Shown: positions 1 through 64,000 of the stretch, in pieces | Numbering within the stretch: position 1 is the stretch's first letter | How the letters are laid out: every line of letters begins with the position of its first letter | Source: Halichondria panicea | Taxonomy: Eukaryota > Porifera > Demospongiae > Suberitida > Halichondriidae | Assembly: GCF_963675165.1 (NCBI RefSeq) | Contig: NC_087377.1 | Location: 7,891,122-7,955,121, forward strand | DNA length: 64,000 bases | Direction: 5' to 3' | The notes under the pieces: generated by a model | The model's database searches: none | Told to the model about the DNA's origin: nothing | The model's input: the letters and a program-made list of their open reading frames with translations, nothing else | Program-made: the position numbers and the translations under genes

Positions 1-540
1 CTTTAGTGACCCTGTTCCATTGTTTCTGGACCTGGTACAGGATCACTTCAGTTATAAGTAACGCATGTGCAAGTTCTGTTCAAGCTACATTTTGCTCGCT
101 TTTATTAGACAACGAAGCTTTAACACCGAAAGCTGCCACTATTAGAAGTACTGACTTGTTGTGTGGAGGCTACCCATGCTGTAAACGCAGTGCTAGAGCA
201 TCCAGGTAAGCAGACCCAGTCACAAGCTTTTTAGCTTTTGCTCGTTTTTATTTGACAACAAAGGTTTAACATGAAATTCTGCCACTATTAAAATTAATAA
301 CTTGTTGTATGAAGGCTATCCATGCTGTAAACGCAGTGCCATGGCATGCAGGTGAGTAGACTCACACATTACAAACAAACAAACAGACCAACGGACTACT
401 ATACCCGTGGCCGCCCACGCGCGCCTCGGGTAACAAACCAACAGACTACTATACCTGTGGCAGCCCACGCGCCTCGGGTAACAAACAGACAGACTACTAT
501 AACCCGTGGCCACCCACGCGCCTCGGGTTAACAAATGCCA
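1..540 (+). repeat. R1 family repeat, copy 1 (cut by window edge)
   Basis: The sequence matches 37942-38370 closely from the first base, so the element begins outside the window. It contains an internal tandem duplication of about 137 bases (91-225, then 226-380), each unit including the phrase CATGCTGTAAACGCAGTGC. It ends in a small minisatellite of roughly 50-base units (about 386-535) built on ACTATACCCGTGG and CGCCTCGGGTAAC. No coding signature is seen and the ORFs here are chance. Other copies lie at 17645-18215 (minus), 37648-38370 (+), 44970-45155 (+, partial) and 51200-51450 (minus, partial). The transposon class is unknown because no TIR or convincing TSD is visible. Confidence 0.75.
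386..535 (+). repeat. minisatellite at the end of R1 copy 1
   Basis: Three successive units of about 50 bases each carry GACTACTATA, CCCGTGG, CCACGCG and CCTCGGGTAAC. The other R1 copies have one such unit, so the array expanded in this copy. Confidence 0.7.
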
Positions 541-589
541 TAGACTAGGATCTACAACTGTAGTAACCACAGACCGTGCTCAGTGGCGT

Positions 590-690
590 GTACAATGGGG
601 GGCTTTGGGGGCTTGAGCACCCCCCTGTCCTCCCAGACAACCATGAAATATCACTCAGTAGCTAGCTAGCTAACTGTGCAGCTCCAGAGA
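590..690. repeat. fragment of a GAGCACCCCC-type element end
   Basis: The stretch GGGGGCTTGAGCACCCCCCT resembles ends near 2845-2890 and 5010-5075, where similar gag-cac-ccc strings precede CGCCCCTG. It is probably a transposon terminus. No pair of ends could be assigned. Confidence 0.3.
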
Positions 691-692
691 TA

Positions 693-1082
693 CAGGGTTT
701 TGCAGAATCTTTGAAATAGAGGGTGTAGAGCGTTCCTTATATGGATATCTAATGTTTACACATTGAGGTGTCATATACACATTGTGGTGAAATGCCAAGT
801 CTGATTGGGAAGCAAAATTCAAAAACAAAATGGCTTTTTCTTGTGAAAAAAGCTGACCAAGGGGATATAAGGTGGAGAATAGTGCATCAGACAGAGCTGC
901 TTGGACTGTCTTATCAAAGTGTTGCTGAGAATCTTCAAGTTGATCCATCAACTGTTTGGAATAGTGCATTGTTGACATGCTGACTAAGATCTACAACTTT
1001 ATGGTTGACCACAGATAACCTTATAAGGAACGCTCAACGCAAAACGCTTTTTTGTGGATATTGCAGATTCTGCAAAACCCTG
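693..1082 (+). mobile_element. Tc1/mariner-like deletion derivative, copy 1
   Basis: The element starts CAGGGTTTTGCAGAATCTTT and ends with the reverse complement of nearly the same string. It is flanked by TA on both sides (691-692 and 1083-1084), the TSD of Tc1/mariner elements. A + strand reading frame from about 791 to 980 keeps a helix-turn-helix-like segment with core LSYQSVAENLQVDPSTVW, as in the N-terminal DNA-binding part of Tc1-type transposases. No catalytic DDE/D segment is left, so the element is non-autonomous. A sibling in opposite orientation lies at 20636-21028. The family call rests on the TA duplication and the HTH. Confidence 0.75.
791..983 (+). pseudogene. N-terminal fragment of a transposase (HTH only)
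   Basis: About 63 residues of open frame lie inside the 390-base TA-flanked element. The recognisable part is a predicted helix-turn-helix (SYQSVAENLQVDPSTVW), preceded by a basic stretch. The frame stops soon after and no catalytic domain follows. The minus-strand frame over the same bases (670-978) looks like a shadow. Confidence 0.5.
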
Positions 1083-1084
1083 TA

Positions 1085-2375
1085 CATGCAGCTCTATCTC
1101 ATTGACACAACGACAAGTCATGATCTACCACGCCCAATTGAGCATGCGCAATCAGTATTGCCATTCCAATGGTTATGTAATGCTAAATAGCTGATCAAGA
1201 TCCTCTGCACTCTCCCAGTCACCTCTTGCTCCACTGAGAGATACTGAGAAGCAATGACTAACACCAGAATGACTGGACATCCCCATTGCAGTGATTGACC
1301 AGTTTGCTAGGATGTACCCCAGGAGAATAGTGCATGGAGATCCTACAAGATGACTGACTCATAATTATCACGCTATGAGATCCCATTTGAGTGTATTTAG
1401 CAGGGAACTATGAGCTATAGTACCGGTACTATAGATTGCTCTGGACTACAAACTACAACATTGTATTGTCATTTACAAGAAGATACACATGTAATAACAT
1501 AAAAACTAGTGTTCAAGCTGGCGCTGTGCTAATGCCTCTCGCCATGTTTTTGCTTTCGCTCAAAAGTATTAGAGTGTTATCTATAATGAATTTTATATTA
1601 AAGTTAGCTTATCTATATAAAGTCACTGAGAAGAAAAGACTTATTTACATGCATCTATTGTAAGTTATTATTTTTTGTATTATGTGGCTTACCAGGACAT
1701 CAAGAAAGAAGAAAATTGATTCTTCCAGGATCTGTAGTTCAGTGTATATAATATCTAAGAAGAAAAGACCTGTGTACATGCATATTGTTATCTATATTGT
1801 TATATGGTAGTGTTTTGTGGCTTACCAGGCCCTCAAGACAAAGATGATTCTGCCAGGAGGATCTGGATCTGGATCTTGGATATTATTTTCTCACACATGG
1901 GGAATGAGCGCGCATGCGCATTACATCCACAGGAATAATTAAAGGGTGTGTCCAAAGAGATCAATTTTACAAATGGCTACTGTACTGCTAGCTAGCTGTT
2001 TTAACAGATATTTTCTGAGTATTGTAGCTAACAAAAAGCTAGCGCTTTAGTGCAAGGCTAACTCATATGTTGAATAGAAAGTTTGTGCGGACAGATGATG
2101 CTATGAAAGATTCTGAAGAGACTGCAACAGCCTTCAATGTGAGTCAAACTAGCCATAACTCGAGAAAGAAGCTTTAGTTTGCTAATCCACGAATCAAAAT
2201 CCAAGAGAACGTGGCTAGAAGCCTATAGAAGCTGTTAGTTTTCGTCGCATTGTAACCGTTGAGCAGTTATAGCTGGAATACACACACACACACACAGACA
2301 GACACACACACAGTCAGCTTTACCGTATCCCTCGTGCGGCTACGCCTCGAGGCATAATTACTGTAGCTAGATGCT
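1085..2375. other. no gene seen; short duplicated motif and CA tract
   Basis: No supported ORF is present. Two diverged copies of an approximately 110-base unit follow each other (about 1628-1735 and 1757-1868), both with AGAAGAAAAGAC and TGGCTTACCAGG. A CA-rich microsatellite occupies about 2280-2311. Confidence 0.5.
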
Positions 2376-2378
2376 TTA

Positions 2379-2644
2379 GGCCACTCCAAGTGACACTCTG
2401 GTTTCTGGTCCTGAAGTTTTTCTAATTGCATGCGGGCGGGCGGCTTTTCTCATTATGTCATTATCAATTTCACCTCATTATTTTGCAAATGAATATCATT
2501 ATCACACTATTTTGTACCACATGGACCATTCTGCGCATGCGTAGTAGAAATAATGAGATAGAAATCCAATAATGAGATAGAAATCCAAGAATAAAATCTG
2601 ATGCGGGCGGTGGACCAGAAACCAGAGTATCACTTGGAGTGGCC
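2379..2644. mobile_element. Harbinger-like MITE with TTA duplication
   Basis: Left end GGCCACTCCAAGTGACACTC matches the reverse complement of the right end, GAGTATCACTTGGAGTGGCC. TTA stands directly outside both ends (2376-2378 and 2645-2647). PIF/Harbinger elements duplicate three bases, typically TWA, and often begin GGCC or GGG, so this superfamily is favoured. The inside has no coding capacity. Confidence 0.7.
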
Positions 2645-2984
2645 TTATCTAGTAACATAGTAACAGAACTATAGAATAGAAGAGAGAAGCTCTAGAGGAG
2701 AATAGTAGGAGCTGCTCTTTTCTTGGGCAGTGTGCTGTACTTTTTTTGCTGCAAGGCTGCATGGGGGAGGAGCTGGATGTATGAAAGATGCGCCGCAATA
2801 AATGAGGGGGCGTAAAATCGCGCGCGCGGCCCCAATTTTTTCTGTATTCTTGAGCACCCTCCTGCTTCAATCTCTAGAAACGCCCCTGGTGCTCTATTAT
2901 TCTGTGGTTGGCATTTTTGGAACAGTTTGGTAGTTAGAGCACGGCTGGGGTAGTTAGAGCACGGTTGGTGGTCAAAATAATTGA

Positions 2985-3410
2985 TTTTTAAGCCATCGAA
3001 TTTTATAATAGCTACAACTGCTCCATGGTTGCAATGCGAGTACAGCTAAGTGATTCTATAAGCTTCTAGCAATGCTATCTTGCTAACAAAGGCTTTATTC
3101 TCGAGTAAAGGCTAGTTTTGCTTACCAGTACGTTGAAGGCCATTGCACTCTCCAGAATTAGAAATAGCAAAATCTTTTCGTAGAAGGTTGCTATTCTACT
3201 TAGTAGTTAGCTCTATACTAGAGCCGATAGCTATTGGTAGCTGCAAGAAGCTAAAAACTACAAACCAGTTAATGCACTGTTTTACGCTCGTGCTCAATGG
3301 ATATTATTGGCCTCGCGGAAGTTCTCGAAGCATCATGTAGCACTCGGCTTCGCCTCGAGCTACATAAGCTTCTCGAACTTCCGCTTGGCCAATAATATAG
3401 CAGGGGCTAT
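2985..3410. repeat. dispersed repeat with an imperfect palindrome
   Basis: About 3180-3260 recurs near 63730-63800 (shared CTACTTAGTAGTTAGCTC and AGCTATTGGTAGCTGCAAGA). At 3300-3400 an imperfect inverted repeat folds the strand: TTGGCC, CGGAAGTTC and the tail of CATGTAGC return in reverse complement on the other side of GGCTTCGCC. No gene is supported. Confidence 0.5.
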
Positions 3411-3430
3411 CCTAGGATTCAGCAGAGATA

Positions 3431-4180
3431 CAAAAGAAAGGGGATTGGAAACGACCGCCCACGCCCTATGTAAAAGGACTGACATCCGGTGAAGCACTCC
3501 GTGTAATTATTGCGCTCGCAAATAATTACATGGAAAAGTTTTATATCCCTGGTTTCTAGCTCTCCTATCCACTAGAGATCACTCAGGGCCTGGGAGATAC
3601 TTGAGAGAAGTAAGCTTATACCACTGACAAGCTCTAAGTCCGTTGTCTTTACTCTGTTTCCAATTTTTTTGAGTTTAGCTTGAATTACTCTATGTCAACT
3701 TTTCTCTGTCCCTCCTGTGAAGTCAAAACAGCAAAGGACATTGCTTGACTTGGTTATTATGTATCTAAGTGCTACATAGAATGGCTTCATGCTATAAATA
3801 AGCTGTACTGTTCATAAACGTTTGCAGTATAGTCCTTCAAACTGCTTTAGTATACTTTTAGACACGCCACGGGCCTGTCCCTCCTACGACTTCATAGTAA
3901 AGGCTATTTCTTCTTGCATAGCATTTATTTGTCTAGTAATAGTGGCTGCATGGCTTAGTCGACTTTTTAGAGCTAAATTCTCTTTACTTTTTAGAAAAAT
4001 CAACATTAAAAATGATCAATTTCACTGTTTCTATGTACAGCACATTGTAGAGCAGTCAAGACTGGTAATGAGCATGCTGACTATAAATATAATCCTTTGT
4101 AGTTTTAGCCACGCCCTATAACGCGGAATGCTTCACGCAAAAATTTCATAAAAATTTCGTTTCCAATCCCCTTTCTTTTG
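3431..4180. mobile_element. TIR element, 750 bases
   Basis: Left end CAAAAGAAAGGGGATTGGAA is matched by the reverse complement at the right end, TTCCAATCCCCTTTCTTTTG, with TA outside each end. The inner TIR string GGGGATTGGAAAC is shared with the CATAGATAG family at 8559-10117 and 48335-49211, so it may belong there and the TA could be part of the TIR. The ORFs inside are not convincing. Confidence 0.6.
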
Positions 4181-4182
4181 TA

Positions 4183-5150
4183 TGGAGGTGCTCATTGAGC
4201 GCGAAGCGCGCCGCAAAATTTAAACCACGCCCACTTCGGGGAAGTCACGCCCCTTTTGTCGGCAACGCCCACTGTTTTCTAGATGGTGCACAGTACAACA
4301 TCAGCAAGTCAAGAATGTTTATGACCAGAAGCTCAATTCGCCTGGGATGGCAAACTCTAGCCAACTCTTCTTAAGGTATGTCAAATGTCAATGCAATCAT
4401 GTCTAGTCTACTCTGTGTAAATGTAGAAGTGTAAGTGATGATAAACGTTTGTTCCTTTGCTTGATCTGACGACAGTCTTGATTCTTTTCTTTTCAGGCCA
4501 CTAAAAGATTGATCAGCTTACCAGGAGGTGACAGGCAGCGTACAAAGTATGACCACCAGTACCTTGATGTTGAGGAAAAGAGACTTTGTAGTTTACATTG
4601 CAAACATTGATTATTATTAATTTATTGTACATACATGTAGGCTTAATTATATAATTATACTATACATTCATGTACCTCATGTACCTGGATCCAAGAACCT
4701 TGTCGTGCTGCATGTTGTGAAGCAATCAAGTGTTCTATGTGTTTGATACAGCAAACCACTTCCTGCTGCCTAGCCTTATTATTGAGCCCCTCCCCACTCT
4801 TTACTAGTTCCCATGGATATCCCAGTAACGATCGAAGAAAAGTAAGTTTTTTAGGCCAGCTTAGCTAGCTAGCTAGATCTAACTGGTATAAAGTTATTGT
4901 AACTATCACTATTAAGCTGTAGATAGCTGCAGTAAGTGTAGCTTCCTTCTAGCCAGCCAGTGATGGTTGAACTATCTACTTGAGCTTCTCTGAGTCTGTA
5001 TAGGGTGCTGGAGCACCAGAGTCTGGATGGGGGTGCTGGAGCACCCTAAGCACCACCCTGTGTACGCCCCTGATCCATAGAGCACTCGCAACCGTGCATT
5101 AACTAGTACTTAAATTCCTAAGGTCTTGCCGTGAAAAGGACTATTGCTCT
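4183..5150. other. no gene seen
   Basis: AT-rich sequence with CTAG-rich patches (near 4860) and a GAGCACC-type element end near 5010-5075. A pyrimidine-rich AG occurs near 4497, but no open exon chain follows it. Confidence 0.4.
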
Positions 5151-5153
5151 AGC

Positions 5154-5940
5154 TCTGTAGCTAGCTATAGCTGTAGGGTCCGCAATGGGAAAAATAAAAG
5201 TGAACTATCAGTCTCAAACTTCTGCTGTATACTCTAGTACATGATAGCAATACAGCAGCTGCACCTTTAAATTCCAGTTTCCGTTACTCTTTTTCTTGCA
5301 GTGGTGCTCTTTAATTTACAAAATTTGCCTGAAAGTTCAAAGGTCATAGCAGGCTCTAATAAGGCCATGCAAAGTCAATTTGTAGTTTCTAATGTTCAAT
5401 GTGACACTGGGGTTCAATTATGGGATGCATACACTAATTAAAATATAAACACCCTCCCCGCCAGATGGTAAGCAATGAGGAATTCATTTGATATTTGATA
5501 TATGAACTACTTAGGCTTAGTACTTTCTGAAAACCATATGCGAGACTTGCAAATTCAACAACATTACAAGTAAATTATCAAAATGCTTGACCTACTATAT
5601 GCTGCTAGCCTTGAAATACCTACCTGTGAGAATCTTTGCTCGGTTTATATGTGATGTATATGCCCCCAGTTAATTCAGTAATCGATCCAGTGCAAAAGTT
5701 AGTATGATAGTTGATCAGATTGTTCAAAAATGACACTTTATTAGAGCCTGCTATGACCTTTGAACTTTCAGGCAAATTTTGTAAATTAAAGAGCACCACT
5801 ACAAGAAAAAGACGGAAACTGGAATTTAAAGGTGCAGCTGTATTGCTATCATGTACTAGAGTATACAGCAGAAGTTTGAGACTGATACGTTCACTTTTAT
5901 TTTTCCCATTGCGGACCCTACAGCTATAGCTAGCTACAGA
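5154..5940. mobile_element. long inverted-repeat element, about 790 bases
   Basis: Arms of roughly 200 bases (about 5154-5363 and 5741-5940) are near reverse complements, including GGGTCCGCAATGGGAAAAAT on the left and its complement on the right. An approximately 60-base piece of the right arm is repeated directly afterwards (about 5941-6002). Class and TSD are not clear. The 122-residue minus-strand ORF here only reads the arms. Confidence 0.65.
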
Positions 5941-6469
5941 GAAACAGCAGAAGTTTGAGACTGATACGTTCACTTTCATTTTTCCCATTGCGAACCCTAT
6001 AATAGCTGTCCGTCCGTCTAGTAGCTAACTAATTATGAGCAAGCAAATTAACTCAAGAATACTGACTAATCTTGTAAGTAAAGCATGCATTGTGTCACTG
6101 TCATACCTTTTATATACTACCGGCTTTGAAGCTCAGGCTGTTCGTATATTAAACCGAAATTGGATAATTATTACAGGTGCTGTGGGCTATTTATATTGCT
6201 CAGATTGGCTCAAAGCTAAAAGGTGAGTGAGGCTAGATATACCCCTAGTCTAGGTACATTAGATGTGCAAGTAGTGTAATTTGTGTATTGTGCATTGTTC
6301 AGGTTCCCTGTTTGCAGTATTCATACTGCTATTTTTTGTTAACCTTTGCATTTGTTGCTATAATACGACATATTTTCACAGTAAATTGTGTGTGACCCTT
6401 TAGCTCAGTGAAATTAATGTTCATAGCGTTTCTAATTACGCGCAAGTGGTATCATTAGCCTCCTTCATT

Positions 6470-6650
6470 GCACTGCTACTGACTGCTTGCGCATGTGCAA
6501 AACATAAAATTTATCGGAGAAAATATCCTAAAAGTCATACACAGAGCTATATAAATTATATAGCTATGTATATATGTATATAGCCAGCTAGAGACAGAGC
6601 TATAGGTTTGTTGTAAAGCTATTTTCTTTCTGACACCTCATTTTTGTGGC
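6470..6650. repeat. dispersed repeat shared with about 27870-28100
   Basis: GACTGCTTGCGCATG and the later CAGAGCTATATA and AGAGACAGAGCT blocks occur in the same order near 27875-28085. No coding content. Confidence 0.5.
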
Positions 6651-6676
6651 CATTTGGGACACAGCACACTACTTAG

Positions 6677-7552
6677 CAGTGGCGTAGGAAGATTTTTTGC
6701 AAGGGGGGGGCTTACAGTAGTTTGGCCACGCCCTCCCCAACTTTGTATTCGACTGAAAGAGACTGGAATTCGAGACTAGGCTCATACTGTCATAGATCAA
6801 TCATTATCTCTGTGGTAGATCTATCACTTTGCACTTTAGACTTTTGAAACCTAGCCCATTATGAAATAATCACGTAATTTACAGTTTAATAGCATGCAGC
6901 CAGCCAGCATGCTGTACTGTAGCTTAGCTAGCTCAACAGTTCAAGCCAGAGGAGGTACGACAAGCGGTTAAGTTCACGTGGCTGTTATTTCTTGATTGAG
7001 GCAAGAAAGACAAAAAAGTCGTTAAAAATACATTCCAATGACGACATTCAACTGGTGGCAAGTAAGCGCCATAAAGAGACAAGTTTAGAGCATAAAACTC
7101 AGTGAATTTGTTGCTGGCTAGTAGCTAGAGTTTTACAAGTACAGATTAGATTTGTTGTACGAACCAAGGCTCAGATGTTGGCAGTGATCCTATCCTGAAT
7201 GCAGGCACAGAATACTTATTAAATACTCTAAAACAGAATTACACTAAAAACAATAATATCTCAAAATCTAAGTGGTGGTTGAAACTGGTTGAAAAGCTAT
7301 TTCACATCAGTATAAGCAATCAACCAGCCTGATCTTAGAAACATCAAGTGTATTTCGAAAGATACACGCCAAACCAAATCCACTATCAAAGTACACAGTC
7401 TTGAATGATATTCATGCACAAGTTAATGAGATTCTTGATCCTTTTGGCTGGTCATGTGACCGTGTCGTACCTCCTCTGAGTTCAAGCTAAACATTGCTCT
7501 CCAACAAGGGGGAGCTCCAGCCCCTGGAGCCACCCCACTTCCTACGCCACTG
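6677..7552. mobile_element. DNA transposon with 5-bp TSD (CTTAG)
   Basis: Left end CAGTGGCGTAGGAAG is the exact reverse complement of the right end CTTCCTACGCCACTG. CTTAG flanks both ends (6672-6676 and 7553-7557), giving a 5-base TSD. An internal part (about 7130-7480) recurs inverted at about 49310-49700. A lone end of the same family is at about 25035-25065. No transposase is recognised. The superfamily is not assigned; 5 bases fits neither Tc1, Harbinger nor typical hAT elements. Confidence 0.75.
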
Positions 7553-7564
7553 CTTAGTATTAGC

Positions 7565-8265
7565 TTTATCATAGGTGCTATAGGATGACAAGCATGAAAA
7601 AGTGCTTTCTAGCTACTTCAAGTCACAAAAATCAAGATTATATTTTCTTAATTTCCAAATGATACTCACTATCAGGGGGCATAATTATGTATGTATAAGG
7701 GTCTTTGCATTAGACACAATAAGTTTCCCGGGTTTTCGCAGGAGTTTTAAAGGCGAAACACGGATGGTTTCAGCATACGTGTTTCCCCGCGGTTTTAATC
7801 GAGGCTTACTTCCAACGTGGGGGTCTAAACCATGATAATTGTTTTTGCTGCATGTAAAATGTCGATCCATGAGCAGTTTTGCTGCTAAACGTCAACTTCA
7901 TCAACTACTTGTGGCCATTTGGGACACAGCACACTACTTAGACAGAATCCTATAGCTACATGTATGTTATAGTACGTATTTAGCTAAACTAACACAAGCA
8001 TGAAAAATGCTCTGTGTTAGACTAGCTACTTCACAACAATCAGGATCATATTTTTTCATTTCCAAATGATACTTACCATCGAGGGACACTTGGAGGGGTC
8101 TTTGAGACGCATGCATAAGACTCAATAAGTTTTCCGGGAAAGTTATTATCAAGTTCCCGAGGTAAAAGCGAAACACAGATTGTTTCTGAGCTACCACATA
8201 GAATTCATTGTGGAAGCATCACGTGAACCACTTCCGTTGCCAATCCCTCTCTATTCAACCTATAT
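7565..8265. repeat. tandemly duplicated transposon interior
   Basis: Two diverged direct copies (about 7585-7800 and 7965-8200) share AAGCATGAAAAA, TTTCCAAATGATACT and GCGAAACAC blocks. The same unit occurs inverted at about 49735-49990. The right end near 8230-8260 (CTTCCGTTGCCAATCCCTCT) resembles the TIR of the CATAGATAG family. No gene is supported. Confidence 0.5.
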
Positions 8266-8558
8266 GGTTTTACTGAGCATAATTATACGATGTTATCCAA
8301 AGCCCCCCGGATACCGGAGTGATCAAGATTTAACGCATGTGCAAGCAGTCAATACCAGGCCCACTTCTGATGAAGTGTGACCTGGGATTGATAAGGTGGC
8401 ATATTTTTGCGGATGTTATTTCAATTAGAGTAAAATCGAAAAATAATTGTACTGGAAAATACAATGATACGCACCACTAGCCTCGATCCCAGGTCGCACT
8501 TGATCAGGGAAGTGATAATAGAAGCGCCAAATTCACTAAATTGTTACTTGTGTCGAGG

Positions 8559-10117
8559 CATAGATAGTAGAGGAAGGGGATTGGAAACACAGGCAATTAG
8601 CACTATTTCACACGGACCGTCCTCAATTATAGCCGCGACCATGGATGCAGCTTAAAGTGCTGAGCTTGCAATAAACTTTTTGTGCACTAATGCACTAATG
8701 GAAGTTTATGCTAAACTAAAAGCTTAAGCAAGCTTACAGTGGTTTTCCTTACCTTTGCAGGCTATACTGCAAGAGCACTGCAACCACAATGTAGTAAATA
8801 TAGTATTTTGGTTGGCTTCTGTTATGATTGTTAGTAACAAGCCAACAAAATTACTTGCTATGGCCTGCAAAATGCAAACTGTAACTGGTTTTAATTTGGC
8901 AATTTCAAAACTGCCAAATTAGTGGACCTAATTGCTGTAGTAGCCTAAGACGTCAAATTAAAAATCGCCAAATTCTAATAGCTCACTCGCCAAATAATTA
9001 TAATAGCCGCTAAATGTTCCAGGTGTCTCATATTTTGTCTGACTGAAGTGATGGTAGCTCAGCTAACTTGTTGCTTGGTTCATTGTGGCTAAAACTTGTA
9101 TGCATAGCTATAGGGAGCGGAGGGCCTATATTTACTAGGCTCAAAATTGGATATTTCCGAAAGCAGCTTGTTGACCTCAAGCATTATAATTATAGAAGGA
9201 GTGCTGTGAAAGTAGAGTAGTAACCCCTTGAGTTGTGTGAAAAGTCTGCAATAGCCAGTATTTTACCCATCATTGATTTTTGTGATGTGTGGGTGGACTA
9301 AAATAACACAGACAGGTAATCAGTACATTGTGGTTGCAGTGCTCTTGGAGTATAGCCTGCAAAGGTATGGAAAACCACTGTATGATCATGCATAGACAAC
9401 AATGAACAATCAATAAAAGGTATAAGCATGATCTAAACATAATTATACATGAATTATCAATGTTCTTCCAGTGATTTCTCAGTCCAAGTTCTTGCCACAC
9501 ATCGACACTGCGGTGACAAAATCAGAGCATGAATAGTGATTTTCAAAATCTAATGGATTGGAAGCAATAATATGGGCATTGATCTTTAATATTGCCGAGT
9601 CTCGAATATAAACTCAGCTTAGTTATGGAGATGCTACCCCGCAAAGATGGCTAGTGGAAATCAACAAATCGGTCAATAACTCGAGAAGTATGATATCCCT
9701 ACTTCCAATATATAGCTGAAGCAATAAACTACCATCATGTACTACTACTGTGATCATTCATTTACAATAGATGCAATTCATAAGTCAGTTCTTACCCCAC
9801 AAATAAAAAGAAGAAGCTAAGTGTTGTAAAATCTTCAAATTTTGTGTGCTACCAAAGAGTGAACATGACTTCTAGCTAGTAATAATGTTTCATTTTGTAC
9901 CTAGCCATGCCTCAAGACAAATTTTAGGGCTATTCATACATTTACTTACCTAGTATCCTCTCATTTGCTTCTTTTCAAAAGCTTCTCTTGACCTCAAAAC
10001 CAGTAAAATCACACCTCAAGGTGTCATAGGTTGCCACGCGCACGGTCCCAGAGGCCTTACATTGCAAGCATAAGCTCACGTGATCCCGTTTCCAATCCCC
10101 TTCCTCTACTATCTATG
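8559..10117. mobile_element. CATAGATAG-family DNA transposon with 7-bp TSD
   Basis: Left terminus CATAGATAGTAGAGGAAGGG is mirrored at the right end, CCCTTCCTCTACTATCTATG. GTCGAGG directly flanks both ends (8552-8558 and 10118-10124), a 7-base TSD. The 1559-base element contains a second, younger element (8737-9380). No transposase is seen. A relative with its own 7-base duplication is at 48335-49211, and partial ends occur near 32402-32411 with 38877, 8260 and 50226. Confidence 0.75.
8737..9380. mobile_element. nested TA-flanked MITE
   Basis: Starts CAGTGGTTTTCCTTACCTTT. The right end is its reverse complement with a few changes, and the TIR runs for about 60 bases. TA flanks both ends (8735-8736 and 9381-9382), so Tc1/mariner-like mobilisation is likely. 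It lies wholly inside 8559-10117 and is therefore younger than its host element. Confidence 0.7.
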
Positions 10118-10598
10118 GTCGAGGGTAAGCTCACGACTGCATGCAAGCTGCAGAACTAAAAAATGCTAGAGTGCATAGTGACTATTGCTGTTGCTGAGTC
10201 AGCTTATTTTGTTCTTGCGCTATGTTATGCTTATAAGCCACCAACTGTGAAATTAATAATAATGCTGTTTGAGTTTAGAACTATTTCGAAAGGACCTTTG
10301 TTTATTTTGCTGTGGTGCTTAGCTAATTAGAAAGCACATGGACTGTACTCTTCCGATGGCCTCAAAAAATTCTTTAAAGCAGTAAACGTGCAGAAAGAAC
10401 GCATGCCATTGAATATAGTCTCACAAGCCACGCTCGTTCACACGAAGGGTTTGGCAACAGTGTGCACGTCCCCAGTGGAATTTAACCCAGTCCAGTTAAA
10501 TTATATGGAATAAGCTCTGAATTGTTTATGTTGCAAATAAAAGAAAGAGTTGTACAGAAAATAAATGGCCGATTAACAGTTGACTTGTCCTGTTGGAA

Positions 10599-10629
10599 AT
10601 GTGGTGTGTAGTGTTAGAAATCGTTTTAT
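10599..10629 (+). CDS. possible signal-peptide exon of the Ig/FN3/sushi receptor
   Basis: An ATG opens a short hydrophobic frame (MWCVVLEIVL) that reaches a GTGAGA donor with one base left over. That is the phase needed by the first certain exon at 10855. The hydrophobic core is short for a signal peptide. The alternative start is the in-frame ATG at 10785, which would read through the acceptor and give a weakly hydrophobic leader. Confidence 0.25.
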
Positions 10630-10854
10630 GTGAGATTATTCTCTTTTATGTCTGCAGGAACTAAACTAACATGTTAGGCATATTGATTTATTAAATTGCG
10701 ATAGCTATTTAATCAATGAGACACTCAAGCTAGCGTTATTTATATGCATGTACAGTGTAGTATATACCTGCTTCTGTTATAACAATGCAAATTTTAAATA
10801 TAGGTGTAAAACCGTACCGTAATAATTGTTTCTTGTACATGTACCTATATACAG

Positions 10855-13800
10855 TCCAGGCTACTCCAGGCCTCATACTGCCAGCAGAGAGAGAAATTGG
10901 ACTGGGTTGTATACCAGAGGGCATGACTGTCAGTTATGAATGCACTGTCACTGATCCAACAGATTCCCCTGTGGCCAATACAGTATGGCTGGGAACTGCC
11001 TTCAACTGTCATTCAGCAGCATCTGCTACAACGAACAATCGGATCACTCTAGCTCATAGTCAGTTTCAGCTTGGAGCTGTTGCTGGTGATTGTGGAGATT
11101 TGTCTGCAATGATTATCAGATTTATTGGAAATGAATACACGTCAAGACTGGTTCTAACAAACACTACCGGGTTGAATGGAATGACTGTCATATGTACTTT
11201 GAGTGACAAAGCTGCTGGAAATGACACTGTCAAAATCGGAGGTGAGTATAACTACATGTATATCTACCTCACTGTGTCTAACTTTTGACAGCCTCTCCTC
11301 CTCCCCCTCGAATTTCCATGGTGGAGGTCACTTCTACTTCATCCTTCACTGTCAGTTGGACCCCGCCCTCCGATATCAGCAATGTAGGGAGCTACGTGTT
11401 CACTGTGACTGGAGAGGACTGTGGATGTGTAAACACCAATGTCAGTTCTGACATAACTAGTGTGATATGTTCTGATTACATGGTCAATGGTCAAACCTGC
11501 TACTTTGAAGTCAGTACTATCTCTAAAGACTGTGGTTTCAACAGTGAATCTGTGAATGAATCTGTGTCATTGATGGGTAAGCACTAAGTACATGTAGCTT
11601 ACTTGTCAGTTTGTCATCAGTCTAGCTGCGTGTACATTTTGTAGTGCCTCCCACACCCGAACACTTCATGGTAACGTTTACTGAAGATGAATTAATAGTG
11701 GTGGGATTCATGCAGCCAGTAAGTTAAGATGTGAGGAAATAACTGTTTAAAACTATTTGATTAGATTGTTCCCCATCTTGCTATAACCTACACTGTGATG
11801 GTTGGAACCAACTTTTCAAGGAATTTCACTAAAGTGACTTGTAACGACACAAGCAGAAGATGTAATCTCACAATCCCTAATCCTAGCAACAGTTACAATG
11901 TCAGTGTCGTGGCCTCTAACATATTTGGCTCTGGACCTCCTGCACTTTATTTTGGTAAGATGTTAGATCCCTCCTACATGTACCCTTGCAATATAACTGT
12001 TGTGTTGCTTGACCCATGCACAGAATGCAATCCAGAAGATCTTGGTAGTAACCAGACTTCTCTCCGTGGACAAGGAATGGTCAATGTATCTAACGGACTA
12101 ATTCACTACAGTGGTGTGTCTCCTGACTCTATTGCAACGTTACAATGCAATGATGGGTACAGAGCAAATTCCTTCCTCAACAGGACGTGCATGTTTGATG
12201 GACAATGGAGTGAGGGGGCATTGGAATGCGTTATAGTGGATGGAGAAACTATTTCTCCTCGTAAGTTAGAATTGTCTTTCTTGTTACATTCATCGTGCGT
12301 TATTGATATCAACCAATGTCTTTCATTCTATTGTATCGTGGTGCTTTGGAAATTACGATACATACACTTCTTCGAGTTACATTGACTTTGATTGAGGTGT
12401 TTGTAAATTGAGAAGCCCTCATCTTTGAAACCAGTATGGACAAAGCCATATTTTTTTCTTAGATACCATGCCTGCCTGTCCTCTTTACTGTGCTGTTTTG
12501 GTTGGCGTTTTCGTGCTCATATTGATAATCGTTTGCATTGCAATTGCACTCTACATTCTAAAGAAGTCCGGAAGAGAATGCTTCGCATCAATCAACACTT
12601 CTGATAAGATTCAACTTAGTGCAGTCAATCGAGAGTAAGCCCGTTTTTTCATCAATCATAATTATTCTATACCTATTTATAGGAGCCCAACCACAAATGA
12701 ATCACCACTCTCCTCAGTTGATACGCAACCATCGAATGCCAAGATAAACGTAAACAGGTATATAAAATTATCTGAAAATCACATAGTTAACTGCAGATTA
12801 TCATGTTTTGTCTACAGGAGCGAGCCATCCAAATCCACTCAAGTGGATACGTATGCAAACCCTGAAGACTTCATTAAAACACCACCATACATGCAGCCAC
12901 AAAAGAACGAGAGGGCTGAGGATCAGGGGGAAGTTCCGAAATCCCTTAATGTAGCAATCACTGATGAATTGCCGGTGAGCCACAATTACTTTTCATGTCA
13001 TGTACGTAACAGTGGGTGGCAATTGTTTAAAGTTTGCTTGTTTTGACTGTATAGGGCTCGTTGTCTCTTTGTCCATAGCTAAATGTAGGTGTAGGTATAG
13101 CAGTATTGTCGATAATGCTATAAGTGCATAAGCCTTGTACGGGTATACAAATTAATGTGTCCATTGTTGCTGTTGTACTGTTCACTTAGTTTTGTACACA
13201 GTGTATTGTGGATCGGTATAAACTTTACTGAGCTCGAGGAAATTGAGTCATGAATTGAAACCACATCTGATTTCATAGCCCAAACACACAAAATTTATGT
13301 ATAATTGAGTAAACTTACTTACATCTGTCACTTACAGTAAGAAAACAATGAGCATGCAAGCGTTTTATAAGCTTATAATTATGGTCCGTACAGATATCAT
13401 GTGATTTTCTGCACTTTGGCTTAATTCTTTGTTTCCCTGTATGATAGCGAATCTATCCATTGTTTTACTACATGTCAATTCACTTTCCTACGAATCACTG
13501 CAGTTGATTGTTGAGTTTCAAAACTACTAAGGATGTCGAGTGTCTACATAGATAGAGTATTAAAATACAACTAAGCTGCTTGTGACTGAATGTCAATTTG
13601 ACCCAATACAATTATTACTGCATTTATTCAATTATGGCATGGCAAGGGTGTATGAAGAGAAGAGGGCATGCAACAGATTTCGAGCAAAAACAAAAACTGC
13701 AAGTGGGCGGTGGAATTTACTGGTAATTATCTAAAAATAGATGTGTGTAAGTACATGTGCAGATATAAGCAGTTTTTGCTCACACGTTGGACTAATAGTG

Positions 13801-14077
13801 AGTTGCATGCCCTCTTCTCTTCATACGCCCTTGATTATGGTGATCCGTGTAGTGTTGTACTGCATGTGCATTATTTGACTGAGTGAGTACCTTAATCACA
13901 TAATTATGCACACACATGCTTTATGTACAGTGTGCTCAGTACGAGAGCATTGAAGTAGCCAGACCTGTTAAAGTAACTTCAACCCAACCTTCGCAAGAAA
14001 TGTACTCTGAAGTTTTTGATGCCTTGCCAAAAGGAAAATCCACAATAATTGTGAAGAAAGTAACAGTCACAAATTAA
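10855..14077 (+). CDS. single-pass receptor: Ig-like, FN3, sushi, TM, tyrosine tail
   Basis: Likely a cell-surface recognition or adhesion receptor. Nine exons close in phase: 10855-11241, 11292-11576, 11645-11718, 11765-11954, 12024-12260, 12463-12634, 12683-12757, 12818-12974 and 13931-14077 (about 573 residues without the leader). Order: Ig-like domain (YEC...W...VIC pattern), FN3 (SFTVSWTPPSD), a second FN3 split by an intron, a sushi/CCP module (ATLQCNDGYR...RTC...W), a membrane span (VLVGVFVLILIIVCIAIALY), then a basic stop-transfer and a tail. Tail tyrosines lie in YANPEDF, PPYM, QYESIEV and MYSEVF, so YxxI/V motifs resemble SH2-docking or ITIM-like sites. The start is unsettled (see 10599 and 10785). 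The last intron holds a MITE. The family is not named; domain calls come from motif reading. Confidence 0.8.
12463..12634 (+). other. membrane-span exon of the receptor
   Basis: The exon encodes a run of about 24 hydrophobic residues (core CAVLVGVFVLILIIVCIAIA) followed by LKKSGR, a normal inside-positive stop-transfer. Everything upstream is therefore extracellular and the tyrosine motifs are cytoplasmic. Confidence 0.8.
13643..13833. mobile_element. MITE in the last intron of the receptor
   Basis: Left end CAAGGGTGTATGAAGAGAAG is mirrored by the right end, CTTCTCTTCATACGCCCTTG. A diverged relative is at about 50298-50517 in intron 1 of the minus-strand receptor. It is non-coding and its TSD is unclear. 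Confidence 0.7.
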
Positions 14078-14560
14078 ACTTAATTTCCTTCCAGTTGTGC
14101 TTATTGCATTCATTAATTATAGCTCTGTTTACTGTTTCATTTCACAGTATTGATTTAGAGTATCACTTAACAGTGTTTCATTTTCATCATTATTGTAATC
14201 TTCTGCAGACTCAACAAACTTGTTTAAGCCAAAAAAATGGATATTGTTGTAGTACTTGAGTAGTTTAATCCTGTTGGGCGTTGTAACATAATATTATTTT
14301 AAACCTCCCATGTCATGTGTAAACAATAAACATCACCAACTTCCACCGAAGGCATCAAAGGCATGGTATTTGACCCATCTCTTCGCTACTTATAGCGTAA
14401 TCTTATTGCTACATGACTGTGTTGGGTATCAATATTGATATTAGTTTGTTCCTGCATGGTAGTAAAAAGGTTCTTACCATGCAATGTATCTATATGCTTC
14501 TGGAATCATGTGTATCATCCTGACTGGGAATGTTATAAGAACAAGATAAGTGTACGTCTA
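14078..14560. other. 3' flank of the receptor gene, no further gene
   Basis: AT-rich sequence. An AATAAA (14326-14331, in AAACAATAAACATCACC) could be the polyadenylation signal, about 250 bases after the stop. Nothing else is supported. Confidence 0.4.
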
Positions 14561-14565
14561 TTAAA

Positions 14566-14990
14566 TATGTGATGCAATTTGAGAAAACAGACCACTTGGC
14601 TTGGTCTAAAAAAGTTGAGATCTCTATGCATACTGATAGAGCAGAGAAATGCCTACACAATGCTATACTTAGTCTGTACATACCTCATTCTATGACTAAG
14701 TTATAATCGTTTGAAGTTGGTTGCTATGAAATTGCATTATTGAAAAAACGCTATTCAAAGATGCCCTACTCCATTAGTAAGCCTATGTTTTGCGTTTTTT
14801 AACGAAGCACTGAGGTGAACATATTTGGATTTAGAGCACCAGACTTCACATAGAGATAGTAGAAAGGCTATAGATACTTGTGAGCTTATAAAACTAAATT
14901 CATCACTTGCACTCAAGGTCACAAATTTGCCTCTAGCTCAAATTGAAAATCTAAGCCAAGTGGTCTGTTTTCTCAGATTGCATCACATAT
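14566..14990. mobile_element. TIR element, about 425 bases
   Basis: ATGTGATGCAATTTGAGAAA near the left end and its reverse complement near the right end, plus the adjoining CAGACCACTTGGCTT, form TIRs of about 38 bases. There is no coding content and the TSD was not resolved. Confidence 0.6.
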
Positions 14991-15173
14991 AGTGCCTATT
15001 TTACATGTAAAAAGGTTTCAGGAATTGTAGAAACCTTTGAAGAAAGTGACGACATCTAAATTTCAATGTACGCTGATCCAGTTGAACGACACTGAAATTT
15101 CTCCACACATGATCTACACCGATTACCGTAAGACTATAGACATGCAGCTAACCTAAATTAAGCTTTGTATATA

Positions 15174-15336
15174 ATAGAGAAGAGAGTATCGAACGTAGGC
15201 ATACTGTGTATCAGATGTATGCGGAGATTAAAGTGACTTCCTGTATCTGTCACAAGTTTGAAATTTGCACACTGACCAATCCAAACGTGGGTGATGTAAT
15301 CTACTTTCTTCCTACGTTCGATACTCTCTTCTCTAT
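15174..15336. mobile_element. short TA-flanked MITE, 163 bases
   Basis: Left ATAGAGAAGAGAGTATCGAA is the reverse complement of the right TTCGATACTCTCTTCTCTAT. TA lies outside both ends. The TIR of about 26 bases is perfect to my reading, suggesting recent activity. Confidence 0.7.
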
Positions 15337-15339
15337 TAA

Positions 15340-16540
15340 CTCTTGACATTACCCATAATATGCATTTTGCAGGAGAAAGAAAGTCGAGCTCTCAGCTGTG
15401 AACATGCCGACAACCTCATACAAACTCTACCACACAAACATGAAGAGAGAGAACATGTGAATGTCCATTGTTCGAACACAAGTGTGGTGAGTGTGCAAGT
15501 GGTGTATAGCATAAATATTTTACTTGCCAATCCTAATATGTAAACAAACAAACCTGACTTGAATCTGCCCTGTGTGTGGAGCAGCATAACTTCCTTGTAG
15601 AGTATTTGTGTTTGGTCTATGTGCAGTTATGGGATTGGTTAACTGTGTGTACTTGTGTACCACTCCTACATGTAGTATAGCTTATATATAAAGAAGTTCT
15701 CCAATTATGGTGTATAAACAGCTTGGGACTAGCCCAAGTTGTCATAGCTAGTAGCCAATCAAATGTAGATGACTGCAGACCAATAGTGAGTTCACCACTT
15801 GAGTATAAGCACAAATTCACTAATTATGCCTGGATTTGCCTTAGGTACCCACCCATTATGCATGTAGAAATTAGCATAGTGTCTCTGTGTGCAACTCTTT
15901 TCATCTGTAAAGCTATAAAAACAGGAAACTAATGCTAGATTCAATTGTGACCAGGTGTTGAGCTATTATATACACTGTTAGTGGTGTGACTGTAGAGTGG
16001 TTGACTTAGAAATGGTTTCTCTAACAAGATTTGGATTTCAAGTGAGATGAAAAGGGTTGTACCAAGAGTTTCTAATGAACGATTTCAAGTGAGCCGAAAA
16101 GGGTTGTACCAAGAGTTCCTAATGAACTCTTGGTTGTACTAAAGAGTGTACCCACTAGTACTCCATAAACTTACTTACATAAACTTACACACTGTGCAAC
16201 CCTTACTTGACATCAAGTTTGTAAAGTTGCTTTTCAAGTAAGTTACATCCTTTCAAGTAGGTTACAACAAGTACTCACTACTCACACCACAGCACTAACC
16301 AGCCTTTGTGGTTAAGCGTATTTTATACCTGAAGGTCCCATGATTTTATGCATGGTTTTATATGCCTGAGGGTATATAGCCCATGAGGGATAGATTAAGC
16401 TGACTGTGTGTCTGTCATTTCAACATTCAACTTTGCCGTATTTCGTAGGAGCTGTACGTCCAATACATTGTACACCCATGCAACTCCCGCCAACTTATTC
16501 AGGAGTTTTATTCGTACTAGTTCATTACCAAAATGGCTGA
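15340..16540. other. no gene seen; short internal repeats
   Basis: Two direct copies of GGATTTCAAGTGAGATGAAA-like sequence occur near 16030-16140 with the phrase AAAAGGGTTGTACCAAGAGTT. The small ORFs here show no domain or splice support. Confidence 0.4.
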
Positions 16541-16549
16541 AGAATTAAC

Positions 16550-17465
16550 TGAACTTAGATCATGTTTGCCATAAATACTGCAATTTGATTGGCTAAAGGA
16601 AGTGTTCTATCCAACTTAGAAAATCATGTACTTACTTAGAAAATCATGTACTTTACTTAGAAAATCATGTACAACCTTTTTCACCTCACTTGAAATATAC
16701 ATTTTAAAAACAATAAAAGAAATGTACCACTAATTGACCTCAGGTATGTGTACATATAGTAATGGTCAGAGCTGAGCATGCTCACAGTAGTAATAATGGG
16801 GGAACCTGGCTGTGCAAAATCCTATAATCCTTGTATCTGAGGTGGAGAATGGTATGGCAAAAGCTTGTCAATTGCTGTACCATCGGGAAGCAGCAGATAG
16901 ATTGTTTGTTGCTGAAGCTACTACATGTTTGGGGGTTGTTGATAGATTTCAATTCACTGGAGATGTGTCGCTGCTTATAAAGCCAGCCCAAGGGAGCACT
17001 GTCTATATGATCTCACGATAAATTGAAATTATTTGTGAAAAGCCGACTACCTAAAATTCTGACCCAATTGCTTCAGATTACTGGTAGATCTAAAGTGCTG
17101 CCACATTATACTGTCTACTTAAACGCCTAGGATTCACTCGAAAGAAGGCTAAACACATCAATACAACGCTCTAAAAATAGATGTAGGTCTTGCACAACCA
17201 ATCATTCATTTACAATTTGAAACTGTGAGCATGCCCAGCTCTGACCATTACTATATGTACACATACCTGAGGTCAATTAGTGGTATGTTTCTTTTTTGTT
17301 TTTAAACTGAGTGAGGTGAAAAAGGTTGTAGCAAAGATTAGATAAGAACATTCAAATCTGATTGGCTAAATACTCATGGTTGCTATGATCTAAAATGCTT
17401 AGACACTGTTTAGGAAGTTTGGGGCTTCTAAATCATGTAGAAACTTCCTAAACAGTGTCAACTAT
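16550..17465. mobile_element. compound inverted-repeat element, copy 1
   Basis: Inner arms of about 110 bases (about 16672-16793 and 17224-17335) are reverse complements, including TGACCTCAGGTATGTGTACA. The outer part, with repeated TTAGAAAATCATGTACTT and ending in a short foldback (GACACTGTTTAGGAAGTTT and its complement), recurs at 57635-58265 with a different insert in the middle. Confidence 0.6.
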
Positions 17466-17644
17466 TATATGTATGTACGCTAGTGTTTGTTTGTTTTGGC
17501 CTGTAAAATCATCATGTGAGCTTCTATAATACTTCCTGGTGTAATGTTTGTATTTTCCCTTTCACAGTATAATTGTGTTCATATCGTACTGACCCTCTAA
17601 ACATGGCACAATGGCCAATTAATATCTATATCATTATTTTAATC

Positions 17645-18215
17645 AGCTACTGAGGCACGTGTGGGCAGTCGGTTTAGAATTTGGTTGTTTGTAATGTGCA
17701 AGTCTGCTTACCTGGATGCCATAGCACTGCGTTTACAGCATGGATAGCTATAGCCTTCACACAACAAGTTATTAGTTTTAATAGTGTTAAAGCCTCTTTT
17801 TCGAATAAAAGCGAGCAAAAAAAACTAAGAAGCTTAAACTTGCACGTCACTGTGGCCTTTATCAAATGCAGTGATCCTGTACCAGGAACAATGGAAAAGT
17901 GTCACTGAAGTAGAAAGCTAGAATTTTAATTGGTTTATGTCCAGGAGGCTTCTTTGCTGACTCTGGATCCTAGCACCAGGAGGCCGAGTCATACTTCTAA
18001 GCCTGGTCTTTAATGTGCCTGGTCTTTAATGTGATTCTAGTGCACATACAGTGCATGTCTCATGTACCAAAACACTAAAACTCTGTTCTCAAATTAATGT
18101 TTCGGTATGCTTATTACTCGAAAGCTCAGTCATACACACTATATGCACTGCATTATATCACTCCTCTGGTTTCTTTATAATCATGTCACCAACTGCACTT
18201 TAGTGCTATAGTTAG
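17645..18215 (-). repeat. R1 family repeat, copy 2 (minus)
   Basis: This is the reverse complement of the R1 copy at 37648-38370. It starts with a decayed CTACTGAGGCACGTGTGGGC end (compare CTACCCGAGGCGCGTGGGCG), contains GCACTGCGTTTACAGCATGG, and ends near TGCACTTTAGTGC. Its ORFs are not genes. Confidence 0.65.
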
Positions 18216-18479
18216 ATTTTTAACAGTTATTCATACTCAGTCAAAGTTGTGTTTGTCGCCAAGTACATGTAACTGTTTTGAACAACATGTCAGCTAGTAG
18301 ATTTTGTCATTTCTAACGCACTTTTAATTGGCCCGGGGAACGTATAATTATACTACATCTAGAACCTACATTTCAGTAATTTTCAATGTAGCCTAACATT
18401 TGAGTAAAGTGCGAGGTATCTGTATAAGCAGGCGCTGGGCATTATTGTGAGCTTTTAATTATGGTCCGAGCAACGTATT

Positions 18480-18605
18480 ATACTTATTGTCCACTACATC
18501 AGAATTTATGGCAGTAAACCTCCGAGGACGGGGGCGAAGCCCCGAGGCCAAGGATCGATGGTTTGCGTTGCTATAAATTTGAATGTAGTGGATAATAAGT
18601 GTTAT
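18480..18605. repeat. imperfect hairpin
   Basis: ACTTATTGTCCACTACATCA and ATGTAGTGGATAATAAGTG-type arms face each other around a GC-rich loop (GGGGCGAAGCCCC). It is a foldback of about 125 bases, probably a MITE. Confidence 0.5.
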
Positions 18606-18609
18606 ATAC

Positions 18610-19205
18610 CCACTGGAATGAAATATGCTTGCTATACCTAAGCTACCTTACCTTGATACGACTAGCTAACTTTCTCAACAACTGTTGTAAACGAACGAAA
18701 AGCTGATGCCTATAGCTTGTAGCCAGTGCTTTTAGCCCATGTCCAAGCAGTGAGCCCCACCCTTTCTCCAGCCTTCCTGGTGTTTAGCGAGCCTGTCCTG
18801 CTAACAAGTGTCTAGCTTCTCTGGCTGTGCAGATCTAGCAGGGGTGTAACTAGCAATGATTGAGGCAGAGGAGCTAGGCCCATGCCTCCTGTACTATTGA
18901 ATCTCAAGCGTCATGTGACCCAACTCACTATAGTGTTGACCTTAAGCCAGCGATTTAATTATAATCATGTCGCCGATACAAATTATACAACTTTGTCTAT
19001 TGATCTTTTTCTCTGTAAAGTGAAAGGTATTATTATTATATTTTGTGTTTGTGTTTTTGCAGCCACAAAAGATTAAAATATTAGAATGACCCTTATATAC
19101 TTTGTACATTATCTTCACTGAAAGTTAGCACTTCAGTCTATGGTCATGCTATACTGTATGGCGGGTACTTTTCTTCGTTGGTGTAAATTTTTGTACAAAC
19201 TGCCC
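18610..19205. other. no gene seen
   Basis: Mixed unique and repeat-like sequence. A lone left end of the CCGTATAGCGGGTA family (GGCGGGTACTTTTCTTCG) lies near 19158, just before the complete member at 19215. Confidence 0.4.
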
Positions 19206-19214
19206 AATTATGTA

Positions 19215-19427
19215 CCGTATAGCGGGTATATTTTGAGGGTAGAAATTTTAGCAGAAATGCCTTGTTTAGAAAGGTTTTCGCAGATTTAATGTTCGTGGAA
19301 TAGTGCCTTTTTGCAGCATTCATGCATGCGGTATTTAAATTCGTGGTTATAAATGTTCGCAGTATAATTATGCCTAATCCGCAATAACCACGAACATTTA
19401 TATCTTCGAAATATACCCGCTATGCGG
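19215..19427. mobile_element. CCGTATAGCGGGTA-type MITE, copy 1
   Basis: Left CCGTATAGCGGGTATATTTT is mirrored by the right AATATACCCGCTATGCGG. TA flanks both sides (19213-19214 and 19428-19429). A second member at 60423-60628 sits in an intron of the Calx-beta gene. Related single ends occur near 19158 and 32246. Confidence 0.75.
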
Positions 19428-19539
19428 TATTTATACGGTATATTTGGACAGTTCAGGATAGTGGTGTTGCACCTATAATTATTGTGGTAGAATAAATTCA
19501 ACTAGTTTAATTTGTATGATGCTCTATACTAATACTATG

Positions 19540-19615
19540 AAAAAATACAGGGGCTGGAAATGGGTCAACCCTACTTGAAACACACGTGACTGGAGAGGAC
19601 TGTGAATGTGAGAGC
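19540..19615 (+). pseudogene. relic of an FN3 exon
   Basis: About 30 bases match the FN3 exon at 11292-11576 almost exactly (residues VTGEDCEC against VTGEDCGC), while the surrounding exon is not recoverable. This ties the 19.8-20.5 kb tail exons to an ancestral duplicate of the whole receptor. Confidence 0.45.
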
Positions 19616-19767
19616 ATGCCAAGCATACGCAACAAATTAATTTTCATATTATGTACGGTTTTTTTCAGGACCATAGACTTTTGAGTCAAAATCATACACT
19701 GTACATGTTGCCCTTTTGTTCAGCACGTGTTCTAATGCATTACTCATGTATTTGATCTTTACAGTTT

Positions 19768-20484
19768 GTGCAGGCAATGTATAAGGGGTCGTTGACGGTG
19801 AAGTTTCCACTATCAATCAAGATTATTATGTTCACTTTTCTTTGTATAGTGTCAACCCATCAAGTAATGAAGCAGAATCGACACTTTACTCCTGAGAACG
19901 AAGTACCCCCTGTGATAAACTGTGAGTTTGTACTATACAACTTCTGTGCATGTTAAAAGGTTTCACCTTTGGAAACCATTCACTATACATTCCTGCATGC
20001 ATTTGTTTAGGGAAGTGACCTTGAGGCTTAAGGTTGAGATGTACGCAAATCCAATCAATCTCGTACCACCTAGTGATGGGTAAGTTATCCATATCCATAG
20101 TACATTAAGTATTTGTTCTCTAATACACTTTATATTTGTGTGTTACACTGACTATATAGACGCAGCCAGAACACATAATTATAAGTGAAGCAATACGTAC
20201 CATTTTGCAGGAAAGATACCTCTAAGCGTCAAGTGAAAATGTATGCAGACCCGGACGACATCATACCAACTCCCCAGCTGCCGCCACGCAATTTCGACAA
20301 AGGAGAGCATTTAAACATGCCTGTTCAAGACAGGGGTCAGGTGAGTAGCATGAGTATTTTTGCTAGCAATGCTGTTTATACCATGTTTGAAGCTATAAAA
20401 CACCAAATTTATTACATACATGAATGTCCGTAGAATGTATACACATATACTCCCGTTGGCAAATTAGTCAATCTCCATGCATAA
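19768..20484 (+). CDS. shortened receptor relative: TM plus tyrosine tail
   Basis: A chain of exons 19768-19921, 20016-20079, 20211-20340 and 20434-20484 closes in phase and ends in a stop (about 132 residues). The first exon has a hydrophobic stretch (FPLSIKIIMFTFLCIVST) followed by basic residues. The next two each carry a copy of the tail module of the gene at 10855 (EMYANPINLVPP and KMYADPDDIIPTP against TYANPEDFIKTPP). The last exon gives NVYTYTPVGKL and a stop. Just upstream, 19583-19612 matches the FN3 exon of that gene (GTGACTGGAGAGGACTGTGA) but is not in an intact exon. It is either a pseudogene that lost its ectodomain or a small adaptor-like membrane protein. The acceptor at 20015 is less certain than the other splice sites. 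Confidence 0.4.
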
Positions 20485-20635
20485 TTATGTATGTGTGCAA
20501 TAAGTGTTCTTGTTTTCCATTGTTGTCATATGGTAGTGCCTTGTAGGGAATTCACTCCTCTTTGTGTAACGTAAGTGCACAATTATGTTGAAAGTGATTC
20601 TTCCTTGTTATTCTTAGGATGTTGTATAAAATGTA

Positions 20636-21028
20636 CAGGGTTTTGCAGAATCTTTGCAATATCCACAAAAAAGCGTTTTGTGTTGAGCATTCCTTATAAG
20701 GTTATCTGTGGTCAACCGTAAAGTTGTAGATCTTAGTCAGCATGTCAACAATGCACTATTCTACATGATGGATCAACTTGAGATTCTCAGCAACACTTTG
20801 ATAAGACAGTCCAAGCAGCTCTGTCTGATGCATTATTCTCCATCTTAAATTAATGATGCCTTGGTCAGCTTTTTTCACAAGAAAAAGCCATTTTGTTTTT
20901 GAATTTTGCTTCCTAAGCAGACTTGGCATTTCACCACAATGTGTTTATGACACCACAATGTGTAAAGATTAGATATCCATATAAGGAACGCTCTACACCC
21001 TCAATTTCAAAGATTCTGCAAAACCCTG
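20636..21028 (-). mobile_element. Tc1/mariner-like deletion derivative, copy 2
   Basis: Inverted sibling of 693-1082 with the same CAGGGTTTTGCAGAATCTTT ends and TA on both sides (20634-20635 and 21029-21030). The HTH-bearing frame lies on the minus strand and carries small indels relative to copy 1. Confidence 0.75.
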
Positions 21029-21029
21029 T

Positions 21030-22000
21030 ACTGTATAATCATATTGAGTGCTTTCATAATTGTTACAATAATAATTATTATATCCTCCACTAGAAATTGA
21101 AGCTTTGAAGCAACTTAAGCATGAACTGTACCATGTTGATAAACAGTCACAATTAAGCAGGCACAATAGTTTCATTTTCCGAGGCACTAGGTATTACGTC
21201 TATTGGTAGACCAATTAGTAGTATGTATAGTCCCGAGCCGCACACAGTACTTTGACTGTTATGTATGTGTAAATGTACTTGCGTCCAACACGTTTAACAT
21301 AGCGTATTTTGCAAGTTGGCTTTGGTGTGCACAGTAAAATGCATGGGTGTTGTCTGTGTACTACTGTAGTTACTATAGAAAATGCCCATATTTTACTGTG
21401 CACAATGCCAAGCAACTTGCAATGATGACTAAACTTGGGTCACTTCCAGTTTCAGTACAAACTATGTTCTCAACGTATCTTTATTTGTCATGCCTAGTGC
21501 TTATGCAAACATGTACTTGAAACTGGTGGCCTTAAGCATATAATATAACACAGCTATATACGAGTTCTTTTATGCGAGATGGTTATGATTTACAGCACTC
21601 TTAACCTTTATTACTCTTTTGGACTCTTAATTGTGGGGCCTATAATAATAATTTATTTACGACACACAGGGTTTCTGTCAGATGATTGCATTAAGTGGGT
21701 ATGTTTGTATAATAGTCATAGTTCAAGGGCGTAGACAACTTCAGACAAGTATAGGGGGCCTCTGAGGTTGACAAGGCACGGTGACTCTTGATACATGAAC
21801 TAATGGTAGGATTATTTTAAAGAAACTGGAAGAGTTTCAGGTACAATATTGCCTACAGCCTTGTATGTAACATGTAGTGTCATAGCCCATTAGTGTACAT
21901 AAGCGGCTTAGTAGCATAATTATGGGTTACCTAATGGATCTACAGTTTACTGTTAGTTTTTACTCTGTTGCAATCTGTGCATTATTAGTTTTGTTTTAAA
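21030..22000. other. no gene seen
   Basis: AT-rich; several minus-strand ORFs of about 65 codons are uninformative. TGCACAGTAAAATGCATGG near 21330 and TTTTACTGTGCACAATGCC near 21393 form a short imperfect inverted repeat. Confidence 0.4.
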
Positions 22001-22172
22001 GCGGGAAATTTCACGTTTCGAGTTCTAATATTCGCGTTTCAATGCCAGGAAACCACATCCACCATGCAATAGCTTTGCATGGGAAATACAAGTGCATGGG
22101 AGTTTTCGCGTTAACTGCTCTGCCCTCGAAAAACGTGAAATTTTGTACCTTACGAACATTTCCCGCTATAGT
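22001..22172. mobile_element. probable MITE with GCGGGAAATTTCACG ends
   Basis: AGCGGGAAATTTCACGTTTC on the left faces GAAACGTGAAATTT-like and CATTTCCCGCT segments on the right, giving imperfect TIRs. It is non-coding and its TSD was not resolved. Confidence 0.45.
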
Positions 22173-22329
22173 TATACGGTATACTATTTACCACTAGCCC
22201 TATGATATCGTTTACGCCTTGGGGTGGATTTCGTTAGCATAATTGATTAAGTACTTATACTCTTCAGTGACTAACAATTAAGCCCATTTTCGGGGTTGCA
22301 TATAATTATATGCAGGAGAGTGTACAGCA

Positions 22330-22430
22330 ATTAATCCCATATCACATCCGGTCCAGTAATTGCACGTTGTCATTGACAGCGTGCAATTACCTTTCAAGTA
22401 ATTGCACGTTGCAATGACAATGTATTGTCT
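22330..22430. repeat. local repeats of GTAATTGCACGTTG
   Basis: GTAATTGCACGTTG appears twice directly with an inverted partner (CGTGCAATTAC) between them, a small foldback. Confidence 0.5.
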
Positions 22431-23091
22431 TCGAATAATAGGCCGCGGCCGAAAATTGCAGAGAACTTCGTCATACACGATTAGAAATTAATGGTATGGT
22501 TTACTCGTGCAATAAGTCACCTAATAGCACATCATAATAATTATTATGATAAATATTAATATCTTTATTTGTGAAACAAGCTCATCCTCAATTCCTATAC
22601 CAGTTGTATAATTAATTGTATATATATCTAGATCTGTACAAATCATGTACACCCTGACACATACACGTATACCTACATACACCTATATACGTATATACAT
22701 ACAATGGAACGAAAAACTAACTGATCATTAGTAACACTTATCTTTGCTCATAATAGTGTATGTTATTAGCTTACACTAAATCATTTAATGTAGTTATTCA
22801 TCGATTTTTTATTAATCCTTGTGTTTTTCGCCAAGTAAATGTTTTTTGTATCAGTTGGGGGATTTACACCAAGCCATGATTTATTTCTATATGTAGCGAT
22901 TGTAATTTACTCTATACTGGCCCAGTACTAAAATTATCACAATATACCGTGAATGTTTTCCTACAACATACAGTTTTCTTTCGGTATAGGCCAACAGTTA
23001 GTAAACAATCCGTTACTTTCAGTATATATATGAGCCGGCGCTGCATGTGCATAAGCATATTCGTAATTATGGTCTGAGCAGCGTTATCAAA

Positions 23092-23605
23092 CGTAAAAGA
23101 GAAATAACTTATGATCAGAGTGTTTCCAAGATGTGTCACTAATATCAACTTGTAGCTTATGTAACAGGGTTTCGTATGGTATGTTGTGCGGCTTCTATTA
23201 ATCAATTTACCCTCTTTGTAGAAAAAATTTTGTGATGGGATTATAATGGGTTTTGGAGATAATAATTAATTTGTGGTATACTCAAATGAATTTTTTTGTA
23301 ATAAAGGTGTTAACAACATAATTACACATATCTCCAAAACCCATTATGATCCCATCACCAAATTTTTTCTACAAAGAGGGTAATTGTAGTTGAACATTAT
23401 ACATTAGAAAAAAAAATTTTTCAATTGGTTGTTTCAAAGAAAAATCTAAATAAAATTTTAACATGTATCCCATAATCAGTAAATTGATTAATAGAAGCCG
23501 CACAACATACCATACGAAACCCTGTTTTACATAAGCTACAAGTTGATATTAGTGACACATCTTGGAAACACTCTGATCATAAGTTATTTCTCTTTTACGT
23601 ACACT
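23092..23605. repeat. large palindrome with an insertion in one arm
   Basis: The left arm (about 23092-23272) and right arm (about 23325-23605) are near-perfect reverse complements: AAGAGAAATAACTTATGATC on the left and GATCATAAGTTATTTCTCTT on the right. The right arm is interrupted by about 95 extra bases (about 23383-23478) that the left arm lacks. The loop is about 50 bases. The 97-residue minus-strand ORF only reads the left arm. Confidence 0.75.
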
Positions 23606-25030
23606 AAGTGAGTGAAACTGTCGCAATGTTCAGGTGGCCATACCCCAGAAGCCATACAATAAATAACCCTAAATTCTTATGTGTGTTATTACCTCACCGT
23701 GCTCTATGTGTGTATGAAATTTCGGAGAATTCTGACAAGTCACCTGTTTAGGTAATGTTGAATTGGTATGGAATGCCCCACAGGCATGTTAATAATTGCA
23801 CCAACTTGCATTGCAAAGTCCATATCTTCTGATCCCATGAAGATCACATCACAAAACTTATACAAGCCGGGAAATAGTACCTAAAGACTAGTTTGGTAAA
23901 AAATTAAAGACGCCATTTTTGAGTAATGCTTAATTAAAGGTTACGATAATGACCTTTGACCCTTTAACGAGTGCCCACCCCCTTTAAGCACGTCACCGGA
24001 AAGATCATACCATAGGGAGTACGGTGGTACAGTTTTTATCTGTCATAATTAATCATGGCAGAAGTTATGCTCTAAGAAGCGTAGGTGGGTCACCGAAATT
24101 TTTTAGTTTTGGTGAATTTTCAAGGGCTCGTAAGTAAGAAGCCATACGACATATAGGGTTAAAATTGGGTGTGGTTATATAACTTATAGTAAGGTATGTA
24201 TATACTAAGTTTCGTTGAAATCGGAGGGGGTGCTCATTTTTTTGTGTTGAGTTCACATGGAATGTCCCACATGTGAAAATGAGTGTTTTTTTATATATAT
24301 ATATATATAACAAGAATGTAACAAAAATACTGGAGTGCATTACTCAACCACCATGAGCATTATTGCATCATCCTAGTGCACCAGCATTAAAACACACTGG
24401 CTTGTGTTATTGCTGATCACAAACCTAAGATCAAACTAGTTTTCAGGCTACCTAGCTTCAATGGCTGGGATGACTTGAATAGTGTATTTTAAAAAAAGAA
24501 GAGTGCAACAACAACTTATTGCACACTTGACTGGGTTTGATGATTTCATTGGCTGTAGGTCACATGATCAGAATTTATTAACGGTTTATCAGCAAAAACG
24601 TGCGATTAAATAATTGAACACGATTGATTAAAATAATTGTAGTATTAATAGTCAATTTTCTCTTCTCTCATGGCTAGTGCTTTCTCTCAGTGATTTGGTG
24701 AGTGCCTCTGGGTCCCGATGAAGACGCTGCAGCTGAACCATTTCTTCAGTGTCCCTATCCTACCAACTCTGAGAAGACCATGTTGGCACAATAATGCAGG
24801 AATGTCTAGAAAACATCTCGATTACTGGTTTGCAAATGCTATATAGAAGAAACATCAGTAAAAAGTTTTTTTGTTTTTTTTTTTTGTTTTTTTTTCTCCC
24901 CTTTTGCCTCCGGTTTTTTTGGAGTAATATAAAACATAATGGTAAAGCATAATGGTAAAGGTTATCCCCAAGAAAAATGTTGCATGCTCTGAGGTAGCTT
25001 GAACAATCAAGAATTATTTTGTGAACCATA
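23606..25030. other. no gene seen; TA and T tracts
   Basis: A TA microsatellite lies at about 24292-24309 and a long T-rich tract at about 24864-24897. The ORFs overlapping them are low-complexity artefacts. Confidence 0.4.
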
Positions 25031-25144
25031 TAAAGGGGGGCTGCAGCCCTTGTTCCTACGCCACTATATTATAATCAAAAAACCATTGATCATCAGACTA
25101 GTTAGAACTGACTATTTACAACAATCAGCAAACAAGTATTTTAC

Positions 25145-26399
25145 GAGTTATTCTGAGGATCTGGCATTGGAGGCGGTCCTCCAGGGGATGTCATCTCAAT
25201 CTTCCGTTTCTGTAAGGGAGCTAATCCCCACCAATAAAGAGAGGTGGGTGTTATGGGTAATTCCATTAGTGATATAACAAAAATTAATGTGTACATAGCC
25301 ATTTTCCTTATGTAAACCTCCAATGACAAAATTTATTTGTTTTGTCGTGGTCAATGATTATGAATTAGCACAATTACAAATGAGACAACGCTGACTAGGA
25401 GGGCAACTACTCTTACAGGGTAGCAATGTCGCTGGCAACAAAATAACTACCTAAAAGTAACAAAAAGTGGTGCCAGTCTATGGTAACTTTGTGATTGTCC
25501 AACCATTATATAAAGACGTTTCAGGACCAATTAAATCTCTAGTGTGTGAATTTAGCTCAAATACACCCACAAAGTATAGCTATATATTTATTAGCGGACA
25601 CAAAAACCAAACCGATAAAATTGATATTAGAATAATTATGAGAAGCATAGGGCTGTACTTGCCCTTACGAGAGATCTTGCCATGATGTTCAAGCTGTATG
25701 GGCCCTTGTGGTTGGGGAAACCTCGCCCCCTCAGTTCAGGCACGAGATATCTACTTTGGGTGTAAGTAAACCTTTTGTATGCCCCTTACCCGACCTGATA
25801 AGATGCACATTCCAAGGACTTTATGGTCACTTTGGATACAACCACCTTGTCCGCCAAGAGAATCCGCACGTCCTCCAAGACACTCATTCCCTTTTGTATG
25901 CGTTTCTTTGACAACTCTAATCTCTTTTGCCCATCCACCTTCCTCTTGATCTTAAATCGTATCCTTCTCTCTTTCCTTCATTCATAATAAATTATGTCTG
26001 GGTCCTTAATAATTACCTCTATCATAAGAGAACGAAAGTACCCGGGTTCTATTCACGTTAAACAGTTTCTGACAGTCTTTACTAAGTGGGGTGGATTGGA
26101 TACAAAATGCGATGATCGCTCTTCTTTATAGATACTTTATGCCTGGTTATATAAAAACTATGCTCTATAATTAACATGCTATCATCATGTGAGAGAGATT
26201 TCTCATCTCTTGCTTGATCCTTTCTGACATTCTCATCATTCACATGCTCTTCTTGCTCTACAAAGATTTGAACACCATCATTCTCCACTGTCAACACCTC
26301 GATCGCCACTTCATCTTTAGAAACATTATTGTTGTGTATACGATTTCTTATAACTATCCTTCCATAACAAACTGGCTGCTTGGACTCGCTGTCAAGCAA
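25145..26399 (-). pseudogene. weak minus-strand exon candidates, unrecognised
   Basis: Three pieces look partly coding. 26082-26399 is an acidic frame with EVAIEVLTVENDGVQIFVEQ. About 25792-25980 is a lysine-rich frame (KIKRKVDGQKRLELSKKRIQ) that reaches a GTAAGG donor. About 25147-25219 follows an acceptor-like CTCCCTTACAG and ends QNNS plus a stop. The phases do not join directly and I recognise no family. It could be a decayed gene or chance. Confidence 0.2.
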
Positions 26400-27177
26400 T
26401 TCACATAGAATTCAGGGAAGGAATTGCTTTCCTAAAGTTTTACAAACAGCTTGCTTTATTGGTAGAGACTGGCTCCCTTACAGTATCTTCCTTTCCCCCA
26501 CAAATGGAAACACAAGAATCAATACCGACACAAGTGACCGCTATAATTATTGTTAGCTAAAGGTGTAGGAAATTTTTTCGTTTCTTAATCCACCATTCTC
26601 TTATTTTTTGAAGGGTAATGTGAAAACGTTAATTGAAATATTAAAGCACAAAATAATACTATATAGATTGCCGCCTAAGGCAGGCACATACAATATATAC
26701 ACATACAGTGCTTTAGAGTGTCTGGTTCTGATCAGAGAGCTGCAATTAAACAGAAAAGCTCAGGAAGTGAAACATATCAGCGGTGATGCATGCATGGACG
26801 CATAATTATATCTACGTCTAGATTACGTTCTCAATTACGAAGTGTGTAAGATCTGTCTACTGTACCGTATAGGCATAGCACACCAATCATATGCAGCACG
26901 TTATGGAACTGAATTTGTTCGTTCAGGCTTCACAACTGCATGGGCCACATCAGCATTTAGTGTAGTCAGTTTGTGTTTTGCTGCTGAATCTGGACATAGC
27001 CATTGATGATATTCTTAATACAAATATTATACCTGACTGAGTTCCATCTGATATTTTTAGAGTTGTATGTAACGAGCCAAAAGTGTTGTTGTGACAAAGA
27101 GGTATATAGCTTGACACATTTTGTTTTGTTGTGCCACAATTAACCTACACTACACTACACTACTACACTAGCTAGCC

Positions 27178-27860
27178 ACAATGTTCTGAATTGTTCCGAA
27201 TTGTTCCGATTCCTCAAGCAGGACGCTGCTTAGGGCATCTCGACTCTGGGTGATGATCCCCTTTGCAAGCTGTACAAACATGCAAGTAGATGCAATCGTC
27301 CCCAAACAGGCAGTCAGGCTCCCCACGCTGACAAGGCTCCAGGATCGACGCCCGGAGGGGGCCTTCTCTTGAGTGATCGCTTGCTGGAGGTCGGGAAGAG
27401 ACGCTTCGAACCCATTGAGGGGGGGTCCTGAGCCCAAACAGGGCACGAGGCCGCAGAGTGGTCGAGCGACCGACAAGGACCACACCACGGGGGGACCGTC
27501 CACTCCCTGCCCGATAAAACAATAGGAGTGGAAGCCCCCATACACCTTCGGACCGTCCACTCCCTGCCCGATAAAACAATAGGAGTGGAAGCCCCCCATA
27601 CACCTTCGACCAATCGGTCCTGCCGGATTCTGCTGCCTCGCCACAGAACTTCAGGCCATACAGTAGCCACAACGGGAACCGATACCTCTTGCTGAATTGG
27701 GCCAATGTTGACGTGTAGCTGAGTAGGGACGGGGCTCGCTCTGGTGATTTAGCAATCAGCACAGCTGCGTATATCGCAAAACATTGCACCCAAGTATTGA
27801 AGTCTGGGACTCTACCCGAGTTTAGGGTCTTGGCTGGGGGTAGCCTCCTTCACAAGGCCT
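27178..27860 (-). pseudogene. retroelement ORF1-like fragment with zinc-type motifs
   Basis: The minus-strand frame begins near 27860 with VPDFNTWVQCFAIYAAVLIA and continues through SLLSYTSTLAQFSKRYRFPL, a helical block I associate with ORF1 proteins that accompany reverse transcriptases in sponges and cnidarians (from memory, not searched). The C-terminal part has a cysteine/histidine cluster, CLFGDDCIYLHVCTACKGDH, then CP, which looks like zinc ligands for nucleic-acid binding. The frame slips repeatedly and a 57-base unit is tandemly duplicated inside it. It is probably a dead copy. The reverse transcriptase at 28500-31590 is on the same strand, but that does not prove one element. Confidence 0.45.
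27487..27600. repeat. tandem duplication of a 57-base unit
   Basis: GGACCGTCCACTCCCTGCCC followed by GATAAAACAATAGGAGTGGA occurs twice in direct order. It lies inside the ORF1-like fragment and adds repeated residues in all frames. Confidence 0.75.
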
Positions 27861-28354
27861 AATTATTAGGCCTGCTACGACTGCTTGCGCATGCGCAAAA
27901 TTATTGGATTAATATTCCCGTAATGTTTTCCATTAAACTGAATTTTTACCCGAATTATATCCTGAATAACATAATTACTATATAGACAAAGAATACTCTT
28001 CATATTAAAAGTCAGACACAGAGCTATATAGCTAGCTAGCTAGAGACAGAGCTGTATTGGTTACAGCAGCAATTTCTTTCTGATAGAGTCGACTTTCACC
28101 AAGGTTAGTGTCAGATGGGCGTGGCCTATCCATATAGGCTATTGTCAGCCTTCCCCTCCGTTCAGAGGATTGTTATCCACACTGTTGCAGGCTGTGAGTC
28201 TTTTGTTAACATAGTAGGTTAAGGGTAGCTATTAGAATGCTATCACACGGGCTAGAAACCTTCTTCTATCCACTTTCTTCAATCCACTTCCGTTCGTTAT
28301 GACGTCATTGTTTTACTGAGCATATACAATGGTATCCGAATTACCCACTTTCTT

Positions 28355-28372
28355 TTTTTTTTTTTTTTGGGC
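28355..28372. repeat. poly-T tract
   Basis: An uninterrupted T run precedes GGGCGTGAAAGC. On the minus strand it is a poly-A located about 130 bases beyond the stop of the reverse-transcriptase frame, so it could be the 3' tail of that element. Confidence 0.35.
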
Positions 28373-28499
28373 GTGAAAGCTCTCCATCTCGGGGCTAAGA
28401 AAAGATTACATTGTACAAAAGAAGGAGGTAGTTTAGTGATAGTAAGTATATAGCAGTCAAAAATAAAAACAAAGCGAATATAAGTAGTTCATAGATGAA

Positions 28500-30431
28500 T
28501 TATGTATTCAGGAGGGGGACTCGCCGCTCCTGAGATACAAGGTTTATACTGTCCATGTAGACAGGTCTGTGCAGCGATGAACGGCTACCTCTAATGCACA
28601 TTATTGTAGAGCGGATCGATGCAAAGGATAGCCTGCATCTGAGCCATCCCATTACTGCTGGGTACGGATTTTGTCTTTTCGAGGATAATAGATCAGCGAG
28701 CCTCTTGTAGAACGTTGCTGCTTCTTTGCCCATTCCTCCCCAGGTTGAGAGGACTAAGGGTGTGAAGACTCCCCGCTCGATTTCTCTGACCCTTTGTCCG
28801 TATTCCCTCTTTTTTGCTTGCTCGTGTCTCCTGTAGGCATCTCCGGAACGGTTACTAGGTGCGTTAGGGTAGAATACCCTTACATCAAAAAATGCATCTT
28901 GGTGGTTGTTCCAGAAGCCTCTTGCACGAATATCGGGGCGAGCATGGTTGCTTGTGTTTACTGATCTGGCAGAGAAGAGCTCTCCAGTGAGGGGCTGGAG
29001 GGGTGGCTCTGTAGCGACATTATGGCATACTTCTGTGAGCAGTGAGGCTGTGATGTCACGAATTTCGTTGTGGCGAATAGTCGGGAAGCCCCCCATGTGG
29101 CAAATCATGGCGTGATCTACAGAGAAGTTTGCACCACAGTTGCATGTTTTAGGGATGTTGCTGAGCTGCCAGTTATATCTCAGACGTAGAGCGTCTCTGA
29201 AATCTCCCTTGTGTAACTGGAAGCCGTGTGTGCCTATGGGTATAACCGATAGCCATGATGAGGCTCCTTTTTCACTTGCCAGGTCTGCGTGACGTTTCAG
29301 ATCACTGGGTAACTTGTCCTTGACATCATAGGCTTGTTGAGCATGTTCCGCACGGTTTAGGGCTCTCACATCTCTTTTAGCGGTTGCTGTTATCATCGGG
29401 TCTGCATTCTGATCCATGTCTTGAGACACGATGAGAGAGACTATATAGGGGTTTACATATTGTTTCCGATGCCTTGTAGAATTGTGAGGGTAGGGTTGTA
29501 GGGTTGACAATGCCCAGTCCTCCGTGTCTCACAGGGAGAGCGAGTAGATCTCTTTCTAGCGTTGAACAAGATGGGAGGCCTGATAGAGCAGGGATGAGAA
29601 GATGTTTTATTGCTGTTTCTAGAGGGAGGAGGAGATTTTGTATGTCTGGGATTGTTCGAAGTAGGTAAGTCCATTTGCCTGTGAGACCATGTGTGAACGC
29701 TGCATATGCAGCCTGGGGTTGTGATACTGCAACCCGAGCAAGGCATTCGACTTCCTGTGTCCATTCCTCAACTTTTCCTGTGACATATTCTTTGGTAAAA
29801 CTGTTTGAGCCTATAGCAGCTCCAAGGTGGCGCTTGCCTTCTGTAGTGATCTGAACTCCGGTGTTAGCAAAGGCAGAGGTGGCGTTCTCCTTATGTTCTT
29901 CTTTTACAACCAGGTATGTTTTGGCTGGGTTGGGATGATAGCCATAGAGGGGCCCTAGTCGAGAGAGTTCGTTCCACCAAGACCTTAGGTTATTACATGA
30001 GGCGGCTCCGGTGGCATTGTCTGCATACCAGGCTTGCTTAACATCTGGGCACTTTTCCTTCAGTTTTCTAATTAGTGGTATAGTGGCAATGGCATACATG
30101 GCCATTGCCAGGGGGTCACCTTGGGTAGTGCCTTCTGTACTTTGAATTTCACCTCCATTTGTGATAAACAAGCGGACAGGATGACTATATGTGTTGATGA
30201 GCACTTGTGCAAGGGGGGGCACAGCACACTGACGTTATGAAGGGCTGATTTCCTATTGATAGAGTTGAAGGCATTGGTTGCATCCACTAGTAAGGCACCC
30301 TCTGTATCCTGGTCCTCGAAGATAGACTTCATCGAGTGGACTGCAGCTTCGCACCCACCATCTTGGCCGGGGCCCTGCTGCTTCTCCAATGTCATTACCC
30401 ACTTTCCGGGTAATAGGTGGCGCATGCGCAA
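28500..30431 (-). pseudogene. non-LTR reverse transcriptase with restriction-like endonuclease, broken
   Basis: The minus-strand frames 30431-30215, 30222-29400 and 29510-28500 together cover RT and C-terminal domains. RT motif A is seen as VDATNAFNSINR, motif B as EGTTQGDPLA, and motif C as WYADNATG, where the usual second catalytic Asp is Asn. Downstream come LHKGDFRDALRLRY, a C-x-C...H...C knuckle (CNCGANFSVDHAMIC) and an RPD...DVRV pair, as in the restriction-like endonuclease of R2/CRE/NeSL-type elements. Breaks: a frame change at a run of seven G (about 30211-30217), another near 29400-29500, and an insertion near 30421-30486. Upstream N-terminal remnants continue to about 31590 beyond the transposon at 30570. 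It is not expected to be active. Confidence 0.7.
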
Positions 30432-30490
30432 ACAGTCGATACCAGGCCCTCTCTTCGAGCGAAGAGCGGCCTGGAATCGAGGCTAGGCTG
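30421..30490. repeat. short inserted element end in the RT pseudogene
   Basis: GCGCATGCGCAAACAGTCGA, then ACCAGGCC...GGCCTGGAATCGAGGCTA, forms a small foldback that interrupts the RT frame. Similar sequence is at 8335-8385 (GCATGTGCAAGCAGTCAATA). Confidence 0.5.
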
Positions 30491-30569
30491 GGGCAGCTTG
30501 CTAAAGTCCAAAAAGGCCCCAGATAGAATAGTCTCCACCACCGATCGCTTGAGCGGTAGGATCCTCGAC

Positions 30570-31314
30570 CAGGGGCGGATCCAGGGGTGATTTTGAGGGG
30601 CTGAAGCCCCCCCCCCCTTTTGAAAAACTACCTATGTATTGCTAGTCTGAGGTTACAACAATTTTGCCACCAACCTTGTTACTTATGCATCTGCATGTAG
30701 ACTCACTGACTTAAGAGATGCTAGACAATAGCCAAGTCTAGCTACTAAGAGTATAAAGGATGTAGGCTAGCTAGCTGGACATGCATACTTAACTATACTA
30801 TACTATATGTACTAGCTAGCTAGCTAGAACTAATAAAGTGCATAGGTCAACTATTGCTGTTGCTGAGTCAGCTCCTTGTGCAATGTTTTGTAGCCTCGAT
30901 CATATCCCAGGCCTCTTTTCCTAGGCCAGGCCTTGTGAAGGAGGCTATTGTGCATGCTGTTGAGCTGCAACATGGAGACTTTTTCAGCTAGTTGCAAGGA
31001 AGCAGCCTTATCTCCTCTCACTCTCAGTGCAGTCTGGGTAGGCATTCTTTCATGTACCAAGAGTGCATGAATGTAGATGTCTACAGTATACATCCTTTTG
31101 TTGATTAGAACGAGTTTTTTGTATTAACTTTTCATATTCAGTATTCACTTATTAATATGATAGTTCAAAGGTAAAAGTGTGAGCAAATTGTAAAAATCAA
31201 AAAATTTCGCCTCCGGCGAGGCGGGAGGGGGATGCTCCCCCTCCCATACCCACCCCCTGGGTGGCTCCGCCACCCTCGAGCCCCCCCCTTTCATTTTTCC
31301 TGGATCCGCCCCTG
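30570..31314. mobile_element. CAGGGGCGGATCC-type DNA transposon with 5-bp TSD
   Basis: Left end CAGGGGCGGATCCAGG is mirrored by the right end CCTGGATCCGCCCCTG. TCGAC flanks both sides (30565-30569 and 31315-31319). Subterminal G/C runs are typical of this kind of element. The insertion splits the RT pseudogene, whose reading resumes on the far side. Termini and TSD length resemble the 6677-7552 element (CAGTGGCGTAGG, CTTAG), so both may be mobilised by the same unidentified transposase. Nothing inside looks like a transposase. Confidence 0.8.
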
Positions 31315-31319
31315 TCGAC

Positions 31320-31590
31320 AGCACCACAATGGTGTCCGGGGTTTTGCCAAGCCACCAATGACATCGAAGCAGAGCAGGAGGTGTCTGCCAGACCGGCCAG
31401 AGTGCTGACTCCTATAGCGCATAGCGCTCCCAGAGCATGGGAAGCGGGCATGGACCCTAGGTGCAATGCTGCGAGGGTCAAATACAATACCCAGGCCGCC
31501 TTTCTCTTCACGGCCTAGAATCGAGGCTGCATGGACTAGGCCCTCATAAATTATGCTTGGAATAAATTTTTGCTCGATTAAGATCATTAC
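31320..31590 (-). pseudogene. N-terminal remnant of the RT element
   Basis: Minus-strand coding-like sequence continues across the TCGAC site of the inserted transposon, showing it was once contiguous with the RT segment at 30431-30565. Frames slip and no specific domain is recognised. Confidence 0.4.
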
Positions 31591-31594
31591 ATTT

Positions 31595-32400
31595 TACATT
31601 ATAAGATAATCACATGGATATGATGAAGAGTTAGTAAGTATTGCTTTAACTTTTAGGTTCAAATTGTGGACTTTTTTTGGTCTTTTGCGATTGTATTGAC
31701 GGTGAAGTGAGGGATGTCTGAAGGATATCAGAGAGTGTACATTGCTTTGATGATGTTTCAATCTTTTTTGTCAATGACTCGCACACCAAAGGATGTTACT
31801 TTTGGAAGTGAAGACAACGCTATGCGGTGGAACTCTTTGGCTCTAAAAGTATATTAGGAGCATAATACAGACAGCAATTGCCTGTTCTCTGGTCTGTTCT
31901 CTCACCGGCAGGTCTACATTATTGTGTGAACCGGCACAAGGGTTGGGTAATTCTCATATACTGTATATACTTACAATAGCTTCCCGTTTAGAAGTTCCTC
32001 ATACATTAATCTTTCTGATTATGCCGATATCCATATCTAATGTTTGCCTATAATTGAATGGTCGTAAACGTGCCATATGTAGACGCACTTCTCCATACAC
32101 GGTTATACGCACAATGTTTGTTTTATACGTTCTAAGTATACATTTTTGAATAGACTAGGGAGACCGGAGAATCCTCTCGTTTGGTATATGTCTAGGAATA
32201 GGCTAGTGAACACCTGGATGTTGCTTCCCTCCCTGTATTGAGATACCGTATAGTGGGTAATTTTTGTTGGTGCAAATCTTCGCACAAACTACCCATTTAT
32301 AATTATATATTTCGTATTTTGACGTTGAACCTATATTGTGCCGTAGGTGCTCTACTGATAAAAATAAGAAAACTTCCACCATACGAAAATTGCTCACTAT
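31595..32400. other. no gene seen; element ends
   Basis: A CCGTATAGTGGGTAATTTTT end is near 32245. CTAGGAATAGGCTAGTGAAC at about 32190-32209 is the reverse complement of sequence at 39249-39268, so pieces of one inverted-repeat element probably flank the LTR retrotransposon on both sides. Confidence 0.4.
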
Positions 32401-32411
32401 AACCATAGATA

Positions 32412-32585
32412 TGTAACAATTATTCATTGATTATAATATTATTCATTGTTTTTGTGACAGTTGGTCATGTGATGTGACAGAGTCTTGATATGATAAAATT
32501 AACAGTGAAAGTGAGCATGGAGCAAGCTGCTTTTATCTAGTTGCATCGCCTGCAATAAATAGTGTTAGTGGCCGTAGCCGTCACA
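32412..32585 (+). repeat. left LTR
   Basis: Starts TGTAACAATTATTC and ends GTAGCCGTCACA (TG...CA). At 174 bases it is short for a Ty3-type LTR. It contains AATAAA near its end (CTGCAATAAATAG), a plausible polyadenylation signal. Confidence 0.9.
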
Positions 32586-32606
32586 TTTGGCGACCCTGCC
32601 AGGACC
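32586..32606 (+). promoter_or_regulatory. primer-binding site candidate
   Basis: TTTGGCGACCCTGCCAGGAC directly follows the LTR. The part from TGGCGACC on could pair with a tRNA 3' end (…GGTCGCCA). Which tRNA was not determined. Confidence 0.6.
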
Positions 32607-33239
32607 TGTGTGTTCATGTCAAGGCGTGAGTTGCAGGCTTTGACCCAAGACTCCGGACACGTGTTGTTACGAAAACGGTTGAGAACTACTCATACGGAGA
32701 GTATAGAGACCATGGAACAGTTACAGACAGATTTGGAGACACTTCGACAAGAGTTGGCTGCTGCTAAGGAAGAATCCAAGAAGCAGTTGGAGGAGATAGA
32801 GCAGCTTCGAGCTGAAATGACGGAGACGACCCGTACCCATCGCATTCAAGTAGAAGAGGCGACCCGGAACCGTGAAGAAGAAATCCGTGCGCTGCTCCAA
32901 GGACAGCTAGAGGAATCTGAGACAAGAGCTGAGCTAAAGCATTTGAGGGCTCTGGAGCAACTTAGAGTTGAGCATCAAGAGGCGATCCACCGAGAACAGA
33001 ATTAAGTGGACAGAGAGCGACGACAAGCTCAAGAGAGGGAACAAACCCTGACTGATGCGTTTGAATTAGAGAAGTATAATCTACAAGGACAATTGGAAGC
33101 AGTTACTGCTGAACTACGATCACTTCAGGAAGAAGTTGACTCGGAGGATGACCCGTCTATTGACGATGAGGCGGAGGTTGGACATACCACACCGCTAGAG
33201 AGGGCAGAACCCTCAAGTACCCCCCATATGGAGAGAGGT

Positions 33240-33395
33240 ACCGACCCAACTGAAGATCGAGGAACTGAAAGAACTGATCGAGGAACTGAAAGAACTCGAG
33301 GAACTGAAAGAAGAACTGAAGACCGAGGGACTGAAAGAAGCACTGATCGAGGAACTGAAAGAACTACCGATCGAAGAACTGAAACTGATACACGA
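33240..33395 (+). repeat. tandem 21-27 base repeats in gag
   Basis: Imperfect copies of GATCGAGGAACTGAAAGAAC run head to tail and encode an Asp-Arg-Gly-Thr-Glu-Arg series, a charged low-complexity linker. Confidence 0.8.
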
Positions 33396-33758
33396 AGAAC
33401 AGAGCCACCAGGAGGAGAGGAACGACTGCTGCCCCCTGCTGGAAGAGAGTCTCCTAGTGAGTCATTACTTGTAGCGACAATGACAAGGCTTTTGGAAGCT
33501 CACACAGAGGCAATTGCTGCCCAAACACAAGCTACAGCTGCCCAGCACCTACCACCTACCACCCCTAAAGGCCTTTACCGGTGAAGGGAAACAAATGGAA
33601 GAAGATGGATTCGAGCGTTGGATTGAACAGTTTGAAGAACGAGCTAAAGTTGCCGGATGGAGTACTGAGCAAAAGTTACATCAGAGTTACATCAGATTAA
33701 ATTGTTATTGGAGAAAACGGCTCTGAGAGTTCTCCGTGCTCTCCCAGACATGGACCAG

Positions 33759-34040
33759 AGTCTGGGTAGATTATCACATTCGTTACCCAGTCGCTTTACA
33801 GCTATCAGGGCTTCTAACTGTTCTATTGACAAACTGTTCAAATGTGTCTCCTCACTTGGTTTGGTCTCCAGTAGTGCATTACGGGATGTACTGGGGTTAG
33901 AGTTATTTCCACTGTGATTTCCACTGTGATTTCCACTGTGACGGTTTAACTGACTTGACCTCCCGCTTCTGTAAGGGTTAGTGTTTCTCCCAGGTGCTTC
34001 CGGCTGATTCGTAACGAATGTGATAATCTACCCAGAGACG
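33759..34040. repeat. inverted segment bounded by a 25-base inverted repeat
   Basis: TGGGTAGATTATCACATTCG at 33766-33785 returns as its reverse complement near 34015-34034. The interval is closed in the + frames but open on the minus strand, with a Ser/Asn/Gly-rich reading that lines up in composition with the pol frame restarting at 34049. The simplest reading is an inversion with an inverted duplication at its edge, at the gag-pol junction. Confidence 0.65.
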
Positions 34041-34048
34041 AAGCTACG

Positions 34049-37000
34049 ATGAATACCGTGACCGTCAACCAAGAACAAAGCCCCAAGGCAGTCGGTCCTA
34101 CAGTGTATGTGCCTGTGAACGTATGTGGAGTGCCTGTAGAAGCCATGTTGGACACTGGTGCTCAGTCTACCATAATCTCTCGAGAGTTGCTACACGAAAT
34201 TGTACGTCACCTCCGAACCGAAGACCAGCCACTACCTGAACTAAAGACACCCTCTGCGAGACTCTATGGCAAGGATGGAGTGGAAGGCGGCAGAGAGATA
34301 GTGATCACTGCCCAGATTGATGTAGACATTGCCGTGGATGGTGAGTCAGTTTGTGTACCTGTATTTGTACAACCAGGAAGTTCCCAACCCTTATTGTTAG
34401 GCATGAATGCTATACCGGCCTTAAGCTTTTCGTTGTTGAGACCTAATGGACAATCCCTCATAGCAAGAAGTAACCCTAACCCGGAAATATCTATTGTGCG
34501 GTTAGTGAAAGGTGTTATAGTACCCAGCTTGAAAGGCAGTTTTGTGAGAGTCAAAATCGACAATGTACATGCCCTACCTGGAGGTTCTGTTTTGTTTGAA
34601 CCAAGTAATGGTCAGCTTGAGCCTAAGGGTTTGTATTCCCAAGAGTCCCTTATTACTATTGACGATGATGGTTGTATGCTAGTCCCAATGGTGAATGTGC
34701 ATGGTGCCTCGACTCAACTTTTGGAGGGCATGGAGATAGGGTGTGTACAACCTTTGGACGTTGTGCCTGTTTTGAAACCCGGAGATGTTTGTTGTACTAA
34801 TACTACATGTGCATCTGTAGACACCGTTGTTAAGACCTCCGAACGTATGAACCAAATTAAGACTGTCTTAGGTATTGATTCCATGATCCTTTCGGAAGGA
34901 CAGCAAATTCAGCTTACCCAATTGCTTTATGATTACTCTGATGTATTTGCCCTTAATGGTGCCGAGTTAGGTTGCACCAATGTAGTGCGCCATTGCATTG
35001 ATACCGGAGATAGCCACCCAGTAAAGCAACAACCCTATCGCACCCCATTTATCCACCGAGAAACGATCAGTCGAATGGTAGAAGAGATGGAGGAGCAAGG
35101 TGTAGTGCAACCCTCTATGAGCCCATGGGCCAGCCCCGTTGTAATAGTTCCCAAGAAGGACGGTAGCAAGAGGTTTTGTGTCGACTATCGCCGATTGAAT
35201 GCTGTCACTAGACGAGATGTATACCCTCTACCCCGGATTGATGATATTTTGGACGCAGCAGGAGGTGCCAAGTATTTCTCTTCGTTAGACCTCGCCTCAG
35301 GATATTGGCAAGTAGAGTTGGACCAAGAGGCACGCGAGAAGTCTGCATTCACGACTCATCGAGGATTGTTTGAATTCACAAGAATGCCATTTGGACTTTG
35401 TAATGCCCCAGCGACCTTTCAGCGACTAATGCAGGCCACACTGGCTAGACTGGAAGGAACGAGCTGTTTTGTCTATTTGGATGACATCCTTGTCGTGTCC
35501 GATACATTCGAGGATCACCTCAAGCATCTCTCGGAAGTGTTTATGAGGTTGAGAAGAGCTGGTTTACGTCTTAAACCAAAGAAATGTATCCTTCTTCGCA
35601 AAGAAGTCCCTTATCTAGGGCATGTACTGTCTGCTGCTGGAGTCCGACCAGATCCTGCCAAGATCGACACTGTTAAAAACTATCCAACCCCCACTGACGT
35701 GACGAAGATACGACAATTCTATGGCCTTGCTAGTTATTACAGAAGATTTATCTCTGGATTCGCACGCATAGCCCACCCTCTCCATCGCTTGACCAGAAAA
35801 GACGTCCCCTACGAGTGGAGTCCAGACTGTGAGACGGCCTTCGAACGCTTGAAGGAGTGCTTAGTGACAGCACCTATTCTCTCCTACCCAGAGTGTGGAG
35901 CAGGCAAGCAGTTTGTGTTGGAGACAGACGCCAGCGGACTTGGCCTTGGTGCTGTGTTGAGCCAAGAGAAAGAAGGACAGCTCCATCCCATCGCATATGC
36001 CTCCAGAACGTTAGACATCCACGAGTGCAACTACGGTATATCCGAATTGGAAACACTTGGTCTTGTCTGGGCTGTACGACACTTCCGCCCATATGTCCTT
36101 GGACATCATACTGTTGTGTACACTGACCATGCAGCATGTACTTCGTTGTTAAACAACCCCCGACCCACAGGGAAGTTGGCTCGCTGGGCACTCACCATTC
36201 AAGAGATGGATTTAGAGATAAAGCACCGGTCAGGAAAAAGCAATGCCAATGCTGATGCCCTTTCGCGGAACCCGATCATCAATGCTGTGGAGACGTTTGC
36301 TATGACCATTGGAGAGGATGAAGCCATCCCACGACCCGATGTTGAACAGATGACCAAACTCAAGGAAGCTCAACGGAGCGACCCAGAATTACTAGACTTG
36401 TGCCGATACCTTGAAGCTGATGTCCTGCCAACGGATGAAAAAAGAGCTAAACGAATTGTCCTCGAAAGTGATCGTTTTGAGTTGATACATGGTGTTCTAC
36501 ACTATGAACCCCCGACGTCCATAGGCCGCCTGTGTGTTGTAGTCCCGAGAAGTGATCGTGACAATCTTTTACAAGAAGGCCATGCCAGTTGTTTTGCCGG
36601 ACATTTCTCTGCCAAGAAGGTGTATGATCGCCTGCGAAGGCACTATTGGTGGAAGGGTATGCGAGCAGACGTGTACCACTTTTGTCGGAAATGTTTAGTC
36701 TGTGCCAGTCGGAAGGGTCCTGGTAGAGCTGTTCGACCACCCCTTGTACCTATTCCTATTGGAGCTCCATTCCACCGTGTTGGAGTTGACGTGCTGCAGT
36801 TGCCAGTTACTCACAAGGGCAATCGTTACGTTGTTTGTTTTGTGGACTATCTCACCAAGTGGGTTGAAGCATTCCCCATGGCTGACCAAAAGGCCGATAC
36901 TATAGCCAGAATTTTGGTTGAGCAAGTCGTTTGCAGACACGGCGTTCCCGAACAATTACTTTCAGACAGAGGAACCAACTTCCTTTCCGAGTTGATCAAA

Positions 37001-37645
37001 GGAGTGTGTGATGTACTTGGAATCAAAAAGATAAACACCTCAGGTTATCACCCGCAAACCGATGGTCTAGTTGAAAAATTCAATTCGACACTTGTTAGTA
37101 TGATCGCTAAATGCTGTGATACTAAGAAACGTGACTGGGACGATCATCTACCATACCTTCTGTATGCGTATCGAACAATGATGCAAGAGTCCACCCAGGA
37201 ATCACCATTCTATCTTTTGTATGGCCGAGATGCACGAATACCTACGGAGACGGGATTGAGTATGCCCACACCCGTGTATGAGCTGGATGCAGAAGATTAT
37301 CGGACTGAACTTGTTTTGAAACTTTCCAATGCGTGGAGTATTGCTAAAGAGAAGATTGAGAGAGCACAAGATCATCAGAAATTACAGTATGACAAGCACA
37401 CCCGGAGAAGTGAAATACAAGTAGGCGATCGTGTGATGGTATTCATGCCAAGCAAAGTGCAGGGTAAAAATAGGAAGCTCGCACGACCATACCACGGCCC
37501 CTACAGAGTGTTAAATGTAACGCCTACGAATGCAGAAGTAGCCTTGATCGACAGGCCACGTAACCCTTCCATATTTGTGTCTCTGACCCGAGTTCGCAGA
37601 TGTTATGATGACATGGATGACCACTCGTGGACAGGTAGCAACTAG
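34049..37645 (+). CDS. pol: Ty3-type Pol polyprotein (protease, RT, RNase H, integrase)
   Basis: An open frame of 1198 codons. The aspartic protease active site DTGA is near residue 35. RT has the SSLDLASGYWQ block and the YLDD catalytic pair near residue 475. RNase H has TDASGLGLGAVLSQ near 622, then TDHAA and SNANADALSR. Integrase has an HHCC zinc domain (near 835-880, ending CLVCASRKG) and DDE residues in VGVDVLQLP (about 910), LSDRGTNF (about 970) and VEKFN (about 1007). All visible catalytic residues are intact. The stop lies where the R1 repeat begins, so the C-terminus may be artificially short; the tail seems displaced to 38370-38595. It could supply enzymes in trans if expressed. Confidence 0.9.
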   Translation: MNTVTVNQEQSPKAVGPTVYVPVNVCGVPVEAMLDTGAQSTIISRELLHEIVRHLRTEDQPLPELKTPSARLYGKDGVEGGREIVITAQIDVDIAVDGESVCVPVFVQPGSSQPLLLGMNAIPALSFSLLRPNGQSLIARSNPNPEISIVRLVKGVIVPSLKGSFVRVKIDNVHALPGGSVLFEPSNGQLEPKGLYSQESLITIDDDGCMLVPMVNVHGASTQLLEGMEIGCVQPLDVVPVLKPGDVCCTNTTCASVDTVVKTSERMNQIKTVLGIDSMILSEGQQIQLTQLLYDYSDVFALNGAELGCTNVVRHCIDTGDSHPVKQQPYRTPFIHRETISRMVEEMEEQGVVQPSMSPWASPVVIVPKKDGSKRFCVDYRRLNAVTRRDVYPLPRIDDILDAAGGAKYFSSLDLASGYWQVELDQEAREKSAFTTHRGLFEFTRMPFGLCNAPATFQRLMQATLARLEGTSCFVYLDDILVVSDTFEDHLKHLSEVFMRLRRAGLRLKPKKCILLRKEVPYLGHVLSAAGVRPDPAKIDTVKNYPTPTDVTKIRQFYGLASYYRRFISGFARIAHPLHRLTRKDVPYEWSPDCETAFERLKECLVTAPILSYPECGAGKQFVLETDASGLGLGAVLSQEKEGQLHPIAYASRTLDIHECNYGISELETLGLVWAVRHFRPYVLGHHTVVYTDHAACTSLLNNPRPTGKLARWALTIQEMDLEIKHRSGKSNANADALSRNPIINAVETFAMTIGEDEAIPRPDVEQMTKLKEAQRSDPELLDLCRYLEADVLPTDEKRAKRIVLESDRFELIHGVLHYEPPTSIGRLCVVVPRSDRDNLLQEGHASCFAGHFSAKKVYDRLRRHYWWKGMRADVYHFCRKCLVCASRKGPGRAVRPPLVPIPIGAPFHRVGVDVLQLPVTHKGNRYVVCFVDYLTKWVEAFPMADQKADTIARILVEQVVCRHGVPEQLLSDRGTNFLSELIKGVCDVLGIKKINTSGYHPQTDGLVEKFNSTLVSMIAKCCDTKKRDWDDHLPYLLYAYRTMMQESTQESPFYLLYGRDARIPTETGLSMPTPVYELDAEDYRTELVLKLSNAWSIAKEKIERAQDHQKLQYDKHTRRSEIQVGDRVMVFMPSKVQGKNRKLARPYHGPYRVLNVTPTNAEVALIDRPRNPSIFVSLTRVRRCYDDMDDHSWTGSN

Positions 37646-37647
37646 AG

Positions 37648-38370
37648 CACTAAAGTGCAAACCCTCGGCTGGTGACATGATTATAAAGAAACCAGAAGAC
37701 TGATATAATGCAGCGCAGTGCATATAGTGATGTTGTTATCATCATCATGCATGACTTGCACAGCAACTCAGGAGCAATAAAACTAAACTAGACTGGAGGC
37801 GTGCTGAAACATTTGAGAACAAGTAGTACTATAGATAATATGCACTGTGGATTAGGATCACAGCAAAGAAGCCTGGAGTCTCAGAGAAATATGGCTCCAG
37901 GTCCTGCATGGATCCCAGTCAGCTAAAGCAAGCTTTCTACTTTAGTGACCCTGTTCCATTGTTTCTGGACCTGGTACAGGATCACTTCAGTTATAAGTAA
38001 CGCATGTGCAAGTTCTGTTCAAGCTACATTTTGCTCGCTTTTATTAGACAAAGAAGCTTTAACACCGAAAGCTTAGAAGTACTGACTTGTTATGTGGAGG
38101 CTACCCATGCTGTAAACGCAGTGCTAGAGCATCCAGGTAAGCAGACCCAGTCACAAGCTTGTTCAAGCTTCTTAGCTTTTGCTCGACAAAGAAGCTTTAA
38201 CATCACAATCTGTCACTATTTAAACCAAGATATTGTTGTGTGAAGGCTATCCATGCTGTAAACGCAGTGCTGTGGCATCCAGGTGAGTAGATATACTCGT
38301 GACAAACAGACAAACAAACAAACAAACAAACAAACCAACAGACTACTATACCCGTGGCCGCCCACGCGCC
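37648..38370 (+). repeat. R1 family repeat, copy 3, nested in the LTR element
   Basis: The longest R1 copy. It begins near AGCACTAAAGTGCAA, includes the block identical to the window start, the GCTGTAAACGCAGTGC units, and ends CACGCGCCTCGGGTAA. It separates the Pol stop from the acidic tail ORF. Because both LTRs look identical, the element probably moved with R1 already on board. Confidence 0.75.
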
Positions 38371-38595
38371 TCGGGTAATAAAAAGTCCCAGAAGAAGGCC
38401 CAACAAGAAGTACCCCCTGATCAAGAAGTGCCACTACCACCCCCAACAGTAGAGAATTTGGACGAGGATTTAAACGAGAATTTGGACGAGAACACCCCCT
38501 CGGAACCCCCTGAGCCGTCACCTTTGAAGGAGTCAATAAGCCAGAATACCCGAGCAAGGACCCGCGGTAGGAAGGAAAACCCGGAAGTTAAGTAA
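38371..38595 (+). pseudogene. displaced C-terminal tail of Pol
   Basis: The ORF continues after the R1 end as a Pro/Glu-rich then Arg-rich tail (SQNTRARTRGRKENPEVK and a stop), a composition common at the extreme C-terminus of Ty3 integrases. It lacks a start of its own. It is inferred to be the old Pol end cut off by the R1 insertion. Confidence 0.5.
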
Positions 38596-38679
38596 CGTTT
38601 CTACATTTAACTGTTAGAATACCATTATTTATCTTATTCAGTTATTAGCTGTATGGTTGTGTTTTGAGAATCGAGGACG

Positions 38680-38702
38680 ATCTTCAGAGTAGGAGCGGGA
38701 AT
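38680..38702 (+). promoter_or_regulatory. polypurine tract candidate
   Basis: AGAGTAGGAGCGGGAAT stands directly before the right LTR, the position where plus-strand DNA synthesis is primed. Confidence 0.6.
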
Positions 38703-38876
38703 TGTAACAATTATTCATTGATTATAATATTATTCATTGTTTTTGTGACAGTTGGTCATGTGATGTGACAGAGTCTTGATATGATAAAATTAACAGTGAA
38801 AGTGAGCATGGAGCAAGCTGCTTTTATCTAGTTGCATCGCCTGCAATAAATAGTGTTAGTGGCCGTAGCCGTCACA
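38703..38876 (+). repeat. right LTR
   Basis: Reads identical to 32412-32585 by eye, same length, TG...CA, followed by the GATA duplication. Confidence 0.9.
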
Positions 38877-38880
38877 GATA

Positions 38881-39268
38881 GAAGAGTAAGAGGGATTGGT
38901 AACGGAAGCACATTGAATCTGCAGTAAAACCTCGAAAACTATTCGCGTTATGCCCTATAAACGAGGCTATTTTGCCGGGTAACTCGCTCAAAATAAGAAA
39001 GTTGTGTTTTCTCGAGACATAATCTTTTTCAGCAATATATAACACGCCCAGTCTGTGAGCCATGTGTTGTACTTGCTAATGACTGACCACACCCAGTAAA
39101 AAGGGACATTCCAGTAAAGTTTTAGGCGAACAGCTGTTATTTATAGTCTTGTATTGCTAAAACGTGTAAGCGTGCTGCTAAAATAGGTATAGACCTTTTA
39201 ATGAGTAGACTGAGCATATAAATTATGCTAGGGAAGCACATCCAGGTGTTCACTAGCCTATTCCTATC
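38881..39268. other. remainder of the CATAGATAG-type element split by the LTR element
   Basis: Begins GAAGAGTAAGAGGGATTGGT, the continuation of the TIR whose first bases lie left of the LTR element. Near the end, CATCCAGGTGTTCACTAGCC is the reverse complement of 32198-32217. Confidence 0.5.
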
Positions 39269-39773
39269 AGAAAAGGTTATCTGGACCGGTGAATGTGATC
39301 AGTCTTTCATAGCTTTGAAGGAAACTCTGTTGAAGCATCCTGTCTTAGAGGTATTCGATCCCAACAAACAGTTTCTGTTACAAACTGATGCATCAGAACG
39401 AGGCCTTGGGGCGGTTTTGAGTCAGCGAGATTCGGAAGGACAAGAAAACCCAATCGCATTTGCAAGTCGGAAATTGCAGCCGAGGGAAAGGAATTACGCA
39501 ACAATAGAAAAGGAGTGCTTGGCGGTTGTGTGGGCTCTTAAGATCTTCTATACATACCTTTATGGTCGGAAAATTGAAGTACAGACGGACCACCAACCTC
39601 TCGCCTGGTTACACAAGATGCAGAACGCGAATGCCCGATTGACGCGTTGGGCGCTGGCTATTCAGCCCTATCAACTGGAAATCACCCATCGTCGAGGAGT
39701 TTCGAATGGCAATGCTGATGGACTGTCACGAGCTGGCCCCCTTTTAGGAGGGAGGGATGTGGCGTACTCCTAG
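39269..39773 (+). pseudogene. truncated second Ty3 element: RNase H fragment
   Basis: An open frame starts in the RT-RNase H connection (WTGECDQSFIALKETLLKHP) and covers RNase H with its acidic residues in TDASERGLGAVLSQ, ATIEKECLAVVWAL, TDHQPL and SNGNADGLSR. It ends LGGRDVAYS and a stop, immediately before the LTR. No integrase follows, so either the element family lacks one at this end or it was lost. The protease, RT palm and gag are missing upstream; the break is near 39268. It differs in sequence from the element at 32412 and is a separate family. Confidence 0.8.
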
Positions 39774-40034
39774 TAGCCACTAACCACAAACACTCAATCT
39801 GTGGTCAAGTTGAACTATGTGCTGACTAGAAATATCTTAGTTGTTCTAGAGTATTCTTACACTAAGCAATTCTGGACTATTCTATGTATTGTTCTGGTTT
39901 GTACTAGAACTGTTTTGTTTTGTATTTAAAACAGTTCAGTTTTGTGTGTAAGGTGTGTTATTCGTGCGTGTTCTTTATTGTTCAAGACAGCTATTAAAAG
40001 TCAATTCTCCTATAGTCAAGAGTACTACGTTACA
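39758..40034 (+). repeat. LTR of the truncated Ty3 element
   Basis: Preceded by a purine tract (TAGGAGGGAGGGA). Begins TGTGGCGTACTCC and ends CTACGTTACA (TG...CA), 277 bases, with a TATA-like TTGTATTTAAAACAG inside. Its end directly joins pseudogene exon sequence at 40035, so it marks an insertion into the duplicated exon. Confidence 0.65.
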
Positions 40035-41494
40035 CCCTACTTGTATGTAGACATCACCTCCCCTCTGTTGTTGTTCAACAACTCACCTCAAATCAGTGGG
40101 AGAGATCTGACAGCTTTCTACAACCTGACAGGCTGTGCCAGGGTAACTTGTAAGGTCAGGAATCAAGAAGATTGTGAGTCCTTAAAATACTATACATGCA
40201 CCGATGTTTACCAATCATTAATTTTATTGCATGGAGTCAGTCACGGTATTATAAGGTTCTAATATTCTGCCAAGATTCTATAGTGATTTCCTAAATCTAT
40301 TATTATAGTATAATTATTCATGTGTGCATGTAAAAACACGCAGGTTCTCAACGTATCGGTAGTTTCGAGGGTGTGTGGGGTTTGGACAGAGTGCGATCAA
40401 TAGGAGGACACTGCGACAGTTTAAACTCGCAAGTCGTCACTGTTGCAGGCAAACAGTAGACTGGTCAAACTCCGTGTAGAGACTCGTGTTGCACAGTCAG
40501 CATATCAGATAAGATTCTAACTGGCTGCGGTTTTCGTGACGTCACTATACTGCTGTGCTACGTAGAGTTTTCTAGTGATACGTCACTATCAACGATATTG
40601 CGGTAACCGCATGCGGTTAGTTGCCACAAATATCGTGGCAAACCTTACACGAGTCTCTACACGGAGTTTGACCAGTCTACTGTTCGCCTGCAACAGTGAC
40701 GGCTTGCGAGTCTAGCGACAGTTTACTATTACTGTGGATGCATACTGTCCCAACCAGATAGTCCCAGTGTTTGAGGACAGGCCAATCAGAAGTGGTGAGT
40801 CATAATACAGTAACGCAGCAGGATACTTGCATGTATAAGTATTTTGCATTTTGTCTGTTCTGAGACTCTCCAACGTATATACAGATAATACTCAGTGCAG
40901 TCAGCACTTCACTGACCAACAGTACAAGTTTGACCCCGTCTCTGGAAATGTGACTGTGGAGTGGGAGGGAACTGGACCCGATGCAACTGTTCAAGTCACC
41001 CAGTTCATGTGCATATTACCCAATACGGGCATATTTTCCTGTAAGTCCAGAAAAAACTGGCTTTATATAGTGCTACGTATAAGCATATACAGTATGCATA
41101 GCAGGTAATTATTTTCGTATTGCATGCATGGTGAACATTTTTGAATTTTCGTATTGTAGAGCATCATCCAAAAATTGCTCTACATACCGCAATATCACTA
41201 TATAATTTATATGCTGAGCTGTACGAATGTTAAAAAAACTTAGTTGAGTACAAAAATGTTCACCAACGAACTCTACGGTATATATGCAGCCATTAAAATT
41301 AATGTGTAGTCATAAAATAACCGTATTGCTTGTGATCTCAATCACGTTATTTCATATTTTTACCCAATACAGGTATTAGTCCCCTTGTCATCACCAGTCT
41401 GTCCCCTGGAAGCCACACCCTCTTCGTCACACCAGTGGGAATCAGTGGGTGTACAAGGATGAGCCCTACGAGCTTACTTATAACCATCTGAACA
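40035..41494 (+). pseudogene. decayed duplicate of the Calx-beta gene C-terminal exons
   Basis: Four exons match those at 59205-60837 in order. 40035-40175 gives LYVDITSPLLLFNNSPQISG. 40345-40794 corresponds to SFEGVWFGQ...DAYCPNQIVPVFEDRPIR but has a two-base insertion in GTGGGGTTTGG and a 292-base MITE. 40886-41040 has FTDQQYKFDPVSGNVTVEWE. 41373-41494 has SPLVITSLSPGSHTLFVTPV and the same stop. The 5' end is cut by the LTR at 40034. These frame breaks make it a pseudogene. Confidence 0.75.
40423..40714. mobile_element. MITE in a pseudogene exon, 10-bp TSD
   Basis: The ends, near ACTCGCAAGTCGTCACTG and its reverse complement, form TIRs of about 60 bases. GCGACAGTTT stands on both sides (40413-40422 and 40715-40724). 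TSDs of 8-11 bases point to a Mutator-like (MULE) superfamily. A short relative, AGACTCGCATGCTGTCACTG, lies at about 51682-51735. Confidence 0.75.
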
Positions 41495-41739
41495 AACTCA
41501 TAAAATAATAATTATGCAGACATACATTTGTGCTCCTCCTATTCATAACGCCTCTCAGATTAAGCATCATTATCATAGCTGTCAATAATAACATGTTCAT
41601 CAAACAGAAAACAGAACATTGTAGCTGTCAAGTTTACTCATGTAGACTATATATTTTGTCATTGTGGTGTAGCAACACACTAAAATATATTTGTTTAGTT
41701 AATGATCTTTACCCACCTGTAACCGATCTCCGAACAATG

Positions 41740-42165
41740 GTCTGATGTTGTGTTTGTAGATCCTCGAGTGTGACACAGTACGTACTGACATTGATCAGCT
41801 TGTCTCCAATCCCTGGATTAACAGGTCAATTAATCTACTTGCCGTAATGTAATTTCCGACCCTCTGTGGCACCATACATGCATTCCCCCTATTGACGGCT
41901 ATTATCACTTGCAATCATGCACCCGCATGTCCCCTCCCCGGCAGTGTTGGACTACATTGATCTCTCCACCACCTTCACATTCTCTTCTGGCACCTTGAGT
42001 GCATGTATGCAGTTATCGGCCATTGATGACAGTACGTACGTCAGTCTCCGTACGAGTCCACAGAAAGGTTGAGTGTAGAGCTGGAGTCCACTGACCCCTA
42101 AGTCACTGTATATCCACTCCCTCCGTACTCGTCACTCTAATGGACAATAATGATGGTCAGTGATA
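41740..42165 (+). pseudogene. decayed Calx-beta half-domain exon, copy A
   Basis: 41950-42160 matches the exon at 57302-57496 (TGTTGGACTACATTGATCTC, CTGGAGTCCACTGAC, CCCTCCGTACTCGTCACT) but contains indels near 42040-42065 and in-frame stops (CCCTAA, CTAATGG). The region before it shares the landmark GTTAATGATCTTTACCCA with 51466, 61193 and 62666. Confidence 0.7.
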
Positions 42166-43800
42166 TAAATACGTAATAGTCTAGAGCTTTATGTATTTAC
42201 GATTATTTTGGGGTGTTTGAATGACATGCATAATTATACATATCATGCGACCACTTGGTGCATGCCACTTGGTGCTGAGTTTATCAGCGTTTACTTTATC
42301 AAAAAACTGTGAATTCGAAGCAATCGTGTTAATTGTGAAAGTTGAAACTCATGTAGGTGCATGTTTGTCAACCACAGTATTATACTTATTTATTATTATG
42401 TAGTCATTATTTTGTATTGTAGCACTACCTGAGGTACCATTACAGAAAGTGAAAATAATTATATAATCCTCTAGTGCTGAGTTTTGCAAAAGAGAAAATA
42501 CTCCTCTATGCCTACCTATATAGTGGCTAGTGCTTACAGACTGCTATAGTGCATAAGTGCATTAATTTTTGCAATTGCTTTTAGCATTTATTAATTTTAT
42601 CAAAACAATGTGTATACTCGGAACAAATCATGTTTATTGTGAAAGTTTACTCAAGGTGTTTGTCAACCATGCATGCATGCAGCTTTACTGACAACAATAA
42701 TATTATCATTACAATACACTATTATGTAAACGTAATAATTATTATAGGCGACTGTTGCACTTACTCTGAATTAATGCATGAGGTATAGCTATACAATGTC
42801 ATCTTATAATAGTCTAAGAGAACATTGATTCATTCTGGTAATTAAATCATTAATTTTGAGGGCACAATAAGTATAAAAATTGACCTGTGTTTATAAAGTA
42901 GCAGCTATATAGTATCAACAGTACACAAAACTGAAGAGGGTAGCTATAATTCAATATGCATGGTTACTCTACAACTTGACATCTTCATAATCATTATAAT
43001 CGACAATGATTGACATTATTAATGAGCCATGTGATCTTGAGGAGCCAATTTACTGACGCTCAATCTCAGACTGTTATAGGTATAATTATGTGCAATTAGT
43101 TTGAATGTTTTGTTTGTGCATTTTACGTACGGACTTTGATATCTGATTGTGACAGAGTTCAGCGGTTACGTACTCTAATTATAATTATATAAATCAGTAA
43201 AGTCATTACAAGTATAGTTATGATTATACGTACGACATGAGTCCAGCTAGTGATTCCAGTCGCTTCCTTGTGCCAAAAGCATTAACTTTACCTATATAAT
43301 AATATTATATCCAGCAGTTACAATTATATCCAAATCCCAATTATAATTATAGCTCTATTATTTACGAGCAGCGTAACCATGGATAAAGTAGTATAATGCA
43401 GAATATGGAATGGTATATGCGTGCAGTATAATAATTTATTACACACCTTTTGTTTAAGAGTTATACACATGCATGTAAACATGCATGCTCCAAGAAACGG
43501 CTGTGAAGGGTCAGTTTCTATAATAATGGATTGCGTTTATAATTATAATGGTTGTGAACTCATTTTGAGACAGCATTTTATGATAATTATCATTAATCAC
43601 TGCATGAGCACTTATTATTAGTTATTATAATATCTCCATTTTACTCTTAAAACCATGCACGAGCGAGGTCTTTAAAGTTACTGTAACAATCTACCTACAC
43701 CTAAGCTATAGAAGTCATAATTATGTACAACAGTTCAGTGAGTTAGTGCAGTATTAAACTATATGAATCCGTAATCTGTTTCAGTGCGAAGTTTGCAACA
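42166..43800. other. no gene seen; 3' flank of the minus-strand receptor
   Basis: Very AT-rich with many ATAATTAT motifs. The region just below 43803 should contain the 3' UTR of the minus-strand gene. The small + ORFs here have no support. Confidence 0.4.
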
Positions 43801-43802
43801 AA

Positions 43803-46800
43803 TCAAACAGCTGGTATACGAGTTAGAAGCATCGGCTCATCATATATGTGGGGTGGACTAGGACTTCTTTCCGTCATCTGACTGCACATACCGCTTCTGA
43901 TATTCAAAATATTGTAGGCATCATTTTCAGTCAGCAACGTCACTGGATCGTACGCTTCATTTCGCTTTAGACCATCAGAAATGCTTGGCTCCTGTAAAGT
44001 ATATACATGTAGTATATCGAAGATTTATCATACCTGTTTAGTGGGATTTGCTATGCTTGATGCACCAAGGCCTGTGATCAGATCCTGTTTAAAATAGAAT
44101 ATAGTCGCATAATTATACAAGATGAAGGGTTAAATGGTTAGTTACACTCTGTCCCCCTATAATTAGAAACAGGTATCTCACTATAATTCTATAGTAAAAT
44201 GGCCCCCAAATCTCTTCAGCGTCATGTGTCACAGTGCATTCTGGAATTACATTTTGAATTGGCTCCAGTTCCGTAATGGGAATCATGCACGGCTATGACA
44301 CTACAATGACAGCCTATTATTATTATGAGCATGCATGTGGCATTGCCCATGCACGCACGCAGTTATATATAGTCAGTGTCGATGGCCATGCACCTTATGC
44401 ATGCAGTAACGACATTTTGGTACCAAAATTACCCGATAATTGTACGGTATTATCAGTGAACCGTAATCATAGCTGACACTTTTGTTCTGAGACAGAGAAA
44501 CATCATAAATATTACGAGGATATAAGCAATCTCAAGCAAATCTCCATTTTGAACACTTGGAATTTTACATGTATGCATGTCTTTCTAATATTAATTTGTA
44601 CTAAGTTACCTTATCTGTTTTCCTTCTCCAAACAAACACAATGAAGATCACCACTACTACTAGTACTAGGGAAGTAATGAAAATAGCAGCAGCAATTCCT
44701 CCTGCAAGTTTTCAAAATATAATATAATAGCCAGATGTGCATGCATGCCATTGTATATAGGTGATCATTGACAAATACAATGATAGGCTGATTATGTACT
44801 ACGATGAAGGCTCCCTGTGAAGTTAACAAAAAGCATAATATTATAGAGTCTTCATATGAAAATTAATTATTATGTCTATGTGTAGTGCAAATCTGGATGT
44901 AATCATTATGGTGTACTTCAAACTAAAGACAGTAGTATATAGCCAACGTGCAAGGTATAATTAAGCTTCCTATATAGCTTTTATTTGACAAAGAAGCTTA
45001 AAACACCAATTCAAAATCTGCCACTATATCAATAACTTGTTGTGTGTATACTAAACACAATGCTCTGGCAGCCAGGTGAGCATGCAGACTCAGAATTTAC
45101 ACAGACACACAAACCAACAGACTAGCCGTGGCCTCCTATACGCATCTCGAGTTAATTAGTTTGATCACCTACTATCGCTGTCTCTACATCAGGGGTTGCT
45201 GGAGTATGAGCATCTGTACGAGTGTCTGCAAAGGAGACAGTATGATCATTAATTTGTGAAAATCTGATACTGGTATACCTGAGGCAGTAGTAGAAGTGGA
45301 CAAGCCAATGGGAATCATGGTTTTGTATGATGGCACTTCATGAAGTGCATTAGACCATCGTTTGAATATGGCAGCAAAGTAGATTCCCTTAGGTATGCTT
45401 TCAGTGCAGTTTTGGCCAGAGTCATTGACAGTCCGTGGAATCAGTGTGATGCTGCCTTGGTCAAGCCCATATTGGGAGTGGATGATCCCCACACAACTAG
45501 AGCTGCAACTGATGCAAATCATTCCGTTGACTTCAGTAGCATTCATATCCTCTCCTCCTGGATTGGGTACAGCATACACGTGTGTAACAGTATACTTTAC
45601 ACACAATAATTACATATTATTAATATTGTACCCACGGACATTTACCTGCCCTGCGTTCAGTGGTACCATATCGAGTATTATCCAGTGTTTTGGTAGGTAG
45701 AACAGCCGGAAAAATTAGTTTTCTCTCAGGTTTCATAACATCATTCAAATCAAAAACAGCCAACTTGTAAACACGATCAGCAAGGTTACCAACAGTGGAT
45801 GAAGTATTTTCCCTGTACACTGCTTGGTAGTGTAAATCATAAGGGGAGTCAACAGAGTACACAATGGCAACGAAACCAGTATCATTAGACTTTTGAAGGT
45901 AGTTGACAGTGATTGAAACTTCATTTTCCTCCATAATTAAATTGGTCACTTTATACACGTCATGAGTACCTATAGGAAAGAATATTCACAAATAGACATT
46001 GGGGCGCTCTGTGATTCCCCCCCTAGAAACCTGAAAAATTAATGATATGTAAATTTTCATGGTTTGAAACACACAAAAAATCCAAATTGCACCTCAGATA
46101 ATCATTTGTAAAATTCTCCGGGGAACGACCTCCAGACCCCCCCCCTAAATTAAATATATGAAACCCTGACAAGTATACTTACTTATATCCATGGTCATAA
46201 CTGGTGGTATGTTTTGTAGATTAATTTCAGCTAGTAGAGTCAAATTACACCGTCGATGGTGTTCAATATTACAGCTACTACAGTTAAGATCAAGTACAAT
46301 CATCTGTTTATTTCCAGAAACTTCAGTTGACGAATCAGTGGAACAAATACAGGGATCAGCAACTTCTCGGTCAATGTACTGAAGTAGAACGGAATACCTA
46401 TCTGGTACTCGACACTCATGGACGAGCTGCAAATAGGATTGTATATGCACATGCAGTATATCACCGACACCAATTTAATATAAAACAATACCTTGGTTTT
46501 ATAATTCAGCTGTATTAACTCACACTTGCGGGAAATGTCACTTGTAGAGGGTTCAATTCCGTATTTGTAGTGAAATTAACCTCATCAATGGGTATTGCTT
46601 GTGGTTCTGTTGCACAATAAAGTATACGTATTAACAATAACGTTGATTAACCTTACCATAGCTAAACTGTGCTGTGCTTGTGGTTCCATTCAAACTTCCG
46701 TCATTGTTGCTTCGTGGTGTCACAGAAAAGCTGTAAGTACCCACATGATAGGCTACATCAAAAAGATATTGGGTGGTAGTGATGTTACATCCAGACTGCA

Positions 46801-49800
46801 GCATGTTTTCCTCTGTTTCACAAGTGACGTTATACACATCCACACAGTACTGAATGTCTGGTTCAGCAGTGGTCAAGTTCAAGGAGAAGGGAGCATCCCA
46901 GGTGACGTTGAGTTGTAAACAGTTCCCAGCAACATTGCTCACAGTCAGATCAGCGACAGCAGGAAGAGGTCCTGGGTAAATACACAACTGAGTATACACA
47001 TACATTTGTGTGTCAGGATATTAGGGCCGGTATATATATAGTACTACAGCTACATGCATGTATATTCATTAGTGTGAACAATAACACGCAATAATTTACC
47101 TTGCACTTGCAATGTAGCATTTACTGACAATTTGGATATGAACACTCGTCCGTCTCTAACTACTGCCTCACACTGCACAACAATGTTGTTGTACTGTGCT
47201 GTGGCTGGGATAGTCAGTGTTGCTGGGGTATCACCAGACGATGGGGTAAAAGTCACATCAGGTGGGTAATTACCGTCAGTGGGAAACTCTCCATTGAGCC
47301 CCCAATTGTAACTTTGTGCGCCAAGATACCGACACTCGAACACTGCATCTACCCCTTGGGCCTGCACCACTGATACTGGTTGCACCATAAATTGGCATGC
47401 TACAGATACAGTAAAATGCATTCACCGCAGGGTTGAGATTAAAGCACACTGTATAGATCTCACATGTATACCGCCTATAAAATAGCTACCCTAAAGGTGC
47501 CACCGTTTAATCTTAACACCAAACTGAACAGCCTAAGTTATGCCAAATTAATCAACCACCAAGGTAAATTTGAATGTGGTCGCCAGTCTAAAAGCCCATC
47601 TTAATTTTAAGGCGGACAAAGTACTAGGCTCTCATTTGATGCGAGAAAGTATATAGGAAATCATTTTGTTGGAACAGCATTAAAAATGTTAAAGGTCGTA
47701 AAACTTACTTTAGGCCCAGCCCACTGCAACAAAAAAGAAACAGGCGGGCCTGATAACCAAATAATCTGTTTTTTCTGGCCTGACGAGTCGGTACATGGAC
47801 ATGCAAGCAAGGTACATGCATGTATACAGTAGTGTGATTGTGTGTGAACTGCTACAGCTGCTCATTGATCAATAAAGTGCGATTTCTATAAGTTTCTAGT
47901 CACGTTTTCTATGTGTCGAGTTTGCAAAATAATGTAGAGTTACTTATGCAAAGGTCAACCGCGAACGCTTGACCAGCAGCTATGAATTTTAATTTGTCTT
48001 GCTCCAAGAATGCATTTACTAAAGGAACAAAAAAAGGGTTGCACAGGCCAACTCGACTTAATATAGCTCCTTGACTGGCTAACAGTAGCCATAGTTAGGC
48101 TGACTATAAGCACTAGCCTCGTTCCCAGGCCGATCCATCTCCAATTGAACGCTATAGGTCGACAAATGCGTCCTACTATGCATACACTTCTTAATTTTGA
48201 TCTGATCGGAACTCCGACCTGACCAAAAAAATGCAACTAAAGTGCTCTTTCCTGTGAAAATAGAACAGGCTAGACTAGAAGCTTCTAATCAAAAAACAAC
48301 AAAAACAAGTTGACATTCAAACATCTTAGCGTAACCATAGACATAAGAAGGGAGAGGGATGGGAAACGAAGCACGTGCGCACAATCACTTCTGTGTAATG
48401 CCAAAAGTTGATCCGTGTTTCGTCTCTAGACACCCCGCCAACCCAGCGGGAAATGTTATTACTATCATTCACAGCTCCCCACTGGGACTCCTAGTCCTGT
48501 GCTGAGCATCCACGCCTACTGTGCATCATATAGAAGCGTTGTGTATCCGGCTCACCAAGAGCTTGAAAGGCAGTTTTTGAGTGTTGTATTATCGTTTCGG
48601 CTCTATCTAGTGGCTTTGTGTACCTTCTACAAAGAGAGGCTGTGACTACAGCCCAAAATATTAATGATTCCCTCTTTCTTAAGTAGCTGGGCATTGTATG
48701 CAAGTAAAATCAAAGCCACTTGGCTTTAGGTTGGGAAGTAATATTCATTTTTGTCTTAGTGAGCTGGTTTTTGAAAAGCCGACTCTTTGTGTACCCATTT
48801 AGAAAGTTATGTCAATGATTGAATGTAGGTAAATGTCTCTTTGTATTCATTGATAGTTCGTTCATCGTATCGGCACAGTATTTTACGACAGAACTTTGCT
48901 ACATAATTTCCATAATTCTCTATCGTGTCTGTGACTGTACTGGAATACTCAACGGTACAAACAGAGCTCCTCTCAAGAATTTGCCTGTCAAAGCTGCTTT
49001 TTACTGCTTGGAGGGGTCTCACTAACTATTGCTGCTACCTTGTTGTGACTGTGTTCCACTAGCCATTGCTAGCTCAGTAGCTAGTTTATAGCCTAGTACT
49101 ATAGCTAGAAGCATGGGCTGGAGGAAATAAAGAAGAAAACGTTGACCGAAACGCGGATCGTCAATGCTATTTACGTAGCGTTTCCCATCCCTCTCCCTTA
49201 TTATATCTATGGCGTAACAACAACTGACATTTTTTTTACAGAACTGACATTAATCAAAGAGGCTCAAACTAAATACTAAGAGCAGAGTCCCTAGGTGGAG
49301 TTTCAGAAAAGTGTGAACACAGAGGAGGTACGACACAGTCACATGACCAGCCAAAAGGATTATGAATCTCTTTAACTTGTGCATGAATTATCATTCAAGA
49401 CTTTGATATGGTTTTTGGCGTGTATCTTTCAAGAAATACACTTGACGTTTCTAAGATTAGGCTGGTTGATTTTTGGGCTTATACTGACGTGGAATACCAA
49501 TTTCAACAACCACTTAGATATTATTGTAATTCTGTTTTAGAGTGTTTAATAAGTATTCTGTGCCTGCATTCAAGATGCCAATATTTGAGCCTTGATTCTT
49601 ACAACAAATCTAGTAAAACTCCAGCTACTAGCTAGCAACAAATTCACTACTCTAAATTTGTCTCTTTATGGTGCTTACATGCCACCAGTTGAATGTCGTC
49701 ATTGGAGATTGGAAACGGAAGTGATTCACGTGATGTTTTACAATGAAGTCTACATAGTGGCTCTGGGACCATCCGTGTATCTCTTCATAACTCCCGCAAA

Positions 49801-50967
49801 AGCCCGGGAAACTTATTGTGTCCAATGCATACATCTCAGAGCTACCCCCATTACTGAATCACATGCCCCCTGATAGTAGGTATCAATAATATTATTGGAA
49901 ACGAAGAAAATATAATCTCGATTGTCGTGAAGTAGCTAGAGGTACACAGAGCGCTTTTCATGCTTGTGTTCCTATATAGAACCTATGATATAGCTAAGGC
50001 TGTGTAACTAAATAGTCTCCTGTGTCCCAAATGGCCTCGAGTATGAGATGAAAGTTGATGTTTAGCAGCAGAACTGCTCGTGGACTTCTTACAGAGAGCA
50101 AAACAATTCTCATGAATTATTCATGTTTAGCCCTCGTGTTAAAAAGTAAACCTTGATTAAACTGCGGAGATACACGGATGGTACTTTGAGGGTACTTCCG
50201 TTTCCAATCCCTCTCTACTCTATCTATGGCTTAACCGAGTGTCGTACTTCCTCTTGAACAAAAGACTCTAGTACTATGATGCAATACAGCATAATACCAA
50301 TGGTGTAAAGAAGAGAGGGCATGCAACAGCAAAAGAGCCGAGTTCAAACGTGGTGAATGAATGTGCATGATGTGCATGAAATGCTAAAAAATAGAAATTT
50401 TTATTTTTAGCACTGTATGCAAATTCAATTCATCCGACCACGTTTGAATTCTGCTATAGCTACGTGTACGTGTACTGATAGTGAGTTGCATGCCATCTTT
50501 TCTTTTATACGCCCTTGATAATACTAAGTGTAGATTAATTAACATCAGCAAACATAAACAGTGCTCAGACGGTCTCTCCCCTATATAGGAGGAGGGCGGC
50601 TGATTCATGTAGCCTCGAGACCAGCCGTTCGTTATCTGAAAGAACGCCTGGTCAAGTTCTAATGTAGCACTCGTTCTATGGTCCAGGAACTTCTTGGACC
50701 GGTAATTGCCCACACAAGGTCCGTACAAGGTGTATTACCCATGAATATCATTATGATGCTATAAAACGCTGACTTAGCTGGACAAGTTGCACATTAGAAC
50801 TTGACCAGGCGTTCTTTCAGATAACGAACGGCTGGTCTCGAGGCTATGATTCATGAGACTAGATTTACTTACAATAATAGTTACTACTCACTTGTCGTAT
50901 GTGATAGTATGAATGTGAGCATCACTAGTCCAGTCAGTCCCTGTGACCATCTATGATGTGACCCCAT
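43803..50967 (-). CDS. single-pass receptor: signal peptide, Ig, FN3, TM, tyrosine tail
   Basis: Likely a cell-surface signalling receptor of 696 residues. Twelve exons, all in phase: 50967-50892, 47399-47100, 46971-46657, 46606-46524, 46426-46183, 45969-45646, 45557-45279, 45225-45169, 44701-44610, 44262-44182, 44084-44034 and 43991-43803. The leader has a hydrophobic core (GLTGLVMLTFILSHTT). Ig: AVFECRYLG...YNW...NNIVVQCEA. FN3: LQLNVTWDAPF...VGTYSFSVTPR. Three further cysteine-bearing modules are unassigned. The membrane span is AAAIFITSLVLVVVVIFIVF, then WRRK. Tail tyrosines: NEAYDPV, NDAYNIL, HIYDEPM, which are SH2-docking-like. Exon 10 has a weak acceptor. Intron 1 (3.5 kb) is full of transposons. 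Confidence 0.8.
44610..44701 (-). other. membrane-span exon of the minus-strand receptor
   Basis: About 21 consecutive hydrophobic residues (IFITSLVLVVVVIFIVFVW) precede RRKTDK. Only the phase-2 reading is hydrophobic and open across the exon, which also fixes the donor of the preceding exon at 45168-45167. Confidence 0.8.
44970..45155 (+). repeat. R1 family repeat, partial copy 4, in an intron
   Basis: Contains TTTATTTGACAAAGAAGCTT, ATAACTTGTTGTGTG, and the end-like CCGTGGCCTCCTATACGCAT. It lies in the intron between 45169 and 44701 of the minus-strand receptor. Confidence 0.6.
48335..49211. mobile_element. CATAGATAG-family DNA transposon, 7-bp TSD, in intron 1
   Basis: Left CATAGACATAAGAAGGGAGA is mirrored at the right end, ending CTTATTATATCTATG. 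GCGTAAC flanks both ends (48328-48334 and 49212-49218). The inner TIR GGGATGGGAAACG resembles that of 8559-10117. No transposase is seen in 877 bases. Confidence 0.75.
49310..49700. mobile_element. internal fragment of the CAGTGGCGTAGG element, inverted
   Basis: The reverse complement of about 7050-7480: AGAGGAGGTACGACAC, GTCACATGACCAGCCAAAAG and CCAGTTGAATGTCGTCATTG all occur in both. The termini are missing, so it is a truncated copy in intron 1 of the minus-strand receptor. Confidence 0.6.
49701..50226. mobile_element. TIR element related to the CATAGATAG family, left end truncated
   Basis: GATTGGAAACGGAAGTG near the left faces CACTT-like CTTCCGTTTCCAATCCCTCT, then CTATCTATGG on the right. 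The interior matches 7585-8200 inverted. The outermost left bases are missing where it meets 49700. Confidence 0.55.
50298..50517. mobile_element. relative of the 13643-13833 MITE
   Basis: AAGAGAGGGCATGCAACAG on the left and GAGTTGCATGCCATCTTTTC...CGCCCTTG on the right mirror each other imperfectly, older than the copy at 13643. It lies in intron 1 of the minus-strand receptor. Confidence 0.6.
50610..50846. mobile_element. MITE with 9-bp TSD
   Basis: TAGCCTCGAGACCAGCCGTT starts a near-perfect TIR of about 55 bases, and the right end is its reverse complement. TGATTCATG flanks both ends (50601-50609 and 50847-50855). The 9-base TSD suggests a Mutator-like element. It stands only 46 bases from the signal-peptide exon. 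Confidence 0.8.
50892..50967 (-). CDS. signal-peptide exon of the minus-strand receptor
   Basis: The ATG at 50967 gives MGSHHRWSQG, then a hydrophobic core (LTGLVMLTFIL), and ends after one extra base at a GTGAGT donor. That phase fits the Ig exon at 47399. The start is chosen because it alone gives a signal peptide and joins in frame. Confidence 0.7.
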
Positions 50968-51200
50968 CTGATCTACACCTGTAATGGCCAGCTAGCTGTA
51001 CTGTACTGTATGACAATCTTGCATACAATAATGTAGTCTACATGTGAATGTAAAATAATGTGTGTGTATACCAACCTGTAGCTTGTGTGGGTATTGACTG
51101 AGGGTCTCGCTATTACCTGCTCTACATAATAATCTGCTAATGTGCATCTATGTGTTTTATCAGTGGAATTCTTTAGGGAAAGGGGCGTGGTTTCCAGTAT
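50968..51200. promoter_or_regulatory. 5' flank of the minus-strand receptor
   Basis: This is the region upstream of the ATG at 50967. It should hold the promoter and 5' UTR, but no TATA box or initiator could be chosen with confidence. The Calx-beta remnants start about 0.6 kb away on the other strand. Confidence 0.3.
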
Positions 51201-51450
51201 AGTATGACGCCTTGTTGCTCTACCAGGAATAATGGAAAAGGGTCACTACAATAGAAAACTAGAATTGTGATTTGTCTGTCTTTGGCTAAAAACTCTGTTC
51301 TCAAATGTTTTTAGTTGTGTTGCTCCTGAGTTGCTGTACTAGACAGGTCATACATCACTACATGCACTGCATTGTAATTATCACTCCTCACTCCTCTGGT
51401 TTCTTTCACCAGCCTAGGGTTTGCACTTTAGTGCTCTATCAATTGCTTAT
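51200..51450 (-). repeat. R1 family repeat, partial copy 5 (minus)
   Basis: Contains AGGAATAATGGAAAAGGGTC and ends near TGCACTTTAGTGCTC, the reverse complement of the first third of R1 (37648-37990). The GCTGTAAACGCAGTGC part is missing. Confidence 0.6.
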
Positions 51451-51554
51451 TGTTTAGTTAATGATCTTTACCCAATTTAAGTTTTATTTCGCACAATAAT
51501 TATTGTTGCTATAATTATTAATTTATTATTCACTGCAGTGGCTTCCTTCTCTCC

Positions 51555-52627
51555 TGGCAGTATCTGAGTCAGTGCTACTGTGTGTGTGGAGTTGACCTCT
51601 CTCTCCCTAGCCCTATACTGATGGATTGGAGTGTGACACCGACATCAGCTTGTGTCTTCGAGCCCTGGATCAGCATAGACTCGCATGCTGTCACTGTTGC
51701 AGGCGAACTCAAGGGCTGGCTGGCGAGTCTAGGATCAGCAGGTATGCTCTAGCTCTAGTTGGGTATCATCGATGATCAGATTGTTGAGGACACTCAATCA
51801 TTCACCTTTTCTCTCCTAACGGCCTCCCCTGAAGACACTGTCACAAGTAGTAGTGTCTTCGAAAAATCAATATCATAGATGCATGCATGATAACTGTGAG
51901 TTTACACTAGATGTATGTACTATGCATGTACATTGTATGTAATAGTTTTAAGCCATCTATGTGTTTTTACGGTTGGAACAGTCTAGAAGTCAACGTTTTT
52001 TACTGTTGTGTGTGCATGATTCAGCTAAATAGCAGGATTATCCAGATTAGTTCATATACATGTTCCTGTGTGTGTGTTATTCTCCAATCAGTTGCAGCGA
52101 TCGGTCACTGCATGTGAGCAGTCACTACAAGGGTGGTCTCACCAACATACTCAGAGGTGCTGGTCGGTGACATAATTATACAGTGAGGTATTGTTGTATT
52201 CAGCTATAGAGTACTAGTATATTGTTTCTTTACATTCGCTAAAAACATTATTTTGATTTTGCGTGATTCTGTATAATTATATAGCTTATTATAGTTGCCA
52301 GTTAAAGCATATGCTACATTTATCAAAGTGCCATCTTGGCCTGTAATAATTATGTGGCTGTATATAAAATTTCACACGTTTCATTGTATAAAATGTACAT
52401 TTGCAGGAGAAGTAAGGTCAGGTATTACTGGCCCATCGTACCTGATTGGGGCGGGTGCTAGTTCCACCAACACCCAACACAGTGGAGCCAGGGATGGTGT
52501 GTGAGTCAAAGAACAACGAAGAAGACACTGGGAACCACACTCTCTGTACTACTCAGACTGAACAGCTCTGAGATGGCTGTGAAGATTGGTTGTAGGCAAG
52601 CGCTGTTCATTGAGACTGCTAATGATG
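51555..52627 (+). pseudogene. decayed Calx-beta exons at the 5' end of the array
   Basis: Three pieces look like former half-domains: about 51560-51620 (SESVLLCV, then out of frame), about 51745-51860 (IDDQIVEDTQSFTFSLLTAS, then a stop) and about 52490-52627 (SVLLRLNSSEMAVKIGCRQA ending ETAND). Only the last ends at a donor-like site in the usual phase. Intact starts and a signal peptide were not found. The true 5' end of the Calx-beta gene is unknown. Confidence 0.5.
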
Positions 52628-52719
52628 GTTCGTTATAAAATATATATACTGGGACAATATTATTGTGGCCATACACTGTTTCTGTGTGCACTAACGGTTG
52701 TGATGTTTTTCCTCTCCAG

Positions 52720-53251
52720 TCGTGTTGGCTGAGTTGGTCACTTTGAGTCCAATGGTGTATGAGAATGACAGATGTGCGTGCAGCTGGACCACCTACCAGT
52801 GGGAAGTATCGTCACTGTGGCACTGACAACACAACCTTTGACTGCTACAGGTATCCATGCAGCAAAATGACTTATCAGCACCCAGCAGAGCTGATGTATA
52901 ATTTATGTAGTGTATGCATGCATATCTTGCGTGTATAATTACGGTTATTTTCCCCATCAAAAATGGTTGGTGGTGAAGCCTCAAAGGCTCACACAGCCTA
53001 ATTATTATATACCCTCTGCTCTCACTAGCTGCTACCCACCCCCACAGAAGATGAGGACTACCTGTCATTAACTGCAACCCTAGAGTGGTACTACGACTCC
53101 CCCAGCGTGGTACAGTGTGTAAGTGTGCCCATCATCAATGACGAGTGTGTGGAAGAGAAAGAAGAGGTGTTCATCATCTCTCTGTCCACGGAGCAGGCGT
53201 GTGTTCAGTTGGGGGCTAATCTGACAACTGTCACCATTCAAGACGATGACG
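52720..53251 (+). other. Calx-beta domain 1 (two exons)
   Basis: First half VLAELVTLSPMVYEND, then, after a one-base slip, VQLDHLPVGSIVTVALTTQP. Second half EDYLSLTATLEWYY...VPIINDECVEEKEEVFII...TIQDDD. The acidic ligand-type residues are kept. The slip near 52770-52780 makes the exon length one base off the phase-1 pattern. Confidence 0.65.
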
Positions 53252-56200
53252 GTGAGTACAGTATATTAAATAGCTTAGTATAAATTAATATGCAGCACTT
53301 GCATGTGCCGAGAATGATCGAATGCATTAAGCAATCTATCTAATTTTATAATTATGCATGTATGCTACTTTAAAAGTGTATGTTTGTCAACTAGTAAGAG
53401 TATTTTGTCATCTTCTTACAGTGCTGGTACTTGACCTCAGACCAGTTGGTGTTGTTAGTGAATCCAATGGCACGGTGGACACCTGTATCTATGTTTGTGA
53501 TGGCCAACTGAAGAGAAATTCCTCCATCATTGTCAGCTTCTGGAATGGAACTGCTCAATGTGAGTACATTTCTTATTATGCTTGTACATTATGGCTGGGG
53601 TGAAAATTCATGTCTTAGGTTCTTAAAACTATGCATACACATGTACATGTATCTATAGGCTCAAAAAGGTATAATCAAGGGTTTCTCCTACTTTGATTGT
53701 TTTGTCGTAAGATTTGTAGCTACATATTAATTTGTCAAATTGTTCTCTATGCTTATCTGTGCAGCAGGAATGTCTCGATTTAATGCTTGTTCACCCTATG
53801 TTACTCTAGACCCAGCAGACTTCGCCAGGCCTCTTCTAACTGAAGAAGTGGTTCTCAGGCCAAACAACACTGGGTCAGACCTCTGTTTCTCAGTGGAGGT
53901 GGTGGATGACCGTGTGTACGAGGAGTTAGAGTATCTCCAGGTGGCTCTGTCTACTGAGGATGAATCTGTACAGTTTAAGGAATCATCTGTTACACTGGAT
54001 ATTGTGGACAATGACTGTGAGTGTATGTATATCCATATGCATAATTATTATTATTATAGTGAAGATTGTATATAATAATTTTTTTATGCTGTATTGCTGT
54101 TTTTGTCAGTTAGCCTATGAAATGAAGAATGGCTCGATCCGAATTAGTTTGTGATTGTAATCATCGCCACAAACACAATGAAACCTACTCGATATACATT
54201 AATTGTATCTGCTACGCTAAACTTCTTAACTTTGTCATCCCCAGGTGTTAACATTACCCTATCCCGTGAGCTGTATGCTGTATCTGAGAGAGATGGTTTT
54301 GTGGAGGTATGCGTGAGTCTGGAGGGAGAGACGGAGGTCACAGTCGAGGCATCTGTCTTCACCATAGCAGGATCTGCTCAAGCTGAATAATTATTATCAG
54401 TGTATAAATCAAGGGCCTAGTGCGTGATATACATACTGTGTTCTACGCCTATACTACTTAAGTCTGCTCAGTAATTATTAGTGGAGGATTAGCAATTACT
54501 TTAGTACCAGTGTATACTATAGCTAACCAATTGTACTTCGCGACTGTTATGCACTATCGTTCAAAGCATGGTTTCCTTCCTACACATGCACAGCTGTGGC
54601 TGACTTCACTTTCGGTGACACTGACCTGGGATCATCTCTTCTGTTTAGTGGTCCGGGTGAGCAGTGTCTCAACCTCACCATCCAAATGGACTCTGCACTA
54701 GAGACCAACGAAGACTTCTATGTAGTGCTGCTCTCACAGCAACTAGCTGTTAAAGTGCTCCAGAGGTCCGCTCAAGTCATCATCTTAGACACACCAGGTA
54801 AGATGCACAATTGTATGCGCAATGTAACTGCACCGCGAAGAACATTACAGAAGTTGAATTTTTATGTCAAGTATAGTTATAAATATGTATCCCATCACTT
54901 CAGGAAATTTGTTGAGGGAATAAACACCTTGATCGGCGTTTAATGTCTACAATTTATTCAGTAGAGGGATTGATTTACTAAGAACAGAGCGGTATTTCAA
55001 ATAATTGTGTATATATGCCTTTATTTTTCTAATAATTATCAATGCTATCCGTCTCCAGTTGTGACGGTGGCGTTCCAGAAGACCAGGCTGGAGTTGCCTG
55101 AGGAGGAGTCTGGAGAAGGGACGGTGTTCCAAGTGTGTGTGGAGGTGCTCTCTCCTGGGATCCTCGAGAGACCAGTGGACGTCTACCTCACTCTGGAGGA
55201 GGGTTCCGCTACTGGTGAGGGTCTGATAACAAGTCTGTATGTCACAGCAAACCTAATTATGGAAATCACAAATCTACACATCAGCGCATTAGCTTATTTG
55301 AATGGGTTGTGAGTAAGTTTGCTCCTTCCAATGACTTCTCCCCTCCATAGCTGATGTTGACTACGTGGACACACAAGAGGTAAACATAGTGGGTCTCACC
55401 ATCACCACACCCCTCCCCTCTGGTCGACGGAGGCGCATGCAACGGCTCACCATTTGTCCAGTGCACTAATCTCAGTCTCCTGGCTGACTCCATTGTGGAG
55501 GAGGATGAGAGCTTCAGTGTGATTCTGGGCTCCTCTGACAATGGGGTCGGTGTGGACCCCACTCCCCTCACCGTGGTCATACTGAACAATGACTGTGAGT
55601 GCTTTGAGGGCTATATAGTGCTGTATGTACATATTATATGTATGCAGTTATGTTTTGAGCGGTATTCTTTATTTCCTGTTTCGGTAGAGAGTGTATGCTT
55701 AATTATGTGATTAACTGAAACCTACCTGTGCGTGCAATGTTGACTATAATTTTTATTAGACTGTGCAATTAGTGGTTGCCTTTCACTTCGGACAACTTTA
55801 CTTGCTTTCCCAACTAGCTAATTATATTGTTGTGTGTTTGATCGACATTTTCTTGCTTATAGTTGCGAATGTATCTCTGGAGCTTGCTAATTACACTGTG
55901 GGGGAGGATGACGGGTACGTGACTGTGTGTGCCTCTCTGGAGGGGGTCTTGGAAAGGATCATCATCGTCAATATGACCACCACTGAGGACTCAGCACTTG
56001 GTGAGTCTCTTTATAATTATAGTCCTTATATAGACCATGCTACATGTAGCTCATATACGTGTGTCAATAAACTAGATACATTTTTCTGTCATAATATAGC
56101 AATATAACATTAGCAAAAACCAGGTCTGTATATAGGTTTTCCCCCACCCAGCCAACAGTGACTACTCTGCTCTCACAGACTACCCTCTTGAGTTCTCCGC

Positions 56201-59200
56201 AAGTGTGGACACTGCTTGTGTGAATGTCTCCATCTTGGAGGAGGACATCGTTGAGCCTGACCAAGTGTTCCAAATATATCTAGCCAGCTATGATCCAGTT
56301 ATCCTCACTCCCAATTCATCAGCCTCTGTGACCATTCTGGATAATGATGGTGAGTCAATTCCCATGGGGTGTCATGCATTTACATACACGTATAATTATT
56401 GATGCACACAATTAATTAAAGCAAACCCTGCACATTCAAACATGTGCATACCAGTCCTATATATATACTTTGTGGTAAATTACATGGCCATGATGCGTAC
56501 TATGTATTAATTGTCAAATTGATTTGCTAGATCTGTTTTCACATACATCTCTTATAATTCAGTGCTAGGTATTGGTCTCAGCTCAGCATCAGTGATGGCT
56601 AGTGAGGTGGCATCTCCTCTCTCTGTTGCCGTAGTGATTTTATCTGGCAGTCTGGAACTAGATGTCACTGTCAGTGTGGCAGCATTCAGTTGGGTCAATG
56701 ACACTGCCACTGAAGGTGAAGGGAGATACGTGTGTGTCTATAGTGTCTGATGTTGAGATAATATAGTTACATTGACCAGTATATTCCTCAGCAAGTGTGT
56801 ATAGTATCCAGTTTTTACTCGAGTGTATAAATAATTCGTAGTCAAAAATTTCTTATGATGTATAAATGTTGACACAGATTTCGACTATCGGTCATTGAAC
56901 AAAACCATCACCTTCCCTTCTGGGTCAGGGGTGGGCTCCATGGAAACCTTTGATGTCATCATTATTAACGACATCATTGTAGAAGAATTGCTTGAAACAT
57001 TCACACTGAGGCTGACCACACCCACTGGAGCACCTGTTGCCGTGATCGAACTGGAGGTGGCCACTGCATTCATACAAGAGGACCTTACTGACAGTGAGTT
57101 GTCAACTCAGTGTGTGTTATTCATGACATGAGGCTTGCAGGGGTCAGGATTAACTTGCCGCAGGAAGGCTGCACAATAAATGCCTAAACAGCTTGATGGT
57201 TGTACAACATATCTGCGACTCTGTGACGGGATAATGTACATGCATGCAGTCCCTCATTTGCCAATTCCCACGTGTAATTCAACTGTCCTTCTCCCCGGCA
57301 GTGTTGGACTACATTGATATCTCTACCACCCTCACATTCTCTTCCGGCACCTCGAGTGCCTGTGTGCAGTTATCGACCATTGATGACAGTACGTACGAAT
57401 CTACAGAAGGGTTGAGTGTAGAGCTGGAGTCCACTGACTCCCAAGTCACTGTAGCCACTCCCTCCGTACTCGTCACTATAGTGGACAATGATGATGGTCA
57501 GTAGTAACAACAGAGCTTCAATGTACATGTACAGTATTTTATTATATACAACACAATTAACCGTACTTGTGCTAGTTATAAATGTATCCCACATGTGTAG
57601 AACTTTTAGTGACAGTACTATACTCAATCTAGATCATGTTTGCCATAAATACTGCAATTTGATTGGCTAAAGGAAGTGTTCTATCCAACTTAGAAAATCA
57701 TGTACTTATTTAGAAAATAATGTACTTACTTAGAAAATCATGTACAGTAGAACCTCGATTATCCGGACACCTTGGTTCCAGAAGCAGGCCGGATAAGTGA
57801 ATATGCCGGATAATCGAATAGATAAACCACGCCTTGATCCACCCACTTTATTGATGAACAGCAGTGCCACATGTTGTCTGCGCATGCGCAAAAGAAAAGC
57901 AGGCATGTCTCCATGGTAACTGCTGCACCGCGCATGCGCATTTGAGGGACACGCCCATTTTCTGAATTATGTAATCTGATTAAAAAGAAAACTGCCAAGC
58001 CGGATAATCGAGGTTCCGGATAATCGAGGGCCGGATAATCGAGGTTCTACTGTACTTCACTTAGAAAATCATGTAGCAAAGATTAGATAAGAACATTCAA
58101 ATCTGATTGGCTAAATACTCATGGGTTGCTATGATCTAGACACTGTTTAGGAAGTTTCCACATGATTTAGAAGTCCTCAGGGCTAGTAGAACCCTCACTG
58201 CGTTCGGGATACTACAACTAGCCCTTTGGGCTTCTAAATCATGTAGAAACTTCCTAAACAGTGTCTAACTATTATATATACACTACCAAATAAGAGTCAA
58301 GTTATGTACATAATTATGTAGTTTTGCTTAAATGCCAGAAGTGCAAGATCGTTTATTTTCACTATTTTCTCTCCCCCTGCATGTAGTTGTGCTTTCCCTG
58401 TCTGCCCCTGAGTCTGTGTGTGAAGGAGGTGGTGTCGTGCAGATCTGCGTCACCTTGGAGACTGACATTGAGAGAGATGTGGAAGCTACCATAGACCGCT
58501 GATGCATTCGCAATTGGTAAATCCTATTGGTACAATGCTATAAAAGCGTTGAGGTATCAACTGTTTATTTGTTGGGAGGGCTATCCATACTAATTATTAC
58601 TGGTACTGTATACACAATAGATGCACAGTAATAGGCATACTCTGGTTACTGAAGGCCTATATACACACGTCGTTGCATGCATTATAATTATGCACAGCTT
58701 ATACATTATTCCCCCTTACATATACTCCCAGATTCTGAAGATTACCAGAGTATTACCATCACCTACTCCTACTCCGCCCCCCTATCTTCCCCCCTTACCA
58801 ACTGCACACTAGTGACAATACTCGACAATGACATTATCGAGCCATGTGAAGACTTCAGGGCCAACCTTAGCTCACCCTCTGAGAGAGCGGTGCTCAGTCC
58901 AAGCTCACTTAGTATCATCATTCATGATGATGAAGGTAAGGGGGGCTATTTTAAGCAATGATGAGGTGTTAATGTTTCCTCGTGCATGTATTCTGGAAAT
59001 AGTGGTCATTATTTGTTATTTTGTTTCTAAGGCACCCATTCTAATGCTCCAATTTGGTATGTAAGTATTAATAATTATTCTCTTCAAAGGTCACATCTAT
59101 ATAATTATTTGGATGTGTGCCAAATATGTACATAATGATATAGGCTCAAATTGTTTATCCTGACTTGATCAGTATTAAATTGCTCTGCATGTATATGCAG

Positions 59201-60837
59201 AGAGAGTTCAAAACAGCCAATTTGCTATTCACCTGTCCCTACTTGTATGTAGACATCACCTCCCCTCTGTTGTTGTTCAACAACTCACCTCAAATCAGTG
59301 GGAGCGATCTGACAGCCTACTACAACTTGACGGGCTGTGCCAGGGTCACTTGTGAGGTCAGGAATCAACAAGATTGTGAGTTCTTATAAATTAATACAAT
59401 ACAGTATAGGACGTGTCGTTTACACCAATTTTAATCATTAAATGTTAGTGCATGAAGTCTAATAAGCTTTGCAAATACCAGTTACGGTATACTGCTGTCA
59501 CAATAATTATTTATAGTATAATGTCGTTCAATAACTGTCAATAACTGGAGTTATTGAACTCTGATAGATGTAAAAGTGCACTGACTTATAAAAACTGCTA
59601 CAAAATGTTCCAGGTATACAATACCTAAAAGTATTGGCATCTAGAAGGTTCTACATCTATTAATATTTTGCCAAGGTTCTAGTGATTTTCTAAATAAAAT
59701 TCCTATAGTATATAATAGTGTATGCATGATTGTAATAACACTCTGTTCCGCAGGTTCTCAACCTGTCGGTAGTTTTGAGGGTGTGTGGTTTGGACAGAAT
59801 GCGATCAATAGGAGGATACTGCGACAGTTTGCTATTATCGTGGATGCATACTGTCCCAACCAAATAGTCCCAGTGTTCGAAGACAGGCCAATCAGAGGTG
59901 GTGAGTCTTTCAGTTAACAGTCACTCAGTAAGATACTGTACGTAATATAGGTGATGCAAAGACTGTACATGCATGTACTATGATTCAGTATTTATGAAGA
60001 TGCATTCTGTCTGTTCTGAGACTCTCCAACTTATACAGATAATACTCAGTGCAGTCAGCACTTCACTGACCAACAGTATGAGTTTGACCCCGTCTCTGGA
60101 AATGTGACTGTGGAGTGGGAGGGAACTGGACCCGATGTAACTGTTCAAGTTAGCCAGTTTATGTGCAGGTTACCTAATACAGACACATTTTCGTGTAAGT
60201 TCAGAAGAAAAACTGACTTTAGTCTGGGTATAAGTAACCGTATAGCGAGTAATTATTTTTGTATGGTGGATTTTCGTATTGTAGAGTCATCTGAAAATTG
60301 ATCTACCTAACCGCAATAGGTTCTACGTCACTAGAGTTGTATAAATATTCAAAATATTTAATTGGATATATATAATTATATAGTTGGTACAAAAATGTCC
60401 ACTATAACGAACCCGCTATATACCGATATAGCGTGTAATTTTCGTGGGGCAAAATATTCGTGGTTTTCGTGGTTGGTGGTCTGACCACGAATATTTTACC
60501 CACGAATGAAGCGACCTTGCCTACCTTACCTGCAGTGCAAGCTCCAACCACGAAAATATTACCTACAAAATGTCTCAATATTGCTGAACCACGAATATTT
60601 TGTCCCCCGAAAATTACCCGCTATACGGTAGTATAATTTTGTGTAGTGCATAATTATAAATCATAAAATAACCGTATTGCTTTGTGATCACGTTATTTCG
60701 TATTTTCACCCAATAAAGGTGTTAGTCCCCTTGTTATCACCGGTCTGTCCTCTGGAAGCCACACCCTCTTAGTCACACCAGTGGGAATCAGTGGGTGTAC
60801 AAGGATGGTCACTAGGAGCTTACTCATAACCATCTGA
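52720..60837 (+). CDS. multi Calx-beta extracellular protein, phase-1 exon array, damaged
   Basis: Nineteen exons read as alternating first and second halves of Calx-beta domains (calcium-binding beta sandwiches), then four C-terminal exons. Exons: 52720-52850, 53048-53251, 53422-53559, 53765-54016, 54245-54382, 54594-54797, 55059-55214, 55351-55594, 55863-56000, 56152-56349, 56563-56715, 56878-57093, 57302-57496, 58387-58516, 58732-58935, 59205-59375, 59754-59900, 60039-60194, 60719-60837. Second halves end in the typical VTILDND or VTIQDDD. Every junction is phase 1. The last exons give an Ig-like strand pair (FMCRLP...SPLVITGLSSGSHTLLV) and a stop, with no membrane span. Damage: single-base frame errors in the exons at 52720, 55351 and 58387, and CT in place of a GT donor at 54383. 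It may be a pseudogene or contain assembly errors. No start was found. Confidence 0.65.
53422..54016 (+). other. Calx-beta domain 2 (two exons)
   Basis: VLVLDLRPVGVVSESNGTVD starts the first half. The second half runs YVTLDPADFARPLL to VTLDIVDNDC. Both exons are intact and in phase. Confidence 0.75.
54245..54797 (+). other. Calx-beta domain 3 (two exons, donor damaged)
   Basis: First half VNITLSRELYAVSERDGFVE to SVFTIAGSAQ. Second half ADFTFGDTDLGSSLLFSGPG to AQVIILDTPG. Exon length fits phase 1 if the exon ends at 54382, but the next bases are CTGAAT instead of GTGAAT, so normal splicing should fail. Confidence 0.65.
55059..55594 (+). other. Calx-beta domain 4 (two exons, frameshift)
   Basis: First half VTVAFQKTRLELPEEESGEG, intact. 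Second half starts ADVDYVDTQEVNIVGLTITT and ends TPLTVVILNNDC, but the exon is one base too long, with the slip between about 55420 and 55445. Confidence 0.65.
55863..56349 (+). other. Calx-beta domain 5 (two exons)
   Basis: ANVSLELANYTVGEDDGYVT opens the first half. The second ends ASVTILDNDG. Intact and in phase. Confidence 0.75.
56563..57093 (+). other. Calx-beta domain 6 (two exons)
   Basis: LGIGLSSASVMASEVASPLS starts the first half. The second half is FDYRSLNKTITFPSGSGVGS to ATAFIQEDLTD, with a less typical end than its neighbours. Intact and in phase. Confidence 0.7.
57302..57496 (+). other. orphan Calx-beta second half (duplicated exon)
   Basis: DYIDISTTLTFSSGTSSACV to VLVTIVDNDDG. 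It follows another second half directly, with no first half between, so one exon has been lost or this exon was inserted. Decayed copies lie at 41950 and 62179. Confidence 0.75.
57745..58052. mobile_element. pogo/Tigger-type MITE
   Basis: Ends CAGTAGAACCTCGATTATCC and its reverse complement match the well-known CAGT-AACCTC-ATTATCCG termini of pogo-like Tc1/mariner elements. TA flanks both ends. It is non-coding and nested in the compound repeat. Confidence 0.85.
58138..58265. repeat. long foldback hairpin
   Basis: GACACTGTTTAGGAAGTTTC at the left and GAAACTTCCTAAACAGTGTC at the right pair. The pairing continues inward through CATGATTTAGAAG and AGGGCTAGTAG to a loop of about 20 bases. A shorter version lies at 17402-17459. 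Confidence 0.75.
58387..58935 (+). other. Calx-beta domain 7 (two exons, frameshift)
   Basis: First half LSLSAPESVCEGGGVVQICV continues to VEATIDR and a stop; the exon is one base too long near 58490-58500. Second half SEDYQSITITYSYSAPLSSP to SLSIIIHDDEG is intact. Confidence 0.65.
59205..60837 (+). other. C-terminal four-exon cassette of the Calx-beta gene
   Basis: Four in-phase exons: LYVDITSPLLLFNNSPQISG; SFEGVWFGQNAINRRILRQF with DAYCPNQIVPVFEDRPIRG; FTDQQYEFDPVSGNVTVEWE; and SPLVITGLSSGSHTLLVTPV with a stop. The final two pair as an Ig-like fold of the kind CxLD...CTSPxxxxGLxxGxHxFxV known in many extracellular proteins. The earlier two are unassigned. This is the intact version of 40035-41494. 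Confidence 0.7.
60423..60628. mobile_element. CCGTATAGCGGGTA-type MITE, copy 2, in the last intron
   Basis: CCGATATAGCGTGTAATTTT at the left, AAAATTACCCGCTATACGG at the right, and TA on both sides. ATATTCGTGGTT appears inside as subterminal repeats. Confidence 0.75.
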
Positions 60838-62170
60838 ACAGTTATTCAGGACATTTTAATGCTGACATACGTGTGTGCTCCTATATTCATATAATGCCTT
60901 AGATTATAATTATCGACAATTTAAAGACAAATAGATAAACATCATAGCTACTATTGAATAAAAATGTTTTCTTTATTGTCAAGTTGACTGAATGTTTTGC
61001 ATTTTGTGCGTTGTGAATGTAACCCCCTTGCTGCCTTACAGGATCGACACCTTGTTCTCGACACAGTCTTTTTTGTCAGCTGAAACACAACTGCATGAGT
61101 GAGAGAGAGAGAGGGAGGGGTAAATAATTATGGTAAACAAGATAAAAATCAATGGCCAAAAAAATCTGTGTGACTAAAATATAATTGTTTAGTTAATGAT
61201 CTTTACCCACAATAACAGCTTGGAACTTGCACTTGAATGTTCCTTCTCCTTGACAATGGTTCTGTGTTGGTTTTGTAGATCTTGCCTCTATCTCATCTCA
61301 TGGATTGGAGTGTGACACAGTGACATTGATCAGCTTGTCTCAAATCCCTGTATCAAAAGGACTTGTATGTTTGCCGTATAAACTCAGTGCGACATCTTCA
61401 CATAATTATAGGCCTACCATTGACTAGTTGATGTGAGCCTCTATAATTGGCAAGGTATTATACGGGTGTAATACAGTGGAATCTCCATAAAACAGATGCC
61501 ATTAATTGCGGGACAGCCTTTTGGCCGCTTCATAGAGAGGTGGTTCTTGTTAGAGTTTCGATTGCCAACCACATGTATAATATTGAGTAAATTCTGCTAA
61601 AAATGTCTTGGAACTTTGCTAACTGTTTTTCTAGTTTATATTCATGTTCTGATTCTGGGAGGTTATTTGTTAAAGTTGCTTGTTATACAGAGTAGAGAGG
61701 TGGCCGCTCCTGAGAGGTTGCTTTTACATTGTAGTTTCAATCTCTAGACCTGAGCGCTTGGCCGTTTTATAGCGTGTGGTGCTCTTCAGATGTGTTCGTT
61801 ATATTAATGAAGGTTCCAATGCATTTTGTTCTTTCATATACATGTAGTCATTATAGGCTTGGGTACGTGGCTGCGAGTATTAATAGCTGGGTAGTATTTT
61901 CTGCAATACTGTATCGACTACAGAGTTCAATAACTATGATGGAACCATGAAAGACTGTATAATAAGCCATTAATTGAGGTTTGATTCACTCACTGTACTG
62001 CAGAGGATAAACTTGCCGCAGGAAAGCTGCATAATACATTCAAACAATGCCCAAACAGCTTGATTTTAAATTTTGTTGTACTACATATCTGCGACTCTGT
62101 GACAGGATACATGTACATGCATGCAGTCCCTTATTTTCCATTTCCCATGTGTAATTGAACTGTCTATCTC
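60838..62170. other. 3' flank and decayed duplicated segment
   Basis: AATAAA (60957-60962) could serve the Calx-beta gene. GTTAATGATCTTTACCCA (61193) and GGATTGGAGTGTGACAC (about 61303) match positions near 41697, 51466 and 62666, and about 61990-62170 matches 57130-57300 (ACTTGCCGCAGGAA, CATATCTGCGACTCTGTGAC). No open exon chain was found. Confidence 0.5.
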
Positions 62171-62178
62171 CCCAGCAG

Positions 62179-62400
62179 TGTTGGACTACATTGATCTCTC
62201 CACCACCCTCACATTCTCTGCCGAGTGCTGGCACCTCGGGTGCCTGTGTGCAATTATCAACTATGGATGTACGTAGGAGTCTAGATCTACAGAAAGGTTG
62301 AGTGTAGAGCTGCATGGAGTCCACCCCAAGTCACTGTATAGCCACTCCCTCCATAACTCGTCACTCTAATGGACAATAATTATGATGATGGTCAGTGACG
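62179..62400 (+). pseudogene. decayed Calx-beta half-domain exon, copy C
   Basis: Matches 57302-57496 from TGTTGGACTACATTGATCTC to the GGTCAGT donor, but has insertions (GAGTGCTGGCACC, ATTATGATGATGG), deletions near 62265-62330, and stops. It is non-functional. Confidence 0.7.
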
Positions 62401-62659
62401 GAGCTTCAATGTACACGTATTACATTATGTTGTAGTATATAATACGTTGCAGTATAGGCTTAACTATAATTATACTATAATAATTTTATAGTCAGGGTGT
62501 CATACATGCAGGGGGAAGGGGATATCCCCCTCCCCTAAAATTTACATTCAGGTTACTATAGTTGTATGGCTGAGTTTCCATAGCTGGCAATGTTACAGGA
62601 AATTGTCAGTTACTTTTCAAAATCATGCCCAAAATCCTGGTAACACACTAAAGTATAAT

Positions 62660-62850
62660 TGTTTTGTTAATGATCTTTACCCACATGAATTAATTCTGTT
62701 TCTTCTCCTTAACAGCTAGTGGTCCGATGTTGTGTTTGTGGATCCTCTATCCGGATTGAAGTGTATGTACTGACATTAATTGATCAGCTTGTCTCCAATC
62801 CCTGGATCAACAGGTCGTTCTACTTGCCGTATAAACTCAGTAGATTATTA
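62660..62850 (+). pseudogene. fourth copy of the duplicated intergenic landmark
   Basis: GTTAATGATCTTTACCCA-like sequence is followed by TGGTCCGATGTTGTGTTTGT and CAGCTTGTCTCCAATCCCTG, as at 41697-41825. It may contain a former exon behind CTCCTTAACAG; the ORF through it has no recognisable domain. Confidence 0.4.
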
Positions 62851-64000
62851 CGTCTTCACATGTATATCATTGACTACTTTATGCAGTACACCTCACATAG
62901 AACTGTCTGGACATGCTATGACACGCTAGATCTCTCTAGACTCGTGCGCCATCACTGGTGCATGACGTACAAAAGTGCTGGCTTGAGAGTCTATAAGGTC
63001 TCTCTGGTGAGGGGACAATCATCATCCTCAATTCATATAGTATAGGAAGCTATTTGGCTCCATGCAGAGCCCTCAGCAGAAATGTTCGTGGGTTCTATAC
63101 CGTATACCCTCGCAAAAATACGCCCACTCTTTTCTGCAAGAAGTTTAGGCTTATTAGAGGACTGGCCAGTGGGCGTTGAAATAGTTCGTTGAAATAGTTC
63201 CGAGTTGGCCAGGTTCACTGAAGGGTGCATGGTTCTGAGACCTGGCTGGCTGTCCACGACTGGAGCGGAATCCTCTGATACATTGAATGGCGGGGCGTAA
63301 GAGAGAGAAGGTAATTCGACTACTTAGCCAGGACAGTGTTCTTAAACTGGGCGTTTAATCGCGAGCGGCGAGTTTTCACTCACATGCATGTAAACTCAAA
63401 CATTATTTGCATATAATCGATAATAATATTATGTAGTCTAATAAATGATATGTACATAGTGTTGCTTCATAATTATTATGTTCATGCCATGGACGTGGTT
63501 TCGTGGTGTTTCTCATTATCGAACAATCACACTTTTATAATAGACAGATAAATTTGGATCAATGAAGTGCAAGCAAGAGTTTCAATAGGCTTCAAGTCAT
63601 GTTTTCTTGGATTTTAATTCGTGGATTTGCAAAATAATGCTTTAATTGTTCTCGAGTTTAATATGCCTAGTTTTTGGAATGCCATTGCAGCCTTTTCCGA
63701 AGAGCACGTAGCCAAACTTGTTTACCGAGTGTTGCTACTCTACTTAGTAGTTAGCTCTGCACTAGAACGCTAGCTATTGGTAGCTGCAAGAGTGAGAAGA
63801 GAGCTGCAAGCTCTGTTGATGCCATTAAGTCATTAGACTTGAACTTAATTCGATCGTTTTTAACAACAACAAATAATGGTCGATCATTACCCACTCTTTG
63901 AGTTTGCATGCAAAAATTAATGTTCATTATGAGCTGACTGTGTATAGTAGCTTTATGTTATGTAGCTTTGGCATCACCACCGAGGCATCAGCATGCACCC
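62850..64000. other. no gene seen; repeat-like right edge
   Basis: About 63560-63810 shares blocks with 2990-3260 and 47870-47945 (TTTGCAAAATAATG, CTACTTAGTAGTTAGCTC, AGCTATTGGTAGCTGCAAGA). The ORFs at 62719-63045 and 63033-63257 have no support. Confidence 0.4.

Follow-up and report, generated by a model that had tools for sequence, protein, structure and literature searches.

In vertebrate paired receptors such as KIR, LILR and the FcR-like proteins, near-identical ectodomains are carried on different signalling tails and encoded in a tandem cluster. Sponge aggregation factors are marked by a specific domain, 'Wreath', and to our knowledge no signalling receptor for them has been identified; none is seen in the titles and abstract openings of the records listed in the literature searched, a set that does not include the key gene-family paper. 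In the fuhc locus of Botryllus schlosseri, the fester co-receptors (FcoR) are described, in the available part of the source, as type I proteins with Ig-like and Sushi domains and a long tail containing Yxx[ILV] 'core' motifs (PMC12065747). The Alr complex of Hydractinia symbiolongicarpus holds a 41-member Ig-type receptor family, with ITIM/ITAM-type motifs on candidate genes, according to the sections available (PMC11999971, PMC12065747). Sponge aggregation genes are summarized as clustered and as encoding extracellular Calx-beta domains (PMC10815962).

Here we analyse a 64,000-nucleotide stretch of Halichondria panicea DNA (the window) together with related loci of the same genome. The favored reading, held at a probability of about 0.47, is that the locus is a multigene cluster of recognition receptors working like paired immune-type receptors, with neighboring Calx-beta genes as candidate ligands. 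Divergent single-pass ectodomains (Ig-like, FN3 and Sushi in A-type receptors; Ig-like and FN3-like in B-type receptors) would bind a cell-surface or matrix ligand, a Src-like kinase would phosphorylate the cytoplasmic tyrosines, and the phosphorylated tails would recruit SH2 proteins. Like FcoR, the cluster comprises multigene receptors with Sushi and probable Ig-like domains and tyrosine tails, and where fuhc contains a secreted polymorphic candidate ligand, this locus has its Calx-beta candidates; however, the available FcoR account gives an ectodomain of V-Ig, Sushi and two C2-Ig domains without mention of FN3, and its motifs include canonical ITIM and hemITAM, whereas no strict ITIM is present here (PMC12065747). 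The receptors are compared by description, and the ligand genes are unrelated (Ig/EGF in fuhc, as far as that account goes, versus Calx-beta) (PMC12065747). Alr, also compared by description, is an Ig-type receptor family in one complex with tyrosine motifs on candidate genes, and so resembles the probable Ig-like receptors here, but neither Sushi nor Calx-beta genes are mentioned for it in the parts of the sources available (PMC11999971, PMC12065747).

Receptor gene models and the cluster

The initial annotation proposed two full-length-type genes, A and B, each combining an Ig plus FN3 ectodomain with a single membrane span and cytoplasmic tyrosines. Both models hold (Table 1). The frame of gene A, whose opening codon takes an assumed first base from a missing upstream exon, is open over 574 residues up to the stop at 14077; a search for its signal-peptide exon found none. 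The cytoplasmic motifs YANP, YMQP, YESI and YSEV follow a single, strongly hydrophobic membrane span (mean hydropathy 3.5). Gene B encodes a signal peptide, one membrane span (hydropathy peak 3.4) and the tail tyrosines YDYG, YGSL, YNYR, YRDL, YDPV, YNIL and YDEP. The single-pass, tyrosine-tailed architecture is thus borne out for both genes, and the Ig plus FN3 assignment only in part. In gene A, FN3 is well supported (33.2 bits against a Pfam cut-off of 25), but the first domain, which is cysteine-rich and probably Ig-like, has no Pfam match; its PDB profile search gave beta-agarase first (E 0.1) and the V-type VISTA at E 0.67, both at noise level, and its single-sequence fold is unusable (mean pLDDT 40). 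In gene B the assignment is likely rather than proven, because the Ig (Pfam Ig_3 E 0.03; no PDB match at E 0.1) and FN3-like segments lie below Pfam cut-offs; FN3-like segments of a B-like relative reach E 0.005–0.01. Gene A also contains a Sushi domain (28.5 bits; cut-off 20.7) that had been overlooked.

Table 1. Positions of receptor and Calx-beta features in the window
Feature	Position	Strand	Details
Gene A (A1)	10855..14077	+	nine exons, 8/8 introns GT-AG
Gene A exon	10855-11241	+	probable Ig-like
Gene A exon	11292-11576	+	FN3
Gene A exon pair	11645-11718 + 11765-11954	+	FN3
Gene A exon	12024-12260	+	Sushi
Gene A exon	12463-12634	+	membrane span
Gene A exon	12683-12757	+	
Gene A tail exon	12818-12974	+	YANP, YMQP
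Gene A last tail exon	13931-14077	+	YESI, YSEV, stop
Putative recombination junction in gene A	12683..12974	+	sliding identity, 150-base steps; long alignments
Decayed A-like remnant, as judged by sequence	19768..20340	+	tail-exon pieces MYANPINL and MYADPDDIIPTPQLPP
Aggregation-factor-like gene, disrupted partial second copy (3' part)	40035..42110	+	C-terminal module and one Calx-beta scrap
Gene B	43803..50967	-	twelve exons, 687 residues, canonical introns
Gene B exon	50892-50967	-	signal peptide
Gene B exon	47100-47399	-	Ig-like
Gene B exon	46657-46971	-	FN3-like
Gene B exons	46524-46606, 46183-46426, 45646-45969, 45279-45557, 45169-45225	-	
Gene B exon	44610-44701	-	membrane span
Gene B tail exon T1	44433-44486	-	unmatched in the rest of the 304 kb searched
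Gene B exon	44034-44084	-	
Gene B B-type signalling tail exon	43803-43991	-	YDPV, YNIL, YDEP, stop
Aggregation-factor-like gene, partial model	51540..60837	+	Calx-beta repeats about 52.7-59.0 kb; C-terminal module 59246-60834
Aggregation-factor-like gene family, third scrap	62111..62400	+	families D2, D8

A third element, 19768-20484, had been described as a shortened relative with a membrane span. Its two tail-exon-like pieces (MYANP, MYADP) are indeed A-like, the second matching the gene A tail exon 12818-12974 weakly (E 0.015), but no convincing membrane span is seen, and judged by its sequence it is a decayed remnant rather than a working receptor. A sister remnant lies at C1:7986.1-7986.6 kb. 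An FN3 scrap is visible by eye upstream, at about 19585-19612. The suggestion that all three genes belong to one sequence family is not supported, as A and B do not resemble each other significantly (BLASTP E 0.24 at best); what they have in common is architecture, locus and, via the paralogue A2, a tail.

The window belongs to a cluster of ~230 kb (contig C1, 7.76-7.99 Mb) that yielded six copies of A type and three of B type, some of them broken, in agreement with the earlier picture of a family expanding and decaying. Besides A1, the copies A2 (C1:7862310-7865115; open frame of 605 residues) and A6 (C1:7979552-7982812; Sushi 27.4 bits, FN3 20.2 bits, below the cut-off of 25) show no break between the first ectodomain exon and the stop; A3 has a stop in its first exon, and other copies are fragments. 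The exons of gene B are matched in a paralogue at C1:7772787-7779187; in a second paralogue, at C1:7793226-7795224, ectodomain exons but no span or tail are seen. A larger B-like array lies at C1:3.58 Mb, one member of which holds, by eye, NEAYAPV and HEYEEV in a frame behind the ectodomain, with no membrane span located. No kinase domain precedes the stop in the A, A2, A6 or B models, and none of the 156 genome kinase matches listed falls in the cluster. The genome contains 71 SH2 matches, two of which (one checked by translation) precede A-type ectodomain exons at C1:8.61 and 8.63 Mb by ~3 kb on the same strand.

A locus that is dying, composed mostly of pseudogenes, with A and B assembled from residual frames, would account for the stop codon in the first exon of A3, the remnant at 19768-20484, the missing signal exon of gene A and the lesions in the Calx-beta copy of the window. 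It is very unlikely, as A1, A2, A6 and B are open over 9-12 exons with canonical introns and dN/dS is mostly below 1.

Exchange of ectodomains and tails

Comparison of the intact copies shows that receptor parts have been exchanged and recombined within the cluster, which the initial annotation did not describe. First, A1 and A2 share 98.8% identity across 2.8 kb; gene A keeps 98-100% DNA identity to A2 up to about 12818, but past the shared ectodomain A2 continues into a B-type tail (79-84% identity). Second, from about 12819 onward gene A has 93-100% DNA identity to A6; the last two tail exons are 96% and 100% identical in protein and the intron between them 93-100% in DNA, whereas the Ig/FN3 exons share 36-66% protein identity. 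Both switches fall at one tail exon. In A2 the junctions between A- and B-type tail exons are in phase 0, and the exchange therefore stays in frame. Non-allelic recombination around the tail exons would place the same ectodomain on different tails (A1 and A2) and the same tail under different ectodomains (A1 and A6), so that a single specificity could feed different outputs. The trio A1, A2 and A6 is a clean natural example of recombination swapping receptor tails. As in vertebrate paired receptors, A1 and A2 have near-identical ectodomains on different signalling tails; unlike those receptors, no strict ITIM or ITAM is present, and the motif of A2 and B has Val at Y+3 in its first half.

Could A1, A2, A6 and the Calx-beta copies be alleles or haplotigs placed in tandem by the assembler? 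Identity between copies reaches 98-99% in places, and the analysis covers one assembly, yet the stretches concerned are scattered and no longer than about 5 kb, B copies occur in both orientations, and A1 changes partner at the tail exon, all of which makes such an artefact highly improbable.

Tyrosine motifs

Across paralogues of this genome, including the window's own copies, 6/7 comparable tail tyrosines are kept; the refuting condition named in the initial annotation, an absence of conserved tyrosines, was not found among these paralogues. YANP is found in 6/6 close copies, YMQP in 1/6, YESI/YENI in 3/3, YSEV in 4/4, and YDPV, YNIL and YDEP each in 3/3. Since the majority of tail copies arose recently (dS 0.03-0.2), the shared tyrosines are weak evidence of constraint; the single deeper comparison, YSEV at C1:7989042, gives dS 1.32 and dN/dS 0.22. 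Between A1 and A6, eight exons have dN/dS values of 0.16-0.62, and the last exon has 0 (dS 0.03); no exon is clearly above 1, the highest being B exon x7 (1.03 and 1.21, at dS 0.05), and several short exons with dS 0 give no ratio.

Judged by number only, the motifs present stand out weakly from shuffled tails (p 0.006-0.46). Neither the strict ITIM [ILVS]xYxx[ILV] nor the strict ITAM Yxx[IL]x(6-8)Yxx[IL] occurs in any of the four tails tested. A2 and B each contain one ITAM form with Val allowed (shuffle p 0.006 and 0.04): the B-type tail exon has the ITAM-like spacing EAYDPV-x8-YNIL, with Val in place of the expected Ile/Leu, and also YDEP. The tyrosine pair is present in 3/3 copies, and the exon has three genome matches, all within this cluster and one on an A-type ectodomain. 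Vertebrate-like Syk/Zap70 kinases are reported, in the portion of the source available, only from animals with CARD-CC/Bcl10 (cnidarians, bilaterians), so the classical reader of ITAMs may be absent from a sponge; Shark is named there as another ITAM-linked SH2 kinase (PMC5978004).

In an alternative account, the genes are ordinary adhesion or signalling receptors rather than recognition receptors, a tandem family of cell-adhesion molecules with SH2-binding tails, and the mosaics reflect neutral unequal crossing-over in a repeat-rich locus. Long alignments show that duplicated segments of 0.6-5 kb are abundant in the cluster, recent duplication or conversion explains tail similarity, and the predominance of dN/dS below 1 and the lack of strict ITIM/ITAM fit as well. 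However, frames are intact in A1 and in the chimeric A2, the A2 junctions preserve the frame, and tails are kept while ectodomains diverge. We consider this account somewhat unlikely.

Calx-beta genes

Aggregation-factor-like genes with Calx-beta repeats stand between the A-type and B-type copies of the cluster; those at 51.5-60.8 kb and 40.0-42.1 kb of the window had been overlooked. They agree with the initial description of the animal as sponge-like. In the larger model, two stitched segments match Calx-beta in Pfam (E 1.3e-31 and 6.8e-14), and this copy is broken by lesions that are not seen in sister copies at C1:7.76 and 7.82 Mb. The genes resemble sponge aggregation factors in their Calx-beta repeats and clustering, the features named in the available summary of those genes (PMC10815962), but differ in their C-terminal module of 183 residues, which Pfam does not recognize. 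Judged by position, the interleaved Calx-beta genes are the leading ligand candidates for the receptors, which would make this a candidate allorecognition or self-recognition locus.

It has close to an even chance of being true, though, that Calx-beta genes and receptors lie together by history only, without joint action. The same module occurs at C1:15.27-15.42, C1:16.21-16.44 and 10.64 Mb, and on C4, and most of these other genes are not interleaved with A/B-type receptors among the matches listed, at the similarity searched. Genome-wide closeness is not significant: 2/19 receptor clusters, this locus being one, lie within 100 kb of Calx-beta clusters (p 0.29 and 0.37), and 5/19 within 250 kb (p 0.04 and 0.07). 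In an Amphimedon grafting transcriptome, aggregation-factor adhesion genes were not significantly enriched, according to the part of the study available (PMC5450542). Against coincidence, several copies of both kinds stand side by side in the cluster, and at C3:2.81-2.82 Mb only a few kb, occupied by one unrelated frame, separate an A-like exon series from Calx-beta-like frames (partly by eye).

Implications for self recognition

A stronger form of the recognition reading, which we regard as unlikely, is a histocompatibility-type complex of sponges that would encode aggregation-factor-like ligands next to their long-sought cell-surface signalling receptors. The receptors would be built as paired receptors, with one ectodomain joined to alternative SH2-binding tails through recombination at a fixed exon junction. 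If true, the logic of polymorphic ligand, clustered Ig/Sushi receptor and tyrosine tail, known from Hydractinia and Botryllus with unrelated ligands, would reach back to the base of the animal tree. With intact receptors, exchangeable tails and candidate ligands in one compact locus, specific genes are at hand for genotyping individuals that fuse or reject. As a candidate self/non-self recognition locus, it makes an old question, how sponges discriminate self from non-self, directly testable.

Exchange of receptor ectodomains and tails

The strongest result of this analysis is the exchange of receptor parts among copies of gene A (copy A1) and gene B, two tyrosine-tailed, single-pass receptor genes (table); both the parts and their exchange are directly visible in the copies. 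First, A1 and its paralogue A2 are 98.8% identical across 2.8 kb, but identity drops to 90% in exon 12818-12974 and is lost behind that exon. Second, comparison of A1 with A6 gives the reverse pattern: protein identity is 36% in the Ig-like exon, 46-66% in the FN3 exons and 83% in the Sushi exon, whereas the DNA is 93-100% identical from exon 12818-12974 to past the stop, including a 0.9-kb intron. The dS values between A1 and A6 agree with this: the first exon has 0.99 and the Sushi exon 0.27, against 0.06 and 0.03 for the two final tail exons. Thus, A1 is a mosaic of an A2-like ectodomain and an A6-like tail, and the alignments place the switch point at ~12.8 kb. Third, the A2 tail exons after the junction match the tails of gene B and of its copy B0 at 79-84%. 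A2 reads through this A/B-type junction without a break, as a single 605-residue open frame, and because its junctions between A- and B-type tail exons are in phase 0, the frame is kept on exchange. One ectodomain with different tails corresponds in its anatomy to paired receptors, in which near-identical ectodomains stand on different signalling tails. Comparison of dN/dS did not show positive selection between copies.

The assembly comprises 131.5 Mb in 39 contigs, and 304 kb around the window were joined for a survey of the cluster (7.751-8.055 Mb of C1, contig NC_087377.1); the window itself covers C1:7891122-7955121. Calx-beta genes lie intermixed with A-type and B-type copies between ~7.76 and 7.989 Mb, and none of the three kinds was found between 7.989 and 8.055 Mb. 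In A1, A2 and A6 the frame stays open from the first ectodomain exon through to the stop codon, several Calx-beta fragments accompany the three long copies, and no long tandem haplotigs were seen when cluster copies were aligned. Directly behind A2, C1:7866048-7867399 holds more partial A-type 3' ends, consisting of a Sushi scrap, two membrane-span exons and tail exons, one with a stop.

Clustering of paralogues, a possibility raised in the initial annotation, is seen both here and elsewhere. Among the matches listed genome-wide, A-like sequences also occur on C1 at 8.6, 9.0, 9.6, 10.9, 11.3, 12.9 and 15.1 Mb and on contigs C3, C8 and C9, while B-like Ig/FN3 sequences form a large array in C1:3.43-3.69 Mb (at least 15 places after thinning) and are also present at C1:6.34 Mb, in C1:7.02-7.49 Mb and on contig C8. 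One array member (C1:3579500-3589499, + strand 724-2718) has Ig-FN3-Ig-FN3-like frames followed by a short frame with NEAYAPV, IAYEQT and HEYEEV, the membrane span not being located. A tail exons have strong matches in this cluster only, the last A tail motif recurring weakly at five places in C1:8.92-9.66 Mb (E 0.001-0.02), and all 3 genome matches to the B tail lie inside the cluster.

Features of the window (window coordinates) and of the surrounding cluster (C1 coordinates)
Feature	Position	Strand	Comment
Gene A (A1)	window 10855-14077; C1 7902 kb	+
A2	C1 7863.0 kb
A3	C1 7836.5 kb
A4	C1 7955-7958 kb	-
A5	C1 7962.5 kb
A6	C1 7979.6 kb		A1-A6 are accompanied by partial A-type copies in the cluster
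Third element	window 19768-20484	+	decayed A-like remnant
Gene B	window 50967-43803	-
B-type copy	C1 7772.8-7779.2 kb	-
B-type copy	C1 7793.2-7795.2 kb		ectodomain exons only
Calx-beta gene	window 51.5-60.8 kb	+	partial gene model; Pfam Calx-beta E 1.3e-31 and 6.8e-14, two stitched segments
Second Calx-beta gene copy	window 40.0-42.1 kb		partial
Calx-beta gene scrap	window 62.1-62.4 kb
Calx-beta long copies (three)	C1 7.76, 7.82, 7.94-7.95 Mb		mostly 92-98% identical, 5' part 83-89%
Ty3-like retrotransposon	window 32412-38876	+	by eye; 1228-codon open pol-type frame (33959-37645)
Reverse-transcriptase-like frames	window 28500-30482	-	by eye; another retroelement, overlapping, apparently decayed
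Inverted element pair	window 691-1065 and 20655-21030		arms separated by ~20 kb and 96-97% complementary; probable small DNA transposon

Structure of the receptor genes

Two full-length-type receptor genes had been proposed, and both gene models hold. In gene A all 8 introns are GT-AG and the open frame has 574 residues, encoding from the N-terminus a cysteine-rich domain, two FN3 segments, Sushi, a single membrane span and a ~150-residue tail with YANP, YMQP, YESI and YSEV. Gene B has twelve exons and 687 residues, with a signal peptide, one span, and YDPV, YNIL and YDEP at the tail end. A signal-peptide exon is present in gene B and B0; for gene A, upstream scans and comparison of six upstream regions yielded no convincing candidate. 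The proposed Ig plus FN3 ectodomains stand in part: FN3 (33.2 bits) and Sushi (28.5 bits) of gene A exceed the Pfam cut-offs, but the Ig/FN3-like ectodomain of gene B falls below them and the probable Ig-like domain of gene A has no profile match. This first domain of gene A is cysteine-rich, with what we take to be Ig-like landmarks, and its cysteine pattern and architecture, rather than a profile or fold match, suggest an Ig-like domain. PDB searches with the Ig-like domains returned noise-level matches only for gene A and no match for gene B, and single-sequence structure prediction for gene A gave an unusable model (mean pLDDT 40).

The grouping of all three elements into one family is not supported: genes A and B have no significant similarity (E 0.24), and the supposed shortened receptor reads as a decayed A-like remnant. 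Pfam matches of A and B to RIFIN, Ig_J, ASFV p17 and the like were discarded, since they score below cut-off and fall on the transmembrane segment or on beta domains of a generic kind. CARD9 was rejected as a PDB relative of gene B (E 0.6), and a receptor tyrosine kinase origin was rejected because the A and B models reach their stops without a kinase domain.

The 174-base direct repeats on either side of the Ty3-like element share 100% identity, which points to its recent insertion between the remnant of gene A and gene B. Further inverted-repeat elements in the window have arms of 65-85 bases.

Tail tyrosines and signalling

Counted across copies, those of the window included, YANP is present in 6/6 close copies, with YADP and YADS in two distant ones; YESI/YENI occurs in 3/3 tail copies, YSEV in 4/4, and YDPV, YNIL and YDEP in 3/3 each, while YMQP is found in 1/6. 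Most of these tyrosines are common to the paralogues in this genome (a lack of conserved tyrosines among orthologues had been named as grounds for abandoning the receptor interpretation), but they say little about constraint because most tail copies are young (dS 0.03-0.2). The exception is YSEV at C1:7989042 (dS 1.32, dN/dS 0.22). YANP is also compatible with YxN (Grb2-like) and YxxP (Crk-like) preferences.

The B-type tail reads E-A-Y-D-P-V, eight residues, Y-N-I-L. The spacing is that of an ITAM, but Val occupies one of the Ile/Leu positions. None of the 4 tails tested contains a strict ITIM or ITAM pattern; a relaxed ITAM pattern gave shuffle p 0.006 (A2) and 0.04 (B). The ITAM reading is weakened by the distribution of Syk/Zap70-type kinases, which one study reports solely from species that possess CARD-CC/Bcl10, namely cnidarians and bilaterians (PMC5978004).

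SH2 matches number 71 in the genome. Two SH2 exons, C1:8613183-8613344 and 8635968-8636129 (-), each lie ~3 kb upstream of A-type ectodomain exons on the same strand, and these exons apparently duplicated together with the adjacent A-type exons; one of the two matches, translated, is part of a typical SH2 domain.

Calx-beta neighbours and candidate ligands

Copies of an aggregation-factor-like Calx-beta gene at 40.0-42.1 and 51.5-60.8 kb flank gene B. The 183-residue C-terminal module of the longer copy has no Pfam match, and no membrane span was seen in it. Lesions of the window's copy were defined by comparison with its sisters: one frame lesion does not occur in either of two sister copies, one lost splice site is intact in the single sister compared, and a third site is suspect. 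Demosponge aggregation factors are described as clustered genes with extracellular Calx-beta domains (PMC10815962); on that description the clustered Calx-beta genes here are candidate members.

Elsewhere, at C2:269229-278225, a separate Calx-beta gene has very regular repeats (12 high-scoring Calx-beta matches, 11 spaced ~406 bases). At C1:15284000-15293999 (-), near another Calx-beta cluster, Calx-beta-like frames are preceded on the same strand by an I-set Ig domain (Pfam E 9e-07) and by Sushi-like repeats (by eye); thus, a single gene may also combine these modules.

We propose, at a probability of roughly 0.47, that the locus is a recognition-receptor cluster working like paired receptors, with diverse ectodomains on few exchangeable SH2-binding tails. 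The ectodomains would bind ligand, with the products of the interleaved Calx-beta genes as natural first candidates, and the tail tyrosines would be phosphorylated and recruit SH2 proteins; we infer these steps and the biological role they imply. There is close to an even chance that receptors and Calx-beta genes share the locus by history only, as elsewhere the two are not significantly close and genome-wide linkage was accordingly dropped. Among the matches listed, 2/19 receptor clusters, including this locus, lie within 100 kb of Calx-beta (p 0.29 and 0.37, two nulls); at a limit of 250 kb the count is 5/19, with p 0.04 and 0.07. This test used contigs C1-C15 only, all except C1 set to an approximate 8 Mb, and hand-thinned places among those matches, three Sushi-only A matches being left out. 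Aggregation-factor adhesion genes also had no significant enrichment in an Amphimedon graft transcriptome (PMC5450542). The second case of proximity is at C3:2.81-2.82 Mb, where a few kb and a single unrelated frame separate a series of A-like exons from Calx-beta-like frames (partly by eye).

By description, the closest system in logic to the proposed paired-receptor-like cluster is the fester co-receptors of Botryllus, which combine Ig, Sushi, Ig, Ig, a span and a tail with an ITIM, hemITAM or Yxx[ILV] core motif; their locus also encodes a candidate ligand that is secreted and polymorphic (PMC12065747). Hydractinia Alr is second closest. The same review describes candidate recognition proteins as not conserved among sponges, cnidarians and ascidians, and ITIM/ITAM-type motifs as recurrent in the cnidarian and ascidian candidates (PMC12065747). 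If the Calx-beta proteins are ligands, this would be an allorecognition-type locus. If true, the proposed reading would mean that a similar logic also operates in an animal, presumably a sponge, whose genome carries aggregation-factor-like genes.
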